In this document: positions 1 to 64,000 of the stretch, piece by piece
Layout of the letters: every line of letters begins with the position of its first letter
How positions within the stretch are numbered: the stretch's first letter is position 1
From: Stentor roeselii
Lineage: Eukaryota > Ciliophora > Heterotrichea > Heterotrichida > Stentoridae
Direction: 5' to 3'
Length of the DNA: 64,000 bases
NCBI GenBank assembly: GCA_006503475.1
Contig: RSEH01000200.1
Span: 25,578-89,577, forward strand
The notes under the pieces: model-generated
What the model was told of the DNA's origin: nothing
What the model saw: the letters and a program-made list of their open reading frames with translations, nothing else
Database searches by the model: none
Program-made: the position numbers and the translations under genes

Positions 1-1
1 T

Positions 2-2044
2 GTTGTTGTTTTTGACTCGAGTCACTGTCTTCTGCATTTGAAGAACTTGAATGGCTTTCGCAGTGCTTATGCGGTTTCGAATGGACTTTTCGTGTTTACT
101 TTGAATGCGGTTTATAAGTGGACTGGCAATGGGATCCGTGATTGGGTGTTAGAAGTTTTAGTGGACAGGGGGAATGCCAGGGTGTTAGGGTGTTACTTGA
201 ACTCCTTGCTTGTACAGGGAGAAATTGACTGGGAAGTAAAAACAGAACTAGGAAAAAGTGAGTCTTTTGAAAAAATCCTGTCACCGAAAAGTTTGACTAC
301 TGAAAAAAAAGTCTATTCTCAGTATTTTCCACAAGATAACAGCTTTAATAAGATTCTTGAATATCGAAAACAACATAAAATAGCGGGTCGGATTTCTCAG
401 TTTGTTCAACCGCTTTGCTTACCATGGCTTAGATTTGCTTGGGAACAGCTTTGGAGGTTCAGTCAGATTAAAAAGTTGCAGAGTAGGTCCAGGGCTTTGT
501 CACAGTTGCCGGTTCTTACTGCAAAAGTTATACAAAAAGCGATTTATCTTGATTTTTCTTTTGCTTTTGAAAAAATTTTCAGGTTTACTATTGCGCAGGT
601 TAGGGAAGAAGCTGAGGATTTTGAGATTAATGTAAACAAGGCTAGGAGTAGAAGAGAGAAATTTTTTGAATGCTTTAAAAAGCTGAAAAATAAGGAAATT
701 GTTAGATATGGAGAAATTTTCATAGGGTCTATCAAATTTTTACTGAAAATCATGAAAAAAAGAGAAAATTCCATTAAAAAAATCTTTATTTACGCGAAAA
801 AGGCAGATCGAAGTGCTGTTTCTTTAAAGTTCTATAAATGGCTGTTAATATACGAGCGGTCTTTAGACCTTTTTAAAGCCTCTCACATATTTTCTCATCT
901 TTTTTTAAAGAAACATGGCGGACACGCCATGCGACTTCTAAAGTCTTATCATTTTTACCGAAAATTCCAACTAAGCAAGTTAAAAAGTGCGATATTATTA
1001 TTATACAAAAGGCGCTACATCAGTTCAATAATCAAGCCCTTCAACAAATGGTCTCAAATCGGTATCAAGTCCTCAGTACTCAAAGAAAAATCCCTAAGTC
1101 TCTACAAGTCCTTAGCCAAAAACATCTACTCAGTTCTTCATTTAAAGCTTCGATCATCTTTAAAGTTTTCCTTTTCCCATCTCCTTCAAAATTCCCTGCA
1201 TAAAAAACGTGTAAAGCTTTTTCGAAACCCTTTCCTTTACTTCTCGACAGTATTTTCTAAAATCATCTGCCGTTTAAAGTTCTCAACGTTTTCCATTCTT
1301 TCAAGAACACGTGAAAAAACAAGTTTCACGATTAACCTTGACTCATCTGGAAGACTTACAAGTTTGGGCTTCGTGATAGAAAAAATTTACTCAGAACAAC
1401 TGAGACACGCTTTTGAAAAACTGGAAATTTCTGCGAAATTGAAGAAAAAATTAAAAAAAAATGTAAAGAATGAAGATTTTCATGAACAAACTCTTACTTT
1501 TTTCAATTCTCCTCCTGATGACTATCAAAATCCTTTTGTTTTAAATCAGACTGTGCCCAAGTTGCAGCTTGGAAATGTTGAAAATATGAAAAAACCGCCG
1601 ATTTCTTCGAGAAATTCTAAATATTATGTCAAGGTCAAACCTAAACCTCCTTCTAGGTCTGGATCTTTCACTGCTAATGATAATCGAGAAGACTCTTTGT
1701 CTAGAAGAAAAAATTATGACAACCAACTTAGGAAAAAAATTAAAGATTTGGATAAAACTTCTCAGAGACATAATTCGGTTAAAAGTGTTGAAAAGTTACT
1801 TGCGAAAAAACCACCGAAGAGGAAGTATATTGAAAATAGAGGTGAAAGAGAGACTCCTAAGAATAATGAAGAGTTTTTTAAGGTTTCTTTAGCGGTTTTG
1901 GGAATCAGGAAGTTTTTTGAAAAAAATGAGTTTACACTTTTAATGTCGACATTTAAGATATTGAAAACCTGTTTCAAGTACTCAAAAAACCCATACTCCC
2001 GTTGTTTCCGATACTCCCCAGACAAATCCAATATTTTTAACTAA
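2..2044 (+). CDS. Large basic protein, 5' end cut by window edge
   Basis: Unrecognised protein. The frame is open right up to the left edge and the first in-frame ATG lies hundreds of codons in, so the true start is upstream of the window. The visible part is about 680 residues, very rich in Lys, Arg, Ser and Phe. Short aromatic/basic helical stretches such as FYKWLLIYE and FNKWSQIGIK faintly recall Sfi1-type centrin-binding repeats, which are common in ciliates, but I cannot show a regular repeat. The last 200 residues are low-complexity and charged. It ends in TAA and converges on the next small gene. A 15-mer at 1825-1839 fits the local intron rule but need not be spliced. Confidence 0.75.
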   Translation, partial: VVVFDSSHCLLHLKNLNGFRSAYAVSNGLFVFTLNAVYKWTGNGIRDWVLEVLVDRGNARVLGCYLNSLLVQGEIDWEVKTELGKSESFEKILSPKSLTTEKKVYSQYFPQDNSFNKILEYRKQHKIAGRISQFVQPLCLPWLRFAWEQLWRFSQIKKLQSRSRALSQLPVLTAKVIQKAIYLDFSFAFEKIFRFTIAQVREEAEDFEINVNKARSRREKFFECFKKLKNKEIVRYGEIFIGSIKFLLKIMKKRENSIKKIFIYAKKADRSAVSLKFYKWLLIYERSLDLFKASHIFSHLFLKKHGGHAMRLLKSYHFYRKFQLSKLKSAILLLYKRRYISSIIKPFNKWSQIGIKSSVLKEKSLSLYKSLAKNIYSVLHLKLRSSLKFSFSHLLQNSLHKKRVKLFRNPFLYFSTVFSKIICRLKFSTFSILSRTREKTSFTINLDSSGRLTSLGFVIEKIYSEQLRHAFEKLEISAKLKKKLKKNVKNEDFHEQTLTFFNSPPDDYQNPFVLNQTVPKLQLGNVENMKKPPISSRNSKYYVKVKPKPPSRSGSFTANDNREDSLSRRKNYDNQLRKKIKDLDKTSQRHNSVKSVEKLLAKKPPKRKYIENRGERETPKNNEEFFKVSLAVLGIRKFFEKNEFTLLMSTFKILKTCFKYSKNPYSRCFRYSPDKSNIFN

Positions 2045-2152
2045 CTTGTTATCCCTACCAGTACGAATCCAAAACCCAACCAATTCAAACCAAAAAAAAT
2101 TCAAAGTCCTAAATCTAATCAAATAATTTCATTATTCACTTAAATCATTCAT

Positions 2153-2383
2153 CTATTCGACACACTTCACACTAAGCGAGTAGCTAGCTGCGGCTTTCTT
2201 GATTTCTTGAATCGAGAAAAAATTTTCAGAAGATTGACTTGAAGGCTGAGTCGGAGAAGGTCTTTTTCTATTCTGACGACGTTTTTTTTTCGATTCCTTT
2301 CTCTTATTCAGTTGCCAAGACTTAGAATACTCGGCCCATTCCTTAGAGAGTTTTGAATTAGGTTCGAGGTAAGTGTATTTCAT
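2153..2383 (-). CDS. Small basic hypothetical protein (76 aa)
   Basis: Unrecognised 76-residue protein starting at ATG and ending in TAG. A central run of Lys and Arg (KKKRRQNRKR) followed by a Ser/Pro/Thr segment could be a nuclear localisation or nucleic-acid-binding tail; that is inference. Codon choice resembles the neighbouring genes, and it sits convergently to the preceding gene and divergently to the following one, sharing a 174-bp C-rich spacer with the latter. Its short length makes it less certain than its neighbours. Confidence 0.5.
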   Translation of the reverse strand: MKYTYLEPNSKLSKEWAEYSKSWQLNKRKESKKKRRQNRKRPSPTQPSSQSSENFFSIQEIKKAAASYSLSVKCVE

Positions 2384-2557
2384 TTAATGGCTATTATATT
2401 TCATTTTCCTAACAACCCAAGTAAGCATCGACTTAACCTCTCTATTGAAAATGAGTCAAATTCACTACCTTGACATTTTTTCACTCCCTCTTCATATTCC
2501 CCCTATCATCAAGTCCTTCTCCCTCCTAATCTTCCTTCATTCCAATACTTTTCATTC

Positions 2558-4192
2558 ATGGCTGACAAGTCAAAAAAACCTGAAGACGTTAATCAAATAG
2601 AAAAACACTTAAACAGCAAACTTTTTCAGAAATTTCTTCAAAAAGAAGGCGACAAGTTGACAGAAGCGAATCTTGTCCCTCGGGCAGAACCGCTTTCGAA
2701 GCCTGTTAAAAGAGCAGAGCCTGAGACTCGTCAAGTGGCTTTAAAACAACGACAGGCACCTGACCCTGACTATTGGCCTGAGTCTCGAAGTAAGGACGAC
2801 TGGAGAAGATTTGAAGAAGTTTCTGAACCTCCTGTTAAGACCCGGTCGAAATTCATGGAAGAAGAAGAAGTTTATGTACAGCCTCAAAGGTTTAACCCTG
2901 AACCTCCTGAGACTTTCTTTAGACAGTCTTCGATTAGGTCTCCTCAGATTGATGAAAGACCTTCTAGGAGCAGGTGGCAGGATGATCCTTATCAAGGGGG
3001 TAGGGAAGATGATGGGTTTCCTAGAGACTCTGAACTTAAGGGATTCTCGGATTATATACCGCCTGGAGAAAGCTTTGTTTATTTTGAACCGGTTCCGGAA
3101 AACCCAGCTCCTAAACCGAAACCTAATTTATCAAATTATTACCCGGATCCGTTAGTTTCCTTGACATCATCCAACCAGCAACTTCAAGACCTCGAAGACC
3201 GTTTGCGTTCAAAAGAAATAGAAATAAGCCAATACAAGCAAGACATAGACCACCTGAAGTCCGACCTTCAAGACCTCGAAGAAAAGCTCGACAGCAAGTC
3301 TGACTTAGAAAGAAGACTAAAAAACCTCCGAGTGGAAAAAGAGATGCACGAGCGTAAATCCCGAGGACTCGAAGAAGAAAACAACGAATTAAAGCGTCAA
3401 CTCGACATGCTTCGAGAAGACGTGGAAAACGCTCGATTTAAGGCAGACGACGTAGAAAGAGCCTCAAAGTTAAAAATTCAAGACCTTGAGCGTGAACTGA
3501 GGTCTTCAAGAGAAAGAATAAGTGACTTAGAACGAGAACTAACAAGAGAAAAAGGAAAATCTCGGAAGACTTACCAAGATGACTACCAGGACTATGACAG
3601 GAACTACTACGAAGATGATAAAAAAAACAAATGGGACTACCCGGAAGAGCCGCGAAGAGGGAAAAGAGACGATTTTTACTATGAAGAACCTCGCAAAGGC
3701 AACAAGCGGCAGGACTACTACGAGGAAGACACCCGCAAGACTAAAAGGCAGGACTACTACGACGAAGAACCTAGAAAAAATAAACAAAATGACTGGTACC
3801 AAGACCCTTATCAAGATAAAAAAAATAGAAAAGAAGAACCTTACTCTGATCGTGGATTTAATGAAAAAAATGATGAATTTCGCCCTGATAAAATTAAAGA
3901 ACAGGTCAAAGCTCGCATTGGAGCAACTAATTCTTCTTCGGTCTCTTCGGCTTTGAATTGGGGAGAAAAACCACGAAAAAATGGGGAAATACTTAATTTG
4001 GAAAATCAGATACTTGCTTTACAAACTGATAAAAAAAGATTTGAAGAGGAACTCGCGAAAATACCGGAACATGGCAAAAAAATCGCTTTGATTAGAAGAA
4101 GAGAAGAAATTGAAAATGAACTTGTTGGGATTCATTCTAAGATGGCTAATCTTAAAATTAGGGTCAAGCAGCTACAATCGAAAGATAATTAA
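2558..4192 (+). CDS. Coiled-coil protein with Tyr/charged repeat region (544 aa)
   Basis: Unrecognised. The N-terminal third is Pro/Glu/Arg-rich and probably disordered. Residues about 205-335 form a long coiled coil rich in Leu, Glu and Lys. Residues about 340-425 are a degenerate repeat of acidic-Tyr-basic units (YYEEPRK-like, at least three copies). The C-terminal 75 residues form a second helical segment with a conserved-looking IPEHGKKIALIRRREEIENEL motif shape (about residue 500). This is typical of a cytoskeletal or basal-body scaffold, but that is inference from composition. The start is the first ATG after a strongly C-rich leader. It ends in TAA, with the next same-frame ATG only 6 bp downstream. 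Confidence 0.85.
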   Translation: MADKSKKPEDVNQIEKHLNSKLFQKFLQKEGDKLTEANLVPRAEPLSKPVKRAEPETRQVALKQRQAPDPDYWPESRSKDDWRRFEEVSEPPVKTRSKFMEEEEVYVQPQRFNPEPPETFFRQSSIRSPQIDERPSRSRWQDDPYQGGREDDGFPRDSELKGFSDYIPPGESFVYFEPVPENPAPKPKPNLSNYYPDPLVSLTSSNQQLQDLEDRLRSKEIEISQYKQDIDHLKSDLQDLEEKLDSKSDLERRLKNLRVEKEMHERKSRGLEEENNELKRQLDMLREDVENARFKADDVERASKLKIQDLERELRSSRERISDLERELTREKGKSRKTYQDDYQDYDRNYYEDDKKNKWDYPEEPRRGKRDDFYYEEPRKGNKRQDYYEEDTRKTKRQDYYDEEPRKNKQNDWYQDPYQDKKNRKEEPYSDRGFNEKNDEFRPDKIKEQVKARIGATNSSSVSSALNWGEKPRKNGEILNLENQILALQTDKKRFEEELAKIPEHGKKIALIRRREEIENELVGIHSKMANLKIRVKQLQSKDN

Positions 4193-4198
4193 CTAAAA

Positions 4199-4792
4199 AT
4201 GTCTTTAGAATCTAGGCAGGGGGAACAGGCTTATTTGAAAATTGTGGAAAATCTTGTTGCTTTGATGGCGGATAGGATTATGAAAACTTTTATGTTTCAA
4301 AGTTTTGATGAGAGTATTTTTCCTATGCAGTTTTTAGAACTTTATAAGAAACTTGTGAAGATTGAAGCGAATCGGATGACTTTCCCAAAATTTTCCCAAG
4401 GAATTCAAAGTTTAACAACATTCCTATTATCCAAATACCCTCAAGACACTGAATCCGAGTCATCAAACTCGAGATCGGAAACCTTTTCTCCAGGTTTCGA
4501 GCAAGTTCACACAGCAAAAGGTTATTTCTGGGGAAACAAAGGTCAACTAGAAGACATCGAAGAAGAAGACCACACCAAGCTCCAAGACGTGAGATTTCAC
4601 AGTCAGCCCCGAAAAGCAAGAGACCCAAGTCCCACAAAGTCAACATTTAAATACAGCCTTGCAAGAAACTTCGGAAAAGACGACGTGTTAGGAAGGTACA
4701 ATAAAATGACTGAAAAATTTTTAGACAGGAAGAAAGGGACGAAAGAAGACTCTCTTCTTTTCAGTAACGGGATTTTTTTCCATGTTCCTTAA
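4199..4792 (+). CDS. Hypothetical protein (197 aa), tandem to coiled-coil gene
   Basis: Unrecognised 197-residue protein. The first 80 residues look globular and helical (LKIVENLVALMADRIMKTF); the remainder is Ser/Thr/charged and probably disordered. It lies in the same frame as the preceding gene, separated only by a TAA stop and six bases. No 15-nt GT...AG segment spans that stop, so a spliced fusion is not supported. It may be a separate gene with almost no spacer, as for BUD31 and the ArfGAP-like gene in this window, or a readthrough extension. It converges with the following minus-strand gene with 9 bp between stops. Confidence 0.7.
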   Translation: MSLESRQGEQAYLKIVENLVALMADRIMKTFMFQSFDESIFPMQFLELYKKLVKIEANRMTFPKFSQGIQSLTTFLLSKYPQDTESESSNSRSETFSPGFEQVHTAKGYFWGNKGQLEDIEEEDHTKLQDVRFHSQPRKARDPSPTKSTFKYSLARNFGKDDVLGRYNKMTEKFLDRKKGTKEDSLLFSNGIFFHVP

Positions 4793-4801
4793 TGTAATTA
4801 A

Positions 4802-6253
4802 TTAGTCGGATTCACTCTCGACTGTTTCTGAGTCTTCTTGATGACTGGACTCCGGAGGCTCTTCAAGGATTATGTCGAGTTTTGACCTGTTTTGAGTTTG
4901 GAGATGCTTTTGGAATCGATCGGCTAAGAACTCGAGCTCGGACTTTTGAAATTTTAAAGTTGTTATTAGGTTGATCAGTTCTGATGATTTTAACTTTAAG
5001 TCTTGCATTGTTTTTGAGGTGAAGGCTTTTAGATGGGACTGGGATTCTGAGAGACTTTCGAAGATTTTAGAGTATTGATGGTATTTTTCGTTTAGGAGAT
5101 TTGAGAGATTGGATAATTCGGATTCTCGGTGTTGGAGAGATTGCTCTTTGGCTTCGAAATCTTGGTTTATCTTTTCGATTTTCTCGTTTAATTCGATGTA
5201 GGCTATGTCAAGTTCTTTCTGATTTTCAATAGATTTATTTTCAAAAGGTGAAATAGCCTCAGTAGGTGAGTTTAAAGGGCTAAAGTCAGAAAAACTCAAA
5301 ATATGATCTGATTCTAACCGAGTAGTCCTACTACCAATTTTTTCTTTAATTTTTTCTAACTTTTCTTGAAGAAACAATGACTTTTCTTTTTCAAACTCTG
5401 CTTTTTCTTCAGCAAAATTAGATATTTTCATCTGAAACATCGATTCTTTAGTCTCCATCTCAGAGATTCTTGTAGAAAGTTCCCATTGAGCCTTTTCCAA
5501 CTTAAGAATCTCGGAATTAATATAATTCTGTTTTTGATTTGAAGAACATTCCAGATCCTTAAAATATTTTTCATATTCAGCAACTTTTAGTATCATTAGA
5601 TTTTCCTGACTTTCCAGCTGAGCTTTTTTATGTTCCAACTCAGCTAAAACCTGACCAATCAATTCTTTTTGTCCATTTAAAACTTTTCTATCACTTTCAA
5701 ATAGTTTTTCTTCCTCTTCTTTAAAAATTTCCCAAGATTTTTTATCATTTTCTAAGTTTTTCACTAATTTCTTTAATTTTAACAGCTCGTTTTTTACTGT
5801 TTGAGCTTTGTTTTTTACTTTAATTTCTCTTATTTTCAAGATTTTTTCAAATTTCATCAGATTTTTAAGAGTTTCTTTTGCCTTGATTCGCGATTGTTCT
5901 TCTAAATCGTTTTTTGAAGAAAAGCTTGTAAGACTTGTTTGTTTTTGATGTAAAACTAGCTGATTTGAGTGTTTTTCCAGGAATTCATCGACTGATTGCT
6001 TGAACATGGAAAGGATTTGATCTAAAAACGAGCCGGATTCTTTTGAAAAGTTGAAAGTTGGGGAAATTCTTCTTATTTCTATTAACAGTGATGTGCAGAA
6101 TTTGGAATAGGAGAGATTGGGTGAATTTTTCTCTAAGGTGTATGAAAATAAACGCTTGTGGGTTGTGAATCTTTCAAAGAAGGGTGAATGGTCATTTGAA
6201 TACTTATCAGGCTTTCTCAATGAATGAGGAACTTCTGGAGTTTTATCTGCCAT
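4802..6253 (-). CDS. Coiled-coil protein (483 aa)
   Basis: Unrecognised. After a 110-residue N-terminal region with possible globular character (HKRLFSYTLEKN, LLIEIRRISPTF), residues about 120-450 are almost continuous coiled coil, dense in Leu, Glu and Lys, with one probable break near residues 310-340 (a Ser/Pro-rich stretch). The C terminus is acidic (DSETVESESD). The ATG is the first in frame and the upstream flank is G/T-rich on the plus strand, as at other minus-strand starts here. A structural or cytoskeletal role is likely from composition only. Confidence 0.85.
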   Translation of the reverse strand: MADKTPEVPHSLRKPDKYSNDHSPFFERFTTHKRLFSYTLEKNSPNLSYSKFCTSLLIEIRRISPTFNFSKESGSFLDQILSMFKQSVDEFLEKHSNQLVLHQKQTSLTSFSSKNDLEEQSRIKAKETLKNLMKFEKILKIREIKVKNKAQTVKNELLKLKKLVKNLENDKKSWEIFKEEEEKLFESDRKVLNGQKELIGQVLAELEHKKAQLESQENLMILKVAEYEKYFKDLECSSNQKQNYINSEILKLEKAQWELSTRISEMETKESMFQMKISNFAEEKAEFEKEKSLFLQEKLEKIKEKIGSRTTRLESDHILSFSDFSPLNSPTEAISPFENKSIENQKELDIAYIELNEKIEKINQDFEAKEQSLQHRESELSNLSNLLNEKYHQYSKIFESLSESQSHLKAFTSKTMQDLKLKSSELINLITTLKFQKSELEFLADRFQKHLQTQNRSKLDIILEEPPESSHQEDSETVESESD

Positions 6254-7056
6254 TGTTGGGATTATTAGGGTGTTAACCGAATCAATCAGCAGATTGAAGA
6301 TGAATGGGTTTTTTAGGTTTGATTTGGATGAATAGTGGAATTTTTTGAGGTGTATTAAATTTTTAGTTTATTTCATATTTTTGAGCTGAAATTTTATTTA
6401 AACATCTTCTATATAATACTTTTTAAGATACCCTTGTCAAAATAATTTCATAAAGTGCTTCAGCCTTTACTCCTTCTCGTGAAAATCTTGTAATTAAACC
6501 AAAAATCTAATATTTTAAATTTCCTGACTACTCTCAAATCATTTATCCCATTCAAAATTTTTTTTTTTAAAATAACCAATAATATAAATTTTCCTAATAA
6601 TAAAACTCTTGCATTGGCTTAAAGTTTAATCAATTTACTATTTAATGTAATTTCGATAAATCTCGTGATTATCTGTGAAGCTTAATAAACATAAATTTTT
6701 ATAAATTTTCTATTATAAGCCAGAAGTGTTTCCAAGTGTACAGATCCCAGAGATACGAAAAGATTTTCTCAGTTTCAGAGATCTACTTCATAATTATGTA
6801 AACGATCTTGAATTCAATTTTATCACAATTATTACAATATTCTTAATAAGAGAAAAATTTAATTTCAAGATAGCTGGTAACCGAGTTGTTTTTGGTTGAA
6901 TGGATAAGGATTGGAACTCTAACATTAAGTAAATAATCATTTGATTTTTGTTGAATAAATATTTTTCATGAATAATCACACATTAATACTTAAAACTCTA
7001 AAACAAAAAAGATCAATTTTGTCCTATTTATTATCTTACCAAAAGACCTTAATAAA
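6254..7056. other. Intergenic region, AT-rich
   Basis: About 800 bp between two divergent genes. It is strongly AT-rich with stops in all frames. I found no tRNA-like T-loop, no convincing reading frame and no 15-nt intron that would join exons. It presumably holds promoters for both flanking genes. Confidence 0.6.
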
Positions 7057-9486
7057 ATGGAAAAAAAAAATCAGCCAAGTTCTACATTTAAGCACTCGTC
7101 TACATTAACAACTGAAAAAAACACTTACTTAATTCAGCAACTTCTGCCTTCACGTTCTGATATCCAGTTATTCAGATGTTCGAGAGATGATCACTTCTAC
7201 CTTCTTAAAGTCTACCAAGACACAAACCACCTCGCCTTACTCCAAAGAGAAAATATTTTCGTCAATCAAATGATATTCGAAAGTCAAGAAGCTGAACTTT
7301 CATTAAAAATCGTCGATAAAAACATATCAGATCCCCCCTTCTTCTTAATATACGATCTAGAAGACTTCACTTGCCTATCAAGCAGTTTGGCATCACTGAA
7401 CCCAGAGGTTCACACACAGTTAATCAAAAACCTTTTAAAACTCCTAAGACGACTTTTTTCCTTGGAACTTATTCATTCAAACCTGAACCTTGAAAGCATT
7501 TTCATCAATAAAAAATTTCAAGTCAAGGTGATCGGCTTTGAAAATTGCATAAAATTAGAACAATTAAAAGAAAAAAACACTAAAACTTTTTTTTTTATTC
7601 AAGAAGAAACTTTTAAAGCCCCTGAACTGCTGAACTCAGGATATCCTGTTGGAAGGATGATTGATGTCTGGAGTTTGGCTTGTATTATAATGAAAATAAT
7701 TCTTCCTTTACATAAATGTCATTCCGCCGCATGGATCAAGAGCTTTCTTGCAAAAATTAATGAAAGTCAAGTTATTCATGAAAATATTAAAAAAATGATC
7801 GATTCCATGCTTTTATCTGACCCGCTTTTGAGACCTACTCCGAAAACTCTTCTAATAGCGATGGATCTGGCGGAACCTAGATTAAACACTCGAAATTCAA
7901 ATAAAAATACCTCTAGTCTTGTAAAGATTATTATTGATGATAAAATTAAATATACACATTGTGACTTGGGTCAAGAGTTAGTTCGGAGAATCACTGAAAG
8001 ACCTGAAAGGATTAAAAAGCTTGATGGTTGTCTTCTTGGGTTCAAATTCAAAAATTTTTCACAGGTTTTAAGAGGATTTTTTGTTTTGCAAGTGATTTGT
8101 TTTGGCTTGGATATCAAATTGATTAAACAGGATATTCAGAATATTGTGAATTCGTTTTGTAATAAGAATTTTGAAAGAGTTAGAGAGAGGGAGTTTTTTT
8201 ATATTGTGGATATTTATCGAGGAGTTGTTCAGATGAAAAATGATTTGTGCTTTAATCAGAATTTCAAATTTAACTTAACCGCAACCAATAAAACAGTCAT
8301 CAATTACAACAAAATTAAAAAATATTCCAATATTTTATTAGAGCTCATTCAAAATATCTTATTTCGTTTAAATCTCCAAGACTATAAAAAAATAATAAAG
8401 CAGTCAATAAAAGAAATACTAATTCTTTCACAACATTTCCTAACTTCAGAAGACCTTCAAAACGATCCTAACACCCTTGAAAAATTCTTAATATTCAGGA
8501 AAAGGTTTTCGAAAACTCTTCAATCCGTTTACAAAAAATACGGCTTCATTAATTTAGACCCAGCCCCTCTTCAATTAGTCCAAAACTACTTCAGTGACCA
8601 CATAATAGATTCAATAAAATATATAAACCCATTTAAAATAGAAGTGAAATACCAAATAGGGCATGGAGCCTTTAGTTTTGTGATGAAAGGATTGTATAAA
8701 ACCCAACCAGTTGCTTTAAAAATTCTAAAGAAAAAATTTGGTATTAAAGATAAAAAAGCTTCATTAATAATAAAAAGAGAAATCAAATTGCTTCAATCAT
8801 TCAATCATGAAAACATCACTTTTTTTTTCGGAGTATTCAAAACAACTAAAAATATTTTCGAGATTAAATCAATTCAAGAGTTTTTACCAATTAAACTTAC
8901 TATCCTTGTTTTAGAATATTGTGATGGAGGAAGCTTAGAAAACTTCATTTATAGCACTAAAAGTTTCATTACTTTTAAACAAAAATTTAAGATTTTAAGA
9001 GATATTGTCAATGGAATGGTTTATCTTCACTCTCATGATCCTCCGATTATTCATAGAGATTTAAAGCCGCAGAATATTTTGCTTGTAAAAAGCATTTTAT
9101 CAAAAAAAGACATCCCACAAGTGAAAATCACTGATTTTGGGATCTCAAAGTGCTTTGACGAAAATATGACCACAAGACAAGGAACTCAAGAGTATATGGC
9201 TCCTGAAGTGATGGAGTCTAAAAGATATGATAGCAAATGTGATGTTTATTCATTTGGAATTATTCTTTGGCAGCTTTTTAGTGGACGACTTCCGTACAGT
9301 GATTTGCCAGGATTTAATATTTATTCTGTTTTTCAGAAAAATGTAAGACCGAATATATCTGAATTGCCAAGTGAGGTGCCTGATTATATTAAAGTATTAA
9401 TGAGTAAATCGTGGGATCCCAACCCGGACATGAGACCATCTTTTCAAGAAATACATGAGATTATAGAGGCAGTAACAATTGAATGA
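7057..9486 (+). CDS. Tandem pseudokinase - TKL-type protein kinase (809 aa)
   Basis: Two kinase-like domains in one chain. Domain 1 (about residues 20-275) keeps the fold landmarks, including a VAIK-like Lys (YLLK, about 51), KAPE (188-191) and IDVWSLACII. Its HRD motif has become HSN (140-142) and its DFG position reads GFE (160-162), so it is a predicted pseudokinase. Domain 2 (about 530-805) looks catalytically complete: glycine loop GHGAFSFV (535-542), VALK Lys555, Glu575, HRDLKPQN (666-673), DFG (693-695), MAPE (714-717) and DVYSFGIILWQL. GT/SxxYMAPE and the DVYSFG motif place it with TKL/RAF-MLK-like kinases. The linker (about 290-520) is helical and unrecognised. It ends in TGA. Confidence 0.92.
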   Translation: MEKKNQPSSTFKHSSTLTTEKNTYLIQQLLPSRSDIQLFRCSRDDHFYLLKVYQDTNHLALLQRENIFVNQMIFESQEAELSLKIVDKNISDPPFFLIYDLEDFTCLSSSLASLNPEVHTQLIKNLLKLLRRLFSLELIHSNLNLESIFINKKFQVKVIGFENCIKLEQLKEKNTKTFFFIQEETFKAPELLNSGYPVGRMIDVWSLACIIMKIILPLHKCHSAAWIKSFLAKINESQVIHENIKKMIDSMLLSDPLLRPTPKTLLIAMDLAEPRLNTRNSNKNTSSLVKIIIDDKIKYTHCDLGQELVRRITERPERIKKLDGCLLGFKFKNFSQVLRGFFVLQVICFGLDIKLIKQDIQNIVNSFCNKNFERVREREFFYIVDIYRGVVQMKNDLCFNQNFKFNLTATNKTVINYNKIKKYSNILLELIQNILFRLNLQDYKKIIKQSIKEILILSQHFLTSEDLQNDPNTLEKFLIFRKRFSKTLQSVYKKYGFINLDPAPLQLVQNYFSDHIIDSIKYINPFKIEVKYQIGHGAFSFVMKGLYKTQPVALKILKKKFGIKDKKASLIIKREIKLLQSFNHENITFFFGVFKTTKNIFEIKSIQEFLPIKLTILVLEYCDGGSLENFIYSTKSFITFKQKFKILRDIVNGMVYLHSHDPPIIHRDLKPQNILLVKSILSKKDIPQVKITDFGISKCFDENMTTRQGTQEYMAPEVMESKRYDSKCDVYSFGIILWQLFSGRLPYSDLPGFNIYSVFQKNVRPNISELPSEVPDYIKVLMSKSWDPNPDMRPSFQEIHEIIEAVTIE

Positions 9487-9539
9487 TAATATGTTCATTA
9501 AAATATCATAATTTTACATAAAAATTAATCGTATAATCC

Positions 9540-9860
9540 CTTTAAATAAATCATCTCTAATATAAAGATCAAGGGATTATACCAACGAACTATTTAATAA
9601 ACCATCCATAATATTAAGTTCATAAATTCTTATCAACAAACCAATCAATATAATCCCATTAAATAAAGCATCCATAATATAAAGATCATAAGCTTCCATC
9701 AACCATCTATTAAATAAATTCAAAAAAATATAATCAAAATAATAAACTCTCATCAAAAAATAAATCCCTATAATCCCCATAAAAAAACAATCCATAATAT
9801 AAAAATCAAAAGCATCCATCACCCAATTCATAAATAAATAATCCACTAACCATAAATTCC
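9540..9860. repeat. Degenerate AT-rich minisatellite (~50-66 bp unit)
   Basis: Between the kinase and the phosphatase, a C/A-rich motif around TCCATAATAT recurs: exact at 9605-9614, 9671-9680 and 9791-9800, with a variant (TCTCTAATAT) at 9554-9563 and a weaker copy near 9735. Spacings are about 51, 66 and 120 (two units). Accompanying words such as AATAAA, ATAATCCC and AAATCATAA recur in each unit. It is stop-free on the minus strand for 89 codons only because the repeat lacks stops in that frame. Confidence 0.65.
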
Positions 9861-9903
9861 CATAAACAAACTAATCCATATTAACCCATTAAATAAGACC
9901 CAT

Positions 9904-10629
9904 CTACAGTAACTCCGAGTCTAAAATCTCACAATTCTGCATCCACCGATACATCTTCTCCCCATTAACCCACTTCATCGAGTAAAACTTAAAAAAATTC
10001 GAATGAGCAACAAGAGCCACATTTCCATTCTCAGCCTGTTTTTTCCAAATCTCCTTACTTTCCTGAGTCCTTTTAAACATATCATCCGCCTTTTCAATCT
10101 TCTCAGGCTGTAACCTTTCCATTTCTTCCAACAACTTTCCAGGAATTTCATCAATACAAACTTTCGATAATCTTTCAGTAGTCGAATTTTTTACAATATC
10201 AAACAAAAAGTAATTCGAATTAAACAAACTCCAGTCAAATTTCCTAAACTGATTAAAAGGAATTCCTCGATAAACAGAAACATCTGGAGCATTTTTTAAC
10301 TTCTCAGCAAGCTGAGGGTGGACCACGATTCTTGGCTGGTCTGGATGAGTCTCGAAAAGTATCTGAGCAGTTCTCAAGGCTCTTCTGAGAGGAGACACGA
10401 AGACAGTCTTGACTCGAAGACGATGAGCAGCGGCCTGGGCTTGTTCAGCTTGACGTTCACCGAAGTCAGAAAGTTCGACATCGATGTACCTGGGCTGCCA
10501 TTTCAAACTACGGATCTCTGATTTTTTGCCGATGTTTTCAAGGTCTTGACAGGCTTGGTTGTAAGAACTCTGAGCATGACGGATCAGAAAGACTTTTCCT
10601 TCTGTCTGAACTGATTCAGAGTCATCCAT
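9904..10629 (-). CDS. Histidine phosphatase (phosphoglycerate mutase-like) family protein
   Basis: A 241-residue member of the histidine phosphatase superfamily. The signature LIRHAQSS places the phospho-accepting His at residue 18, next to Arg17. SPLRRALRTA (about 79-88) supplies the second conserved Arg, and VAHSNFF supplies the second catalytic His at 209. The usual RHG is RHA here, a tolerated variant in the family. The substrate cannot be predicted; the family includes phosphosugar, small-metabolite and protein phosphatases. No signal peptide or membrane segment is seen, so it is probably cytosolic. The start is ATG, with divergent spacing of 154 bp to the next gene. Confidence 0.9.
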   Translation of the reverse strand: MDDSESVQTEGKVFLIRHAQSSYNQACQDLENIGKKSEIRSLKWQPRYIDVELSDFGERQAEQAQAAAHRLRVKTVFVSPLRRALRTAQILFETHPDQPRIVVHPQLAEKLKNAPDVSVYRGIPFNQFRKFDWSLFNSNYFLFDIVKNSTTERLSKVCIDEIPGKLLEEMERLQPEKIEKADDMFKRTQESKEIWKKQAENGNVALVAHSNFFKFYSMKWVNGEKMYRWMQNCEILDSELL

Positions 10630-10783
10630 GTTTGTTGGGTGGAAGAAGAGACTTTGAAGTTAGAGATTGAAAAACATGGAAGTTTAAAAAGTGGATTTTT
10701 AGGGATTTTGGTGGAGATTTTAAGGTTTTTATTCAGGGTGTTAAAAGTGATTTGGAAAGTAGTGTTTTTTAGAGAAGGTTATA

Positions 10784-11593
10784 ATGGTCGAGGAAAATGG
10801 AAGTCTTCAATCAGTGGAATTCACTGATTTAATAACTAAGACTTGTGCAGAGCAAGAAGAAAATTATGAGTCTTGGCTTCTGCAGGATAATAAACTTCTG
10901 AATGAATACGTGTTGATACAAACTTTCCAATCAGAAGAACTGGTTCAAAGCAACTGGACCAGGTTTTCCTTTCCAGAGCCGAGAGACTATTCAAGTATCT
11001 ACCTGTTAGAAGAGCCAGTGAACAAGCCTCTAACAATAGACGAAGAAGGTCTTTCATTATCAGACTCTTTTATTTTTCCTCATCTTTCTCTAAACCTTCG
11101 CAGTTTGGCCTGCGACATGCGACTTAAACTGAAACTAGCAAAACAAAGCACCTTTGAAATGATCCTCAGATGTGAAGACCGTCTAAGTGACTTCTGCCCA
11201 GTTGTACGTATTTCTAAAGATGTGAATCTTCGAGGTTTCTTTTTGCATTTGGGGACTTTAAACATGGTGACTAATTCTTTTCAAGTGAAAAAACAATTTC
11301 AATTACCTGAAAGTCAAGTTTCTTCTGATGACTTTCAAGAGTTTGAAGTACTTGTGACTGACAATGGAGATGAAAACTTGTTTATTAACTTGTCGGATTA
11401 TTCGAAAACAAGTCTTTCGAAGCAGTTTTCAGCGGCTTGTTCAAGATTTTTACCGAAAATAACACCGGCAAGGCTTTGTTTGACTGGGTCAGGGTCACTT
11501 TGCATTTTGAAGTCGATTATTATCAAGTATCGCCCAAGAACTGTGAAAAAAGTGAAGAAAAGAGGAAAAGATTGTGTTTGCGCTATTTTCTAA
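10784..11593 (+). CDS. Hypothetical protein with polybasic tail and CaaX-like C terminus (269 aa)
   Basis: Unrecognised. The middle and C-terminal parts alternate short hydrophobic stretches with polar residues, suggesting a beta-rich fold. The last residues are strikingly basic and end in Cys-Val-Cys-Ala-Ile-Phe. CAIF fits a CaaX prenylation box, with a second Cys just upstream for palmitoylation and a polybasic stretch (KKVKKRGK) for membrane binding. A lipid-anchored peripheral membrane protein is therefore likely (inference). It converges with RAB7 with only 6 bp between the two stops. An upstream frame beginning with GTG at 10639 overlaps the start and is not considered real. Confidence 0.8.
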   Translation: MVEENGSLQSVEFTDLITKTCAEQEENYESWLLQDNKLLNEYVLIQTFQSEELVQSNWTRFSFPEPRDYSSIYLLEEPVNKPLTIDEEGLSLSDSFIFPHLSLNLRSLACDMRLKLKLAKQSTFEMILRCEDRLSDFCPVVRISKDVNLRGFFLHLGTLNMVTNSFQVKKQFQLPESQVSSDDFQEFEVLVTDNGDENLFINLSDYSKTSLSKQFSAACSRFLPKITPARLCLTGSGSLCILKSIIIKYRPRTVKKVKKRGKDCVCAIF

Positions 11594-11599
11594 TTTTAA

Positions 11600-12226
11600 C
11601 TAACAACATTTCCCACCTTCACTCTTCTTGCTTGTCTTTTTTAAGTCGATGTTCGGCTTGAAGTCTTCTTCTTCTTTCACTTGACTTAAGGCTTTTCTTG
11701 CGATTGCTTGGAAGGCTTCGTCTACGTTTAATGCTTCTTTTGCTGAAGTCTCGTAAAAGGGGATGTTACCGTTAGTGTTGCACCATTGAGATGCTTTTGA
11801 GGCTGGAACTTTTCGGTCGGGTTCTCTGTCTAGCTTGTTGCCTAGAACGACGAATGGGAAGTTGTCAGGATCTTTCGGGTTCGACTGGTTCAAAAACTCA
11901 TCCTTCCACGAGGCCAACGATTCAAAGGTTTTGACAGCAGTGATATCATAGACCATGACACAGCAGTCAGCCCCTCTATAAAACGCGACACCAAGGCTTT
12001 GAAACCTTTCTTGTCCAGCAGTATCCCAGATCTGCAGAGTGACAAGCTTATCATCTATCATGACTTCTTTCGTCAAGAAGTCAGCGCCAATGGTCGCTTT
12101 GTACTGCTGAGAAAAACGTTTATTCACATACTGATTCATTAGAGAAGTCTTTCCAACTCTACTTAATAATTACGCTGAGTCTCCAAGGATAATTACTTTG
12201 AGAAGATGCTTTCGACCTGTTGACAT
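11600..12226 (-). CDS. RAB7: Small GTPase Rab7
   Basis: A 203-residue Rab7 after removal of one 15-nt intron (12159-12173). Exon 1 reads [18 protein letters not shown], and exon 2 continues [15 protein letters not shown], restoring the P-loop. Other G motifs are present: WDTAGQERF (switch II), NKLD and ETSAK. The C terminus GGKCC carries the double Cys for geranylgeranylation. Rab7 controls late endosome/lysosome (and phagosome) traffic. Without the splice the N-terminal 25 residues and the nucleotide-binding loop would be missing, so the intron is well supported. It ends in TAG. Confidence 0.97.
12159..12173 (-). other. 15-nt intron in RAB7
   Basis: Sense-strand sequence GTAATTATTAAGTAG. 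It starts with GTA, has A at position 10 and ends in TAG. It interrupts the P-loop Ala codon (GC/A, phase 2) and contains in-frame stops. Removing it restores an uninterrupted, conserved Rab7 N terminus. Confidence 0.95.
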
Positions 12227-12390
12227 ATTTATTTCGCTGGGTTCGAAACACGCTTAAATCATCGGAAAAACTTAAAAAATTGAAGAAAATTCTTGAAAAG
12301 GTTTAAATCCTGAAGTAAAATCGATTTTTTCCTCTTTTATTCCACTTTATAGAAAAATTTTAAATTTTCAGATTTTTCTTTCAACATCGC

Positions 12391-15300
12391 ATGAAAAGTG
12401 TTAAATTAATAATGGATGAAGAAAATATATTCAAATCGGCTGACATCCTTGAGTCACAACTTGACAAAATTCGAGAACTGTATCTTTTACTAAAAGAACT
12501 GAAAAGTCGCCATGAAGTCACAATGGACCCCAGGATGAAAACGCGAAGTCAAAAGTTGGTTTATTGTTCAAAGCAAGAAAATCCTCTTATAAAAGACCCA
12601 GACTCCCAAAAAGTCCACCGCGAGCAACTTATCAATAAAATCAGTGAAATCCCTTCATTGAAGCCAGTCGCTTTCTACGCAGATCAACTTTTTTCAGAGT
12701 ACCTTTCAAGTGAGTTGAAAGCCAGTCCTTCTGACATCCGAAAGGTGGTCTCAGATCATTTTTTCAACAAGATTCGTTACTTACAACAGTTAAAATTTAA
12801 AATACTTTTAAACTGGGGCCACCAGGCTGAAGAAAGTCAAGAAGTTCATACAAAAGACTTAGAAATTCAATTAAAAGTCCTTCAAAAGCAAATCGAGGAC
12901 TCAATTTCACGTTTTGAGCGACTTCGATACGACGAAGAATACGACAACACCCGTGCAAGGCCTTCTCCAAAGACTGAAGACGGTACAAACTTATTCCATG
13001 AAGAGCCAGTAGTAGCTTTCAGTAACCTTTCAAAAGACGACCTTCAGATTTACATCGAGGATGAAGTTTCCAGTCTTAAATCAAAGCGGCACTTATCACG
13101 TTTTCAATCTCGACTCACTTGGCTGTGGGTAGGTCAGCGAGTGAACATCTGGAAAGCCTCCATGGTTTACCTTAACACCCTACACAAAAAGTCCCTTACC
13201 CGAATGTTCCGCATAAAAGGCAAGGCCTTAGAGATGCCGACGGATCATCGCGAAAACATCGACATGCCCCCCACGATTATCACTTCTACTCAACAGCTCC
13301 AAGTCCTTCTTAACAGCATCGGGGAAGAATTCGGACTGAAGACTGACCTGGAGTTAGATGACGGTCACTCTTTAGCCTATCAAGTCACTCACCTCCTTCC
13401 TGAACTCTTCGAACTGCAGAGGCAAAGACTTGACTGGAACCCGACTGGCTCTCCAGAAGAAAGAGAAAAGGCAGAAATTCGATTCGCTAATTTACAGTCT
13501 TTAAAAGTCCATCGACTTTCAGCTATTCGCAAAGCTAATTCAGTTTCACAACCTGGAGGCGCTGAAGATACTACTTTAATCAGGCCTTTCAAAATGCTTG
13601 ATGCGAAAAATGCTGAATGGCTCGGGTTCATCAAGTTGAAACCTCAGGTCAGCTCTTGGGAAAGACGACAACGGGCGAGACTTGACTGTTGTAAAAGAGA
13701 TCAACTGCTTGAAAATGCTTTTAATGTGCTTAACTTGCAGGACTTGCCTACTGTTAATAAGCTTTTAGAAGAGTTCGCTGTTGGATATGCTGATAGGGCT
13801 AATCGGATTTTAAAGGTCAAGCCAGAGCAGGTGAGATCTGAAGGGAGTGACTTGGGAGTATGCAGCAGTTACTTCACGAATATTATTATTGAGAGAAATT
13901 TAGACCCGAAGGTTGTGAGTGAAGGTGTTAACCTCCCTTCACAATGTATCAAGTCTTTGTACACCTTGAGTATGATTAAAAGTCGAAATAAAAAACAAGA
14001 ACTTTTCAATATTTTAAATGTTTTTAGAGCTGTGCAGAAAAGACTTGCTTTTGATATCGCTGATCTTGGAACTCGAGAAGAGGTCAGACCTGATGAGCCT
14101 AGGACTGAACCTCCTCAGGTTAAAAAAGGATTTAATCCGTGTTTGGGTTACTCAGAAGGAGAAGTTATTGAATTCAGGACTAAGGCTTTTTTAGGGTTGA
14201 ATGGCAGACGAGATACTATTGAGACCTTGTATGGAGATTATTATGTCAGGAATAATAGAGGAGTGCATATTGTTTACTCTATCATCGACAAGGACTACTC
14301 AGAACTAGTAGAAGAACTTATTAAAATTGGAAGTTATTTCATTGAAAAGTACGAACAAAGTGACTCCAACTCTTTCATTGATCGAGATTTTTTTGCTTCG
14401 GAACTTTTAGAAGCTGAAGTTGACTTCCAGACAACTAAACTACAGCTGGTGTTGATTTACCTGCAGATGTATGAACACGCTGTAGACAACCAGGCTGAAA
14501 TCGCTCAGAAAATCACGAATCTTATGAGCATGAGACCGCGACTTCATCTAAGAAGTACTTATTTCAGCCAAAGCTACTGGGCACATATCGATTCTTTAAA
14601 GTCTCAAATCGTCCTGCTTAACACCCTGATCGACGTGAAAAACAATGAAAATCAATTCGACCCTCATATGTCAGGTCTCGTTCAAATCTCAGCAAATATT
14701 GATAAAAACTTATCCGAAATGAATCTTTTAATGGAAATTGAATCTCCACTTCATTTTTCCGCTTTTGAAATGGCGACTTGGAATCAATGTTTGTATGAAT
14801 GGAAAGTTTCTCAGTGTTACTCTTTGGTCTTGTTTGATGATGGAGTTCTTGTTGATAAGCCGTCTTTTATTCTGAGTCTTGCAAGAGAATTGAGTTTTGA
14901 AGTTCAGTCGGGAAATATCATTAATTTTCCTATTGTTCCTCCTGGATTTTATGAGGGAAAAAAAGTTAAAATTCTCTCAGCTTGTCCTAGTGAATTAACT
15001 ATTTGTTGCAATTATTTTGAATTGTGGAGACTTAGAAAATTACTGGAAAATTGTCTTATTGAATGTATGGTTCTTGAAGAGATTTATAAAAAACAGTCTT
15101 CTTTGATGAAAAAAGATATTCATACTGTTGAACATGCTGATCTTGGAATGGGATTGAGACATTTTCCTGAAGTTGATGATGGACCTGGAACTAAGGAGGA
15201 TTATTGGCTCCCTGCTTTTGAATTTGACTCGAAACTTAAAGCGCATTTTCATTTGTCTAGTATTCCAGCGGTTAAGTACTTAATGCTTCCCTGGGGAATA

Positions 15301-18300
15301 GAAGAGATGAGATCAATATATGCATACCAAGTGATGCACAAGCACTTACTCTCCATCGCGATCCAACAAAACCAATTCGTTCTTGACAAATTCCTAAAAA
15401 ACGTAGCAGAAATCGAGTTATTCCGAGACCATTCCCTAGTAAGTTCCAGTTTCACCTTCCCAGTGCGTTCTCTCTACCAAGACCACAAATTAAACCTCGA
15501 AAAAACCGATTCCGAAATAAAAAAAATCTTCTCTAAAATCGTAGTCGACGCTTCAAAAAACTACTTCGACACAAAATCCCGTAAAATGCGAAACCGCCAA
15601 AGAATGGAAGGCGCTTACAAAAGAATAGCAGAGAAATTTAAGTCCTTTTTCTTAGAAACCGACCATATCGGAATCCTTATCCGTAATCTGCGAGTTTTAA
15701 TCATCGACGGGTACTGCCGCGAAGTACTTCGAGACGCTTACCACGACGCGATCCGAGTTCAACTATGTAAAATTTCACATGAATACAAAAGAATTTTGAA
15801 ACTTGTACCGATGGATGTTTTGAATGATACTTTTGAAGCTTCTGATGATAGACCGAAATCGATTCTAGATGGAGAAGTTGTTAATGTTGAATTTATTTTA
15901 ACTGTTGATGAAATCATGAAAATTAAAGGTTTTCGTGAAGAGGACAGGGAACACTGGAGGGGCTGGGAAGGGTTTATCAAGGCTGAGACTTCTGACGTGC
16001 TTAGTACTTATCGACCGCTGAAGACCAGAGAGGCAGTGGTTTCTAATATGGTCTTTAAAAATGACTGGGAATTTAAATCGCAGTTGAGAACTGTTTTAGA
16101 AGTTTTTGTTTCTGTTGTGCAGGTTTTGCAGATCTGGACTTTTCTTAACTTGTTAGGAGAAAAAGTCTCTGAAGTTATGAATATGCAGGATTCTACACTT
16201 GCTGGGGAAAATTATTGGGGAGTTGATGTTACGAATGTTGGGGAAAAGTCGAAAAAGAAGATTTTGGATGAAATGCTTGATACTCAGAATCCGAAGTATT
16301 TACTTGAAGAAGCTATTAAAAGGTCTCTTAGCAATCTTAAAGTTATGTCGTTACAGTTTAGTGAGCTGCCGAGGACTGATGATATTCCCATGTCTATCTT
16401 TCAGGCTAGAAGAGCGTTTTATATACTTGCACTTGCTTTGTTTCAGTCGTATCATCATAGTTTGATGCATGAAAAAAATCGTGACTCGGATAAGGTTATT
16501 GATTTCATTTCACATCTTTTTAGACTTTCTAGGACTCGAGTACAGGTGAATTCCTTGCCAGTAGCATGTTTATTTTCAGACCCATCATGTGAAGTTCTAG
16601 AAAAAGTCCAAAGTAAAATCTTCATCTGCAACGACATAGACGAGTTCCTTCCAGGGTGTTACATTTACGAGTTCGAATGGGGTATGTTAGAAGCAACATC
16701 AGAAGAGCGAAACCACACTTTAGCCACCACAACCGCAATGCAACTAAAACTTGAAAACCTTCTTTCCCTCCGCAGTTCAGCCAAGGGTTACTCCTCATTA
16801 GAAATCGCTCAATCAACCTGCAACTACATGTCTCCAGAGCTAGAAGCCTGGCGTCTTAAAACATCTTTATTCGTGTTAAAATCCGGAGACCTAATCCGAG
16901 ACCCTTCCCTTTACGAGAAACTTTTATCACAATTCAAAGACGTCCTCGAATGGCGTTCAAACAAGTCCTTCACTTCAGACACAGACGACCATGTCAGAAA
17001 TCCAGTGATTTCAGAAGTAGTCCTTCTTCGAGAAATCTTCAACTCGAAGCTCTGCAACAGTTCAATTCATTTCATGCAGACTGTCGCTGACCAACTCTCC
17101 CGGGCGACGTCAGTCGACGCGCCTTGTGTAAGTACAGAAAACTTCACTTGTAACATTTTAAAGCCATTTACAGATATCAATCGAAAAGTAGGAGTTCTTC
17201 ATAATTTTCTCAATGTTCTTAGAAATCGAGGGTCTATCGTTGATGCCCCGGTGACTGGGAAGGCCCTGGTGTTTTCAATGAAAGACTTGACACAACTTAC
17301 GAAAAGATTCACTGAACAGATATTGAGATATGTTGACAGTGAGTTCAGGGTCCAGGCGGAAAATCAAGAAATCGAACTTGTGAAGATCACGGCTGAAGTG
17401 ATGAAGAGGAATAAAGAGATTCATGTGTTTAAAAGGAATATTAAAGCCTTGCAAGAAAGTATTATCAACTTGGTCAGTTCACAACTGGCTCAAAAAGGAA
17501 CTCAGCTTATTTATGAACTTGATATTTCTTTTAGACAACTCAGTGAAATCAGAGATAATAGTAAAAACCTTGAAAATCAACTGGTTTCTTTGATAAGGAC
17601 TGAACTTTCAGATAAAATTCGCAGACAACAGCAGAAAATCAGAAGCCTTGAAGAAAAATTCACAGAGTTCAGAGAACAGGTGGCCCAGGAGATAAAAACT
17701 GACATCGAAAGCAAGAAAAATGAAGCACTTAACGAGCTAAAGGGCAGTGCAGGGAAGTACAAAAACATAAACACTTCAGAAGTGAAAGAATCAGTCAAAA
17801 ACCCGAAAAGCAAGAGAACTCTTGTAAGGATTCAAGAAATGATAAAAAAAATGCTGCAACAAAATCAATGGGCTAGATTGAAAACTACTCAAAATTACGA
17901 TAAACATCTACAGGACCTGAAATCGCAACTTAGCTCTAATCAGTACCTCTGGGAACAGCTGAATGAGTCTCAAAGAAGAGAAAACTTATTGAAACAAGAA
18001 CTTTCTTACACACAACAAGCTCTGTCAGCTGCTGAAAAACTCGCTGAAAAGCTTCAGACTCAAATCGAAGACATGAACAATCAACGCCTACGCCTTCAGC
18101 AGTACAAAGCGAATAAAGGAAAAAGACTGTCAGAACTTGAAGACCAGGTGAAGCAGTTTGAGAAAATCGAATATTTAGACAATCAGAAGCTTCTTAGTAG
18201 TTATATTAAACAGCAGAGAAGGATTCAAATACAGAAAAATGGAGAAATGGACAGTTTTAATCAGTATTTAAGTCAACATAAAGGCTTTCAAAGGGAAATC

Positions 18301-18627
18301 AATGAATTAAAGCAAAAGATTAAGAAAGAGAGAAGACTGAAAATGGAAGCTTATGACCAGCTCAGCTTGTTTAAAGAAGAAATGCAGGGAATTGAACAGG
18401 ACCAAGACCCCAGTCTTAAGCTCTGGCAAAGCAGGTATCATGAAATTTTAGATGAAATTCGCAGCAGTAAGGAAGAAAATATCAAATTGAGAGAAAGGAT
18501 CTCTGACCAGGGAGACTATGAGTTTATTGACAAGTTTCCTGACTTGATTAGACCTAAAAGCAACTTGTCTTTACCAAGTGTTCATCTAAGGACCCCACGG
18601 TCTTCATCATTTAGAAGTAATCATTAA
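12391..18627 (+). CDS. Giant protein with C-terminal coiled coil (2078 aa), possibly CCDC162/DUF4549-like
   Basis: A single uninterrupted frame of 2078 residues, the longest gene in the window. Residues 1-1640 look mostly alpha-helical and globular, without a motif I can name securely. Residues about 1645-2010 form long coiled coils (RIQEMIKKMLQQNQWARL, then Gln/Glu/Leu-rich heptads), and the tail is Ser/Arg-rich. The size, N-terminal helical pattern and C-terminal coiled coil recall the CCDC162/DUF4549 family found in ciliated eukaryotes; this is a tentative memory-based match, not a demonstrated one. A nearby alternative ATG (residue 8) would remove only seven residues. The ATP synthase delta gene starts 26 bp after its stop. 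Confidence 0.88.
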   Translation: MKSVKLIMDEENIFKSADILESQLDKIRELYLLLKELKSRHEVTMDPRMKTRSQKLVYCSKQENPLIKDPDSQKVHREQLINKISEIPSLKPVAFYADQLFSEYLSSELKASPSDIRKVVSDHFFNKIRYLQQLKFKILLNWGHQAEESQEVHTKDLEIQLKVLQKQIEDSISRFERLRYDEEYDNTRARPSPKTEDGTNLFHEEPVVAFSNLSKDDLQIYIEDEVSSLKSKRHLSRFQSRLTWLWVGQRVNIWKASMVYLNTLHKKSLTRMFRIKGKALEMPTDHRENIDMPPTIITSTQQLQVLLNSIGEEFGLKTDLELDDGHSLAYQVTHLLPELFELQRQRLDWNPTGSPEEREKAEIRFANLQSLKVHRLSAIRKANSVSQPGGAEDTTLIRPFKMLDAKNAEWLGFIKLKPQVSSWERRQRARLDCCKRDQLLENAFNVLNLQDLPTVNKLLEEFAVGYADRANRILKVKPEQVRSEGSDLGVCSSYFTNIIIERNLDPKVVSEGVNLPSQCIKSLYTLSMIKSRNKKQELFNILNVFRAVQKRLAFDIADLGTREEVRPDEPRTEPPQVKKGFNPCLGYSEGEVIEFRTKAFLGLNGRRDTIETLYGDYYVRNNRGVHIVYSIIDKDYSELVEELIKIGSYFIEKYEQSDSNSFIDRDFFASELLEAEVDFQTTKLQLVLIYLQMYEHAVDNQAEIAQKITNLMSMRPRLHLRSTYFSQSYWAHIDSLKSQIVLLNTLIDVKNNENQFDPHMSGLVQISANIDKNLSEMNLLMEIESPLHFSAFEMATWNQCLYEWKVSQCYSLVLFDDGVLVDKPSFILSLARELSFEVQSGNIINFPIVPPGFYEGKKVKILSACPSELTICCNYFELWRLRKLLENCLIECMVLEEIYKKQSSLMKKDIHTVEHADLGMGLRHFPEVDDGPGTKEDYWLPAFEFDSKLKAHFHLSSIPAVKYLMLPWGIEEMRSIYAYQVMHKHLLSIAIQQNQFVLDKFLKNVAEIELFRDHSLVSSSFTFPVRSLYQDHKLNLEKTDSEIKKIFSKIVVDASKNYFDTKSRKMRNRQRMEGAYKRIAEKFKSFFLETDHIGILIRNLRVLIIDGYCREVLRDAYHDAIRVQLCKISHEYKRILKLVPMDVLNDTFEASDDRPKSILDGEVVNVEFILTVDEIMKIKGFREEDREHWRGWEGFIKAETSDVLSTYRPLKTREAVVSNMVFKNDWEFKSQLRTVLEVFVSVVQVLQIWTFLNLLGEKVSEVMNMQDSTLAGENYWGVDVTNVGEKSKKKILDEMLDTQNPKYLLEEAIKRSLSNLKVMSLQFSELPRTDDIPMSIFQARRAFYILALALFQSYHHSLMHEKNRDSDKVIDFISHLFRLSRTRVQVNSLPVACLFSDPSCEVLEKVQSKIFICNDIDEFLPGCYIYEFEWGMLEATSEERNHTLATTTAMQLKLENLLSLRSSAKGYSSLEIAQSTCNYMSPELEAWRLKTSLFVLKSGDLIRDPSLYEKLLSQFKDVLEWRSNKSFTSDTDDHVRNPVISEVVLLREIFNSKLCNSSIHFMQTVADQLSRATSVDAPCVSTENFTCNILKPFTDINRKVGVLHNFLNVLRNRGSIVDAPVTGKALVFSMKDLTQLTKRFTEQILRYVDSEFRVQAENQEIELVKITAEVMKRNKEIHVFKRNIKALQESIINLVSSQLAQKGTQLIYELDISFRQLSEIRDNSKNLENQLVSLIRTELSDKIRRQQQKIRSLEEKFTEFREQVAQEIKTDIESKKNEALNELKGSAGKYKNINTSEVKESVKNPKSKRTLVRIQEMIKKMLQQNQWARLKTTQNYDKHLQDLKSQLSSNQYLWEQLNESQRRENLLKQELSYTQQALSAAEKLAEKLQTQIEDMNNQRLRLQQYKANKGKRLSELEDQVKQFEKIEYLDNQKLLSSYIKQQRRIQIQKNGEMDSFNQYLSQHKGFQREINELKQKIKKERRLKMEAYDQLSLFKEEMQGIEQDQDPSLKLWQSRYHEILDEIRSSKEENIKLRERISDQGDYEFIDKFPDLIRPKSNLSLPSVHLRTPRSSSFRSNH

Positions 18628-18653
18628 GTTGTTTCCATAAGAAACTTATAAAA

Positions 18654-19115
18654 ATGATAGGGAGATCTTTGCGCCGATTATTCGCAGAAGCAGCCAAAAA
18701 CGAAGGCCTGCTGGTGAGAATGTACTCCCCGACCTTAACTCTTTACCACAACTCAACAAACGTGGAAACCATGATCTTCGAGTCACTTGACGGTGGAAAG
18801 GGACTTCTGAACAGTCAATTCATGACATTCCAAACAACTTTAAGCCCAGGTATAATCGAGGTTCATTTGAAGGGAGGTTCAGTGAAGAAGTACTTGCACG
18901 TCGGAGGAATTCTTCAAAAGAACCCAGACAACTCTGTAGACTGTGCATTATTCGAGGTGTACAACAAAGATGATATTGACTGGGAAGCACTAAAGAAAAG
19001 TGACGCGTTTGCACAAGAGCCGGTGGGTGACTCTTCTCCAGAAGCAGAGTTTTTGAGGAAACTGGGATTGAGCCTTAGAGAAGACGTGGTCTCAGCGTCA
19101 GTGAGTTTGGTTTAA
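18654..19115 (+). CDS. ATP5F1D: Mitochondrial F1 ATP synthase delta subunit
   Basis: A 153-residue protein. The N terminus MIGRSLRRLFAEAAK is a short amphipathic, Arg-rich presequence typical of mitochondrial import. The body follows the delta (bacterial epsilon) beta-sandwich pattern: VRMYSPTLTLYHN, then GLLNSQFMTFQTTLSPGIIEVHL, matching the family's 'G..GIL..H.P....L.PG...V' outline, followed by KYLHVGGIL. A short C-terminal helical part follows. The subunit sits on the rotor central stalk and couples c-ring rotation to catalysis. The sequence is divergent, with GLL in place of the usual GIL, but the pattern and presequence agree. Confidence 0.8.
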   Translation: MIGRSLRRLFAEAAKNEGLLVRMYSPTLTLYHNSTNVETMIFESLDGGKGLLNSQFMTFQTTLSPGIIEVHLKGGSVKKYLHVGGILQKNPDNSVDCALFEVYNKDDIDWEALKKSDAFAQEPVGDSSPEAEFLRKLGLSLREDVVSASVSLV

Positions 19116-19134
19116 GGCTAGTTAATAGGATAGC

Positions 19135-19968
19135 TTATTTAGTAACCTTCAGCTGTCTCATGATTCTTTCTACTTCTCCTTCAAGTTGGTAGAAACTTCC
19201 TGTGTTGTTTATCACCAGATCACTCATACGCACTTTGTCTTCTATCGGCATCTGGCAACCAATTTTGTTTTTCGCTTGCTGGGATGGGATCAAGTCTCTT
19301 TGACAAAGACGAGAAATCCACAAGTCCTTATCTTGAATGTAAACAGTTATTATAGGACAACAGAAAATAGGCATGATTTTTGACTCGAATAACAAAGGCG
19401 CATCACAGATCACTACTCTTACACCTTTCAATCGAAAAGTTAAGATTTTCTTTAAAATTTCCCAAAAGATTATCGGCTGCATTATTCGGTTTAACTTTTT
19501 ACGTGATTTTGGGTCATCAAATATCAACTCTCCTAAACGTTCTCGGTTGATGTGTCCGTCGATTTGAAGGAAGTCTTTTCCGAATTGTTTTATGATTTCG
19601 TTGTAAGCTTTTCGCCCTGGACGAACGATTTCTCTGGAAATTTGGTCACAGTCGATTATTCCCACGGTTTTGAAGCGGTCACGAATTATGTTGACTACTG
19701 AACTTTTACCGCAACCTACACCACCTGTTAGACCTGTCATTTGTAGGTTACGGCCGATGATGTTGAAAATTACTAGGACTGAAGATAGAGATATCATTTT
19801 GTTACGAGTTGATTTGAAGTACTTGAATATCGCTCCTTGCATGAAACCTAGACTGCAGAGGATTATTATTGATTTCGCACGAGATGAACGCTTCACTCGC
19901 TCTGAAGTCAGACCTGCAATGAAGGAAATAACAGAAAGACCTAAGGATAAACCAATTTCAGCGTACAT
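19135..19968 (-). CDS. coaE: Dephospho-CoA kinase with N-terminal membrane segments
   Basis: A 277-residue protein. Residues 78-277 are a full dephospho-CoA kinase: Walker A MTGLTGGVGCGKSS (77-90), IIDCDQISREIV, INRERLGELIF, CDAPLLFES and a C-terminal MSDLVINN motif. It catalyses the last step of coenzyme A synthesis, ATP plus dephospho-CoA to CoA. The first 76 residues hold two or three hydrophobic segments (about 3-20, 35-50, 58-72), suggesting membrane anchoring. Metazoan DCAKD proteins instead carry a hydrophobic tail at the C terminus. An internal start at Met77 would give a soluble enzyme of normal length, so the anchor depends on start choice. Confidence 0.95.
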   Translation of the reverse strand: MYAEIGLSLGLSVISFIAGLTSERVKRSSRAKSIIILCSLGFMQGAIFKYFKSTRNKMISLSSVLVIFNIIGRNLQMTGLTGGVGCGKSSVVNIIRDRFKTVGIIDCDQISREIVRPGRKAYNEIIKQFGKDFLQIDGHINRERLGELIFDDPKSRKKLNRIMQPIIFWEILKKILTFRLKGVRVVICDAPLLFESKIMPIFCCPIITVYIQDKDLWISRLCQRDLIPSQQAKNKIGCQMPIEDKVRMSDLVINNTGSFYQLEGEVERIMRQLKVTK

Positions 19969-20142
19969 TTTAAGACTATTATCAAAACATAGATTTTCTA
20001 ACTCCTAAAACAATTTTCTATTTTCAATAAAGTTTTCCGTCTTCTCATCAAGAATTCATAAACTTTAAACTATTCTCCATCATATCTTCACCTTCACACA
20101 GTTCTTTGAATATAATTTAAATCCTGAACTATATTCCTATAA

Positions 20143-20679
20143 ATGTCTAAAAGCAAAGTAATCGAAATCAATTCCTTAGAAGATCTAGAAGACCAAGTCG
20201 ATATTCTAAAGTCCTTATCAGAAAACCTTAAAAAGGCAGGTCTTGCGCGATCTGAATTAGAAGTGGTACTTAAAACTTAGTATATGAATGAGTACATCAT
20301 TCTTGAAGATACTATTCATCAAGGCATAAAAATTTTAGATAAAAGCTTGAAAATTGCTCTAGAAAGACAAGCCTTTGATGGCCAAATCGAACTTTTCAAT
20401 ACTCTTACTTGTGACTTTCAAGATAGCTGGAATGATGAATACTGGGCTTGCTATGAAATGATCCGAGAAGGAGATGCTTTTACAAAAAAGGTCAGAAATT
20501 CGGATGAGCAAATCAACCGACTTCAAAATTTGGCGATTATTTTAAATAAAGACTCAAAAGATGATAAAAAAGAAGAAAGCAAAGCACTAGAAGAAGTTGA
20601 TGAACTTTCAAAAAAATACAAACCTGGCAACCATTCAGAGCCGATAAATAGAAAATGTTGTGACTGCTTAATTATGTAA
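20143..20679 (+). CDS. Small CaaX-terminated protein, one 15-nt intron (173 aa)
   Basis: Unrecognised. Two exons join across a 15-nt intron at 20266-20280. Exon 1 encodes 41 residues from MSKSKVIEIN to SELEV and exon 2 continues YMNEYIILEDT. The first exon alone is a 46-codon frame ending at the intron's TAG. The spliced product is helical and acidic and ends NRKCCDCLIM. CLIM fits a CaaX farnesylation box, and three Cys nearby could be palmitoylated. A membrane-anchored adaptor-like role is inference. Codon use matches its neighbours. Confidence 0.85.
20266..20280 (+). other. 15-nt intron in small CaaX protein gene
   Basis: GTACTTAAAACTTAG: GTA start, A at position 10, TAG end, phase 0. The retained form stops at the intron's own TAG; removal joins two frames into a continuous helical protein. 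Confidence 0.85.
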
Positions 20680-20854
20680 CAATTATTCACTGTTATAATA
20701 TCTCTAAAATCCTTCAAATTTTTTCATAAAATTCAAATAATTCTCAAAAAAACCTGAAAAACCTAAAATCCTGAAACTTCCTCAAAATTCCAAAAAACTT
20801 TCTCAATTTTCTAAATCTCGCTTTAATTTTTTTCTAACATTCAAACTAAACAAA

Positions 20855-21883
20855 ATGGACCTTAAAGTAGGAGGAAAATATCGTCTAGGCCGAAAAATCG
20901 GTCACGGTTCATTTGGAGACATTTACCTGGCAGTGAATATCCAGAACAACGAAGAAGTAGCCGTGAAGTTAGAAAAGGTGCGTTCAAGTCATCCCCAGCT
21001 TCTATACGAGTCACGAGTGATCCGGTCCTTGCAAGGAGGAGCAGGAATTCCAAACATTCACTGGTACGGCGTAGAGGGCGACTACAACGTGATGGTCATG
21101 GAGTTGTTAGGTCCTTCCTTAGAAGACCTGCTTCAGTACTGCAAGCCACACCTTTCAGTGAAGACTGTCTTGATGTTGGCAGATCAGATGATAGCGCGAG
21201 TCGAATACGTCCATTCCAAGAACTTCATTCATCGCGATATAAAACCTGACAACTTCATTATTGGACTTGGACAAAAGGCTCATTTGGTCTATATTATTGA
21301 CTTCGGCCTCTCGAAGAAGTACCGAGACTCGAAAACTAATCAACATATTCCTTATCGAGAAGGAAAAAGTTTGACTGGTACTGCTCGGTACGCCTCTATT
21401 TTCACTCATCTTGGAATTGAACAGTCAAGACGTGATGACTTGGAAGGTCTCGGGTATGTCATGATCTATCTGCTTAAAGGTCTTTTACCCTGGCAAGGGC
21501 TTAAAGGGGACACGAAGAAGGAAAAGTACCAGAATATCACTGAAAAGAAAACAAGCACTGCTGTTGAAGTACTTTGTGCGGACTTGCCTATTGAGTTCTC
21601 TAATTATATCAACTATTGCAAAAGTCTTAGGTTTGAAGATAGACCTGATTATGCACTTTTAAGGAGAAACTTTAAAGATTTGTTTGGAAGACTTGGCATG
21701 GCTGTGGATTATATGTATGATTGGTGCCTGCTTAAACAAAATGAACAGGAAAGTAAAAAAGTTGAAGCTGCTCAGAATACGGCACAGGAAGAATATAAAC
21801 AGCCCAGGCCCAGACCTACACAAAAACAAGGAGCTGGACCTACTCCAAAAATAGTGACTATACCGAGTCGGGCATTAAAATAA
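20855..21883 (+). CDS. Casein kinase 1 family protein kinase
   Basis: A 342-residue CK1 close to the delta/epsilon type. Glycine loop [10 protein letters not shown] (15-24), VAVKLE Lys38, HRDIKPDN (126-133), DFG (149-151) and the CK1-specific segment GTARYAS...[13 protein letters not shown] (175-196) are all present, so it should be active. The C-terminal 50 residues are Gln/Pro/Lys-rich and probably regulatory. CK1 kinases phosphorylate primed or acidic Ser/Thr sites in trafficking, ciliary and clock-type signalling; no specific partner can be read from the sequence. The 5' flank is rich in C and A on the sense strand. It ends in TAA. Confidence 0.96.
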
Positions 21884-22329
21884 TTTCGCTTAATAATTTT
21901 TAAGATAGGAGAGAAAATTTAGAAGGGTTTTAGGAATTATTTTAAGTTTGGTTTATGAGTGAAAGATGGGTGGTTTAGATTTTGGTTTATGTTGAAGGTC
22001 AATTATGATTGAGTTTTTCTAAATTTATTAGAATTAGGAATGTAATCAATTTATTTAGCCTTTTTGATTCACAGATGATAAATGCCTTTAGGTTAAAGTA
22101 AAAAATTCATGAACTAAGTAAAGGATTATACCAAAATTCATAGTTTTTTAATTTGGTGTCAAAGAAAAAACATCTAAATTTAAAAAATTGAATTCAGAAG
22201 ATCAAGTCTACAAATTAACTAAAAAGGTGACTTCTATTAATTGTTTAGTATTACTACCCAGAAGCTTAATCTTCTAGAAGACTGTTGAGAAAATATCAAT
22301 AGTTAAGTAGGAAAAGAATTAATATTATC
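21884..22329. other. Intergenic region
   Basis: About 450 bp between the 3' ends of CK1 and the small MGSC gene. The first 120 bases are G-rich on the plus strand; the rest is AT-rich. I see no reading frame, RNA gene or repeat. Confidence 0.5.
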
Positions 22330-22563
22330 TTAAATGTCTGTAGGCAAATTCGAACTGATTTGCGAAAATCTTTTATTTCTGAGTTGATTCAGCTCTAAAT
22401 GTAAAATCGGAGCTTTTGAATCTTTTTGCAAAAAAATCATATGTCGGATCTTCGGGTCTTTGAAATCATTTTCTTTTTGCCAGTCATGAATAATAATTGC
22501 TGTTGGCCTCAAAACTTTCCTGTTAGTTACTCCAGACTTATTCTTGGCAGCGCAGGATCCCAT
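22330..22563 (-). CDS. Small protein with N-terminal myristoylation/palmitoylation signature (77 aa)
   Basis: Unrecognised 77-residue protein. It begins MGSCAAKNKSG: Gly2 with small residues and downstream Lys is a classic N-myristoylation context, and Cys4 is a likely palmitoylation site, as in Src-family and G-alpha proteins. The rest is a basic, mildly hydrophobic region with no recognisable domain. The ATG start and lipidation motif argue that this short frame is a real gene. It would be expected at the plasma or a ciliary membrane (inference). Confidence 0.65.
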   Translation of the reverse strand: MGSCAAKNKSGVTNRKVLRPTAIIIHDWQKENDFKDPKIRHMIFLQKDSKAPILHLELNQLRNKRFSQISSNLPTDI

Positions 22564-23018
22564 TTATATTCAACGAGAGAAACAGAATTTATCTTAAAAT
22601 ATGGAATCACTTTTAAATTTTGAGTAAATATGTTGAAGTCAGAGATCCCTGAATAATTTTCAATTGCTGAGAAAACGTAAGGTAACTGTTTTATTTTGCG
22701 AATATGAAAAGGTAAGAAATAGTTGAATAAATAATTTTTTAAAGTAAGTTGATGTGATTTTTGCGGTTTAAAAATGTGAGGTTTGACAAGATTTAAGACT
22801 TTTTATTATTTTTTGTGCCTGGTTATTCATGAAAACGACTTTAAAATAGTTGATTGAACTTCTTTTTAATCCTGTTAATTCTTTCAAGGTGAATAGTCTT
22901 TAAATTCAATTATAGCCTTTTCGGTTAAATCGAAATTCAATCCATGCTAATAATTTAAACACTCCAAAGCACTTACTCCCTGATTACCTCCATTATTAAT
23001 CTAAATCTTTCCAAATAA
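22564..23018. other. Divergent intergenic region
   Basis: About 455 bp separating two divergent starts. G/T-rich stretches lie nearer the minus gene, and the last 100 bases before the plus gene are C-rich and G-poor. No RNA gene or frame is seen. Confidence 0.5.
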
Positions 23019-24002
23019 ATGATTTTTTCCAAGAAATCAGAAATTGACTTATTCAAAAAGCACCAGGCTGAACTAATCCGAGAAGAAAAGCGTTTAATGA
23101 AAGAACTTCAAGAGCAAGAACATCTTTCCAAGCAGAAGTCGAGAGACCTTCACACGCAGAAAATAAAAGACTTGGAAGACCGTCTTTTTGAAGAATTATC
23201 TTCAAGAGCTAGTAGAAAGTCTCGTCATTCAAGTCTAGACATTCCTCCTTCGATTAATACATCATTTCGATCTAATCTTTCTCAAAACGATCATCTTGAC
23301 AAGCTGAAAGAACTGCAAGAAAAAGCAAAAAATCTCCTAAATCCTCAGACTGTGCTTGAAAAAATACCTGAAAGACCTGTTCAACAGTCCCCTTCCGTTT
23401 CTCCTTTGAAGATTCCTGTGATGATTCCGCAGTCGATGATGAGAAAAGCTCAGCATCTTCCACCTCCTACTGTTCAAAGAGTGATGAAAAATGGAGATGT
23501 TGTAACAGTTCATCTCTTATCAGACAAATCAAGAATAAACGACCCTCTAGTCAAGGCCGAGGCTCAAATCGACGGTGACGATATCAACGCGATGACGAAG
23601 CAAATGAAAGGAAAAAACATGAACCAGATAATATCAGAGATTCAAAACCAGTTCGTGGACAAGAATCCGAAAAAGGTGAGAGCAGAAAGCATGCCACTGA
23701 AGAGAAAATACAAAATTTCCAGCATTCAACTGCCTGACGCTGAGATTCCTGAAGACCGTCTCGCTGATACTCCGAAGGGAAAACCTGAATATTATAATTT
23801 TAGAGACCTTGCACTTGATATGGTCAGTCAACAAACTGCCAGAAGTTGGGTCGTTCAGAGGATGAAGCAGTATTCGGATAAGGTTAAGAAACAGTTTATT
23901 CCGAAGACTAGTGAAAAGAAAGAACTTGAATTGGCCTTGATGATGGAAAAAATGAAAAAAGGAGGCATGCAGAATGCGAGTAGAGTCAAACTACTTGAAT
24001 GA
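23019..24002 (+). CDS. Hypothetical charged protein with N-terminal helix (327 aa)
   Basis: Unrecognised. Residues 1-65 form a charged helix or coiled coil (KHQAELIREEKRLMKELQEQE). A Ser/Pro-rich, probably disordered middle follows (about 70-155), then a segment with QRVMKNGDVVTVHLLSD that could be a small beta element. The C-terminal 70 residues are again helical and basic (YYNFRDLALDMVSQQTARSWV). No family could be named. It ends in TGA. Confidence 0.8.
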   Translation: MIFSKKSEIDLFKKHQAELIREEKRLMKELQEQEHLSKQKSRDLHTQKIKDLEDRLFEELSSRASRKSRHSSLDIPPSINTSFRSNLSQNDHLDKLKELQEKAKNLLNPQTVLEKIPERPVQQSPSVSPLKIPVMIPQSMMRKAQHLPPPTVQRVMKNGDVVTVHLLSDKSRINDPLVKAEAQIDGDDINAMTKQMKGKNMNQIISEIQNQFVDKNPKKVRAESMPLKRKYKISSIQLPDAEIPEDRLADTPKGKPEYYNFRDLALDMVSQQTARSWVVQRMKQYSDKVKKQFIPKTSEKKELELALMMEKMKKGGMQNASRVKLLE

Positions 24003-24411
24003 GGGTTAGTATGTTTATTATTGTATTTGGAGTGAATTTTAAAGGTTTAGGGAAGAATTTAGAAATTTTATGGGAGTGATTTTTTAGAATTCGGATTTTA
24101 TAATGAGAGAATTTTAAGAGAATTTGATTTAAATTGAAGTAGATTATTTTGAAACAGATATTGAATGGATAGATTGATTATAGTTTAATGACACAAATAT
24201 AGTTATTTGGGTTAGATATTACTATAGTTAATTCAATTATTTGATACTTTAAGCATTATATTAGTATAATTAAGAAATTATAATCATCATTTAATTTAGA
24301 CTCATTTGATAAAGCTTATATTAATGATACTTTAGCTTATTGATGAAATAGCATCATTAAGATTAAATCTATAATAAACACACAAATAAATTTGTAAACC
24401 TTAACTTAAAT
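24003..24411. other. Convergent intergenic region
   Basis: About 410 bp between two converging genes. The first 120 bases are G-rich on the plus strand, then the sequence becomes extremely AT-rich with many short near-palindromic AT words. No frame, RNA gene or clear hairpin. Confidence 0.5.
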
Positions 24412-24855
24412 CTAATCTCCCGAAGCACATCCTCTACATCCACAATGCCGACACTCAAAAAGTCTACCTTCATCAAGTCGATCCTTCGGCACCCTACAAA
24501 TACAAGTAGTTCCAAAATTTTGATTACTATTCTGAATACACATCAAACAACACAACTTTTCAAATCCAGGTTTTTTCCACTTAGCAATAAGTACCGGATC
24601 CACATATTTCTCCCTAATACAAAATTCATAAACTTCCTTAGAAATCTCTTTCCTTTTATAAAACATTTCAAAAACAAGTCTGGACCTCTGATGATTAATT
24701 TTATGAATCGGTCTCATCGCCTCAACTTTCCGATTAAGTTCAGTGGGAGTGATTTCAACATCCCTCATCCTTTTCTCAAACTCTTCCATCGCATCACAAA
24801 TGACTTCCCATCCTTGAGGAGGTTTTTTTGTCCTGTTCGTTCTGATCTTTGGCAT
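24412..24855 (-). CDS. BUD31: Pre-mRNA splicing factor BUD31 (G10 protein)
   Basis: A 147-residue protein starting MPKIRTNRTKKPPQGW, the conserved G10 N terminus. Later landmarks include FYKRKEISKEVYEFCI, LIAKWKKPGFEKLCCLMCIQ, FGTTCICRVPK and the terminal Cys-rich ECRHCGCRGC. BUD31 is a zinc-binding component of the activated spliceosome. The frame continues upstream for 50 codons over the 3' end of the CNNM gene, but homology fixes the start at this ATG. The CNNM gene's stop lies only 7 bp upstream, so the BUD31 promoter must overlap CNNM coding sequence or the two share a transcript. It ends in TAG. Confidence 0.97.
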   Translation of the reverse strand: MPKIRTNRTKKPPQGWEVICDAMEEFEKRMRDVEITPTELNRKVEAMRPIHKINHQRSRLVFEMFYKRKEISKEVYEFCIREKYVDPVLIAKWKKPGFEKLCCLMCIQNSNQNFGTTCICRVPKDRLDEGRLFECRHCGCRGCASGD

Positions 24856-24862
24856 ATTTATA

Positions 24863-26044
24863 TTATTCAATATCGAGATAACTAAGAACATCTTTCGACT
24901 TCGTGATAGGCTGGTCAAGATCTTCAATTTCAAATGAAAGAGTTTGTTTTTTTGAGAATCTTCCTGAGAGACTTTCGCTGCTTTCATCGTTGTGATTAGT
25001 GTCAAGCATTTCTCGCCTGTAAATGATTTTCTTTGTTTTGATCAAGTATCTGAAGATGTCATTTTGAGTGATCAGGCCTACAATGTGATTAGAGTCTTCT
25101 TGGGTTATCAAGGCAATCCTTGTTTTATTGATTTTGAATCGAGAAAGGACAAAATAAGGTGACAAAAATTCATTGCATAACAATATCGACTTGCAGGAAT
25201 AGTCTTTAACTGTTTTCTCCCGATCAGCGAAAATCAAGTCCTTAACATTGACGATCCCAACATAAGCACCTTTCACATTTTTAACCGGAAGGGAAGTAAA
25301 GCCGGTATCTTGTATTTGAATAAGATTTTCCTGAGTAAGCTGCAAGTCTTCATAAACAAAAGCAATCCGATGAATGGGTGTAAAGATCTCCCAGAGGATA
25401 TTTTCCTTCAAATCAATAGCCTTGTGTATCAAACTGACCTGAGAATGAGTGAAAAGTTTGCTTTCCGGACTTGAGTGAATCAAAAACATTGTCTTCAGCT
25501 CTTCACCAGTCATCGACCTGCCCTCCGAGTGGCCTATGAGCCTGTCCAACATCCTGGCAAGAGGGTAACTGAAAGGCCAGAAGACAATCATCAAGAACCT
25601 GACAAGATTCGCAAAGGCACTCGCGATAGGGACCTGAAAACGACTGGTGCACAGTGCAAGAGGAATGACTTCACTAAAGATCAAAGTCAGAACCACTCCG
25701 ACTATGCACGCATTTAACCTGCCCAATAAAATTTCAAGCACAATTGGAAGAGACTCTAAAGAAATCGCATTCGCAAGTAATAAAGTTACTAACAACAAGT
25801 GATGATCTTCAAGAAGACTTAAAATTCGCTTTGCGTATATTTTTTCTGATGGAGTTCCTGAGTTCTTTAAGGCTGTTAAGGATAATTTGTCTATTCCCAT
25901 CAGGCCTACTGTGAGACCTGACATTACCCCCGCGAATATTGAGAGAAAGAGAGAGAGAATGGGGATTATGATGAAGTCTTCCCAGGGTAGAGGGTAGAAC
26001 ACAAAGGCCTGAACGTTGACGAGTAGTAACAAGAAGAAAATCAT
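24863..26044 (-). CDS. CNNM/MAM3-like DUF21 and CBS-domain membrane protein
   Basis: A 393-residue protein. The N terminus is hydrophobic, followed by a DUF21 membrane domain (about 25-190) with SGLTVGLMGIDKLSLTAL and a LIFSEVIPLALCTS segment, matching the family's G-L-T-x-G-L and (T/S)-E-(V/I)-x-P motifs. A CBS pair follows (about 205-340), including IVNVKDLIF and GLITQNDIFRYLI. CNNM proteins transport or regulate Mg2+ at the plasma or lysosomal membrane, and the CBS pair senses Mg-ATP. This one lacks the cyclic-nucleotide-like C-terminal domain of animal CNNMs, as do many protist and fungal versions. Confidence 0.93.
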   Translation of the reverse strand: MIFFLLLLVNVQAFVFYPLPWEDFIIIPILSLFLSIFAGVMSGLTVGLMGIDKLSLTALKNSGTPSEKIYAKRILSLLEDHHLLLVTLLLANAISLESLPIVLEILLGRLNACIVGVVLTLIFSEVIPLALCTSRFQVPIASAFANLVRFLMIVFWPFSYPLARMLDRLIGHSEGRSMTGEELKTMFLIHSSPESKLFTHSQVSLIHKAIDLKENILWEIFTPIHRIAFVYEDLQLTQENLIQIQDTGFTSLPVKNVKGAYVGIVNVKDLIFADREKTVKDYSCKSILLCNEFLSPYFVLSRFKINKTRIALITQEDSNHIVGLITQNDIFRYLIKTKKIIYRREMLDTNHNDESSESLSGRFSKKQTLSFEIEDLDQPITKSKDVLSYLDIE

Positions 26045-26182
26045 TAATATTTGCTTATTAGAATGATTTTCTTTTCCACATTTTTAAGGTTTAAACTTTG
26101 ATGCCTTCATCAATGAAAGTTGAAGTTACATTGTTTTAACTAGTCTATGACTTATACTTTTAGGTATTGATTATTTTATAAG

Positions 26183-27085
26183 CTACCCGTCGTATGTCCC
26201 TGGACCTGGAGTGTCGATTATTTGACTTAAAGGAGGACGCACTGACTTCCCCATTATCGGCCCTGACTTCAAAGTTCCAGACAATTCATAAGACCCAGGA
26301 CCAGGACGGTCTGAAAACCTTACCTTTAAATGGTTTGACTTCGAAAAAGAGAATTTACCTGAAGTTTCTGTAGTTGTTGGAAAATAAGCTCCTGGACCGG
26401 GACTACCTTTTTTTGATGCTGAAGACCTGCGCACGTTCATTGAATATCGGGGAGTCACTGGCTCTGAGCAGATTGAGTAACTACCCGGACCGGGACTTAC
26501 TTCTTTTTGGCTTTTTGAGTACCTTCCGGCTTTTGATATTGAGAAAATGGGACCTTGCTGAGATATGTCTGGGTTGTAAGACCCTGGACCTGGAAGTTGG
26601 GAAAAGTCACGGAACCAACTGTTTCTTCTTGCTTTTGGAACTGAGTAAAAAACTTTTGTTTCTGATGATTTTGGACTGTATTGACCTGGGCCTGGAGCTC
26701 TGCTCAGAGTTTGGATTGGGTTGGCTAAGGGAATTTTATACTTTGGTGAACCATCATGATTTTTCGGTTCATAAGTTCCAGGTCCAGGATTAAGTGTCGT
26801 TAAATGAATTTCTCTTCTCTTTTCTTTAGGAAATCTAAATAAACCCTACACAGTCTTCGGAGGACTAATCAAAGTCTGTTCAGGTGAATACTCTCCAGGT
26901 CCAGGGTTAGAAAACCTGATTTTCGCCATGAGTCGATTGGAGGTCCCGATTCTAACAGCAGGACAAGACTCATAGTTAAACATGGTAGGCGAGTAAGTTC
27001 CCGGCCCAGGGCCAAGTTTATTCACTTTCAAAGGTTTTCTTCCTCGAAAAGACCAGGAAGGGGAGGTCTGTCTAAAGTAACTCAT
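26183..27085 (-). CDS. STPGR/SHIPPO-repeat (ODF3/CIMAP-like) axonemal protein, one intron
   Basis: A 295-residue protein encoded by two exons joined across a 15-nt intron (26835-26849). It carries nine PGPG-type repeats: LGPGPGTYSP, NPGPGEYSP, NPGPGTYEP, APGPGQYSP, LPGPGSYNP, SPGPGSYSI, SPGPGAYFP, RPGPGSYEL and TPGPGTYDG, spaced about 25-38 residues apart. This STPGR pattern marks ODF3/CIMAP and other microtubule-inner or outer-dense-fibre-type ciliary proteins. Without the splice the gene would be split by TAG after the second repeat; the third repeat resumes just beyond the intron, so splicing is strongly supported. Confidence 0.93.
26835..26849 (-). other. 15-nt intron in STPGR-repeat gene
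   Basis: Sense strand GTAGGGTTTATTTAG: GTA start, A at position 10, TAG end, phase 2. It removes an in-frame TAG and joins repeats two and three in the same frame. Confidence 0.9.
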
Positions 27086-27102
27086 AATTAATTATTCGAA
27101 AA

Positions 27103-27609
27103 TCACTTGCTTGCCTTCGGATAGTTCCTCGACACTCTTATTTTCGATGACGTGTATCGATGCTGGCTCATTGGAGAATGGCTGAAGTCATGACGTGGAA
27201 GTTTAGAAAAACCTGAAGTCGAAGTCGATGAGTCCTTATTTGAACTTTGATCTGATGGAGACGCGATTCGAATTGCTCTTGATTTTAAAGGAGTTGCTGG
27301 AATGTCTGGTTTTTTTTTGCATTGACATTGCTTTTCTAAGGATTTTGTTGCAACTTTTGATAGGAACTCGATTTGAAGGTTTTTTAGAAGGATTTGGGAT
27401 TTTAGGAATTGAAGGGATTCGTTTTCTTTTAGCAAACGTCGACGGTCCTCGTTTATTAGCTCTAGCTCGGAAAGGAGTTCTGAAAGTTTTAGGTCTTGGC
27501 TTGGGTGGAAGGTTTCTTCTTCTTCTTTTATGCAACTCATTAGGGCTGAGTCGTTTATTAGGTAAGAATCGAGAGCGTTTGGTTCTTTGGTGTAGTTGTT
27601 TTTTTGCAT
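27103..27609 (-). CDS. Short coiled-coil protein (168 aa)
   Basis: Unrecognised. Residues about 38-100 are a coiled coil (LSELLSELELINEDRRRLLKEN and on). A CQCKKK motif follows, then a Ser/Arg-rich basic tail (residues 105-168). The start is ATG. The STPGR gene starts 17 bp beyond this gene's stop on the same strand. A long plus-strand frame over the same DNA is Leu/Phe/Arg-rich and looks like an antisense shadow. Confidence 0.75.
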   Translation of the reverse strand: MQKNNYTKEPNALDSYLINDSALMSCIKEEEETFHPSQDLKLSELLSELELINEDRRRLLKENESLQFLKSQILLKNLQIEFLSKVATKSLEKQCQCKKKPDIPATPLKSRAIRIASPSDQSSNKDSSTSTSGFSKLPRHDFSHSPMSQHRYTSSKIRVSRNYPKASK

Positions 27610-28016
27610 TTAAAAAGATATAATGAATGAAGTTTTTTCGATATTTTTTGGAATGTCAAGAAAGATGGGTTGTGGAAAGTTTTGATGTTTTTTATGACTT
27701 TAGTGAAAAGTTTTGATTAAGATAGTTTTGAGTAAGGTGTAATAATTTTGATATTAAATAGAATTATTTGAGTTGATGGTTATGAATTTTTATCCAGACC
27801 TTTATTCTTTGAAATAGTTGAAATTTGGTAAAAGAAGAAAGATAATCATGATCAGTTCAACTAAAGCTACACTTTTTCAAGTAACATGCTACTTATAACT
27901 ATTTCCTTCTCTAAAAACATACCACAAGAATTAACTACCATAAATACCCAAAAATGAAATCCTACATCTTAAACCCAACTCTTATTCCTCCTCTCATATA
28001 AACCCCTAAACCTAAT
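27610..28016. other. Intergenic region
   Basis: About 410 bp between two minus-strand genes. The part nearest 27610 (5' flank of the minus gene) is G/T-rich on the plus strand; the part nearest 28016 (3' flank of SPAG17) is C/A-rich. No frame or RNA gene found. Confidence 0.5.
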
Positions 28017-31000
28017 TCAAGCAATCGACTTATTTAAAGCAGGTAATTTCCTCTGTCTCACCTTATCACTAAGTCCTCTAAACTGATTTTTACCCAAAAG
28101 ACTCTCATCACCAACAACATTAGCCAAAATAGGAATAGTATAAATTTCACTTTTACACAAAACCTCAAATTCCGCAGCGATTTTTCCAACATCTTTCGAA
28201 CTAAGCTCAACAATGAACTTGGTGATCATTCCAGGTGCGATAGGTCCAGGTCTATAAACAACTCTAACTTCCTTAACAATAGGTTGTTTAACAGCGAACC
28301 TAACAAGAGTACAGTCTTCATTTTTCACCATGAGTATTAAAGAAGCGACTTGTCCAACCATGACATTTCCGAAGTTTGCAGTATCAGGAGTGATTTCAAG
28401 AAGTCTCTTAAACGGGTCGTTTACATAGTCTTGAATAAAAACTGATTTTGATAGTCCAGGGTTGCTTTCGCGTCTGTGAGTTATTGAGTTCGGCTGCTTG
28501 AATATGCTTCTTCGGGTCTGAGATATGGTTTTTATCTTGGTTTCAGTCATCAGGTCAGTGGACAAGTACTTCAAGTTTATCTTCGAAGTCGCTGGAGAAG
28601 TGCTGCGAAGGGCTGAAACATGAGGAAGAGACTTTCGAAGCCCTCCGATTAAGTCAAAATTCATGTTCTTTGACATGTGGTACTCTTCTGATATTGTTCT
28701 TTCTGAGGACTCTCGTAGTTTTTGAAGCTTTTCAACCTGGGAATAAACGCTGGGACCTGAAACTGGCTTTAAGACCACTTTTTTACCTGCTTTTGAGGTT
28801 AGAGAGATGAATGGGTTCTCTTCGAAGGACTCGTTTAGGTCTTTTTCGTCTCTTGAGGTTTTGGCTTCGCGGTCTTTTGAAAGTTTGATTTTTTCTTGGG
28901 TTTCTTTTTCAATTTTTTCTAATTTTTCCATTTTTTCCTGGTTTTCTGATGTTTTTTGAATGGTTTCAGAAGACTTTCTAGGAATTTCCGGAGATTTCAC
29001 ATAAGACGCGAAGGACAAATCAACACCTTCAGGTGACTTGAAGTAGTTAAAAGAATGCATAGTTGAGCTAACACTTCGACTATCAAAAGTAAATTTTCTT
29101 GACTTTTCATGTCGAACAGGACTTTCACAGACCCTTTCAAGTCCTTCTTCAACTTTAACTAGAGTTTTTTTACGTTGAGAAGAAAATCCATGAGTTTCAA
29201 CGAGTTTCCTGATGATTTCTTCAGGGTCATTTTTTTCAGTCTTAAGTTGCAAAGACTGGCTTCTCTCTCGAATCAATTTCAAATGAATTCGAAAAGAAAC
29301 AAGAGAAAATTCTGAACATCCAAATTCTCTGTCTTGGTTTTGCTTTGACTGCCATTCGATGTAATTTTTGTACTTTTCTTTGAAATTTTCTCTTCGGTTT
29401 AAGTCGAATTTCGGGTATTTTTCGAAGAATCTGAAGCCGAGATAAGTGGTTTCATCGGATTTCAAGAAGACTGGAGATGGTTTAATCATTTGAAAGACTG
29501 AAGAATATTCGTAGTTGGAGAGAAGACTGTCTGGAAGATGACCTTTTTCAAGGCTTTGCTTGTTTAAAGGACGGTAAAAAACGGAAAAAGTCTTGTCTTC
29601 AACCTGGCATTCAAGTTTTTCACTTGAGGGACTCAGGAAGTTTTTTAAATTTTCTGATGAAAAAATTTCTACACCTGAACCTGACTCGTCTATCGCGAAA
29701 AGACGAGGAAAATCGTTGAAAGAGTTACTTTTTTGAATTATTTGTTGACTGGGTTCTTGATTCAGTCCTATTTGAAAAGAGTTTCCTAAAGAGTCTTCAC
29801 AACTGATAGTAGACATTGACAGGTCAATAACAAAATCAGATAAAACCAGGAAATTTTTGTGAAAAGTGACTTTTTCTTGTTGATTTTTCAGGAAAATTTC
29901 AATTTTTTCATTATTTTTTCGTATTTGAGTCATTTCATCAACAATGACCAGATATTCAAGATTTTTTTTTATTTTCACAGGTGCATAACCAGGAGATTCA
30001 ACCAGGTACTCCTCCTGCGTAGTAAGAATTTTCGTCCCGTCATGAAACTCAACAATAGTATGTCCTGAATAATATAAAATAACAGTCCCATCATCCCGAA
30101 AGACAGTCCTAAGTCCAGTTTTCGGATCAGTGACTGAAGCGCAAGGCACAAGTCCGACTTCCCTTCCTTCACTGAAAAGATTTCCTTTATTATTAGTGAC
30201 GACCCACTTTCCATCATAGTTCGAAATATTTCCATTTGCGTATAAGACCTGAATGGACCCGTCTTCAAAGTACCGAATGACTGAAGCTTTTCCAGTCACC
30301 ACCCTGTTCTTTTCAAAAGACCCTCCAAATGAAACCCTTTCTTTCATGCGAGTTTCAGTCAACTCAAGTAGCACTTCTTCCAAGGTGCTTGAAATGACCT
30401 GTCCTTTCGATGTGAGTTTCACTGAACATAAATCAGCAGAAATGCGATATCCTGGAATTACTGCAAAAGCTTCATTGCCTGAATCTTGAAGACCGAAAAT
30501 CCAGTCTTTAAACAGCCCAATACATCTTTTTAGTGACTTCTGGGCGACTGAGTACTTTATTTGCTTTAAAACTCCTCCGTTGGATGGGTAAAGATTAAAC
30601 TCTTGGCTGCTGATTTGACCGATTTTTAACTCGTCAACGTCGTAGAAGTCTGAAGGGTACATGTTGAATTCTTTCCAGTCCTGGAAGTTGGGTCTTATTT
30701 TTTTTGAATGCTCCCAGAGAGTGCTGGGGACACCTGAAGAATCATATAAAAATCCAAGTAATGTCACTCCGTCATGTTTACAAAACACAACATCAGGCAT
30801 GTATTTTAAAAGACTTTGAATAGTCGCGTTGAGAACAGGTCTTGAAAGACGTTCCCCGTATTCCCTGTCAAGGATGATATTTTTCCCAGTCTTACCTGAG
30901 ATAACCTCTTCAAATCGATTAATGATCATCATCCACCTGAGCTCTTGTTTTTCAATAGAAAAGAAAAAATTTGCATTATCACTGGAAATCACCTGATTAC

Positions 31001-32297
31001 TTCTATCAGCAGTGATTGGAAAGTTAAAATTATCATACAAGTCATAAAGTGCCTGACAAGCAGGCCGGCCTAGAAGGCCGGCGGTGGTATAAGGAAGTGC
31101 TAAGAAGTCATTTTCATTCAGGAGATTTTCAGACTGAAGAATTTCGATTTCAGCAGAACTTTGAAGGTAATTCTGAGAGTTGAGCAGTTGTTCAACGAGA
31201 CAAACTAAAAAATACTCAACAGTGGCAGCCTCGTCAGCAGTTTGAGAGAAGAGATGGTCGAAGACTCGAAAGTCCCAAGCTTTGGCTGCATCGTCAAGAC
31301 TTGGCAGGTCAAAGTGCCTTCCGAATTCGCCGTTATAAGAAACAGTTGTGTTTGAAGTGGTTTCTAAGACCTCATGAACGATATATGAAGGAAATAAAGG
31401 CCTGCAGGGTGCTGTTTCTTTCCAAATCAGGTATTTTACATAGAGAACTCCAGTTTCTAAGATGTTTTTCACTAGTTCTGCGATGAATAACTTGCGAAGG
31501 TCGGGTTGAGAAGGTGTTTGGACTTCTTCTTTCACTTCTTTCACGGTTTTTTTCATTGTTTTGCTTGATCTTAGCTGTTTTTCTGTCTCTTGTTGCATTG
31601 TTGACTCGGTTTTGTCGAGTTTTGTTTCTTCGAGCTTTGCAACTTCGCTTTCCATTCCTTGGTACTTGCTTAGGTCGTAGGTTATTGTTTTTTCTAAAAA
31701 GGTTCTTAACGGCGAGTTCTTGTCTGATTTTTGGAAGGCTTCTCGGAAGTGAGGAAGAATTGAACTTGAACCTGGTGATGACTCATTTCGGATGTAGAAA
31801 AAGAACTCGATGTTTATACCGTATCTTGCTGTTGTTGTTATTTCTTCGTAGGTTTTAGGGAAGTTTAGCAAGATGTAGGTCCTGTCAGGTTTAATAGGAT
31901 AGTTGTTAGGTACAGAGACTTCCGTAAAGACCTGAGAAGTCTGCCTGGATTCAGTCCTCTGAGGTCGATCTTGAACTTCAAGCCTCTGAATTTGGTCTCT
32001 TTTTGCTTTTCTCGCCTGCAAGTCCATAGAATTAACTTTTTCACTCAAAGACTTGGCCAAGGTCTGAATAGGAACAGTTGCTTCAGTGATATTGTTGGCA
32101 ATATACCCTTTTTCTTTGCTGTAGTTGAATAAATCCGACCTGGTTATCAGCGAAAATTGAAAGATAGGAAATAATGAAGCTACTTCTGAGAGACTCGCAT
32201 CCCATTCAATCATTGTGAAGACTGAAATCCAAGGAGGCAGGGTGGAAAGGTCAATGTCTTCTTCTTGCTTTTTCTCTTCTTTGCGCTTAGCTGGCAT
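28017..32297 (-). CDS. SPAG17: SPAG17/PF6-like central-pair apparatus protein
   Basis: A 1426-residue protein. The N terminus is Lys/Glu-rich, followed by a globular region (WISVFTMIEWD...). The centre (about 665-760) holds the family's characteristic repeat of short beta strands describing 'file-like' motifs: VIRYFEDGSIQVLYANG, DGKWVVTNNKG, DDGTVILYYSGHTIVEFHDG. The C terminus (about 1295-1400) is an ASH/MSP-like beta domain beginning ITPDTANFGNVMVGQ. Family knowledge: SPAG17/PF6 is the C1a projection scaffold of the ciliary central pair, needed for beat regulation. Animal and algal versions exceed 2000 residues, so this one is shorter, mainly in disordered linkers. Confidence 0.85.
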   Translation of the reverse strand: MPAKRKEEKKQEEDIDLSTLPPWISVFTMIEWDASLSEVASLFPIFQFSLITRSDLFNYSKEKGYIANNITEATVPIQTLAKSLSEKVNSMDLQARKAKRDQIQRLEVQDRPQRTESRQTSQVFTEVSVPNNYPIKPDRTYILLNFPKTYEEITTTARYGINIEFFFYIRNESSPGSSSILPHFREAFQKSDKNSPLRTFLEKTITYDLSKYQGMESEVAKLEETKLDKTESTMQQETEKQLRSSKTMKKTVKEVKEEVQTPSQPDLRKLFIAELVKNILETGVLYVKYLIWKETAPCRPLFPSYIVHEVLETTSNTTVSYNGEFGRHFDLPSLDDAAKAWDFRVFDHLFSQTADEAATVEYFLVCLVEQLLNSQNYLQSSAEIEILQSENLLNENDFLALPYTTAGLLGRPACQALYDLYDNFNFPITADRSNQVISSDNANFFFSIEKQELRWMMIINRFEEVISGKTGKNIILDREYGERLSRPVLNATIQSLLKYMPDVVFCKHDGVTLLGFLYDSSGVPSTLWEHSKKIRPNFQDWKEFNMYPSDFYDVDELKIGQISSQEFNLYPSNGGVLKQIKYSVAQKSLKRCIGLFKDWIFGLQDSGNEAFAVIPGYRISADLCSVKLTSKGQVISSTLEEVLLELTETRMKERVSFGGSFEKNRVVTGKASVIRYFEDGSIQVLYANGNISNYDGKWVVTNNKGNLFSEGREVGLVPCASVTDPKTGLRTVFRDDGTVILYYSGHTIVEFHDGTKILTTQEEYLVESPGYAPVKIKKNLEYLVIVDEMTQIRKNNEKIEIFLKNQQEKVTFHKNFLVLSDFVIDLSMSTISCEDSLGNSFQIGLNQEPSQQIIQKSNSFNDFPRLFAIDESGSGVEIFSSENLKNFLSPSSEKLECQVEDKTFSVFYRPLNKQSLEKGHLPDSLLSNYEYSSVFQMIKPSPVFLKSDETTYLGFRFFEKYPKFDLNRRENFKEKYKNYIEWQSKQNQDREFGCSEFSLVSFRIHLKLIRERSQSLQLKTEKNDPEEIIRKLVETHGFSSQRKKTLVKVEEGLERVCESPVRHEKSRKFTFDSRSVSSTMHSFNYFKSPEGVDLSFASYVKSPEIPRKSSETIQKTSENQEKMEKLEKIEKETQEKIKLSKDREAKTSRDEKDLNESFEENPFISLTSKAGKKVVLKPVSGPSVYSQVEKLQKLRESSERTISEEYHMSKNMNFDLIGGLRKSLPHVSALRSTSPATSKINLKYLSTDLMTETKIKTISQTRRSIFKQPNSITHRRESNPGLSKSVFIQDYVNDPFKRLLEITPDTANFGNVMVGQVASLILMVKNEDCTLVRFAVKQPIVKEVRVVYRPGPIAPGMITKFIVELSSKDVGKIAAEFEVLCKSEIYTIPILANVVGDESLLGKNQFRGLSDKVRQRKLPALNKSIA

Positions 32298-32655
32298 TTT
32301 TATAACTGGCTTAATTTGAATCAGGTTTGGCAGGATTTTAGATAAGGAATGATTAGAGGTTGGAATTTTTAGAGGATTTTTCAGTGAGTTGATTGAATTT
32401 TATGGTTTTGATGTTTTTATTTTTAGGTGATTATGTTTTTTGGGTTAATTATTTGAAGTTTTAAGAGAATTTGGTTTGAATTATTTAAATTATTTTTTGG
32501 GTGAGAATGTGATTGAGTTTTGAAGAAATAAATATGATTTAGAAATAAGAATAATGTACTCGTAAAATTTTCAAAATTATTTTAGGTTTGCCTAAGCCTT
32601 TTAAAATGATAATAAATAAGATTACTCAATATCTAGTTTAATTATATTTCCTTAA
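32298..32655. other. Divergent intergenic region, left part
   Basis: Flank between the SPAG17 and aldo/keto reductase starts. The first 220 bases are G/T-rich on the plus strand (5' flank of the minus gene) and the rest is AT-rich. No gene seen. Confidence 0.5.
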
Positions 32656-32727
32656 CCTAAAAATACTCAAACCTGAATCAAGATCCCTAAAAATACTAAA
32701 ACCTAATCTAGACCCCTAAAAATACTT
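32656..32727 (+). repeat. Three ~30-bp tandem repeats in aldo/keto reductase 5' flank
   Basis: The word CCTAAAAATACT starts at 32656, 32686 and 32715, giving units of 30 and 29 bp. The first two units also share an AAACCTGAATCAAGAT / AAACCTAATCTAGACC half. The array ends about 25 bp before the aldo/keto reductase ATG and is G-poor on the sense strand. It may be regulatory or simply a local duplication. Confidence 0.7.
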
Positions 32728-32751
32728 AAATAAATAATAAAAAATATCAAA

Positions 32752-33645
32752 ATGAAACTAAACTCTGGCTTCATCATGCCGAATCTAATCTTCGGTACCT
32801 ACAAAATAAAAGGCTCAGAAGTGATTCCATGTTTAACATCAGCTTACAACTCAGGTTTCCGACACATCGACACAGCAAGTCTCTACGAAAACGAAGAAGA
32901 CATAGGATCATGGTTAGAATCAAGTAAAACTCCTCGAGATTCTCTTTTTTTAACAACAAAAATATGGCCAACAGACTATCGTCGAATCTCAGAGGCCTGT
33001 TCAACTTCTTTAAAAAAGCTTAAAACGTCTTATCTTGACCTGCTGTTGCTTCACTGGCCAGTATCACTGAAAGTAAACGCAAGTGCATCAACAATTGTTT
33101 CTTTTGACCACATCGACCGTTTTCCTTTGAGTCAAGCGTGGAGTCAAATGGAGGACCTTTTATCTTCAGGTAAAGTGAGAAGTATTGGAGTGTCTAACTG
33201 GAATGTTTCACTTTTAAATGACTTGTTGAGTACTTGCAGGGTGCCTCCTGCGTGCAATCAAATAGAAATGCATGCTTATAACCAGAAAAAAGAACTTATT
33301 GCTTTTTGTCAGGCTTTTCATGTTGCTCCTGTTGTTTATCGAGTCATTTTTCGACCTCCCGCCAATGAATTTAAATATAAACTTAGGGAATCGCCTTCTG
33401 ATGATCAAGTTATAAGGAATCTTGCTTTGAAATATCAGGTTTCCCCTCAACAGCTTTTAATCAAATGGGCATTACAGAGAAATTGTGGTGTTGTTATTAA
33501 ATCTGCAAATCCGATTAGAATTAAAGAGAATTGGGATGCTCAGAAGTTTTGTATATCTGATAGTGATATGCAGATAATAAGCGAAATCCCGCACCGAGGA
33601 GTATTCACAAACACAGAGAAACTACTCGGTCTTTATATCGAATAA
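32752..33645 (+). CDS. Aldo/keto reductase
   Basis: A 297-residue (beta/alpha)8 NAD(P)H-dependent oxidoreductase. The catalytic tetrad is intact: Asp40 in HIDTA, Tyr45, Lys70 in TTKIW and His101 in LLHWP. The GVSNWN motif (around 151-156) and the C-terminal KSANPIRIKENWD NADP-binding segment are present. Members reduce aldehydes and ketones; the natural substrate cannot be told from sequence. No targeting signal is seen. It is the first of three closely spaced plus-strand genes (33-bp then 19-bp gaps). Confidence 0.96.
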   Translation: MKLNSGFIMPNLIFGTYKIKGSEVIPCLTSAYNSGFRHIDTASLYENEEDIGSWLESSKTPRDSLFLTTKIWPTDYRRISEACSTSLKKLKTSYLDLLLLHWPVSLKVNASASTIVSFDHIDRFPLSQAWSQMEDLLSSGKVRSIGVSNWNVSLLNDLLSTCRVPPACNQIEMHAYNQKKELIAFCQAFHVAPVVYRVIFRPPANEFKYKLRESPSDDQVIRNLALKYQVSPQQLLIKWALQRNCGVVIKSANPIRIKENWDAQKFCISDSDMQIISEIPHRGVFTNTEKLLGLYIE

Positions 33646-33678
33646 TCCAATTCATCCCACAATATCCAAATAAAGTTA

Positions 33679-34113
33679 ATGGAAACAAGTAAAACTCCAG
33701 CCATGCCTTCCTCATCAACCAGTAATTTATTCGAATCTCCATCAAGTCAGAATCTCGGGTCTCCAATAATAAGAAACATTCCAGAACTCAGAACTTCTGA
33801 AGGCTTTCAGTTCAGTTTTAACGAAACTTCAAAAGAGGAATGTAAATGTTCCTGGGAACCTTCTCCTTCCCCTAAACCTGAAAGAGACTTGAATAGTTTT
33901 TCATTGGTTGATGAACTATCAAGCATGCAGAATCAAATCAAGATGATCAACTGGAAACTACACAAAAATATCGAGGTTTTGAAGGAAAAGGAAAAGAAAA
34001 ATAACAGACTTAAGGAAATTATTTCTAAACATGAAGCCAAGTCCACCATGCCTACTGACGAAAGTCTGCTTGAAGGAAGATGTTCTTGCAATGACTTTTG
34101 TAAAATAAGCTAG
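33679..34113 (+). CDS. Hypothetical Ser-rich, Cys-containing protein (144 aa)
   Basis: Unrecognised. Residues 1-75 are Ser/Pro-rich and probably disordered. Residues about 78-120 are a short coiled coil (MQNQIKMINWKLHKNIEVL). The C terminus has CSCNDFC, and ECKCSW occurs near residue 54; these Cys pairs could bind metal or be lipidated, but no known finger is apparent. The start is ATG and its codon use matches the neighbours. Confidence 0.7.
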   Translation: METSKTPAMPSSSTSNLFESPSSQNLGSPIIRNIPELRTSEGFQFSFNETSKEECKCSWEPSPSPKPERDLNSFSLVDELSSMQNQIKMINWKLHKNIEVLKEKEKKNNRLKEIISKHEAKSTMPTDESLLEGRCSCNDFCKIS

Positions 34114-34132
34114 GATTTATGGGTTTAATTAA

Positions 34133-35344
34133 ATGGAACCTGGCAAGCTGGAAAATCATGAAATCAGTCAAGTGCTTGATTCTATTCTGACGGGGCCGGA
34201 GTATTTGCCAATTAATGAGCATATGAATCAGTTTGAAGATGCTTGGGAAGAAGCTCAGGCTGGAGAAAATTGGTCACATCTTGACTCAGCATGGAAAGAA
34301 GCGGAAAATCATCACGAAAATAATCCCTGGGTTCAGTCAAAACAGATGAGCCAAGATGAGTTTTGTGAGTTTTGGCAGCATTTATGGCCATCCGAAAACT
34401 TCCAAGAGATCGAATACACCTTCGACGAATCAAACCCATTCCTAGGCCGTTCAGACCTTTCAGAATGTCTCTCATCCTCTCTATTATCCGGTCAAATCTC
34501 AGAGAGTATCCAAATCCTAGAAGCCCTAGTCCTAAAGGACCCTTCAAGCTCTGAATGTTGGATCCTTCTCGGCAAGTTAAACGCTGAAAACGACGAAGAC
34601 AACCATTCAATATCCGCTCTAAAGCGTGGATATTCGCTGAGCCCATCAGACCCAGAAGCAAAGGCAGCTTTAGGAATCGGTTTAATAAACGCCAAGCAAG
34701 GTGAGAGCGCAATGCATCTTTTAACCTCTTGGCTCTTATCAAACCCGATCTTCCAGTCCCTGACCTCGTCAAGCGTAGACTTAAAGGACCGTACAATAGA
34801 CCTGCTGATTCAAGCAAGTAGTTTAAAGCCAGAAGACTCGAGTCTGCAGCAGGTCCTGGGCTCCTTGTACTTCATGATGAAAGACTACGACTTGGCAGTC
34901 AGTGCCTTTGAGAACTCAGTGGCTCTTGACCCGCAGAATTATTACTCTTGGAATCGACTCGGAGCGGCCTTGGCTCATCAAGGGCAAAATGAAAAAGCGG
35001 TCCAAGCTTATCATAAAGCCATTGAAATCAGGCCGAATTATGTCAGGGCTTGGGCAAATTTGGGAATCGCTCATGCAAATATGGATCGAATGGTTGAAGC
35101 TTGTCAGTTTTACTTGTGTGCTTTGAAATTGAATCCTAAAGCTTTTCATGTTTGGAATTATTTGGTTACTGCTTTTACTTGCTTGAGTAAGGGATAGGTA
35201 GGAAGGTTTGATTTGATGGAAATGGTGAAAAATTTTGATGTTTTGAGCTTTCAGAATGAGTTTCAGTTTTTGCAGTTTTTAAATTTGAATGATGGGAAAG
35301 TTGCTGAGGAATGGGTGGAAGAGTTTGGGAAGTTACATAATTAG
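34133..35344 (+). CDS. PEX5: Peroxisomal targeting signal 1 receptor PEX5, one intron
   Basis: A 398-residue protein after a 15-nt intron (35187-35201). The N-terminal third has WxxxF/Y-type motifs (WEEAQAGENW, WKEAEN, WQHLWP). Six to seven TPRs follow (about 105-345), ending with LGSLYFMMKDYDLAVSAFE, NRLGAALAHQGQNEKAV and ANLGIAHANMDRMVEA, the core PTS1-binding repeats. The splice adds the PEX5 C-terminal helical tail (RRFDLMEMVKNFDVLSFQNE), which otherwise would be lost at a TAG inside the intron. PEX5 shuttles SKL-type cargo into peroxisomes. Its stop overlaps the stop of the converging CK1 gene. Confidence 0.93.
35187..35201 (+). other. 15-nt intron in PEX5
   Basis: GTAAGGGATAGGTAG: GTA start, A at position 10, TAG end, phase 1. 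Removing it replaces an early stop with 47 further residues that look like the PEX5 C terminus. Confidence 0.88.
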
Positions 35345-36399
35345 ATTATTGTGCATTTTGATTTTAGGTCTTCTTCTTTGGATGGAGGGAGTTGAGGGTT
35401 GCTTGTGTCTTGCAGTTCGACCATACTTTCATCTTGAACAACTTTACTCTCATTCAAAAGGTTATTATTCCTAAGATCTTCAATCAACTTGCTCCTAAGA
35501 GGTTTATTTTTCCGATAATTCCTCACAGTCCAGTCAAAAATAAAATCATTCGCCATTTTTTCCTTACTAAGCAAGCTCTTAACAAGTCCTTTCAAATATC
35601 CATAATCCGGTTTTTCTTCAAACTTAAGCGATCTCGAATAGCTAAAAATCGCTAAAATTTCCTGAGGCAGTTCATTCAAACTTCCATCAACAGTCAAATT
35701 TTTCTTCATTTCTAAGATTTTCGCATATTTTTCTTCTTTACTTCCAGTCAACCCCTGCCAAGGCAGACATCCATTCAACAAATAAGCAAGAACATAAAAC
35801 AAGCTTTCAATATCATCTCTTCTCGAAACTTCAATTCCCATGAGTCCAGCAGCAGAAGCATATCGAGCAGTCCCAAGTAGTTTTTTTCCTTGTTTGATTG
35901 GAATATGAGCTAAACTTTTAGTATCTCTAAACTTTTTCGACAGTCCAAAGTCGACGAGGTAGATGACATGGCTTCTCTGTCCAAGACCTATGAGGAAGTT
36001 TTCAGGTCTAATGTCTCGATGAACGAAGTTCTTTCCATGAAGTCCTTCAATACGAGAAAAAAGCTGCTCCGCAATCATCAAAACCGTTTTCAAAGAGAAT
36101 TTTTGGTTGCAGTAAGTAAAAAGATCCTCAAGTGAAGGACCGAGAAGGTCCATGACCATGACATTGTATTCACCTTCACTTCCAAACCAAAAAACATTAG
36201 GAATTCCTTCAACATCCTGAAGCATTTTCAAAATTTTCGCCTCATAAGAAAGTTGAAGTTTAACTACATCCACCGACTCCAACTTCACAGCAACTTCTTC
36301 CCCATTTTGAACATTACAAGCTTGAAAAACCTCAGAAGACGTACCTTTCGCGATTCTCCTTCCAAGCCGGTACTTTGATCCAACTCTAACCTCCAGCAT
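35341..36399 (-). CDS. Divergent casein kinase 1 with CaaX-like C terminus
   Basis: A 352-residue CK1-family kinase. VAVKLE (Lys39), HRD (128-130), DFG (150-152) and GTARYAS...SRRDDIE are conserved. The glycine loop is degraded to AKGTSSEVF (17-25), losing two of its Gly, and the catalytic-loop Lys of HRDxK is Arg (HRDIRPEN). Activity may be reduced. The chain ends KSKCTII: CTII fits a CaaX prenylation box, so the protein is probably membrane-tethered, analogous in outcome to lipid-anchored CK1-gamma. Its stop overlaps the PEX5 stop by 3 nt, and its start lies 11 bp from the divergent dynein gene start. Confidence 0.93.
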   Translation of the reverse strand: MLEVRVGSKYRLGRRIAKGTSSEVFQACNVQNGEEVAVKLESVDVVKLQLSYEAKILKMLQDVEGIPNVFWFGSEGEYNVMVMDLLGPSLEDLFTYCNQKFSLKTVLMIAEQLFSRIEGLHGKNFVHRDIRPENFLIGLGQRSHVIYLVDFGLSKKFRDTKSLAHIPIKQGKKLLGTARYASAAGLMGIEVSRRDDIESLFYVLAYLLNGCLPWQGLTGSKEEKYAKILEMKKNLTVDGSLNELPQEILAIFSYSRSLKFEEKPDYGYLKGLVKSLLSKEKMANDFIFDWTVRNYRKNKPLRSKLIEDLRNNNLLNESKVVQDESMVELQDTSNPQLPPSKEEDLKSKCTII

Positions 36400-36410
36400 T
36401 TCTAATAAAA
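36400..36410. promoter_or_regulatory. 11-bp divergent start-to-start spacer
   Basis: Sequence TTCTAATAAAA separates the ATG of the CK1 gene (minus) from the ATG of the dynein intermediate chain gene (plus). If both starts are right, promoters and leaders must overlap coding DNA. The dynein gene could start at Met16 (36456), widening the spacer to 56 bp, but the CK1 start is fixed by the kinase domain. Confidence 0.55.
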
Positions 36411-38945
36411 ATGCAGCCGACGCAATTAAAAGCTCCTTCTCAAAACAAAATCCCGATGACCAGTTCTAAAAAGTTACCGGTCAACACAGGGACAGTGAAA
36501 AACACGGCAACTTCAGGGAAAAACCGCATTTCAAAGAAAACTCGTGGAAAGTTTTCAACAACTACTCAAAACCAGACAAATACCAAAGAAATCTTTGTTG
36601 ACAAGGACGGAAACGAAATCGATGTCACTCCAAAGCCTTTAATTCTCAGTCCTGAAGAGATTAAACAAGAAAAAAAAGACGAGTCTGAAAAAAGTTCAGT
36701 CAAAGTCGCTTCAAGTGCCTCTGAAAAAAGAGACGACGCGCCAAGTGGGTCTTTTTCAAGAGACCGCTCGGAAGCTGGAGCAAGTTCAATTTTAAAGAGC
36801 TCTGATCAAAGTGAAGTCCTTTCAGAAGCCAGTGATGATACCGGCAAGGCTCGCGTAACTGAAGAGCCGAAAGACGAGTATAAAGGACTTAAAGATGAGG
36901 ACCTTGACAAGTTCATTGAAATTGACTTGAGAGAAACAGAGACTTTCACGATTTTTTACATTCCAAGCATCGCGGTTAGTGCAAAAGCGGAAAATCGTGA
37001 AGAGGTTGATAAAGCGAATGCGGAGTATAAAAATTTGTTGAAGGAAAAAGTTGGAAGTGATAATTTCAAGGGAAGACCTGCACAGACTTTGAATTTGATG
37101 CAGAAAATAAAGGAATGTTGCACTGATACTATCAAAAAACATGAGTTTGAGTGTGAGGTTACTAATTGGATGCTGCATGATGCTTTTTTGGAAAATCCGA
37201 AACCTAATCATGAGATTGTTGCTGATTTGTTTGAACAGGAAGTTAAGGCGAGTTTAACTGATCAGCTGAAAAATAGAGGGACTTTACTTGATCCTGAGAA
37301 AAGTTTAACTGAAACTCATAATAGTGTTAGTGTGTCACAAAGCCAAGTAACCAACAAAGAAACAACAAACTCCCGAGTAAAAAGTTCCAAACGAATCGAC
37401 AAAAGCAGTCACAGCGTTCAATCAAGTTCATCAATAACCCAAAGCAAGCACTCACAAGGTTCGGCTCGTCAAGAAGTAGAAGTAACTCCATTCAAAGCTC
37501 CAGAAAACATCCTTCTTCCAGAGTCTCTTCTAAACAAATTCAACATAGTAGAGCGAATCCTGACTCAAAACCGTTACCTTGACCAGCAGATCCTTTACCG
37601 AAACTACCCAAAAGTCGAATTCCAAAAAAACGTCGAAGAAGAGAAAAACCAAGACAAGGGTGGAATCGGTGCCCGTTTCAAATACGCGATAAAAAAAGAC
37701 GTAGAAAAAAAAGAAGAGGTTAAAGAAGAAGAAGTAGATAAAGACTCCCCACACATGGTAGACCTTTTCAAATACACCTGCACTGAAGTCGCTGACCGAC
37801 TCGTCAGTTGTGCGGATTGGAACAGTCCAAATCCGGACTTATTAGCAGTTTCATATGGAGAATACAATCACTTATCAGAAAGGGTTCAAAACAAGGACTC
37901 TTTTTCACATAAACCTGGACTTTTACTGTTTTGGACACTTAAGTCACCGAAGTTCCCAGAAAGGATCATTCGAGCACCTTCTGGAATTATTTCTTGTCAC
38001 TTCTCGAAAAAGAACCCTTGGCTTATCGCGACTGGCAGTTGTGATGGAGTCGTCGCTATTTATGACTTGAGGAAAAAAGGAGATAAACCTGCTGCGGAGT
38101 CAAGTCAAATGCTTGAAAAACATATTGATACTGTTTGGGAAGTCAAGTGGCATGATCAGGGATCGGAACATGGAGAAAATTTGATATCGATTTCTAGTGA
38201 TGGAAGAATTGTTGAGTGGAGTATTAAAAAAGGACTGGAATGCAGAGATCTTATTAATTTGAAAAAACCGACTAATCCGAATCAGAAGGAAGATAAAGAA
38301 GCTGCTGTTTTTAGGAATTCGGTTGGGTTTTCAGTTGATTTTCCTAGGGATCAGTATATGCTTTATCTGGCCAGTACTGAGGAAGGGACTGTTCATAAGT
38401 GCAGCTTTAGTTATAATGATGAGGTTGATATGTATTGGGGACACTCTGGACCCGTTTATAAGGTTCGATGCAGTCCTTTCTGGTCTAATATCATGCTTAC
38501 CTGCTCGGCCGACTGGACAATCCAAGTCTGGGACTGGAGAAGAGAAGAATCTCCTTTATTCGCTTGTCGCTCACAAGACTTATACGATGCTGTAAACGAC
38601 ATAGAATGGTCACCTCATTCATCAACTATCTTCAGCAACGTTTGCGATGATGGAAGAGTGGAGATCTGGGATCTAAGTGTCAGCAACATCAGTCCAATAA
38701 TCACCAGAAAGCCTGAAACAAGAAGTGACCCAAGTACAATGGTGAGATTTTGCCAAGAATTCCCTGTTTTAGTCACAGGAAATTCAAAAGGAATCGTTGA
38801 TGTTTATAGACTGAAAAATTTGAATCAGGAACTCTTGACGAAAGACGAACATAAAAAACGACTTGAAAAAGCTGTTTATCCTATTGAAAGAGCTGGATAT
38901 CATAAGGGAGAAGATGAGGAGGAAGAAATGGAAGGAATTGATTAG
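36411..38945 (+). CDS. WDR78: Axonemal dynein intermediate chain, IC138/WDR78 (DNAI4)-like
   Basis: An 844-residue protein. The N-terminal half is disordered and charged, with a conserved FIEIDLRETETFTIFYIPS segment (about 165-185) characteristic of WDR78/IC138 proteins. Residues about 455-815 form a WD40 propeller typical of dynein intermediate chains: CADWNSPNPDLLAVSYG, LLFWTLKSP, ISCHFSKKNPWLIATG, VRCSPFWSNIMLTCSADW, VNDIEWSPHSSTIFSNV. IC138 belongs to the inner-arm dynein I1/f regulatory complex controlling ciliary beat. IC1/IC2-type outer-arm chains are the alternative. It ends acidic (EDEEEEMEGID) at TAG. Confidence 0.9.
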   Translation: MQPTQLKAPSQNKIPMTSSKKLPVNTGTVKNTATSGKNRISKKTRGKFSTTTQNQTNTKEIFVDKDGNEIDVTPKPLILSPEEIKQEKKDESEKSSVKVASSASEKRDDAPSGSFSRDRSEAGASSILKSSDQSEVLSEASDDTGKARVTEEPKDEYKGLKDEDLDKFIEIDLRETETFTIFYIPSIAVSAKAENREEVDKANAEYKNLLKEKVGSDNFKGRPAQTLNLMQKIKECCTDTIKKHEFECEVTNWMLHDAFLENPKPNHEIVADLFEQEVKASLTDQLKNRGTLLDPEKSLTETHNSVSVSQSQVTNKETTNSRVKSSKRIDKSSHSVQSSSSITQSKHSQGSARQEVEVTPFKAPENILLPESLLNKFNIVERILTQNRYLDQQILYRNYPKVEFQKNVEEEKNQDKGGIGARFKYAIKKDVEKKEEVKEEEVDKDSPHMVDLFKYTCTEVADRLVSCADWNSPNPDLLAVSYGEYNHLSERVQNKDSFSHKPGLLLFWTLKSPKFPERIIRAPSGIISCHFSKKNPWLIATGSCDGVVAIYDLRKKGDKPAAESSQMLEKHIDTVWEVKWHDQGSEHGENLISISSDGRIVEWSIKKGLECRDLINLKKPTNPNQKEDKEAAVFRNSVGFSVDFPRDQYMLYLASTEEGTVHKCSFSYNDEVDMYWGHSGPVYKVRCSPFWSNIMLTCSADWTIQVWDWRREESPLFACRSQDLYDAVNDIEWSPHSSTIFSNVCDDGRVEIWDLSVSNISPIITRKPETRSDPSTMVRFCQEFPVLVTGNSKGIVDVYRLKNLNQELLTKDEHKKRLEKAVYPIERAGYHKGEDEEEEMEGID

Positions 38946-39194
38946 GTTATGTTTAGAATAGATTAAAAGATGAGGAATTAAGATTTGCAGAGATTTTGAG
39001 AAGTTTCAATGAAAATTAAAAATTATCGTTTTTTTAACTATCTTGACAAGGGAAAAACGAAGTAGTTAACAGTTAAATGATCAAAGAATTATAAAGATAT
39101 TAAATCCGTATAAACAATTAGATATCTTTAAATAATTCTATATTAAAAACCATTAAATATGCTTCCAGGTAACTTCTTGCATAAATATTCTTAT

Positions 39195-39614
39195 TTACAA
39201 AATAGACCTATAACGTTGATGAGGTTCAGGGGTGTTAAAACTATTTTTCTCATCATATTCTTCAGGTTCTTCAACAATAACAAGGGGAGTCTGGTACCTG
39301 ATCCTGTTATATTTTTCTACTCCACTATTCCTACTCCTTCCTCTTATCTTCGGAAACGCCCAATCATTCATTTCCTTTCCTCCCGAGACTGCAAAATTCG
39401 AGAGATCCGACAAAAAAACCATCTTTTTCGGTTTGACCTTCAAAGTACTCTTCACTTTTCCAACAAAATCATTAACCTTAAAAAAATCTCTTGTCAAGTC
39501 AATTCTTCTAAAGTCTTTAAACCCGAAGTTTTTCACATCTCTTCGAACAAGTCCAGGACTTTTTCCTCTTTTCATTATTCTCAGTTTGTCACTTGGCAAA
39601 GAAAAGATCGACAT
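39195..39614 (-). CDS. Hypothetical basic protein (139 aa)
   Basis: Unrecognised 139-residue basic protein. Three overlapping frames cover this DNA; this one is preferred because it starts at ATG, has a balanced Lys/Arg/Asp/Glu composition like the other small genes here, and ends convergently to the dynein gene. The two plus-strand frames are Phe/Leu/Ser-rich and begin awkwardly inside it. Its ATG is 11 bp from that of the divergent coiled-coil gene. Confidence 0.6.
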   Translation of the reverse strand: MSIFSLPSDKLRIMKRGKSPGLVRRDVKNFGFKDFRRIDLTRDFFKVNDFVGKVKSTLKVKPKKMVFLSDLSNFAVSGGKEMNDWAFPKIRGRSRNSGVEKYNRIRYQTPLVIVEEPEEYDEKNSFNTPEPHQRYRSIL

Positions 39615-39625
39615 TTATAAAAATC

Positions 39626-40747
39626 ATGGAAAGCCGGGATGTGAACAGGAAAAATCAAGTCAGCATCGACTCGCCTGCCCAGCAGGTCTTTTTTTTCCCC
39701 TGTGGGTCGATTTCTTCATATCAAGACTCGATTGAATTCCCTGAAGACGACCATTCAGATAGCTTTTTTATTCAGAATTCAATTGAAAACTGTGAAAAAT
39801 CACTTGGCCCTGGAGATTTTATTACTTTTGACCAGGTTTCTATTGAAAAACTTAAAATTGAAGGACTTTTAAGTCCTTTAGAATTCACCGCAAGTTTTGA
39901 AAACTGTCGTAAATTTGTGGATGTTGGGACGAATTTTGATAGTTATAAAGAGGTACTTGAACATGTTTTAAAGGAACTTAATGAAAAAAATAAAATTGTT
40001 GTGATTTTGACGGATGAGGTGAAAAAATTAGAGATGGACTTGAGTGAGATGGAAAAGTCGAAGAATGAGATGGAAAAGTCGAAGAATGAGATGGAAAAGT
40101 CGAAGAATGAGATGGAAAAGTCGAAGATTGAAATGGAAAAGTCGAAGATTGAAATGGAAAAATCGAAGATTGAAATGGAAAAATCGAAGAATGAAATAGA
40201 AAAATCGAAGATTGAAATAGAAAAATCTAAAGATGAAATCGAAAAAGTCTTAAAAACCTCCAAAAATGAAATTGAGAGACTTAAAGAAAAACTTAAAATG
40301 CAGGAACTTGAAATGTTTAAAATAAAAAATTGCATTGAAGAACTTGCAGATGATGACGGGTCAAGTAAAACTTGTAGAGGTGGAGCGGATGGATTATTGG
40401 CCAAGTTGGAACTGATCAGAAAGAAACTTAAAGGGGAAAAGTTTATCAGTCCAGTGAAGCCAGAGTTAAAAAAAAAGCTGATGATTATGGAAAAAAAAGT
40501 ATTTGACTTAGAAGACGAAATTAAAACAGAACGACCGAAAAGCAGTCTTCATCCAAGTTTCGATAACTGTGAAAGAATCACTTATAAAGAAGTACTTCGC
40601 GACTTGAAAGAAATCACGAGTAGGGCAAGCAAAGCATTAAAAAACAGCAGCTTAAACAGAAGAGCCTCAAATGTACAGGGATATCCTCGCAGTTCTTTAG
40701 ACCGGACGTCATGTGAAAAGGCATTCAAGTCATCGAATCGTTACTAA
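39626..40747 (+). CDS. Coiled-coil protein with perfect heptad repeats (373 aa)
   Basis: Unrecognised. The start is the ATG at 39626; the frame also extends 11 codons upstream through a TTG but overlaps the divergent gene. The N-terminal 110 residues are globular or acidic. Residues about 115-245 form a coiled coil whose centre is nine consecutive seven-residue units of the form (M/I)EKSK(N/I/D)E (residues 142-204). The C-terminal third is Lys/Ser-rich with a further helix. The exact seven-residue period means the repeat is itself a coiled-coil heptad. A structural filament or spacer role is inference. Confidence 0.85.
   Translation: MESRDVNRKNQVSIDSPAQQVFFFPCGSISSYQDSIEFPEDDHSDSFFIQNSIENCEKSLGPGDFITFDQVSIEKLKIEGLLSPLEFTASFENCRKFVDVGTNFDSYKEVLEHVLKELNEKNKIVVILTDEVKKLEMDLSEMEKSKNEMEKSKNEMEKSKNEMEKSKIEMEKSKIEMEKSKIEMEKSKNEIEKSKIEIEKSKDEIEKVLKTSKNEIERLKEKLKMQELEMFKIKNCIEELADDDGSSKTCRGGADGLLAKLELIRKKLKGEKFISPVKPELKKKLMIMEKKVFDLEDEIKTERPKSSLHPSFDNCERITYKEVLRDLKEITSRASKALKNSSLNRRASNVQGYPRSSLDRTSCEKAFKSSNRY
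40049..40237 (+). repeat. 21-bp tandem repeat, nine units, coding
   Basis: Nine in-frame 21-bp units begin ATGGAAAAGTCGAAGAATGA and run without gaps. Units 1-3 are identical; later units accumulate changes in order (AAT to ATT, AAG to AAA, ATG to ATA). Each unit encodes one heptad. Confidence 0.95.
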
Positions 40748-40808
40748 TGTATTAATTATCTAATGATTACTTCAACACATTCAAACCTATTCAAACTTAA
40801 ATACCCCC

Positions 40809-41288
40809 TCAGAAATCTTCAGTCTGCATCACAAAACTTTTCTTCTTACTAATCATGACCGATTTCGGTCTAATTTCAGCAAATCCTTTGATATTCATCA
40901 AAAATTTATCATCAAGACTTTTACTCACATCAACTTTTTCTCTTCTTTGTTTTTTGTAATTTTTTCTGAGTTCTGAGTAAATCGGGACCTTTTTCTTGTC
41001 CTTCGGAGACTTTTTCAGAAGTTTCGTGACTAAAACGTTCGAATTCGGAAACATTGAAGGAACGTTTAATGTGTGGATCGGCTTTGAAAGCTTCAGAGGA
41101 AAGGCTTTTTGAATTGCTTTTGATATGGAGGGAAGGTTTTTTTTGTTTTGGAAAAGGCAGCTTTCAATGTAGGAACTCAGATCAGAGTTCTTTACATGCT
41201 TCTTGTTTCGGACTCGGGTTGATAGGGAGTGGATTGGGTATTGGCTAGATAAACGAATGCCACTTGGGCCTGCGTCTCTTGAAATCAT
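40809..41288 (-). CDS. Hypothetical basic protein (159 aa)
   Basis: Unrecognised. Strongly Lys/Ser-rich throughout and largely disordered, with a basic centre (LLKKSPKDKKKVPIYSELRKNYKKQRREK). The start is ATG and the end is convergent to the heptad-repeat gene, with 61 bp between. It could be a microtubule- or nucleic-acid-binding protein by charge alone; no domain supports that. Confidence 0.7.
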   Translation of the reverse strand: MISRDAGPSGIRLSSQYPIHSLSTRVRNKKHVKNSDLSSYIESCLFQNKKNLPSISKAIQKAFPLKLSKPIHTLNVPSMFPNSNVLVTKLLKKSPKDKKKVPIYSELRKNYKKQRREKVDVSKSLDDKFLMNIKGFAEIRPKSVMISKKKSFVMQTEDF

Positions 41289-41420
41289 TTTAGTTTAATA
41301 AGATTGATGTAATATTTTTAGCTGATTCCTGTAAATAAGGATTTTTTAAGTTTAGATGTTATCAAGTTTTAATACATATTTTATCATCACATTAAATCTT
41401 AACCCTTTAAAAATTCTAAT

Positions 41421-42596
41421 CTAACTACTCTCATCCTCAACATATTTTGTTCTTTTATTCTCTTTAAGCTGCCACAAAAGCAAAGCATCATTTTCCAAAC
41501 ATTTAACCGCCATATCCTTAGGTTTCTTTCCTCTTTTCCTCCCTACTTTTTCTACTTTCCTCATACAACTTTCATCAAATTTACAAAACTTTGCAAAATT
41601 AAAAGGAACAACAACAAAATCCTCATGAATTTCCTTTAAAAACGGTGATTCCCCATGATCCAAGCCATTCACAAACTTCAAAGCATCATAAGCCTTAGAA
41701 TTATCGCATTCATAATAAATCTTCGCAAGGTTGAACCAAGCTTCAGGTGAATTTCTATTAGAACAAGCAGAAATATAAAAAAAAATCGAACTTTTTCTAA
41801 GATTTCTAACTTGAAAGTAGCAAATTCCCATAAGAGTAGTGCAAAGAAATCCATTTTTATTTCTTTCAGATATTTTTGAAAGGAGTTCAATAGCTGAGAT
41901 ATAGTTTTTTGATTTAAAGAAGTAAAAAGCTTTTAATAAATTTAGGTCTTTGTAGACTTGGCTTGCTTCTTCGTAGAGGTCTATTAATGAATTCAGTTCG
42001 GGTAAATTTATTGACTGGCTTTCAAGGTCAAGCCAAAATTTGCAAGCAAAGCTTGAGGAAGAGTTTGAGTCTACTAAGGCAAGGTAGCATTCTTTTGCTT
42101 TTTCTTTTTCTCCTAACATTTCTAAACTATAGGCTCGGAAACCTAGGACTAGAAATTTGTGGTCTGGACGAAGGTCTTGGATATCTATTTGAACTGTTCT
42201 TAGAAGTTCTTGGAATTTTCGGGTTTTTATTAAGCACTTCATCAATTTTAGCAGGATAAAGCTGTTCAGACAGAATCCTTGATAAAATTGTAGAAAATTT
42301 AGATATAACTCTATTGACTTTTGATAATTTTTCAGTCTTGTGTAGGTTAAGCCTGTGAGAAGCCAAAGAAATGGATCACTTGAAAAATTTGTTTCAATCT
42401 CCTTCCAAATTTCTTTATCAAATTTTAGACTTTTCTGACAAAGATGACACAAGAAACCTTTACTTAGTCCTCTTTTGTATTCAAAAGGCTCAAGGGAGTC
42501 AATAGTTTTATAGATTTCTTTAAAGTTTCCTACAGGGATTAATGAGTCATTGAGAAAAAAATCTGAAATTTGACGTCGAATTGTTATACATTCCAT
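41421..42596 (-). CDS. Tetratricopeptide (TPR)-like repeat protein (391 aa)
   Basis: The first ATG gives a 391-residue protein; the frame continues six codons further to a TTG, which is not used here. It is almost entirely helical, with several TPR-like 34-residue pairs: DPFLWLLTGLTYTRLKNYQKSIELYL, KFLVLGFRAYSLEMLGEKEKAKECYL, CTTLMGICYFQVRNLRKSSIFFY and AWFNLAKIYYECDNSKAY. The tail is basic. TPR proteins act as scaffolds; candidates include ciliary (BBS4/IFT-like) or APC-like subunits, but no specific orthology is evident. Confidence 0.85.
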   Translation of the reverse strand: MECITIRRQISDFFLNDSLIPVGNFKEIYKTIDSLEPFEYKRGLSKGFLCHLCQKSLKFDKEIWKEIETNFSSDPFLWLLTGLTYTRLKNYQKSIELYLNFLQFYQGFCLNSFILLKLMKCLIKTRKFQELLRTVQIDIQDLRPDHKFLVLGFRAYSLEMLGEKEKAKECYLALVDSNSSSSFACKFWLDLESQSINLPELNSLIDLYEEASQVYKDLNLLKAFYFFKSKNYISAIELLSKISERNKNGFLCTTLMGICYFQVRNLRKSSIFFYISACSNRNSPEAWFNLAKIYYECDNSKAYDALKFVNGLDHGESPFLKEIHEDFVVVPFNFAKFCKFDESCMRKVEKVGRKRGKKPKDMAVKCLENDALLLWQLKENKRTKYVEDESS

Positions 42597-43103
42597 TAAA
42601 ATTTTAGATAACAAGAAAAAGGGAAATTAGAGCAAATGATAAAGTTTTTGAAAAGATCTGATGTTTTTATGTGAATTAGATTAATCTAATAAATTGAATT
42701 GACGATTGAAAGATTTGAAAGAAATCAGATGACAAACACTGACTTTCACGTTTATTTGTTGTAAAAACTGGGAATTGTTATTGTACTTTGATCCTTACAA
42801 GAGATTTTTTATTTCTGAATTTCATAGAGATTTTTCTATAAAAAGGTAGTTTTACCAATAAACTTACTGATTCTTTATCCTTATTTAAAATCATCTTCTA
42901 CTTCCTTCGATGTTTCTTCATAAAATCAACCAAAAAGTCAATTTTTCTTCATTATTCAAGGCAACTATCTACATTCTTATATAACTAATTATACTAAAGT
43001 CTTTAAAATCAATTCAATATCGATTCAAAAGCCATTTCATTTATTGAAATAAACCCGATATAAAAACCGAAAAACTTCATCCCTTATTCCTTCAAAGCAA
43101 CAA
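42597..43103. other. Intergenic region
   Basis: About 500 bp between two minus-strand genes, AT-rich, with a C-rich stretch on the plus strand near the 3' end of the RING-like gene. No frame, RNA gene or repeat found. Confidence 0.5.
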
Positions 43104-44909
43104 TTATAATAAAATTGTTTGCAACTTTAGACTTAAATTATCTAAACTTTCGAACAAACTACACTGAGTGCAATTCGAATATTTTTCCATACAAACTGGA
43201 CAAATATTATGTTGAGGTTTGCATTCCTGACAAATATAATTTCCACAAGGACTGATCAAAATTTTACTTTTTTCCATAGAACAATTTTGACACATCAAAT
43301 GAGCCTTGACTAAAATAAGTGCATCTCTCAATTCACATTCTTTAATTTCCTGATCTTTTCCTTCATACTCTTTAATTTCCTTATCTTCCTGTTCACATTT
43401 AAAAGGTGTTGAGCAAGCTTCTAACTGTGAAATGATTTCATCTTTATTTTTAATGAGATCTTTGTAATAGTTCAAAGTTTTTCTTAATTTTTCAACTTCA
43501 ATTGCATTATTAGTTGATTCAGTTTCCGCTTGTAGAAGTCTGCTGGCATATCTGGAGATTTCATCTCTAACAAACCCGGAGAGTGATTCTTCAGAGTCCC
43601 TGAGTGACAAGTTTCTTTTGAGTTTAAGTGTTTCAGCGACTTGTTTTTCCGCATTGACTCTTTCATTTTCCACTTGATTAAGAAGCTCTTGAATGGACTT
43701 TTGGTAGTTTTCTTCCTTTATCCTCCATTCGAGACGATGGACTTCGAAGGTGCGCTCGAGTCTGCTCAGGGTTTTATTCAGCTTTTTTATTATGTCTGTG
43801 TCTTCTGAGTGTTTTTGCTCGAGAGATATGATAGAAACGCTTTGGTTTTCTAGTTTTCTCATTGTTGTCTCGTATTTCTTTGCTTTTTCTTCTACAGTCA
43901 TCAGCTGTTCTATTAGGTTTTGGTGTTTTTGTTTTAGTAACTCGTATTGCTGCTCTACTTTTAGGTAATCGTTTCGGTTTTTTATCATGTTTGTTTCGAG
44001 ATCTTTCATGCTTTCTGTGAGACGTTTTTTTGAGTTTTCGTTACGGAAAAGTAGGTCTTTTAACTGGTCGCATTCCTGATTTTTTTCCTGAAGATCAAGT
44101 TTGAGTTCATTTAAAGCCGACCCTGTTCTTTCAGTGAGTTCTTGACTTTCAGTTTTGATTTGTAAACACTGTTGTTTAAGTTTAGCTTTATCTGATTTGA
44201 GCTTATCAATTTTCCTAGAAAGTTCTTGAATGAGTGCTTTGAGGTTCGAGTTTTCATTTGAGAGTCCATTCAAGTCCTCTTTTCTTTCTTTCCTAATGAA
44301 TCCATCAGTGATTTCCTTTCTTTTGAGTAGTTCTTGAGTTTTCACCAAATCATTCTGAATATTCGCAATAGTTTCCGTCAATATTTGTATAGAAAACCTT
44401 TCTCTATCATCATAACTCGAATCATCAGTCGATGTGATCGAAGGATAAAGCGATTCAAGTGACGAGTCAATTTTCAGCGACTTTTCAATAGAAATCAACA
44501 CATTTTGATGATATTTTATTTTCTTGGTCTGTTTATTTCTTACCCTAGCCTCAAGTCTGCCTTTCAAGTTTTCAATTTCGCTTCGAAGAGTGATTAAAGT
44601 CCAATCTTGCATACTTTCTTCAAGAATCGATTGAGACCCGCTTATCTTCACTGGAGCGATTTCGTCCATCGTGAATCTTGTTTTGATTATTTTCTTCTTT
44701 TCTCGAGGAGACTCTTTCAGTTTACCTGTTCGAGACCCGAGAATGTTCACTGGAGAGTCTGTCTTTTCCGTCAACAACTTTTTGGAAATCTTTTGAGTCG
44801 CTCCTATTGTTGGAAGACGAGGAGAACGCAGGTAGGAAATTTTTGTTTCTGGTCTTGGGGATAAACTTTTGATTGTTGGAGTTGAAGACTCTTGACGTAG
44901 CTTTTGCAT
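43104..44909 (-). CDS. Coiled-coil protein with C-terminal RING-like finger
   Basis: A 601-residue protein. A basic Ser/Pro N terminus (1-90) precedes a long coiled coil (about 100-510). A RING-like finger sits at about 535-575: CQNC...SPCGNYICQEC...CPVC. Spacing matches C3HC4 RING (C-x2-C-x11-C-x-[H]-x2-C-x2-C-x6-C-x2-C), except that the His ligand position is Asn. E3 ubiquitin ligase activity is therefore possible but uncertain. The overall layout (long coiled coil then terminal RING) resembles BRE1-type and similar E3s; orthology is not claimed. Confidence 0.88.
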   Translation of the reverse strand: MQKLRQESSTPTIKSLSPRPETKISYLRSPRLPTIGATQKISKKLLTEKTDSPVNILGSRTGKLKESPREKKKIIKTRFTMDEIAPVKISGSQSILEESMQDWTLITLRSEIENLKGRLEARVRNKQTKKIKYHQNVLISIEKSLKIDSSLESLYPSITSTDDSSYDDRERFSIQILTETIANIQNDLVKTQELLKRKEITDGFIRKERKEDLNGLSNENSNLKALIQELSRKIDKLKSDKAKLKQQCLQIKTESQELTERTGSALNELKLDLQEKNQECDQLKDLLFRNENSKKRLTESMKDLETNMIKNRNDYLKVEQQYELLKQKHQNLIEQLMTVEEKAKKYETTMRKLENQSVSIISLEQKHSEDTDIIKKLNKTLSRLERTFEVHRLEWRIKEENYQKSIQELLNQVENERVNAEKQVAETLKLKRNLSLRDSEESLSGFVRDEISRYASRLLQAETESTNNAIEVEKLRKTLNYYKDLIKNKDEIISQLEACSTPFKCEQEDKEIKEYEGKDQEIKECELRDALILVKAHLMCQNCSMEKSKILISPCGNYICQECKPQHNICPVCMEKYSNCTQCSLFESLDNLSLKLQTILL

Positions 44910-45339
44910 TGTTTAATTAAGAAAATGATCAGTGATTTTAAGGAGGTTTTTATTGAAGGGTTCGGGAAGGTTGAAAAGTTGAAAGGTTGAGGTGGGAGTT
45001 GGGTTAGTGGGGTGTTATTAAAGGAGAAGATGGGTATGTGTGAAGTTTTGTGGTAAGATGTGAATCCTTTTATAATTTATTTAGAATAGGTTGGGCAACT
45101 TGGTAATGTATTAAACTTAATAGGATTAAACTTTATTAATAGTATTTTGAATATGCATGACTTGGATTAAGTCTTTGATAATTATAAATTTTCAGTAAAT
45201 ATCTAGAAAATCGCTTATTTCTCATCTTTAATTTAACATTCTTTCTATCTCCATTTAAGAATTTCCCAAATCATCAAAAAAACTTTTTCTAAGCCACCCA
45301 AATTGCCAAACTACTCAACATACCTAAATTAACACTAAA
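44910..45339. other. Intergenic region
   Basis: About 430 bp between two minus-strand genes. The first 150 bases are very G-rich on the plus strand, the middle is AT-rich and the last 100 bases are C/A-rich. No frame or RNA gene seen. Confidence 0.5.
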
Positions 45340-47682
45340 TTAAAACCCAGGAGGAGGTTTGAACATTGAATAATCAATCCAAGAATAATCAGAATGATTA
45401 AACGTCTGTAGCCGTTCACTAAAATCCTCACTCTGTATCTTAACCCGTTCATTCCTCCCTTTACTCTTCTTTCCAAGGTCCCTAGTAAGCGAATACGAAT
45501 AATCAGTGCTTCCACTTTCATTATAAGCATCAAAAAAATAATTAGGTTCCTCCTCATGCTTGATGATATCAGCAGGTAAAGCCGAGATATTTACAACTTT
45601 TTGCCAGTCCTGACTTTCAGTGCTAATCGAACTTTGATGAAAAAAAGTTGGAGAACTGGTCCTGTCATTAAAGTTGTCCCAAGACTTGTCGAGAAAAGGT
45701 TCATAAAAATATGAATAAGCTGGAGGTTTCACTAAAAACACCAAATTTGAAACACTTGATCGGATCACTTCAAACTTTTCTTTCGCATGTGTCGAGATGA
45801 AATCGATTAGTCCTGATACTCGATAAGCTTTCCAGTCGATTTTACCGATTAGGTGAAAAAGTTGAATTTCTAGCTTTTTGTCGTCGATTCCAAAGTTAGC
45901 GTTTTCTAAAAGAGTTGAGAGTCCTGAGATCAGTTTTTCTAGTGGTGGCATTGTTGGTGCTCGGGAAAGCACGGCGAAGGGATGGTTAGTATCCCGCAGT
46001 TCTATAGAAATCTCCGGAAACGTCGCAAGAAGATCTTTAAGCTTAGCAAATCCCAGATCAGCGATATTAAAATTAAAATCCAGCTGTGCCTTCAGGTGCA
46101 TCGGTAACTGAGCAAGACTAATTCCATTTTCGCTATGTTCCAAAATAGAAATAATAGAAGATTTAATTTTTTGTATTCTCCGAAGTGTTTCATGTTTCGA
46201 TATCATGTTATTGGTACTAGGTGTCCAAACCAGCAAAGTCCTTTGATACCTTAAAAAGTCCTCATTAATCGCAAGTTGAATCATATAACTCAATTTCCCA
46301 AGACTAAAAAGCCTCAACCCAGGAGGTCCACATATTTTCAAAAACTGAGCACATCCATATCTACCCCCAGGAATACTCTTCACTTCTTCATCCTTCTTCG
46401 GTCTTCTTATTCCTTTATGCGAAAAATACCCTTCAAGAAATTTAATCATTTCTTTCCATTCCTGACTTTCCATTAATTTCAACTCATCTCCAAATTTCGA
46501 GTTGGTGTCTAAAGCCTGCCAATACTCTCCAGAAGGATAAATAAGTAAAGTCCTTACATTACTCAAAGGATCTACCACTTCTTTAAAGCTGAACTTCGGT
46601 GAAATCACAGGTCTTGAAAAAAGGCTAAAGCCAGGAGCTGAGTTTGAATAAGAATGTCCTCTGGCCTGTGCTAAAAGGTTCTCCCAGTCATTTGGACTTG
46701 GCTTGAAGTCAAAAACTTCTCGCATGCGGGTTTGAATCGCTTTTTCACTGGGAAGCATCTCATCAGCACATAAGGACCGAAGAGTCCAAGTCAGACATTC
46801 CAAAGTCCCTGAAGTTACTTTAAGACTAATAAAGTCAAATGAAAAGTGGTCGAATTGTTTCGAGCTTAAATAAATTTGCTTTGATTTTTCAAGGTCTTCT
46901 AAAATTTTTTGAATTTCTTCTGGGACTTGCTTTAGTTTTAAACTTTGAGAATTCACAAATTCTTTGTATTCGAAAATCACGGTTCCTTTATTTGCTTCTT
47001 CTTTTAGAAAATTTAAGATCTCTGTGCTGGAGTTTTTTTCTTTTCGTGTCTCTTCTTCGAGGGTCTTTTGGATTTGAAGAGGAAGGATGCTGCTGCTGAT
47101 CCAGAACTCAACTGCTGGGATGTTTGACTTTAGTTGAAGGAGGTGAGGAGTGAAGGTTTGGAATTGAGATGATATTACAAGGACGTGGGTTAGTCCTGTG
47201 TTAAGGGAAATCGACAGGTCAAGTAAAAGTCCTTCGTAGGTCTTGATTCCCGACTTGTTTACACTTTGGATTCCGTTTGTTGATAAGGAATCTTTCCATT
47301 TGCCCCAAGGGTCTCCATAAGCTTTAATGAACTCTGGGGTTCCAACTTTCTGATTAATTTCCTTATTAAGCAGTCGAATGTCTTCTCCTCTTGTTGGCCG
47401 GCACGATGAGATATCCCAAAAAATACCTACTCTTTTAGAAGCACCTAACTGCCGCAAGGGATGATCTTTGTGAGAAGCTTCACATGAACTACAGAGCTTT
47501 TTCTCACATTTTACGCATAAACGCACTGCCTGGTTCTTGCAGTTTATGCACACCAAGGGGCGGGTGTGAGTTTTTCTTTTGCCTCCTTTGTGCAGGTTTT
47601 CGTTGCAGTCTGCGCAGAGTGATTGGTCACACTCGATGCACAGGTACTCGCATTCTTTGGAGAGACATTCTTCACACTTCAT
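45340..47682 (-). CDS. B-box-like zinc finger + NYN-like + LOTUS (OST-HTH) domain protein
   Basis: A 780-residue protein. Residues 1-76 hold two B-box-like Cys/His fingers (CEECLSKECEYLCIEC..., CINCKNQAVRLCVKC...). VGIFWDISSCRPTRG (85-99) matches the start of a MARF1-type NYN RNase domain, extending to about 215, but the later catalytic Asp cluster is not obvious (a SSQFQ segment stands where MARF1 has STDVN). Two LOTUS/OST-HTH-like winged helices lie at about 500-570 and 585-655. MARF1 and LOTUS proteins act on germline or meiotic RNA. The B-box N terminus is an unusual addition. The C terminus ends in a Pro-rich FKPPPGF. Confidence 0.85.
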   Translation of the reverse strand: MKCEECLSKECEYLCIECDQSLCADCNENLHKGGKRKTHTRPLVCINCKNQAVRLCVKCEKKLCSSCEASHKDHPLRQLGASKRVGIFWDISSCRPTRGEDIRLLNKEINQKVGTPEFIKAYGDPWGKWKDSLSTNGIQSVNKSGIKTYEGLLLDLSISLNTGLTHVLVISSQFQTFTPHLLQLKSNIPAVEFWISSSILPLQIQKTLEEETRKEKNSSTEILNFLKEEANKGTVIFEYKEFVNSQSLKLKQVPEEIQKILEDLEKSKQIYLSSKQFDHFSFDFISLKVTSGTLECLTWTLRSLCADEMLPSEKAIQTRMREVFDFKPSPNDWENLLAQARGHSYSNSAPGFSLFSRPVISPKFSFKEVVDPLSNVRTLLIYPSGEYWQALDTNSKFGDELKLMESQEWKEMIKFLEGYFSHKGIRRPKKDEEVKSIPGGRYGCAQFLKICGPPGLRLFSLGKLSYMIQLAINEDFLRYQRTLLVWTPSTNNMISKHETLRRIQKIKSSIISILEHSENGISLAQLPMHLKAQLDFNFNIADLGFAKLKDLLATFPEISIELRDTNHPFAVLSRAPTMPPLEKLISGLSTLLENANFGIDDKKLEIQLFHLIGKIDWKAYRVSGLIDFISTHAKEKFEVIRSSVSNLVFLVKPPAYSYFYEPFLDKSWDNFNDRTSSPTFFHQSSISTESQDWQKVVNISALPADIIKHEEEPNYFFDAYNESGSTDYSYSLTRDLGKKSKGRNERVKIQSEDFSERLQTFNHSDYSWIDYSMFKPPPGF

Positions 47683-49065
47683 TATTTAAATTATCAATGT
47701 TTGGACCTTGTGGAAGGTTTTGATGAAGGAAAAATTTTTAGGTTATTTTTAGGGCTTTTTTGAGATTTTTTGGTGTGGAATGAGAATTTTTAAATGGAAA
47801 TATTTATGGAAAGGGTTTTATGATTTTTTTTAGGGGTATTTTGGATAAGTTGGTAGAGAAACTGAAAAATATTTACTTTGAATGTTTAGAATGTATTTTG
47901 TTATAATTTTAAGGAATTTACTTTTTAAATGAAAAGTTATTTATTAAATGAAGGTATATACTTTTTAAGGAGAAGATATTTACTAATTGAGGGTATTTAA
48001 ATATCTAACTGAATGGCCTTTGGAAAATTAATTAACATCAATATTATATTTCAAGAATAATTATGTAACAAATATAATCGCAATAGACTTCTAGTCGTGA
48101 ATATATATCTATGTTACAACCAATTGCATCAGATGGCTAAAGCAGTGAGTTGAACTAATTTATTTAAAATTTCGGCATTTCTGTTGTAATTAGCAATAAA
48201 ATTAAATATATTTTGGTAATTTATCAGATCAAGATCGTATTTAAGAAATATGAAGTTACTCAATTTAAAAAAATTATCTAGTCCTTTGGTACCAATTTTT
48301 TCTATTTAATAGATACTTGACTTCTCATCATAATCAATGATTAGCATAGAACCTTATTACCATGCACACACTCCTACCTGAGTGAAATTCAGCTAATGTC
48401 CCGGCATATATATTAAAAATTTGAATTACTTAATTTAAATGCACACCTCAAAGTATTGATCATCTATAAAAATTTAATCATCAAAAGATTTGCACTGAAA
48501 ATAACAATTTTAGTACAAGAAAAATTATGAAGTTTAAAGGTAGCAACGGATTAAATGTGTAAATATAAAAGGTTGATTTAGCATTAATTAAAGCAATCAA
48601 AAGATTATTTGAGAATTTTCCAATTTCATAAATTTTTGTGATTAATATTACATTCATAAATTCAATAATTTCTGAGAGTTAGTTAAAAAAAAAAGAGTTA
48701 GTAAACGATTACTTTGCTAGATGAGCTGAAATATTATAGCCAATTATTTTTCCCTAATATTGATCATCATTACTTTATGCTATCACTTAAAACTGAACTA
48801 AATGGAATCTACAAAAAACAGAAATGAGAAAGAAATATTTCTTAGAAATATGGAAGCTTAAAATCCATATATGCTAATATATGAATGAGTATAATTTTCA
48901 TTATTCTACTGATTTTATTAGCAGTATACTTTTCCAGCAAGTTAATATTTAAGTTGAGTTTAAACGCTTTTTATTTCTAAAAATATAATCTTTGCATAGT
49001 ATTACTGTTTTTTACCTTTAAACTAAAAAAACAAAATCAATTCATAATAATAAAGATAACCTAAA
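47683..49065. other. Long AT-rich intergenic region
   Basis: About 1.4 kb with no convincing coding frame. The first 170 bases are G/T-rich on the plus strand, like other minus-gene 5' flanks. The remainder is very AT-rich. I looked for tRNA T-loops and for repeats and found none. Confidence 0.5.
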
Positions 49066-49212
49066 CTAAACTACCCAATCATAAAAAGTGCACTCAGGAT
49101 ATCTATTCACCCATTTCTTAAAATACTGAGAACCAGGATAAAATCCTTGATCATCCACCATAAGAGGCTCATAATTTTTCGTTTCAATATTCCAAACATG
49201 CACTTCTAAAAA
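49066..49212 (-). pseudogene. C-terminal gene remnant (about 48 codons)
   Basis: A protein-like frame without a start reads VHVWNIETKNYEPLMVDD, then GFYPGSQYFKKWVNRYPEC, and ends FYDWVV with TAG. Codon use and composition look coding, yet it is bounded upstream by stops in all frames and no 15-nt intron joins it to the zinc-finger gene 110 bp upstream. It may be the surviving C terminus of that gene after internal loss, or of an unrelated lost gene. Confidence 0.4.
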
Positions 49213-49323
49213 TTACATCCTCCTTCATATACTTCACTTCCTTTTAGCCCTTACGTCCTTTATCTCTTTAAAAAATACTGTCTAAATATTCTTCACCCCC
49301 TTCTTAACAACTACAATCTCTTA

Positions 49324-49887
49324 TCAAATACCTAAATAAATCTTACATTCAAATACAAACAACTCATCATTACTCAGTAGTAACTGAATGGTAGAAATAG
49401 AAGTAAAGTCAAGATCCCAATGGACCTTCGCATATTCCTTTCTTTCTTCTAAACTCATCTTCGCAAAAACTGAATAAAGATCACTCTGAGCTTTTAAAAG
49501 ATCATTTCGTGGAATTTCTTCATTAATCAATGTGATATTCTGGATTATCATTGAAACCCTGTCCTTGTTAAATGTGAATTCCTTGAAGTCTTCGAGATTT
49601 TCTATATTTTTGCAGGATTCCTTTAAAAGTTTTATCGTATCTCTTGATATTTGCTTTAGTGATGAAATTACTGATGAAGAATCTGAGGCGATTTGGTTGA
49701 TACACTTTTTTATTTCGGATTTGATTAAATTTAATGATTTTCTTTTGATGAATTCAGCAGAGCACATGTTTATTGTGTGACTGAAATAACTGTAGTGCTC
49801 ATCTGCATGGTCATAGCAGAAAATGTTGTAAGAAATGCAATCTGTGCAGACTAACTTTGCATTTTTACTGCAGATGCTACAATTCAT
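49324..49887 (-). CDS. B-box-like zinc finger/coiled-coil protein (187 aa), possibly 3'-truncated
   Basis: Begins MNCSICSKNAKLVCTDC...CYDHADEHY, a B-box-like Cys/His finger, followed by a coiled-coil stretch (about 50-150). It then stops soon after LLLSNDELFVFE. In ciliates such N termini usually precede a long repeat domain (for example Kelch or WD), which is missing. A 15-mer fitting the intron rule (GTAAGATTTATTTAG, 49334-49348) lies at the end, but splicing it leads to a stop at once. Together with the downstream remnant this suggests a decayed gene, though a genuine short protein is possible. Confidence 0.6.
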   Translation of the reverse strand: MNCSICSKNAKLVCTDCISYNIFCYDHADEHYSYFSHTINMCSAEFIKRKSLNLIKSEIKKCINQIASDSSSVISSLKQISRDTIKLLKESCKNIENLEDFKEFTFNKDRVSMIIQNITLINEEIPRNDLLKAQSDLYSVFAKMSLEERKEYAKVHWDLDFTSISTIQLLLSNDELFVFECKIYLGI

Positions 49888-50979
49888 TTTATAAATATAT
49901 TCAGTGTTTAAATTCTAGAATCATGATATTTAGCAAATTTTTCAGAGATCTGATATTCAAAGGTCTCGAGAGCAAAGTATAAGTTATCCATTCATGCCAC
50001 ATTTCTTGAAAAGTCAATCTAAAACGATCGAAAACACTTATTTTTGAAAAATAGTACATCATATGATGACTTTCTCAACAAAGTAAACTTTTATGTCAAA
50101 GAAGCAGTACAAAAATTTTATAATACCTGATTTGGATTTATAATATCCAAGAAAAATCCAATTTTTTGAGATTTAAGCAATTTCATTAAATTTTCATTTT
50201 AAAAAGTCATAATTTTTGGTTATTTTGCATTCAATGGAAATTTAAAGTAGGTTGAGCCAACTGAAAGCAACAATTTTGCCTTATACTGCATGCTTACTTA
50301 AACTGATGTTTTATCGTCATTGTTTAGTTCATTATATTATATCTTCAGATTTTATCAATTTTCTCAAGTTTATCTTTTCAAGTCTTGTTAATTTTACAAG
50401 GTGAGAGAAGAAATCTAAAAGTTTGGAAATGTTTTATATTTTTAGATGAAGAGACTAATTTAATTTCTAACACTACCTTAATAATATTGGAGAAAACTTA
50501 AATTTTTTATTCAAGACTATTCTTACTTTTCATCAAAAGATTAGATATTCTTTAAGTTTATGTCTTATAAAGTAATCTGAAATCATTCGCGTTTTAGTTT
50601 AATGATCCTTACTCTCAATTTTTGTATTACAAAAGCACAATCTATAACAATCTTTTTGTGCTTTAGCTGTAAAATTTTCAGCCCTTTAAAAATCATCTAA
50701 TGATCTATGTAAATAAATAATTGAATAATATCAAAGAATTCGAACTAAAGTCATGACATTTTCAAATAAGACAATTTTAGAACAGATACTTTTTTAAATC
50801 GAAATAGTTTAAATCATAAGAATGCTTTAATTCGTCTTATTGTTAAGACGAATTGGTTATCCTGGTGTTAAATCAAAGAGATAATTTCATCACCGATTTA
50901 CCCTTACTAAAAGCAATCTATTCTCAATCTAAGATGAAGGTTTTCAAACAAAATAAATAAAATTCCTAAACAAATTAAC
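49888..50979. other. Long AT-rich intergenic region
   Basis: About 1.1 kb of AT-rich DNA with stops in all frames. The only feature I can name is the perfect hairpin at 50829-50854. No RNA gene or reading frame is supported. Confidence 0.5.
50829..50854. repeat. Perfect 11-bp inverted repeat, 4-nt loop
   Basis: AATTCGTCTTA, loop TTGT, TAAGACGAATT. The two arms are exact reverse complements. It lies about 125 bp downstream of the stop of the zinc-finger gene at 50980-52260, so it could form a hairpin in that gene's extended transcript. Confidence 0.85.
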
Positions 50980-52260
50980 TTAATCAAAAATAGCTGAAGG
51001 GCAAATGATCAAACATTTCTCACACAAATAAAACTCACATATCTTACAAAAAAATCCAAAATCATCCATTTTTTCCCTGCATTTTATACAAGATCCAGTC
51101 TTAAACCATCCAAAGCTCTTACTTCGTGCACAATAATGAGTCATTTGATGATTGCCCGAACAAACAGGGCTTTTATGTCCAAGAGTAAGAGCACATGTCT
51201 TGCAATACCTAATTTTACACTTATCACACTTCCAAGAAATATCATTATTTTCAGCTTTTAAGCAAATTTTGCAGTAAAACTTTTCATTATCAAGGCAACA
51301 AATCATTCGATGCTTACTTGCACATGTTAAAGGGTACTCATAAATAGGCTGAACAAACAATTTCAATGAGCAAAACTCACAAATGTCAAAGTCACATGGG
51401 GAACATCTCCAAGTGTTTTTTATGATGCTTTGTTTGCAGAGATCGCAGGTAAGTCCAGGTAATTTTTTATTAACATCAAGAATTAGTTCTGTTGTGTGAT
51501 TTTGAGAACAAACTGGTTTAGTTCTGATGATTAAGTCTTTTTGGATGCAGCAGTCATCACAGTAATCGAATTTACAGATTCTACAGTGAAGAGAAGGAGA
51601 ACTTATGGGGTTTTTACATTCATCACATCTCACTGATGCTGGCCCACCATTTATAAAGATGTAGTATTCAGTTGAGTCGACTGAAAATAATAAATTATGC
51701 CCGAACTTGCATTTTCCTTCAAATTGAGGTCTTTTTCTGGTCATTTTTTCTTTAATGCAGTCTTTTACCTCCCCGTAGTTCAATCCGTTTATTTTTTTAA
51801 AGGTAAACTCGACAAGTTTCAGTTCTTCATACTTGCATCGAATTTTTTCTGAAGGCTCAAGAAGAAGTCTGACAAGATCTGATAAATTTTCATATGTTTT
51901 CAGTGAAGTAACTGATTGAATTGCTGATACTGCCTGGATGATATTCGAAGAAACTTCAGTTGTTTTAATCAAAACTTTTGCTTGCTCTTCAAGAATAGCT
52001 TTTATAGTTTTCGAGTTCATTTCTGTGAATGACTCTGAAAAGTCTTTAAGAGTTTTTAACGAGTTTAATAGAAGGTTTATTAACTGCTGCTTGGATTGAG
52101 GAGAAATTGGAATATCGACTGATTTAACTGAAGCAGCTTCTTGAAATGTTTGAAGGATTTCAGAAAGGTGGACTTGGCATGAGTAGATTTTTTTTCCATT
52201 AGAAAGGAGCTCTTGGGTGATGATGTTTTGACATTCACTGAATCCACATCTGACTGACAT
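50980..52260 (-). CDS. Multi-zinc-finger (DC1/C1-like) protein (426 aa)
   Basis: The start is taken at the ATG giving MSVRCGFSECQ; the frame runs 14 codons further to a TTG. An N-terminal Cys-containing segment and a helical region (about 30-170) precede four similar Cys-rich fingers: CDECKNPISSPSLHCRICKFDYC, CDLCKQSIIKNTWRC..CDFDIC, CKICLKAENNDISWKCDKC..YC and CIKCREKMDDFGFFCKIC..LC. Each follows the C-x2-C...C-x2-C-x4-C-x2-C plan of DC1/C1-like domains, with H(x)M elements between them. Such fingers bind zinc and mediate lipid or protein contacts; the target is unknown. Confidence 0.85.
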   Translation of the reverse strand: MSVRCGFSECQNIITQELLSNGKKIYSCQVHLSEILQTFQEAASVKSVDIPISPQSKQQLINLLLNSLKTLKDFSESFTEMNSKTIKAILEEQAKVLIKTTEVSSNIIQAVSAIQSVTSLKTYENLSDLVRLLLEPSEKIRCKYEELKLVEFTFKKINGLNYGEVKDCIKEKMTRKRPQFEGKCKFGHNLLFSVDSTEYYIFINGGPASVRCDECKNPISSPSLHCRICKFDYCDDCCIQKDLIIRTKPVCSQNHTTELILDVNKKLPGLTCDLCKQSIIKNTWRCSPCDFDICEFCSLKLFVQPIYEYPLTCASKHRMICCLDNEKFYCKICLKAENNDISWKCDKCKIRYCKTCALTLGHKSPVCSGNHQMTHYCARSKSFGWFKTGSCIKCREKMDDFGFFCKICEFYLCEKCLIICPSAIFD

Positions 52261-52356
52261 TATTATAAGTTTGTTTGATGAGCCATTAGTAAATTTATTC
52301 AAACTAAGACAATATTCATGAATAATTAAACTATCTTAATAATCCTAATTTTCAGT

Positions 52357-55300
52357 TCATTCTTCAATTTTAACATTTTTTCTAACAAAATCTTCAAAAC
52401 TTTTCTGTTTTTTATCATTTTCTAACTTAGACGAACATAAATGAATGAACTTCATTGATTTCTGGAATTTTCCTAGTTTTAATAATGATTCTAGCAAAGT
52501 GATTTGTTTGATAGCTGCATGAAAAGATGCAATCCAATATTCTTTACATAATTTTTTATCAGTAGTAACTGTAAGCATCTCAAAAGATAAAAGAGAAACG
52601 AGAAAAGCAAAGCCAAACAAAAAACTAGCAAGAGAATATTGATATCTGTCAATATTTATCATATTTTCTAAATTTTTCTCCTGGTATTTATAGATGAGAA
52701 CACTTTCAATGACTCTACAGCCTAAAGTCAATAGGGTTAAAGGTTTCATGATTCGAGTAAGACAACGTGAAAGAACTTTGTACTTATAACTTAAAGTCAA
52801 TTGATTAACTAAACAGATTCCAATTAAGGTAAACGAACAACTAACAGAAAAGTCAAATGATAGAAGCATAAACCAAGCAAATATCCAAAAAATCAATAAT
52901 TTCGTCTGATAAAAGTTTTTAAGTGAAAATCCAGCTAAAATTCCAGAATTTACTAGTAAATTCTGATAGTAAATTGAATAAACTCCTAGAAACATAGCAC
53001 AAAAGAGCTCAGCATTAAAAATCCAAGAAAAACTTTTCATTTTTAGCTGGTAATAAGCTTGAATTATATCAGAATCTAAAACATCTTTATTCCTATTCTG
53101 GTAAATCCCTTCTAAAACCGCTAAACTTTCATCAGGACTGATTCCAATTTTAATTTTCGAAGTTCTGATATAAAGTGGTTGACTCGCTTTCTTACTCTCT
53201 TTAATCTCAAAGTCTTTTCTATTAATTTTTTCACTTTCCGTGCAACAAACAACAGGTAATTTTTTATTCGAAAAGCAAAACAACGACAAATCAGACTGTT
53301 CCGAAACAGGCATCAATTCATTAACAAGCAAAGCCACACTATGATTAGAAAACCTGATAAGTAAAGGAAAATCCTCCGTAAAATACTTATAACTTTCCAC
53401 AATATCCACATCTTTCAAATAAAACTTTTCTAAAATAAACTCAAGAAAAGCATCAACACACTTCCAATGATTTCGATGAAGACTATAAAACAAGGGAGTT
53501 TTTCCATTCACATCTTTTTTAATCAACACTTCATTTTTCAGAGCTTCAGCAAGTAACTGATGATTTCCAACAAAAGCATAATAATGCAAAATATTTATCC
53601 TTAACTTTGAAAAAGTAAGTTTTAAGTGTTCCTTGCAAGGCAAGACCCCATCAGCCACATTTTTCTTAAACAAAAAGTCTTCATAATCCCCAACAAAGTC
53701 AAAAATTCCTAAATCATCATCAAGTTCAAGAGGCCAAAGTTTCGCAGAGCAGTCTTCAGAAACACTAACCAGAAACTTCCCATCAGGACTAAAACAAACA
53801 CTTCTAATCGTGCTTTTATGAGCAGGAATAAAAAACTCCTGGTAAAGTTCAGAAGAACTCCAGATGCGAACAGTGTTATCATTCGAGCAACTTGCAAAAA
53901 ACTTGGAATCATTTGAAAAAATTACGCATTTTACCCATTTTTTATGGATTGTTAAAGTTTTTATCTGTGCAAGACTTTCCCAGTCCCAGACTGTGACAAG
54001 ATTTTTTCGGTCTCCGACGATCATGAGTTTTTGGTCTTTGCTTAGAGATACACTTTCGATCATTCCGCCTGGACTGCGGATTACTGTGGAAATTGTTAAG
54101 CTTTTTAAACACCATACCCGGATTGTGTAGTCTGCTGAACCTGATAGTAACCTTGTGTCGTTTTCTATGAATTTTACTGAAAAAACAGTGTCTGTGTGAC
54201 CTTCGAGTTTTTTTGATGTCTTTTCGTCTAGATTCCACAGGATTACGTTTTTGTCTTGGCCTCCGGTTGCTGCGTATGATGCGCAGATAGAGGATGATAC
54301 ACAAAATACTGGGTGGGAATGGCCTGATAGTCTTTCTAGTAAATTACCGTCAGAGGACATGATCAGTAATTTATGATCCCCTCCAACTGACAAGATTTTC
54401 TCACAACTTTCAACAACATTAACAGCCCAAACAGTACTAGAATGAAAATTACTCGACCACATCTGATTAAAATCGACAAGACTCCATTTCCTCACAGAAA
54501 TATCTTCACTTCCAGTAACCATAAACATCATATTGCTAGCAATAGAAACAGACATGACACATCGAGTATGTCCCTTAAAAGTTTTAACATCTCTTACCCT
54601 TCCAATATTCCTAATCCTTACAATTTTATCACTAGCTCCAGAGTAAAGTTTTTTTCCATTACTTCCAAAACAAAGTGCAAAAATATACCCGTCATTCCTA
54701 TTAAAACAAACTTCTTCCTTTTTCTCTAAAATATTCACCATTCTCATAGTTTTATCAGCAGATGCTGAAATAAAATAAAGACTATCCTGAGTAACAACCA
54801 AATTTCTCACCCAGTTATTATGATTTTCAAAGCAAAAATATTCCGTTTTTTCAGGAAGCTTTTGAATTCTAACCTTATTCCCTCGAGTTCCATAGATAAG
54901 AAAAGAGTTATTTGGGGTGATTGCCATGCATTGAATAGCTTCAGATGAAGCTTGAGCAGAACTGATTTCTTCATAACTGCTGAAGTTCCATTCCTTTAGG
55001 ATTCCATTCCACCCTCCAGTGTACAAAGTGGTCTCATCAGGTGTTAAGGCCAAGGCGAAGACTGAATTAGCTGCGTTGTTTAAGATGGCTAAGCAGGTTC
55101 TGTTCTCCACGTCCCACACTCGTGCTGTGTAGTCTCCTGAACCTGAGATAAGAATTTCGCTTGATTTAGTTATCGCGAAGACGTAGACACCTGCAGTGTG
55201 ACCGTCAAGTGAAGCGACTTCTACTTGAGACCTCCAGTTCCAAAGCTTTATTGAACCGTCCCAGGCACCTGATGCTAAAATTTTTTCTTCCAGGCAAAGC

Positions 55301-55515
55301 TCTAAAGCGTTTACAGTGTTTTTGTGACCTGATAAACGACCTACTACTTCTTGTAATTGAAGGTCCCAGATTAGGACTTCGTAGTCTTCGGCTCCGGAGA
55401 ATAAGGTTGTGTCGTCTGATGTTGGCTTCACTGACCATACGGGACCTGTGTGACCGTGCAGACTTATGTTCTCTTGAGCGTCGAATGATAGCAAACGATT
55501 CACTATGGATTCCAT
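52357..55515 (-). CDS. WD40 (14 repeats) - ankyrin-like - multipass membrane protein
   Basis: A 1052-residue protein. Fourteen WD40 repeats (about residues 18-610), most with GH...WD-type ends (for example GHTGPVWSV, GHKNTVNAL, GHTDTVFSV), suggest two seven-bladed propellers. A short ankyrin-like stretch follows (RINILHYYAFVGNHQLLAEAL..KDVNGKTPLFYSLHRNHW, about 640-690). Residues about 825-1000 contain four or five hydrophobic segments, with FWIFAWFMLLSFDF and LASFLFGFAFLVSLL the clearest. The tail is basic and cytosolic. This fuses a soluble sensor or scaffold to a membrane domain; channel-like function is not demonstrable. Confidence 0.9.
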   Translation of the reverse strand: MESIVNRLLSFDAQENISLHGHTGPVWSVKPTSDDTTLFSGAEDYEVLIWDLQLQEVVGRLSGHKNTVNALELCLEEKILASGAWDGSIKLWNWRSQVEVASLDGHTAGVYVFAITKSSEILISGSGDYTARVWDVENRTCLAILNNAANSVFALALTPDETTLYTGGWNGILKEWNFSSYEEISSAQASSEAIQCMAITPNNSFLIYGTRGNKVRIQKLPEKTEYFCFENHNNWVRNLVVTQDSLYFISASADKTMRMVNILEKKEEVCFNRNDGYIFALCFGSNGKKLYSGASDKIVRIRNIGRVRDVKTFKGHTRCVMSVSIASNMMFMVTGSEDISVRKWSLVDFNQMWSSNFHSSTVWAVNVVESCEKILSVGGDHKLLIMSSDGNLLERLSGHSHPVFCVSSSICASYAATGGQDKNVILWNLDEKTSKKLEGHTDTVFSVKFIENDTRLLSGSADYTIRVWCLKSLTISTVIRSPGGMIESVSLSKDQKLMIVGDRKNLVTVWDWESLAQIKTLTIHKKWVKCVIFSNDSKFFASCSNDNTVRIWSSSELYQEFFIPAHKSTIRSVCFSPDGKFLVSVSEDCSAKLWPLELDDDLGIFDFVGDYEDFLFKKNVADGVLPCKEHLKLTFSKLRINILHYYAFVGNHQLLAEALKNEVLIKKDVNGKTPLFYSLHRNHWKCVDAFLEFILEKFYLKDVDIVESYKYFTEDFPLLIRFSNHSVALLVNELMPVSEQSDLSLFCFSNKKLPVVCCTESEKINRKDFEIKESKKASQPLYIRTSKIKIGISPDESLAVLEGIYQNRNKDVLDSDIIQAYYQLKMKSFSWIFNAELFCAMFLGVYSIYYQNLLVNSGILAGFSLKNFYQTKLLIFWIFAWFMLLSFDFSVSCSFTLIGICLVNQLTLSYKYKVLSRCLTRIMKPLTLLTLGCRVIESVLIYKYQEKNLENMINIDRYQYSLASFLFGFAFLVSLLSFEMLTVTTDKKLCKEYWIASFHAAIKQITLLESLLKLGKFQKSMKFIHLCSSKLENDKKQKSFEDFVRKNVKIEE

Positions 55516-55669
55516 TTATAGAGATGGTATCAAGATTTGGATTTTTTGGGTTTTTGGGGTTTTTTAATGTTTTATGGAATTTTTGAAATATTTTTTATTT
55601 TTAGGATTTTTTTTTGGAAGATTTTAATAAATTTATGGAGATTCTTTTTAAATCATTTATGGAGATTGT

Positions 55670-56863
55670 TTAATCAGTGTTTAGTTGATAGTCTTGTCTG
55701 ATTACGTCGAGATTTTCTCTGTTTTCCATCATTTCTTCTTCTTCCATGCCGTGAGACACAAACCAATGAACATATGCTCGTTTAGCAAATATCAAATCAT
55801 AATCGTCAGCAATGCCAGCAAGTAAATTATCGGTTTTATTAGAAATTGAGTATATACCAGCTTGTCTCTCTTCGAACCTTGTAGAGAAAGTTTTAGAAAC
55901 TACTGAGTTAAAATTCTCAGAAATGCTTTTTTCAACAAAATCGTCAACTTTTTCAGGTCCCTGGATTACTGAAACCACATTTTTATGATAAAATACTTTT
56001 GTTTGGTTTCTTACTAACGAGGAAGTTGATAAGCGCTCTATAATCGAGTTCCAATCATCAGCAGGTTGTTTCAATCTAAAACCCGGAGCGAATGCAGGAG
56101 TAATAAACTTCCCTTGAACTTCATTAAAAATCACCTTCAAGTAATCATCTACTTTCCCTTCATCCCCACTGAAAACAGACGTAAAATTCTGCAAAGCCCT
56201 AGCAAATTCTTCATTAATCTCTTGAAATTCAGGTTCTAGATCAAACATCTGATTAAACCTTTCATAAATCGCGAGATTATCATAAGTAATTACAAAATCA
56301 GAGCAACTTCCAGCAGTAACAACAGAATGAGCTGAATTATAAGGTTCCACAACAACCTTCCCCATTTCTTCACAAGGAAAAACCAAAACAGACCCAATAA
56401 TACATTTTTCAAACTCATCTCTAAGAAACTTATGCACAACATTCGCCAGTCCAGACCCTGCACCACCTCCAGTTCCATTACAAATAACGAAAGACTTGAT
56501 ATTTTCCGAGTTTTCCACTTGATTCCTGATTTTTTCACATAATTCCATTAAAAAAATCTTCGAACTCGTGTATTTCACTGAAGGGTAAACATTTCCTGAA
56601 TCACATTTCAAGTCTAATGAAAGACCTTCGAAGTTTCTCCAATGTTTGCTTTTGTTTAAGTCAGAAATCGCGAAGTCTTCAGTGTCGATGAACAATGCTC
56701 TGGGGATTAGGGTGTTGTTAGGTGTTATTTTTAGAAGACTATTGAGGTTGTTGCTTGTTTGATTGGTTTCGAAGGGGTTAATGGTTTCGAGGATTTGGTT
56801 CCAGAAAGAATTTCCGAGGTTGATTCCTGAATTTCCTAAGTGGATGAAGAGAGTTTCTGACAT
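55670..56863 (-). CDS. Highly divergent tubulin, alpha-like C terminus (397 aa)
   Basis: The N-terminal motif IHLGNSGINLGNSFW parallels the tubulin GQxGxQxGxxFW. The phosphate-binding loop is present as GTGGGAGSGLA (130-140; canonical GGGTGSG with Thr to Ala). VVEPYNSAHS, DNLAIYERF and the alpha-type LIFAKRAYVHWFVSHGMEEEEM are recognisable. The chain is about 50 residues shorter than ordinary tubulins, lacking the long acidic tail and much of the early region, and the alpha catalytic Glu on helix H8 appears not to be conserved. It could be a basal-body or noncanonical tubulin or a GTP-binding relative without polymerisation. Confidence 0.9.
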   Translation of the reverse strand: MSETLFIHLGNSGINLGNSFWNQILETINPFETNQTSNNLNSLLKITPNNTLIPRALFIDTEDFAISDLNKSKHWRNFEGLSLDLKCDSGNVYPSVKYTSSKIFLMELCEKIRNQVENSENIKSFVICNGTGGGAGSGLANVVHKFLRDEFEKCIIGSVLVFPCEEMGKVVVEPYNSAHSVVTAGSCSDFVITYDNLAIYERFNQMFDLEPEFQEINEEFARALQNFTSVFSGDEGKVDDYLKVIFNEVQGKFITPAFAPGFRLKQPADDWNSIIERLSTSSLVRNQTKVFYHKNVVSVIQGPEKVDDFVEKSISENFNSVVSKTFSTRFEERQAGIYSISNKTDNLLAGIADDYDLIFAKRAYVHWFVSHGMEEEEMMENRENLDVIRQDYQLNTD

Positions 56864-56881
56864 TTTATTATTTAAAATAAG

Positions 56882-57583
56882 CTAGTTTAGAGTAAATGAG
56901 TCTTGGATAAAGGAATCGATTAAGGAGTCCATTTCTTCCAGGTAGGAGTTGTTTTCTCTTGTTTCAATTGAAACGTGCTCTTGCCAACTGAAAAAAGTTT
57001 TTAAAAGGAGTTGGAGATGATAGTGTCTTTTGGAAATTTCGATTTTTTCTCTGGTTTTTAAGATTCTTTCCCAGGACATTTGTTTTATGCATAGAAAGAC
57101 TTTTTTTAATGTTTTTTCCTTGAACTGGGAAAGTTTTTCCTCTTGTTTTTCCTTTAATTTATCGTTAAATACTTTAAAATCATGGAAAATTTTTTTCTTA
57201 CGATTTTTTTGTAGGCCAAGTAAAACTTTTTCCATTATTTTTCCTTTTCCTTGACTAAATCTTCCAGTTTTACCTCGGGCGACATTTACTTCAAGTTGCA
57301 CTTTTTTCTTGATTTCTTTGACTTTTTCTTCTAAAATTTTTGATTCTTTCATGAGTTTCTTTCTTTTCGACTGAAGATCGAGATGCTTTGCTGTAGACAG
57401 GGTTGGCTTAGCATTTTCTGATTTAAAACTGGATCGAACAGGCACGTAAAATGAGAGGTTTTTTGACGTCCTTGATGCAGGGGAATAGTCAGGAGAAATC
57501 GATCTGGACATTGAGTTGTTCTGCTTGATTTGGTTGCGGATCACTGACAATGGCGACCGACGGTTGACTTTTTGATACAGCAT
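56882..57583 (-). CDS. Basic helical protein (233 aa)
   Basis: Unrecognised. A Ser/Arg-rich N terminus (1-70) is followed by very basic helical segments (KRKKLMKESKILEEKVKEIK) and C-terminal helices containing LLLKTFFSWQEHV, loosely like an Sfi1/centrin-binding unit. The start is ATG. It is followed after 18 bp by the tubulin gene on the same strand. A cytoskeletal role is suggested only by composition and position. Confidence 0.75.
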   Translation of the reverse strand: MLYQKVNRRSPLSVIRNQIKQNNSMSRSISPDYSPASRTSKNLSFYVPVRSSFKSENAKPTLSTAKHLDLQSKRKKLMKESKILEEKVKEIKKKVQLEVNVARGKTGRFSQGKGKIMEKVLLGLQKNRKKKIFHDFKVFNDKLKEKQEEKLSQFKEKTLKKVFLCIKQMSWERILKTREKIEISKRHYHLQLLLKTFFSWQEHVSIETRENNSYLEEMDSLIDSFIQDSFTLN

Positions 57584-57617
57584 TTAAATTATGAATACTT
57601 AATTACTTTACCTTCAA

Positions 57618-58154
57618 TTACTGCAACAACCGTTTAGCCTTAAAATTCAAATTTTCAATGCGATCCCTATTCTTCTGAGTCAAGTCATTAGCAACATCAA
57701 GTTTCCTATTATGTTCATCTAAAGTACTAGAAATTTCACTGGCCATAGTCCTCAAATTATTCGCACTAGAACTAAGTTGATCCAAGAAGTACTCTTCACT
57801 CATCATAAAAGGCTTATCAAGTGGCTGAGGGTCAAAAGTAGAAGCAACAGGTCTCGGACAAGACTTATACCCTTCAGATTTTTCTACTTTAACCGGGCGA
57901 GGGTCTGTTATTTTAGGTTTCGTGAAATAATTCTTCACTCTTCCAAAGAAACTGTTCATTCCTCTTACAAGTCTTTCAGATTTATCAATATTTCCAGAAA
58001 CTTCGTAATTTTTATCAGTGATTCTATCTATGACTCTTGTTTGATTGTTTAAGGTCTCACATGTCGCTGCTCCGATGGCTTCTGTTTCTTTCGCTGTTCT
58101 CAGGATTTCTCCGTATTTTTTATCGAGATCTCTTTGGTTGTACCGTGACTCCAT
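57618..58154 (-). CDS. SNAP-25/SNAP-29-like Qbc SNARE (178 aa)
   Basis: Two SNARE helices in one chain without a membrane segment: Qb at about 15-70 (TLNNQTRVIDRI, with the zero-layer Gln) and Qc at about 120-178 (EISSTLDEHNRKLDVA). The linker is basic/Pro-rich with one Cys (GYKSCPRP). This is the SNAP-25/29 layout; absence of a palmitoylated Cys cluster is more like SNAP-29. In the Qc helix the zero-layer Gln appears to be His. It should act in fusion of vesicles with a target membrane. The start is the ATG giving MESRYNQ. Confidence 0.85.
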   Translation of the reverse strand: MESRYNQRDLDKKYGEILRTAKETEAIGAATCETLNNQTRVIDRITDKNYEVSGNIDKSERLVRGMNSFFGRVKNYFTKPKITDPRPVKVEKSEGYKSCPRPVASTFDPQPLDKPFMMSEEYFLDQLSSSANNLRTMASEISSTLDEHNRKLDVANDLTQKNRDRIENLNFKAKRLLQ

Positions 58155-58180
58155 CAATTATATCACACTAGATTTAAACA

Positions 58181-58726
58181 TTAAAAAGGATTCGCGAATG
58201 AAAACTCGAGAGCGCTTTTGTAACGAGGATATTTTTCTTTGAATATTAAGTTGTTCACGCGTTTTAACATTTTTCTTTGGAAGACTTCGGGATTTGAGGG
58301 GTTTTTCATGGAAGTGATTATTTTTTTTACCCGAAGAACTGGCTTGAAATTGCTTTGGGTACTTCGAACTGAGTTTTTCGCGCTAAATGTGGGGTTTATG
58401 ATGATGTTGTCGTTTTTTGAATGCTGATCTGTTTTGATTATGAAAGTTGATGAATTTTTAAAGTGAGGGGATTTTTTGTTGAATTTTGATTGAAATTTTA
58501 AGGGAGCAAAGGAAGTTTTTACGATTGTTGGCATGGGCCTAAAGATGATTGTTTTTTCCGAAGTGGCAGTCTTGTGACATGCTGGTTTAAGTACAGGAGT
58601 CTTCACAACTTTAGTAGAAAACTCATTAAACGGGTCGACTCTTGGTCGACTAGCACTAAGAACTTTTCTTCTAAACAAACTATCAGAAGCAGACCTTTTA
58701 ATAGTCCTGATTGGTGACTGAAACAT
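58181..58726 (-). CDS. Hypothetical basic protein (181 aa)
   Basis: Unrecognised. Starts MFQSPIRTIKRSASD, is basic throughout (many Lys, Arg, Ser, Asn) and has little predicted order until a C-terminal stretch (FQRKMLKRVNNLIFKEKYPRYKSALEF). The ATG start, a 20-bp spacer from the UTP3 stop and 26 bp to the SNARE gene support its being a gene in the co-directional run. Confidence 0.7.
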   Translation of the reverse strand: MFQSPIRTIKRSASDSLFRRKVLSASRPRVDPFNEFSTKVVKTPVLKPACHKTATSEKTIIFRPMPTIVKTSFAPLKFQSKFNKKSPHFKNSSTFIIKTDQHSKNDNIIINPTFSAKNSVRSTQSNFKPVLRVKKIITSMKNPSNPEVFQRKMLKRVNNLIFKEKYPRYKSALEFSFANPF

Positions 58727-58746
58727 TTTTACTTTCGAATATTAGA

Positions 58747-59457
58747 CTAAGCAAGTTTAACACTTTTCACAATGTTCTTGCGAATGCCAGTCGATTCTCC
58801 TGAATACCTGCTGCGATCTTCAACTTCCTTAATACCAAGAGTCGCTCTTCTAATTTTCACTTTTTTCAAATACTTCATTTTATTCTTCACCCTGACGTTT
58901 CTTTCAATCTTTTTCCTTTTTTTAACAATCCCTTTATTTTTCTTGATTTTTTCATCAACTTTTCTCTTATTTTCCCCGTTTTCCTGATTCAAGTCTTTAG
59001 AAAGATCACTTGAATTATCTAAACTTGATTCACTTTCAAAGACTTTTTCTTTATTCTCAACAATTTTCTTTTCAAGATTTTTGATCTGCTGAACGACTGG
59101 ATGATTAGTGGCTGACTTGCCATGAGCCTTAAGCAAAAGATAAAAACTAAGATGAACCGCAAGTATTTTGCAGTATCCAATCAAAGGAAGGTCATTATCC
59201 TTTAAACCTTTTTTGTAAGATTTGATGACTTTTGGAATAGATTCAAGAACAGTCAACATTTCAGGAGAGTCCCTTTCAATGATTTCAATGACTTCATCTT
59301 CAGTCAGCTGTGCGATTTCAGGGTTATCAGTGAAATCAGGTAGAAAGTCAGAATCTTTCAAGACCTCTGCCCTTCTTCTGAGTTTTTCAAGAGCTTCATC
59401 TTCTTCATTTTCACTCTCAGATTTTTGGTAGTAGTCCTTTTTATCCCAACTCGCCAT
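58747..59457 (-). CDS. UTP3: Small-subunit processome protein UTP3/SAS10, short form
   Basis: A 236-residue protein. The Sas10/Utp3/C1D domain lies at about 55-130 (LPLIGYCKILAVHLSFYLLLKAHGKSATNHPVVQ, in two halves). The C-terminal Sas10 domain is clear: KNKGIVKKRKKIERNVRVKN and RSRYSGESTGIRKNI at the very end. UTP3 acts in early 18S rRNA processing in the nucleolus. Yeast and animal versions are about 480-600 residues, so this copy keeps both conserved ends with a much shorter middle. Confidence 0.93.
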   Translation of the reverse strand: MASWDKKDYYQKSESENEEDEALEKLRRRAEVLKDSDFLPDFTDNPEIAQLTEDEVIEIIERDSPEMLTVLESIPKVIKSYKKGLKDNDLPLIGYCKILAVHLSFYLLLKAHGKSATNHPVVQQIKNLEKKIVENKEKVFESESSLDNSSDLSKDLNQENGENKRKVDEKIKKNKGIVKKRKKIERNVRVKNKMKYLKKVKIRRATLGIKEVEDRSRYSGESTGIRKNIVKSVKLA

Positions 59458-59467
59458 CTATTCTTAT

Positions 59468-60208
59468 CTAAAGATTCCTAAGTTCTTCAACAAACTCATC
59501 AATCAAAACAGGCCAGGCTCCATCAGGGTCATAAAAGTTAAGTCCTTCCCTAGCATACCCTTCCAAGAAATCAAGAAGCATATCCCAAGTGTCTTTCGAA
59601 ATATCATACTTTTTATCCCTTCTCTCCAAGAAAGCGATCCAGTTCTCAACAACAGGAAATCTTTCTCCAAGAAGAAGTCTCCATTGTTGAACAGCGACTT
59701 CCATTGGTAAGTTTCTAGTTCCAGGTTCTCTTGAAAATAAAAAGACGAAGCAATAAATTGATTTGAATTTAGAGGAATCTGAAAGTTCTCTACGTAAAAT
59801 GTTGAGTTTTGATTTTAGCTTGTCGATTGTGTCGCAGCTAAGCTGCGACATTCCTGAAATGAACTCTTCTTTACGGTAGATTCCCATTGTCTGTGCGTTG
59901 AAGTACTTTGAAATGACGAGAATGACTGGGTCGAGAGGACTTATGCTTAAATCGTCGCAAAAACGCTGGATTCCTTCGATTTCGATGTCGGGCGATGATG
60001 GGCTCTTGTATTTGTTGAATAAGGACTCGAATGCGCGAGAGTCTACTGCTGGTTTGGTGTCTTTTTGAAAGGCGGATACTGCAGCGTCTACTTCCCAGTT
60101 GTGCTTTGGAAGGTACTTTTTTGCGGTGGCTTCGGAGGATTTGGTTTGCTTTATAAAGGATTGGATTCGCTCTTTTTGACGATTCGCGTTCTATTTGGAA
60201 CTTACCAT
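59468..60208 (-). CDS. DCN1: DCN1-like NEDD8 ligase (DCUN1D), intron after ATG
   Basis: A 241-residue protein. The ATG is separated from the rest by a 15-nt intron (60191-60205); after splicing it reads MNANRQKERIQSFIKQT, then a UBA-like N terminus and the PONY domain (EGIQRFCDDLSISPLDP..., SIYCFVFLFSRE..., DTWDMLLDFLEGYA, DGAWPVLIDEFVE). DCN1 promotes cullin neddylation. No other in-frame ATG occurs until MGIYRKEE (residue 104), which would delete the UBA-like domain and part of the PONY domain, so the one-codon first exon is well supported by homology. Confidence 0.95.
60191..60205 (-). other. 15-nt intron directly after the DCN1 start codon
   Basis: Sense strand GTAAGTTCCAAATAG, immediately after ATG: GTA start, A at position 10, TAG end, phase 0. 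Coding part of exon 1 is three bases. Unspliced it would terminate translation after five more codons. Confidence 0.92.
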
Positions 60209-60611
60209 TTTTTAATAGAATAGATGAGGCTTTTTAGGGTGGTATGGTTGGAGGTTGATGGGAATTACGGTTTTGGTTGGATTTGGATTAGAGGATTAAA
60301 TGGTTTGTTTTGTTAGATTATTTGGTTGGTTTAGGTTTTTGATTATAAGAGAGACTGGTTTTAGATAAAGTGTTGTAAGTTAATAGTGATTCTAGTGAAG
60401 GAGGAATATTTAAGCTTTAGTTTAACATTGTAAACTTTAACACTCTACTATATATGAGTAATGAAACATATATATTAAACCAACAAAATATATTTATTAT
60501 TCAACTCATTTACTCAATTTTTCTCTTTTAAAGGCATTTCTCTCACAGAAAATCTTCAAATTTCATCTTTCAAAAGTCCATTTTCCTTGGCTCCATAATA
60601 ACAATTTAAAA
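60209..60611. other. Divergent intergenic region
   Basis: About 400 bp between DCN1 (minus) and Myb (plus). The half next to DCN1 is strongly G/T-rich on the plus strand (23 G, 1 C in 60241-60300); the half next to Myb is C-rich and G-poor. No other feature seen. Confidence 0.55.
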
Positions 60612-61289
60612 ATGGGAAAAAGACGAATCCGAAGCTCCCAAAAAGAAAACCTTTCCCAAAAGCGTCGTCCCTGGACAAGTAAAGAAGACGAGGCAATAAA
60701 GTTACTAGTAAGAGAAAACGGTGTAAAACAATGGACCCTGATAGCAGAAAACCTATGCAAAAAGTTCAACATCATCGGAAGAACAGGAAAACAATGTCGA
60801 GAAAGATGGCACAATCACTTAAACAACGGGATCATCAAGCAGCCCTGGACACAAGAAGAAGAATTCACCCTGTTCACCACTCATAAGCTCATCGGCAACA
60901 AGTGGGCGGAAATTTCAAAAGAAATTCCCGGGCGAACTGATAATTCAATTAAAAATCACTTTTATTCTACCGTCAGAAAGTATTATAGGAAAATTTTTGG
61001 AAAAGAAGGCACTCAGGAAGACCTGCGAGCTCAACTTTCGTATATCACTGATGCTGTTCTTCAGGGATTAAATGAGGATAAAGGAGGGTCTGAGGAAAAA
61101 CTTACTGCTGACTCTTTGGATGAAGAGGAAATTTTTCCGGACTTAGATGACATGATAGTAACCGGGCACTGCATAAAGAGTCCAAGTGAATGGAACTACT
61201 TCGACCAATACTTCGACTCTGACCAAGAGATCTTCATGTATCCCTACAGCACAAATGACAATCTTCAGTTTTTTAATAACTATTTTTAA
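60612..61289 (+). CDS. R2R3-type Myb DNA-binding protein
   Basis: A 225-residue protein. Two Myb repeats follow a basic N terminus: RRPWTSKEDEAIKLLV...GRTGKQCRERWHNHL (about 19-70) and KQPWTQEEEFTLFTTHKLIGNKWAEISKEIPGRTDNSIKNHFYS (about 72-120, in two parts). The spaced Trp residues and recognition helices match c-Myb/R2R3 proteins, which bind AACNG-type sites. The acidic C-terminal half may be an activation region. A transcription-regulator role is family knowledge; targets are unknown. The ArfGAP-like gene begins 7 bp after its stop. Confidence 0.95.
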   Translation: MGKRRIRSSQKENLSQKRRPWTSKEDEAIKLLVRENGVKQWTLIAENLCKKFNIIGRTGKQCRERWHNHLNNGIIKQPWTQEEEFTLFTTHKLIGNKWAEISKEIPGRTDNSIKNHFYSTVRKYYRKIFGKEGTQEDLRAQLSYITDAVLQGLNEDKGGSEEKLTADSLDEEEIFPDLDDMIVTGHCIKSPSEWNYFDQYFDSDQEIFMYPYSTNDNLQFFNNYF

Positions 61290-61296
61290 ATTAATA

Positions 61297-62010
61297 ATGA
61301 TTCAAACAAGACAGATCATAGATCAAGTCTTCGTGCATCTGCAAGAAGACCCTGAGAATTGTATTTGCATAGACTGTGGTGACCAGTCTTCCATCTTCGT
61401 ATCGATTCCAAACGGAGCCTTTGTGTGTTCTGTTTGTGCCAATCATCACATGGCCCTTGGCCCTGACTTCTTATGTAAAAGTATTCTCAGCAACGATTGG
61501 ACTGTACCCGAATTAAAAAAAGTTGCCTCTGGAGGAAATAGTGCACTTAAAGAATACCTTTTTCATTATGAAATTCAGGAATTTCCAATTGAAAACAAAT
61601 ATAAAACTAAAGCTATGACTGTTTATAGAAGAATGCTTTCTGAAATCGCTCATGGGAATAACTTTGATGAAGAACTTCTGGAGGTTCATGTTGGGAAAGA
61701 GATTGAAGGGGCGGATTCGACTGGATGGTTTCAGGGGATTTTAATGAAAAGTAAAAATATTGGATGTCAGGCTTTGGAAAAACTTGAGAGTTTTAAGGAG
61801 AAGACTAAGAATAAAGTGGAGGGGCTTGGGATTGTTAATCATATTAGAAATTCCAGCTTTACTATCAAAACTTCAGAAGTTCTAGAGCACATTACCGAGG
61901 ATGTACAAAATAAATTGATAAGCAAGACCAAAAAGATCAAAAATGAAACTTTTTTACTGTTGCAGAATTTTGAAAATATGATTGGATGTAGAAATAAGGT
62001 TAATACTTGA
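61297..62010 (+). CDS. ArfGAP-like zinc-finger protein lacking the catalytic Arg
   Basis: Start at the ATG giving MIQTRQIIDQ (237 residues); the frame extends upstream over the Myb 3' end and is not used. The finger CIDC-x16-CSVC (about 22-44) and following HHMALG, SNDWTVPELKKVASGGN and YKTKAMTVYRR match the ArfGAP domain. The arginine of CX4R is Met (CANHHM), so GTPase-activating activity is doubtful. The rest is helical and basic. ArfGAPs regulate vesicle coats and membrane traffic. Confidence 0.9.
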   Translation: MIQTRQIIDQVFVHLQEDPENCICIDCGDQSSIFVSIPNGAFVCSVCANHHMALGPDFLCKSILSNDWTVPELKKVASGGNSALKEYLFHYEIQEFPIENKYKTKAMTVYRRMLSEIAHGNNFDEELLEVHVGKEIEGADSTGWFQGILMKSKNIGCQALEKLESFKEKTKNKVEGLGIVNHIRNSSFTIKTSEVLEHITEDVQNKLISKTKKIKNETFLLLQNFENMIGCRNKVNT

Positions 62011-62468
62011 TATCTTTTTTGTAGTTAGACTAATGTGTAAGTGTCAACAATAAATTTAAACGATGATTATTATGAAATAAACCGTGATTCGGTATGATAT
62101 TAAAGAAATATATATATTTTCACCACTATCTATCATTTCCAGTATTTATTATCCAGTCATCAAAGTTTAAAGTAAAATTTTTTGATGAACTATGACTAAC
62201 AAAAGAATTTAAATTTTTTTATGCTAATAAATACTAATGCGATACCAGAAGAAGAGCAAAGACTTTCACTATATTTTCCATTAGCCCGCTGAAGCCTTTG
62301 AAGGGTTAAGATGGAGTCATGATAGAAAATTTCAATTGAATATTACAAAGTTTTCACCTTGAGCTACATTTGAAAGGGTCAGTTAGTTAAGTCATTGAAT
62401 TATTGTATAAATATCAAAAACAATAAAATTATGAATCCACAGATATTTAAATCCTATCAATCATATAA
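62011..62468. other. Intergenic region
   Basis: About 460 bp, AT-rich. A slightly GC-richer patch (CCCGCTGAAGCCTTTGAAGG, near 62285) was examined and does not fold into a tRNA. No frame found. Confidence 0.5.
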
Positions 62469-63404
62469 ATGAACATTTACTCTCTATCAATTCTTCTGAG
62501 AGCAGCACTTGCTTACAATTTAGTAAGTCTTGGAAATGACTTAGGGGTAATAATATCATTACCCGATCATAAAAATCGATCAAAGATAGAAAACCTAGAA
62601 TTTAAGATTTCTAAATTTTCATTTGATCAGAATTGCAACTTACTAGATATTAAGATTGACTTATGTGCCTACACTAAAAAATCAAATGATTCGTTAGATT
62701 TACAGTCACTTTTATCTAGTTTTAGCTCTCACGAAAGATCCAATTTAAAATTTTTGAACTGGGCAATTGAAAATCAAAGTCAATGCCTTTTATATTTCTT
62801 TTTTATTAAAGGTGTACAAGAACTAAAAAATTCTGACTTGAATCAGAAATACTATCAAGAATTTTACTATCTAGAGAATGACTATAAATACTTTTGTTCA
62901 GCAATGGATTTTATTCGAGCCGATGCTTTCTTCAAATACTTTAACCAAACAACAGAAAGAGATGTTATAGAAAATTTCTTATTCAATATGTCGATGTATA
63001 AAATTATTTTTACTAGGCACGTTCAAAATGATTTAGTTTTATCCAAGGTTTTTATTTCTTTTGTGAATGTCTGCGAAAATAAAAGTGGAAAAATTTCGAT
63101 GCTTTCATATGATTATTTGCTATGTTGGATTAGGTATCTTATCGAAATAAAATTTGGTACTTATGTAATAACTATTTTTGATGATATTTTAAAGCAAATT
63201 AAAATAAATCTCGACTGCTCAAAGTATATTGTAGGCCTCGATGATATAATAAAAGTAAACTTCCCAGACTATTATGAAAAATACTCTAAGTGTACTGATT
63301 TGTATACTTTTACGATGGCAGTATCAGAAATTATTAACAAAGATTTACCGAAGAAGCTATTTGATAAAATAATCAATATGTGGAAAGGTGAGAAGAAATC
63401 TTAA
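62469..63404 (+). CDS. Hypothetical protein (311 aa)
   Basis: Unrecognised. The codons are more AT-rich than in the other genes. Starts MNIYSLSILLRAALAYNLVS, a mildly hydrophobic N terminus that might be a signal sequence or simply a helix. The rest is aromatic- and Asn-rich, predicted helical, with scattered Cys. No domain recognised. The ATG start and uninterrupted frame of 311 codons in AT-rich DNA argue it is real. Confidence 0.7.
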   Translation: MNIYSLSILLRAALAYNLVSLGNDLGVIISLPDHKNRSKIENLEFKISKFSFDQNCNLLDIKIDLCAYTKKSNDSLDLQSLLSSFSSHERSNLKFLNWAIENQSQCLLYFFFIKGVQELKNSDLNQKYYQEFYYLENDYKYFCSAMDFIRADAFFKYFNQTTERDVIENFLFNMSMYKIIFTRHVQNDLVLSKVFISFVNVCENKSGKISMLSYDYLLCWIRYLIEIKFGTYVITIFDDILKQIKINLDCSKYIVGLDDIIKVNFPDYYEKYSKCTDLYTFTMAVSEIINKDLPKKLFDKIINMWKGEKKS

Positions 63405-64000
63405 GCTTAACTTATTGAATTATTCTTTAATTTATTTGATAATATGATTTTCTCAATTTTTTAAACATATGTTACCCGTCTTAATCCATATTAGATTATC
63501 ATTTCTTTAATTTATATAATTCTTTAATATACGACATAATATATATTAATCGATTTTTCAAGTTGTTACTCATCTCAATTCTTTTCATAATATCAAATCT
63601 ACCTTTAATTTATGAGCTGAAAATGAATTCAAATTATTTTAAAGTTCAATAAGCAAGACTTTTTAATAAATGTATTTCAACTAAGAATTATTTGATGCAT
63701 ATTGAAGGACCTTGTCTATGAGAAAATATTCACTGGATAGAAAATTGAAAGATTTTAAGATGCATTCAATATAAAATAAATATCTTGAGCTTATTGAATA
63801 ATATTGGTGATAGTGAGTTGGATTATTTCTTAATTGTACTTATTTATTAAGAATTATAATATTGAATATTGGAACTTATTGAAAATAGATTATTTTGAGA
63901 ATGTGCAACACAAAGACATATATTCTAATCAATTATCAATTATCGGGTTATCATAATGTATAGATTTATCGATTTTGATATTTTTATCAGTGTTAAAATT
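63405..64000. other. AT-rich right end of window
   Basis: About 600 bp of very AT-rich DNA with stops in all frames. No telomere-like repeat, RNA gene or frame seen. Confidence 0.5.

Follow-up and report, generated by a model that had tools for sequence, protein, structure and literature searches.

The 15-nt interruptions of protein-coding genes described here are very probably U2-type spliceosomal introns, cut down to one 15-nt architecture as in Stentor coeruleus, with both TAG and CAG accepted as endings. At the sequence level they are characterized by a length of 15 nt, GT...AG borders, an A at position 10 (A10), an enrichment of TTT at positions 7–9 and a T or C at position 13, just ahead of the AG. 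They are a known kind of intron found in another genome, and one part of the rule given by the initial annotation (exactly 15 nt, GTA at the start, A10, TAG at the end) is corrected here, namely the TAG. What is fixed (15 nt, A10 and five bases beyond it) can now be told from what is variable (T or C before AG), and the Stentor architecture is extended to another standard-code genome. In the mechanism that we propose, A10 would be the branch point whose 2' OH attacks G1, the lariat would consist of a 10-nt loop and a 5-nt tail, and the spliceosome would act as a ruler fixing both distances.

The window, the whole 64,000-nt stretch of DNA that was analysed (C116:25578–89577), belongs to a genome of 44,391,514 bases in 522 contigs. 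Our sample comprised the window, the remainder of the contig that holds it, 20 stretches of 10 kb taken at contig starts and a further six shorter loci, in total 30 pieces and 308,387 bases. Locus L003 was left out of every count because it overlaps the window, and L004 was left out of the base counts because it was retrieved by an intron's own letters. Loci L001, L002, L005, L026 and L027 were retrieved by searches and retained; the counted introns of L002 and L026 differ from the places that retrieved those loci. The G+C content was 33.7% across the 308-kb sample. Doubled telomere repeats of five kinds were sought, and none was present across the 30 pieces. The 46 stop-to-stop frames of at least 150 codons close with TAA (25), TAG (12) or TGA (9), and when TGA was read as open, 16 of 23 frames of at least 300 codons were without any TGA. 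This genome reads the standard code, with UGA as a stop. Climacostomum is a heterotrich. The standard code is reported for both S. coeruleus and Climacostomum virens in an excerpt of PMC10942620. Judged from its standard code and its type of intron, the present genome is probably that of a heterotrich.

Introns of the window

Each of the five 15-mers of the initial annotation was found at its claimed place, once in the window, and the reading frame stays open at all five sites when the 15-mer is removed. The Rab7 gene (minus strand; exons 12174–12226 and 11600–12158) carries GTAATTATTAAGTAG at 12159–12173, in phase 2 within the P-loop. Across the junction GDSA/VGKT, the spliced protein aligned gap-free with a solved Rab7 chain, and its Pfam Ras match covers almost the whole domain (1–160 of 162). 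In the DCN1-like gene (59468–60208, minus), the phase-0 intron GTAAGTTCCAAATAG (60191–60205) stands straight after the ATG. Its product aligns with DCN1-like protein 1 from residue 4 onward, and coding therefore starts directly behind the intron. Exact copies of this 15-mer also occur at loci L001, L002 and L005, either as candidate introns or by chance. The sperm-tail PG-rich-repeat (STPGR) gene (26183–27085, minus) contains GTAGGGTTTATTTAG at 26835–26849 in phase 2; PGPG repeats flank the junction on each side, and the gene has a SHIPPO-repeat match in Pfam.

For the PEX5-like gene (plus strand; exons 34133–35186 and 35202–35344), splicing out the phase-1 15-mer GTAAGGGATAGGTAG (35187–35201) extends the protein by 47 residues. 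The Pfam stretches and nearly all of the listed PDB matches stop near the junction, and sequence support for this putative intron is moderate. The fifth 15-mer, GTACTTAAAACTTAG (20266–20280, plus, phase 0), lies in a small gene with a CaaX-like motif at its end (20143–20679). This gene had no match in the Pfam search, and the reading frame and the coding score are what suggest its intron. The claim that four of the five introns are demanded by homology or repeat structure was thus slightly generous: it holds for Rab7, DCN1 and the PG-repeat gene, and moderately for PEX5.

Taken by itself, the motif GTA-N6-A-N2-TAG is present 10 times in the window, where 100 shuffles gave 4.5 on average (largest, 9). 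As this enrichment is only about 2-fold, it is the reading-frame context that carries the evidence. A frame-rescue scan of the window with GT[AG]-N6-A-N2-[CT]AG recovered four of the five introns and one extra site, 34818–34832, which lies in another frame of PEX5 and is probably due to chance. The DCN1 intron was missed as it falls below the filter of 15 upstream codons.

Ciliates excise DNA segments and some of the candidates belong to repeated gene families, so that the 15-mers could be thought of as internal eliminated DNA segments, or as artefacts of assembly or pseudogenes. However, the fixed length, the GT–AG borders and A10 suit RNA introns, and the Rab7 and DCN1 genes are intact apart from the 15-mers. 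We give this explanation practically no weight compared with that of spliceosomal introns.

The window also contains the BUD31 gene that the initial annotation had pointed out; the gene is indeed there, but nothing connects this ordinary splicing factor to the neighbouring introns. Other features of the window were observed as well. A 397-residue protein of the tubulin family (55670–56863, minus) has the Pfam GTPase domain (E 2.7e-34) and no further Pfam family, and looks divergent by eye. A single open frame at 45340–47682 (minus) combines B-box zinc fingers, NYN and OST-HTH/LOTUS with its associated domain, an unusual mix. The 2078-residue open frame at 12391–18627 (plus) has zero Pfam matches at E 0.001, and an open frame at 39626–40747 (plus) has tandem repeats of the KSK(N/I)EME type.

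Intron length and the A at position 10

We trained a codon model on the sample and ran a gene finder that permits any GT...AG intron at one length per run. The runs covered lengths 9 to 33, were blind to motifs and were repeated with four control border pairs. Training and test sequence were identical (308 kb), a weakness of the design, and introns are detectable in this way only through an in-frame stop. A dicodon coding model was left unused, as it gave 0.075 and 0.046 nats per codon on held-out halves compared to 0.137 and 0.120 for the codon model. We observed the following. At 15 nt, the GT–AG borders gave 19 introns, against 2 for TG–GA, 1 for GA–TG, 2 for TG–AG and 1 for GT–GA. With the controls in the same order, the numbers were 10 against 2, 7, 9 and 8 at 11 nt; 0 against 0, 1, 3 and 2 at 12 nt; 9 against 15, 7, 5 and 1 at 14 nt; 1 against 4, 8, 6 and 4 at 16 nt; and 3 against 1, 4, 2 and 1 at 18 nt. 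The three introns of 18 nt are 15-mers lengthened at the donor side. Among lengths 9–33, 15 nt was the sole one at which GT–AG stood more than one above the highest control, which bears out the fixed length claimed for these introns.

When lengths 9–40 were jointly permitted, the first model gave 15 GT–AG introns of 15 nt and the retrained one 12, and seven alternative border pairs gave 0–3 introns of this length. At penalties of 4, 6, 8 and 10, the joint run yielded 14, 14, 12 and 10 GT–AG introns of 15 nt, respectively, and the four control pairs 0–2. The 16- and 18-nt candidates of the all-lengths run did not reappear in the single-length runs and were rejected.

The same counts bear on the possibility that the 15-mers are kept in the mRNA and that ribosomes read through or bypass their in-frame stops. 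Retention would preserve the frame, 15 being divisible by three. It does not account for 19 sites with GT...AG borders against 1–2 with control borders, offers no reason for an A10 in 18 of 18 introns, and would put five extra residues into the P-loop of Rab7. We consider it extremely unlikely.

We then counted patterns with a GTAAGT donor in the whole genome. The comparison of 14, 15 and 16 nt that the initial annotation had proposed gave, for the TAG end and the same distance from the A to the end, 57, 275 (A10) and 67 sites, respectively. The expected background of the A class is 37 to 66 for an assumed A share of 0.22 to 0.336. Therefore, 14 nt is without excess, and the excess at 16 nt is small at most.

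The A10 rule itself stood. All 18 sample introns (L004 left out) have A10, and at 15 nt with a TAG end the genome has 275 sites with A10 against 131 without. The A at positions 4–9, 11 and 12 was found in 1 to 10 of the 18 introns, and only one of them owes its visibility to a stop containing A10. At position 3, 17 introns have A and one has G, and this single GTG removes GTA as an absolute start. Position 9 is T in 15, C in two and A in one; position 13 is T in 15 and C in three.

As a control for the whole genome, each pattern was read backwards. The backward counts were 236 for A10-TAG, 621 for non-A10-TAG, 351 for 14 nt and 292 for 16 nt, giving forward/backward ratios of 1.17, 0.21, 0.16 and 0.23, respectively; with the backward control of 236 so near to 275, the A10-TAG excess depends on the comparison with the sister patterns. 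In the 100 sites listed first for each class, TTT at positions 7–9 was found in 31 A10-TAG, 29 A10-CAG and 8 non-A10-TAG sites, and positions 7–9 were all pyrimidine in 57, 59 and 34, respectively. A pyrimidine at position 9 was about equally frequent in these sets (75, 79 and 72).

TAG and CAG endings

The 18 sample introns comprise 11 of phase 0, all ending in TAG, one of phase 1 (TAG) and six of phase 2, of which three end in TAG and three in CAG. As 15 is a multiple of three, a frame-based reading detects an intron only through an in-frame stop. In phase 0, the visible stop was the terminal TAG in all 11 cases. In phase 2 it is a TAA or TAG at letters 2–4, independent of the ending, and in phase 1 it can be a TAA or TAG at letters 9–11. 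Phase-0 introns thus need TAG to be seen, which leads to the dominance of TAG among introns detected by their stops. The TAG ending largely reflects ascertainment. This is a built-in bias of intron finding by reading frame: introns whose length is a multiple of three are visible only by an in-frame stop.

These observations bear on the full rule of the initial annotation, in which GTA, A10 and TAG are all obligatory. TAG does end all five window introns, 15 of the 18 sample introns and all 11 of phase 0. However, in phase 0 an intron is detectable only with TAG, and half of the phase-2 introns end in CAG; a match to the PH domain spans one of these (locus L022). In the whole genome, CAG-ended sites with the GTAAGT donor also have an A10 excess (199 with A10, 173 without; forward/backward ratios, 1.79 and 0.42), and the TTT enrichment is alike for the CAG and TAG endings compared to non-A10-TAG. 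An obligatory TAG is very unlikely, and the architecture that accepts both endings is the reading we prefer. The share of CAG calculated from the genome-wide excess is 0.35 to 0.39, with 95% ranges within 0.27–0.44 over the A shares. In-frame CAG 15-mers in predicted genes form too small a set for an A10 excess to show; with A10 versus without, they number 3 versus 4 in phase 0, 4 versus 16 in phase 1 and 0 versus 2 in phase 2. We found no paper on CAG versus TAG endings in Stentor introns, which does not in itself establish their absence from print; the excerpt of PMC9505925 on S. coeruleus does not take up the T or C ahead of AG either.

Pairs of related genes were also informative. Locus L021 has two genes with 70% identity over 709 residues and an intron site in common, occupied by GTATTTTTTATGTAG in one paralogue and GTATTATTTATCTAG in the other. 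At a second site, GTATGGGTTAAGTAG (3954–3968, minus) stands against GTAAATTTTAAACAG (2231–2245, plus). The latter translates as VNFKQ, free of stops, and from its sequence would be spliced out. At the paralogue sites the letters differ, the length and A10 are kept, and the ending alternates (T or C). For the second site, a nonsense mutation in one of the two genes was considered and rejected, as both carry a 15-mer of intron form there. L021 and L025 encode large proteins with cysteine-rich repeats. The related copies of these genes carry tiny introns, some of them at common sites, and are suitable for a study of intron gain and loss.

If retained, a CAG-ended intron between codons would add five residues and zero stops. 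Such a stop-free class, if true, would be taken for exon in frame-based annotation and would evade nonsense surveillance. It could be that about one-third of the tiny introns are CAG-ended, that those between codons keep the frame open, and that some of the latter are optional five-residue cassettes. The pair GTATGGGTTAAGTAG and GTAAATTTTAAACAG at one site points that way, and we put this forward tentatively, as somewhat less probable than its opposite. In the window, a candidate stop-free CAG intron is GTAAGAAATAAACAG (44529–44543, minus), which has phase 0 and lies in an open frame.

Spliceosome components and related genomes

One U2 snRNA gene was found, carrying GUGUAGUA with GUAGUA intact, and one U6 snRNA gene, carrying ACAGAGA with the ACAGAG motif intact. 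Together with the shared paralogue sites and the gap-free Rab7 junction, the U2 and U6 motifs count in favour of spliceosomal introns.

The distance from branch to acceptor, only five bases, suggested a loss of step-two factors. Contrary to this, Slu7 is clearly present (E 1.5e-34), and Prp18 was weakly detected. The Prp18 candidate reached 26.2 bits by itself and 35.7 when neighbouring pieces were included, the cut-off being 32.5; a phmmer search with it gave a repeat-driven, unrelated chain as the sole match. Judged from these scores, Prp18 is probably present. The presence of Slu7, and probably of Prp18, despite the five-base distance argues against their being dispensable here. In the available part of the S. 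coeruleus report both factors are listed as not found by BLAST, in contrast to the clear Slu7 and weak Prp18 of this genome.

The Cwc25 homologue starts with MGLAFLNKKSWH (MGLAF...), and its alignment with human CWC25 begins at residue 6. According to an excerpt of PMC9505925, human Cwc25 has Gly2-Gly3-Gly4 and Stentor is without this motif. The absence of the Gly2-Gly3-Gly4 plug is shared between S. coeruleus, as far as that excerpt describes it, and the present genome. An altered N-terminus of Cwc25 in a second genome is consistent with the published idea of a steric clash.

The same excerpt gives 8806 introns for S. coeruleus, of which 8173 (92.81%) are 15 nt and 7.19% are 16 nt, with a conserved A at position 10 or 11. 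In this genome no clear 16-nt class was seen, and a small one is possible. From the published portions, both genomes share the 15-nt length, GU...AG borders, an A almost always at position 10, a U-rich branch region, the standard code and canonical U2 and U6 motifs. The A+T content of introns is 75.6% in S. coeruleus, and 70% in our 18 introns compared to 66% in the genome sample. The likeness to Stentor introns and the role of A10 as probable branch point, both raised in the initial annotation, agree with what is already in print for S. coeruleus in the part of PMC9505925 at hand; a passage of PMC10946202 credits Slabodnick 2017 with proposing the conserved A as the branch point.

For heterotrichs in general, part of PMC11441545 gives about 95% of introns at 15 bp and the rest at 16 bp. 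Blepharisma stoltei likewise has introns mostly of 15 and 16 bp, whereas its UGA, a stop here, encodes tryptophan, in the available text of PMC9942806. Loxodes magnus, of the sister group of heterotrichs, likewise has very short spliceosomal introns. Unlike here, their mode is 17 bp, those below 16 bp are negligible and multiples of three are depleted, as described in the same part of PMC11441545.

A further observation concerns the Prp18 candidate (L027, 733–1803), in which long tandem NNTLE(E/G/R)K-like repeats precede the matched part.
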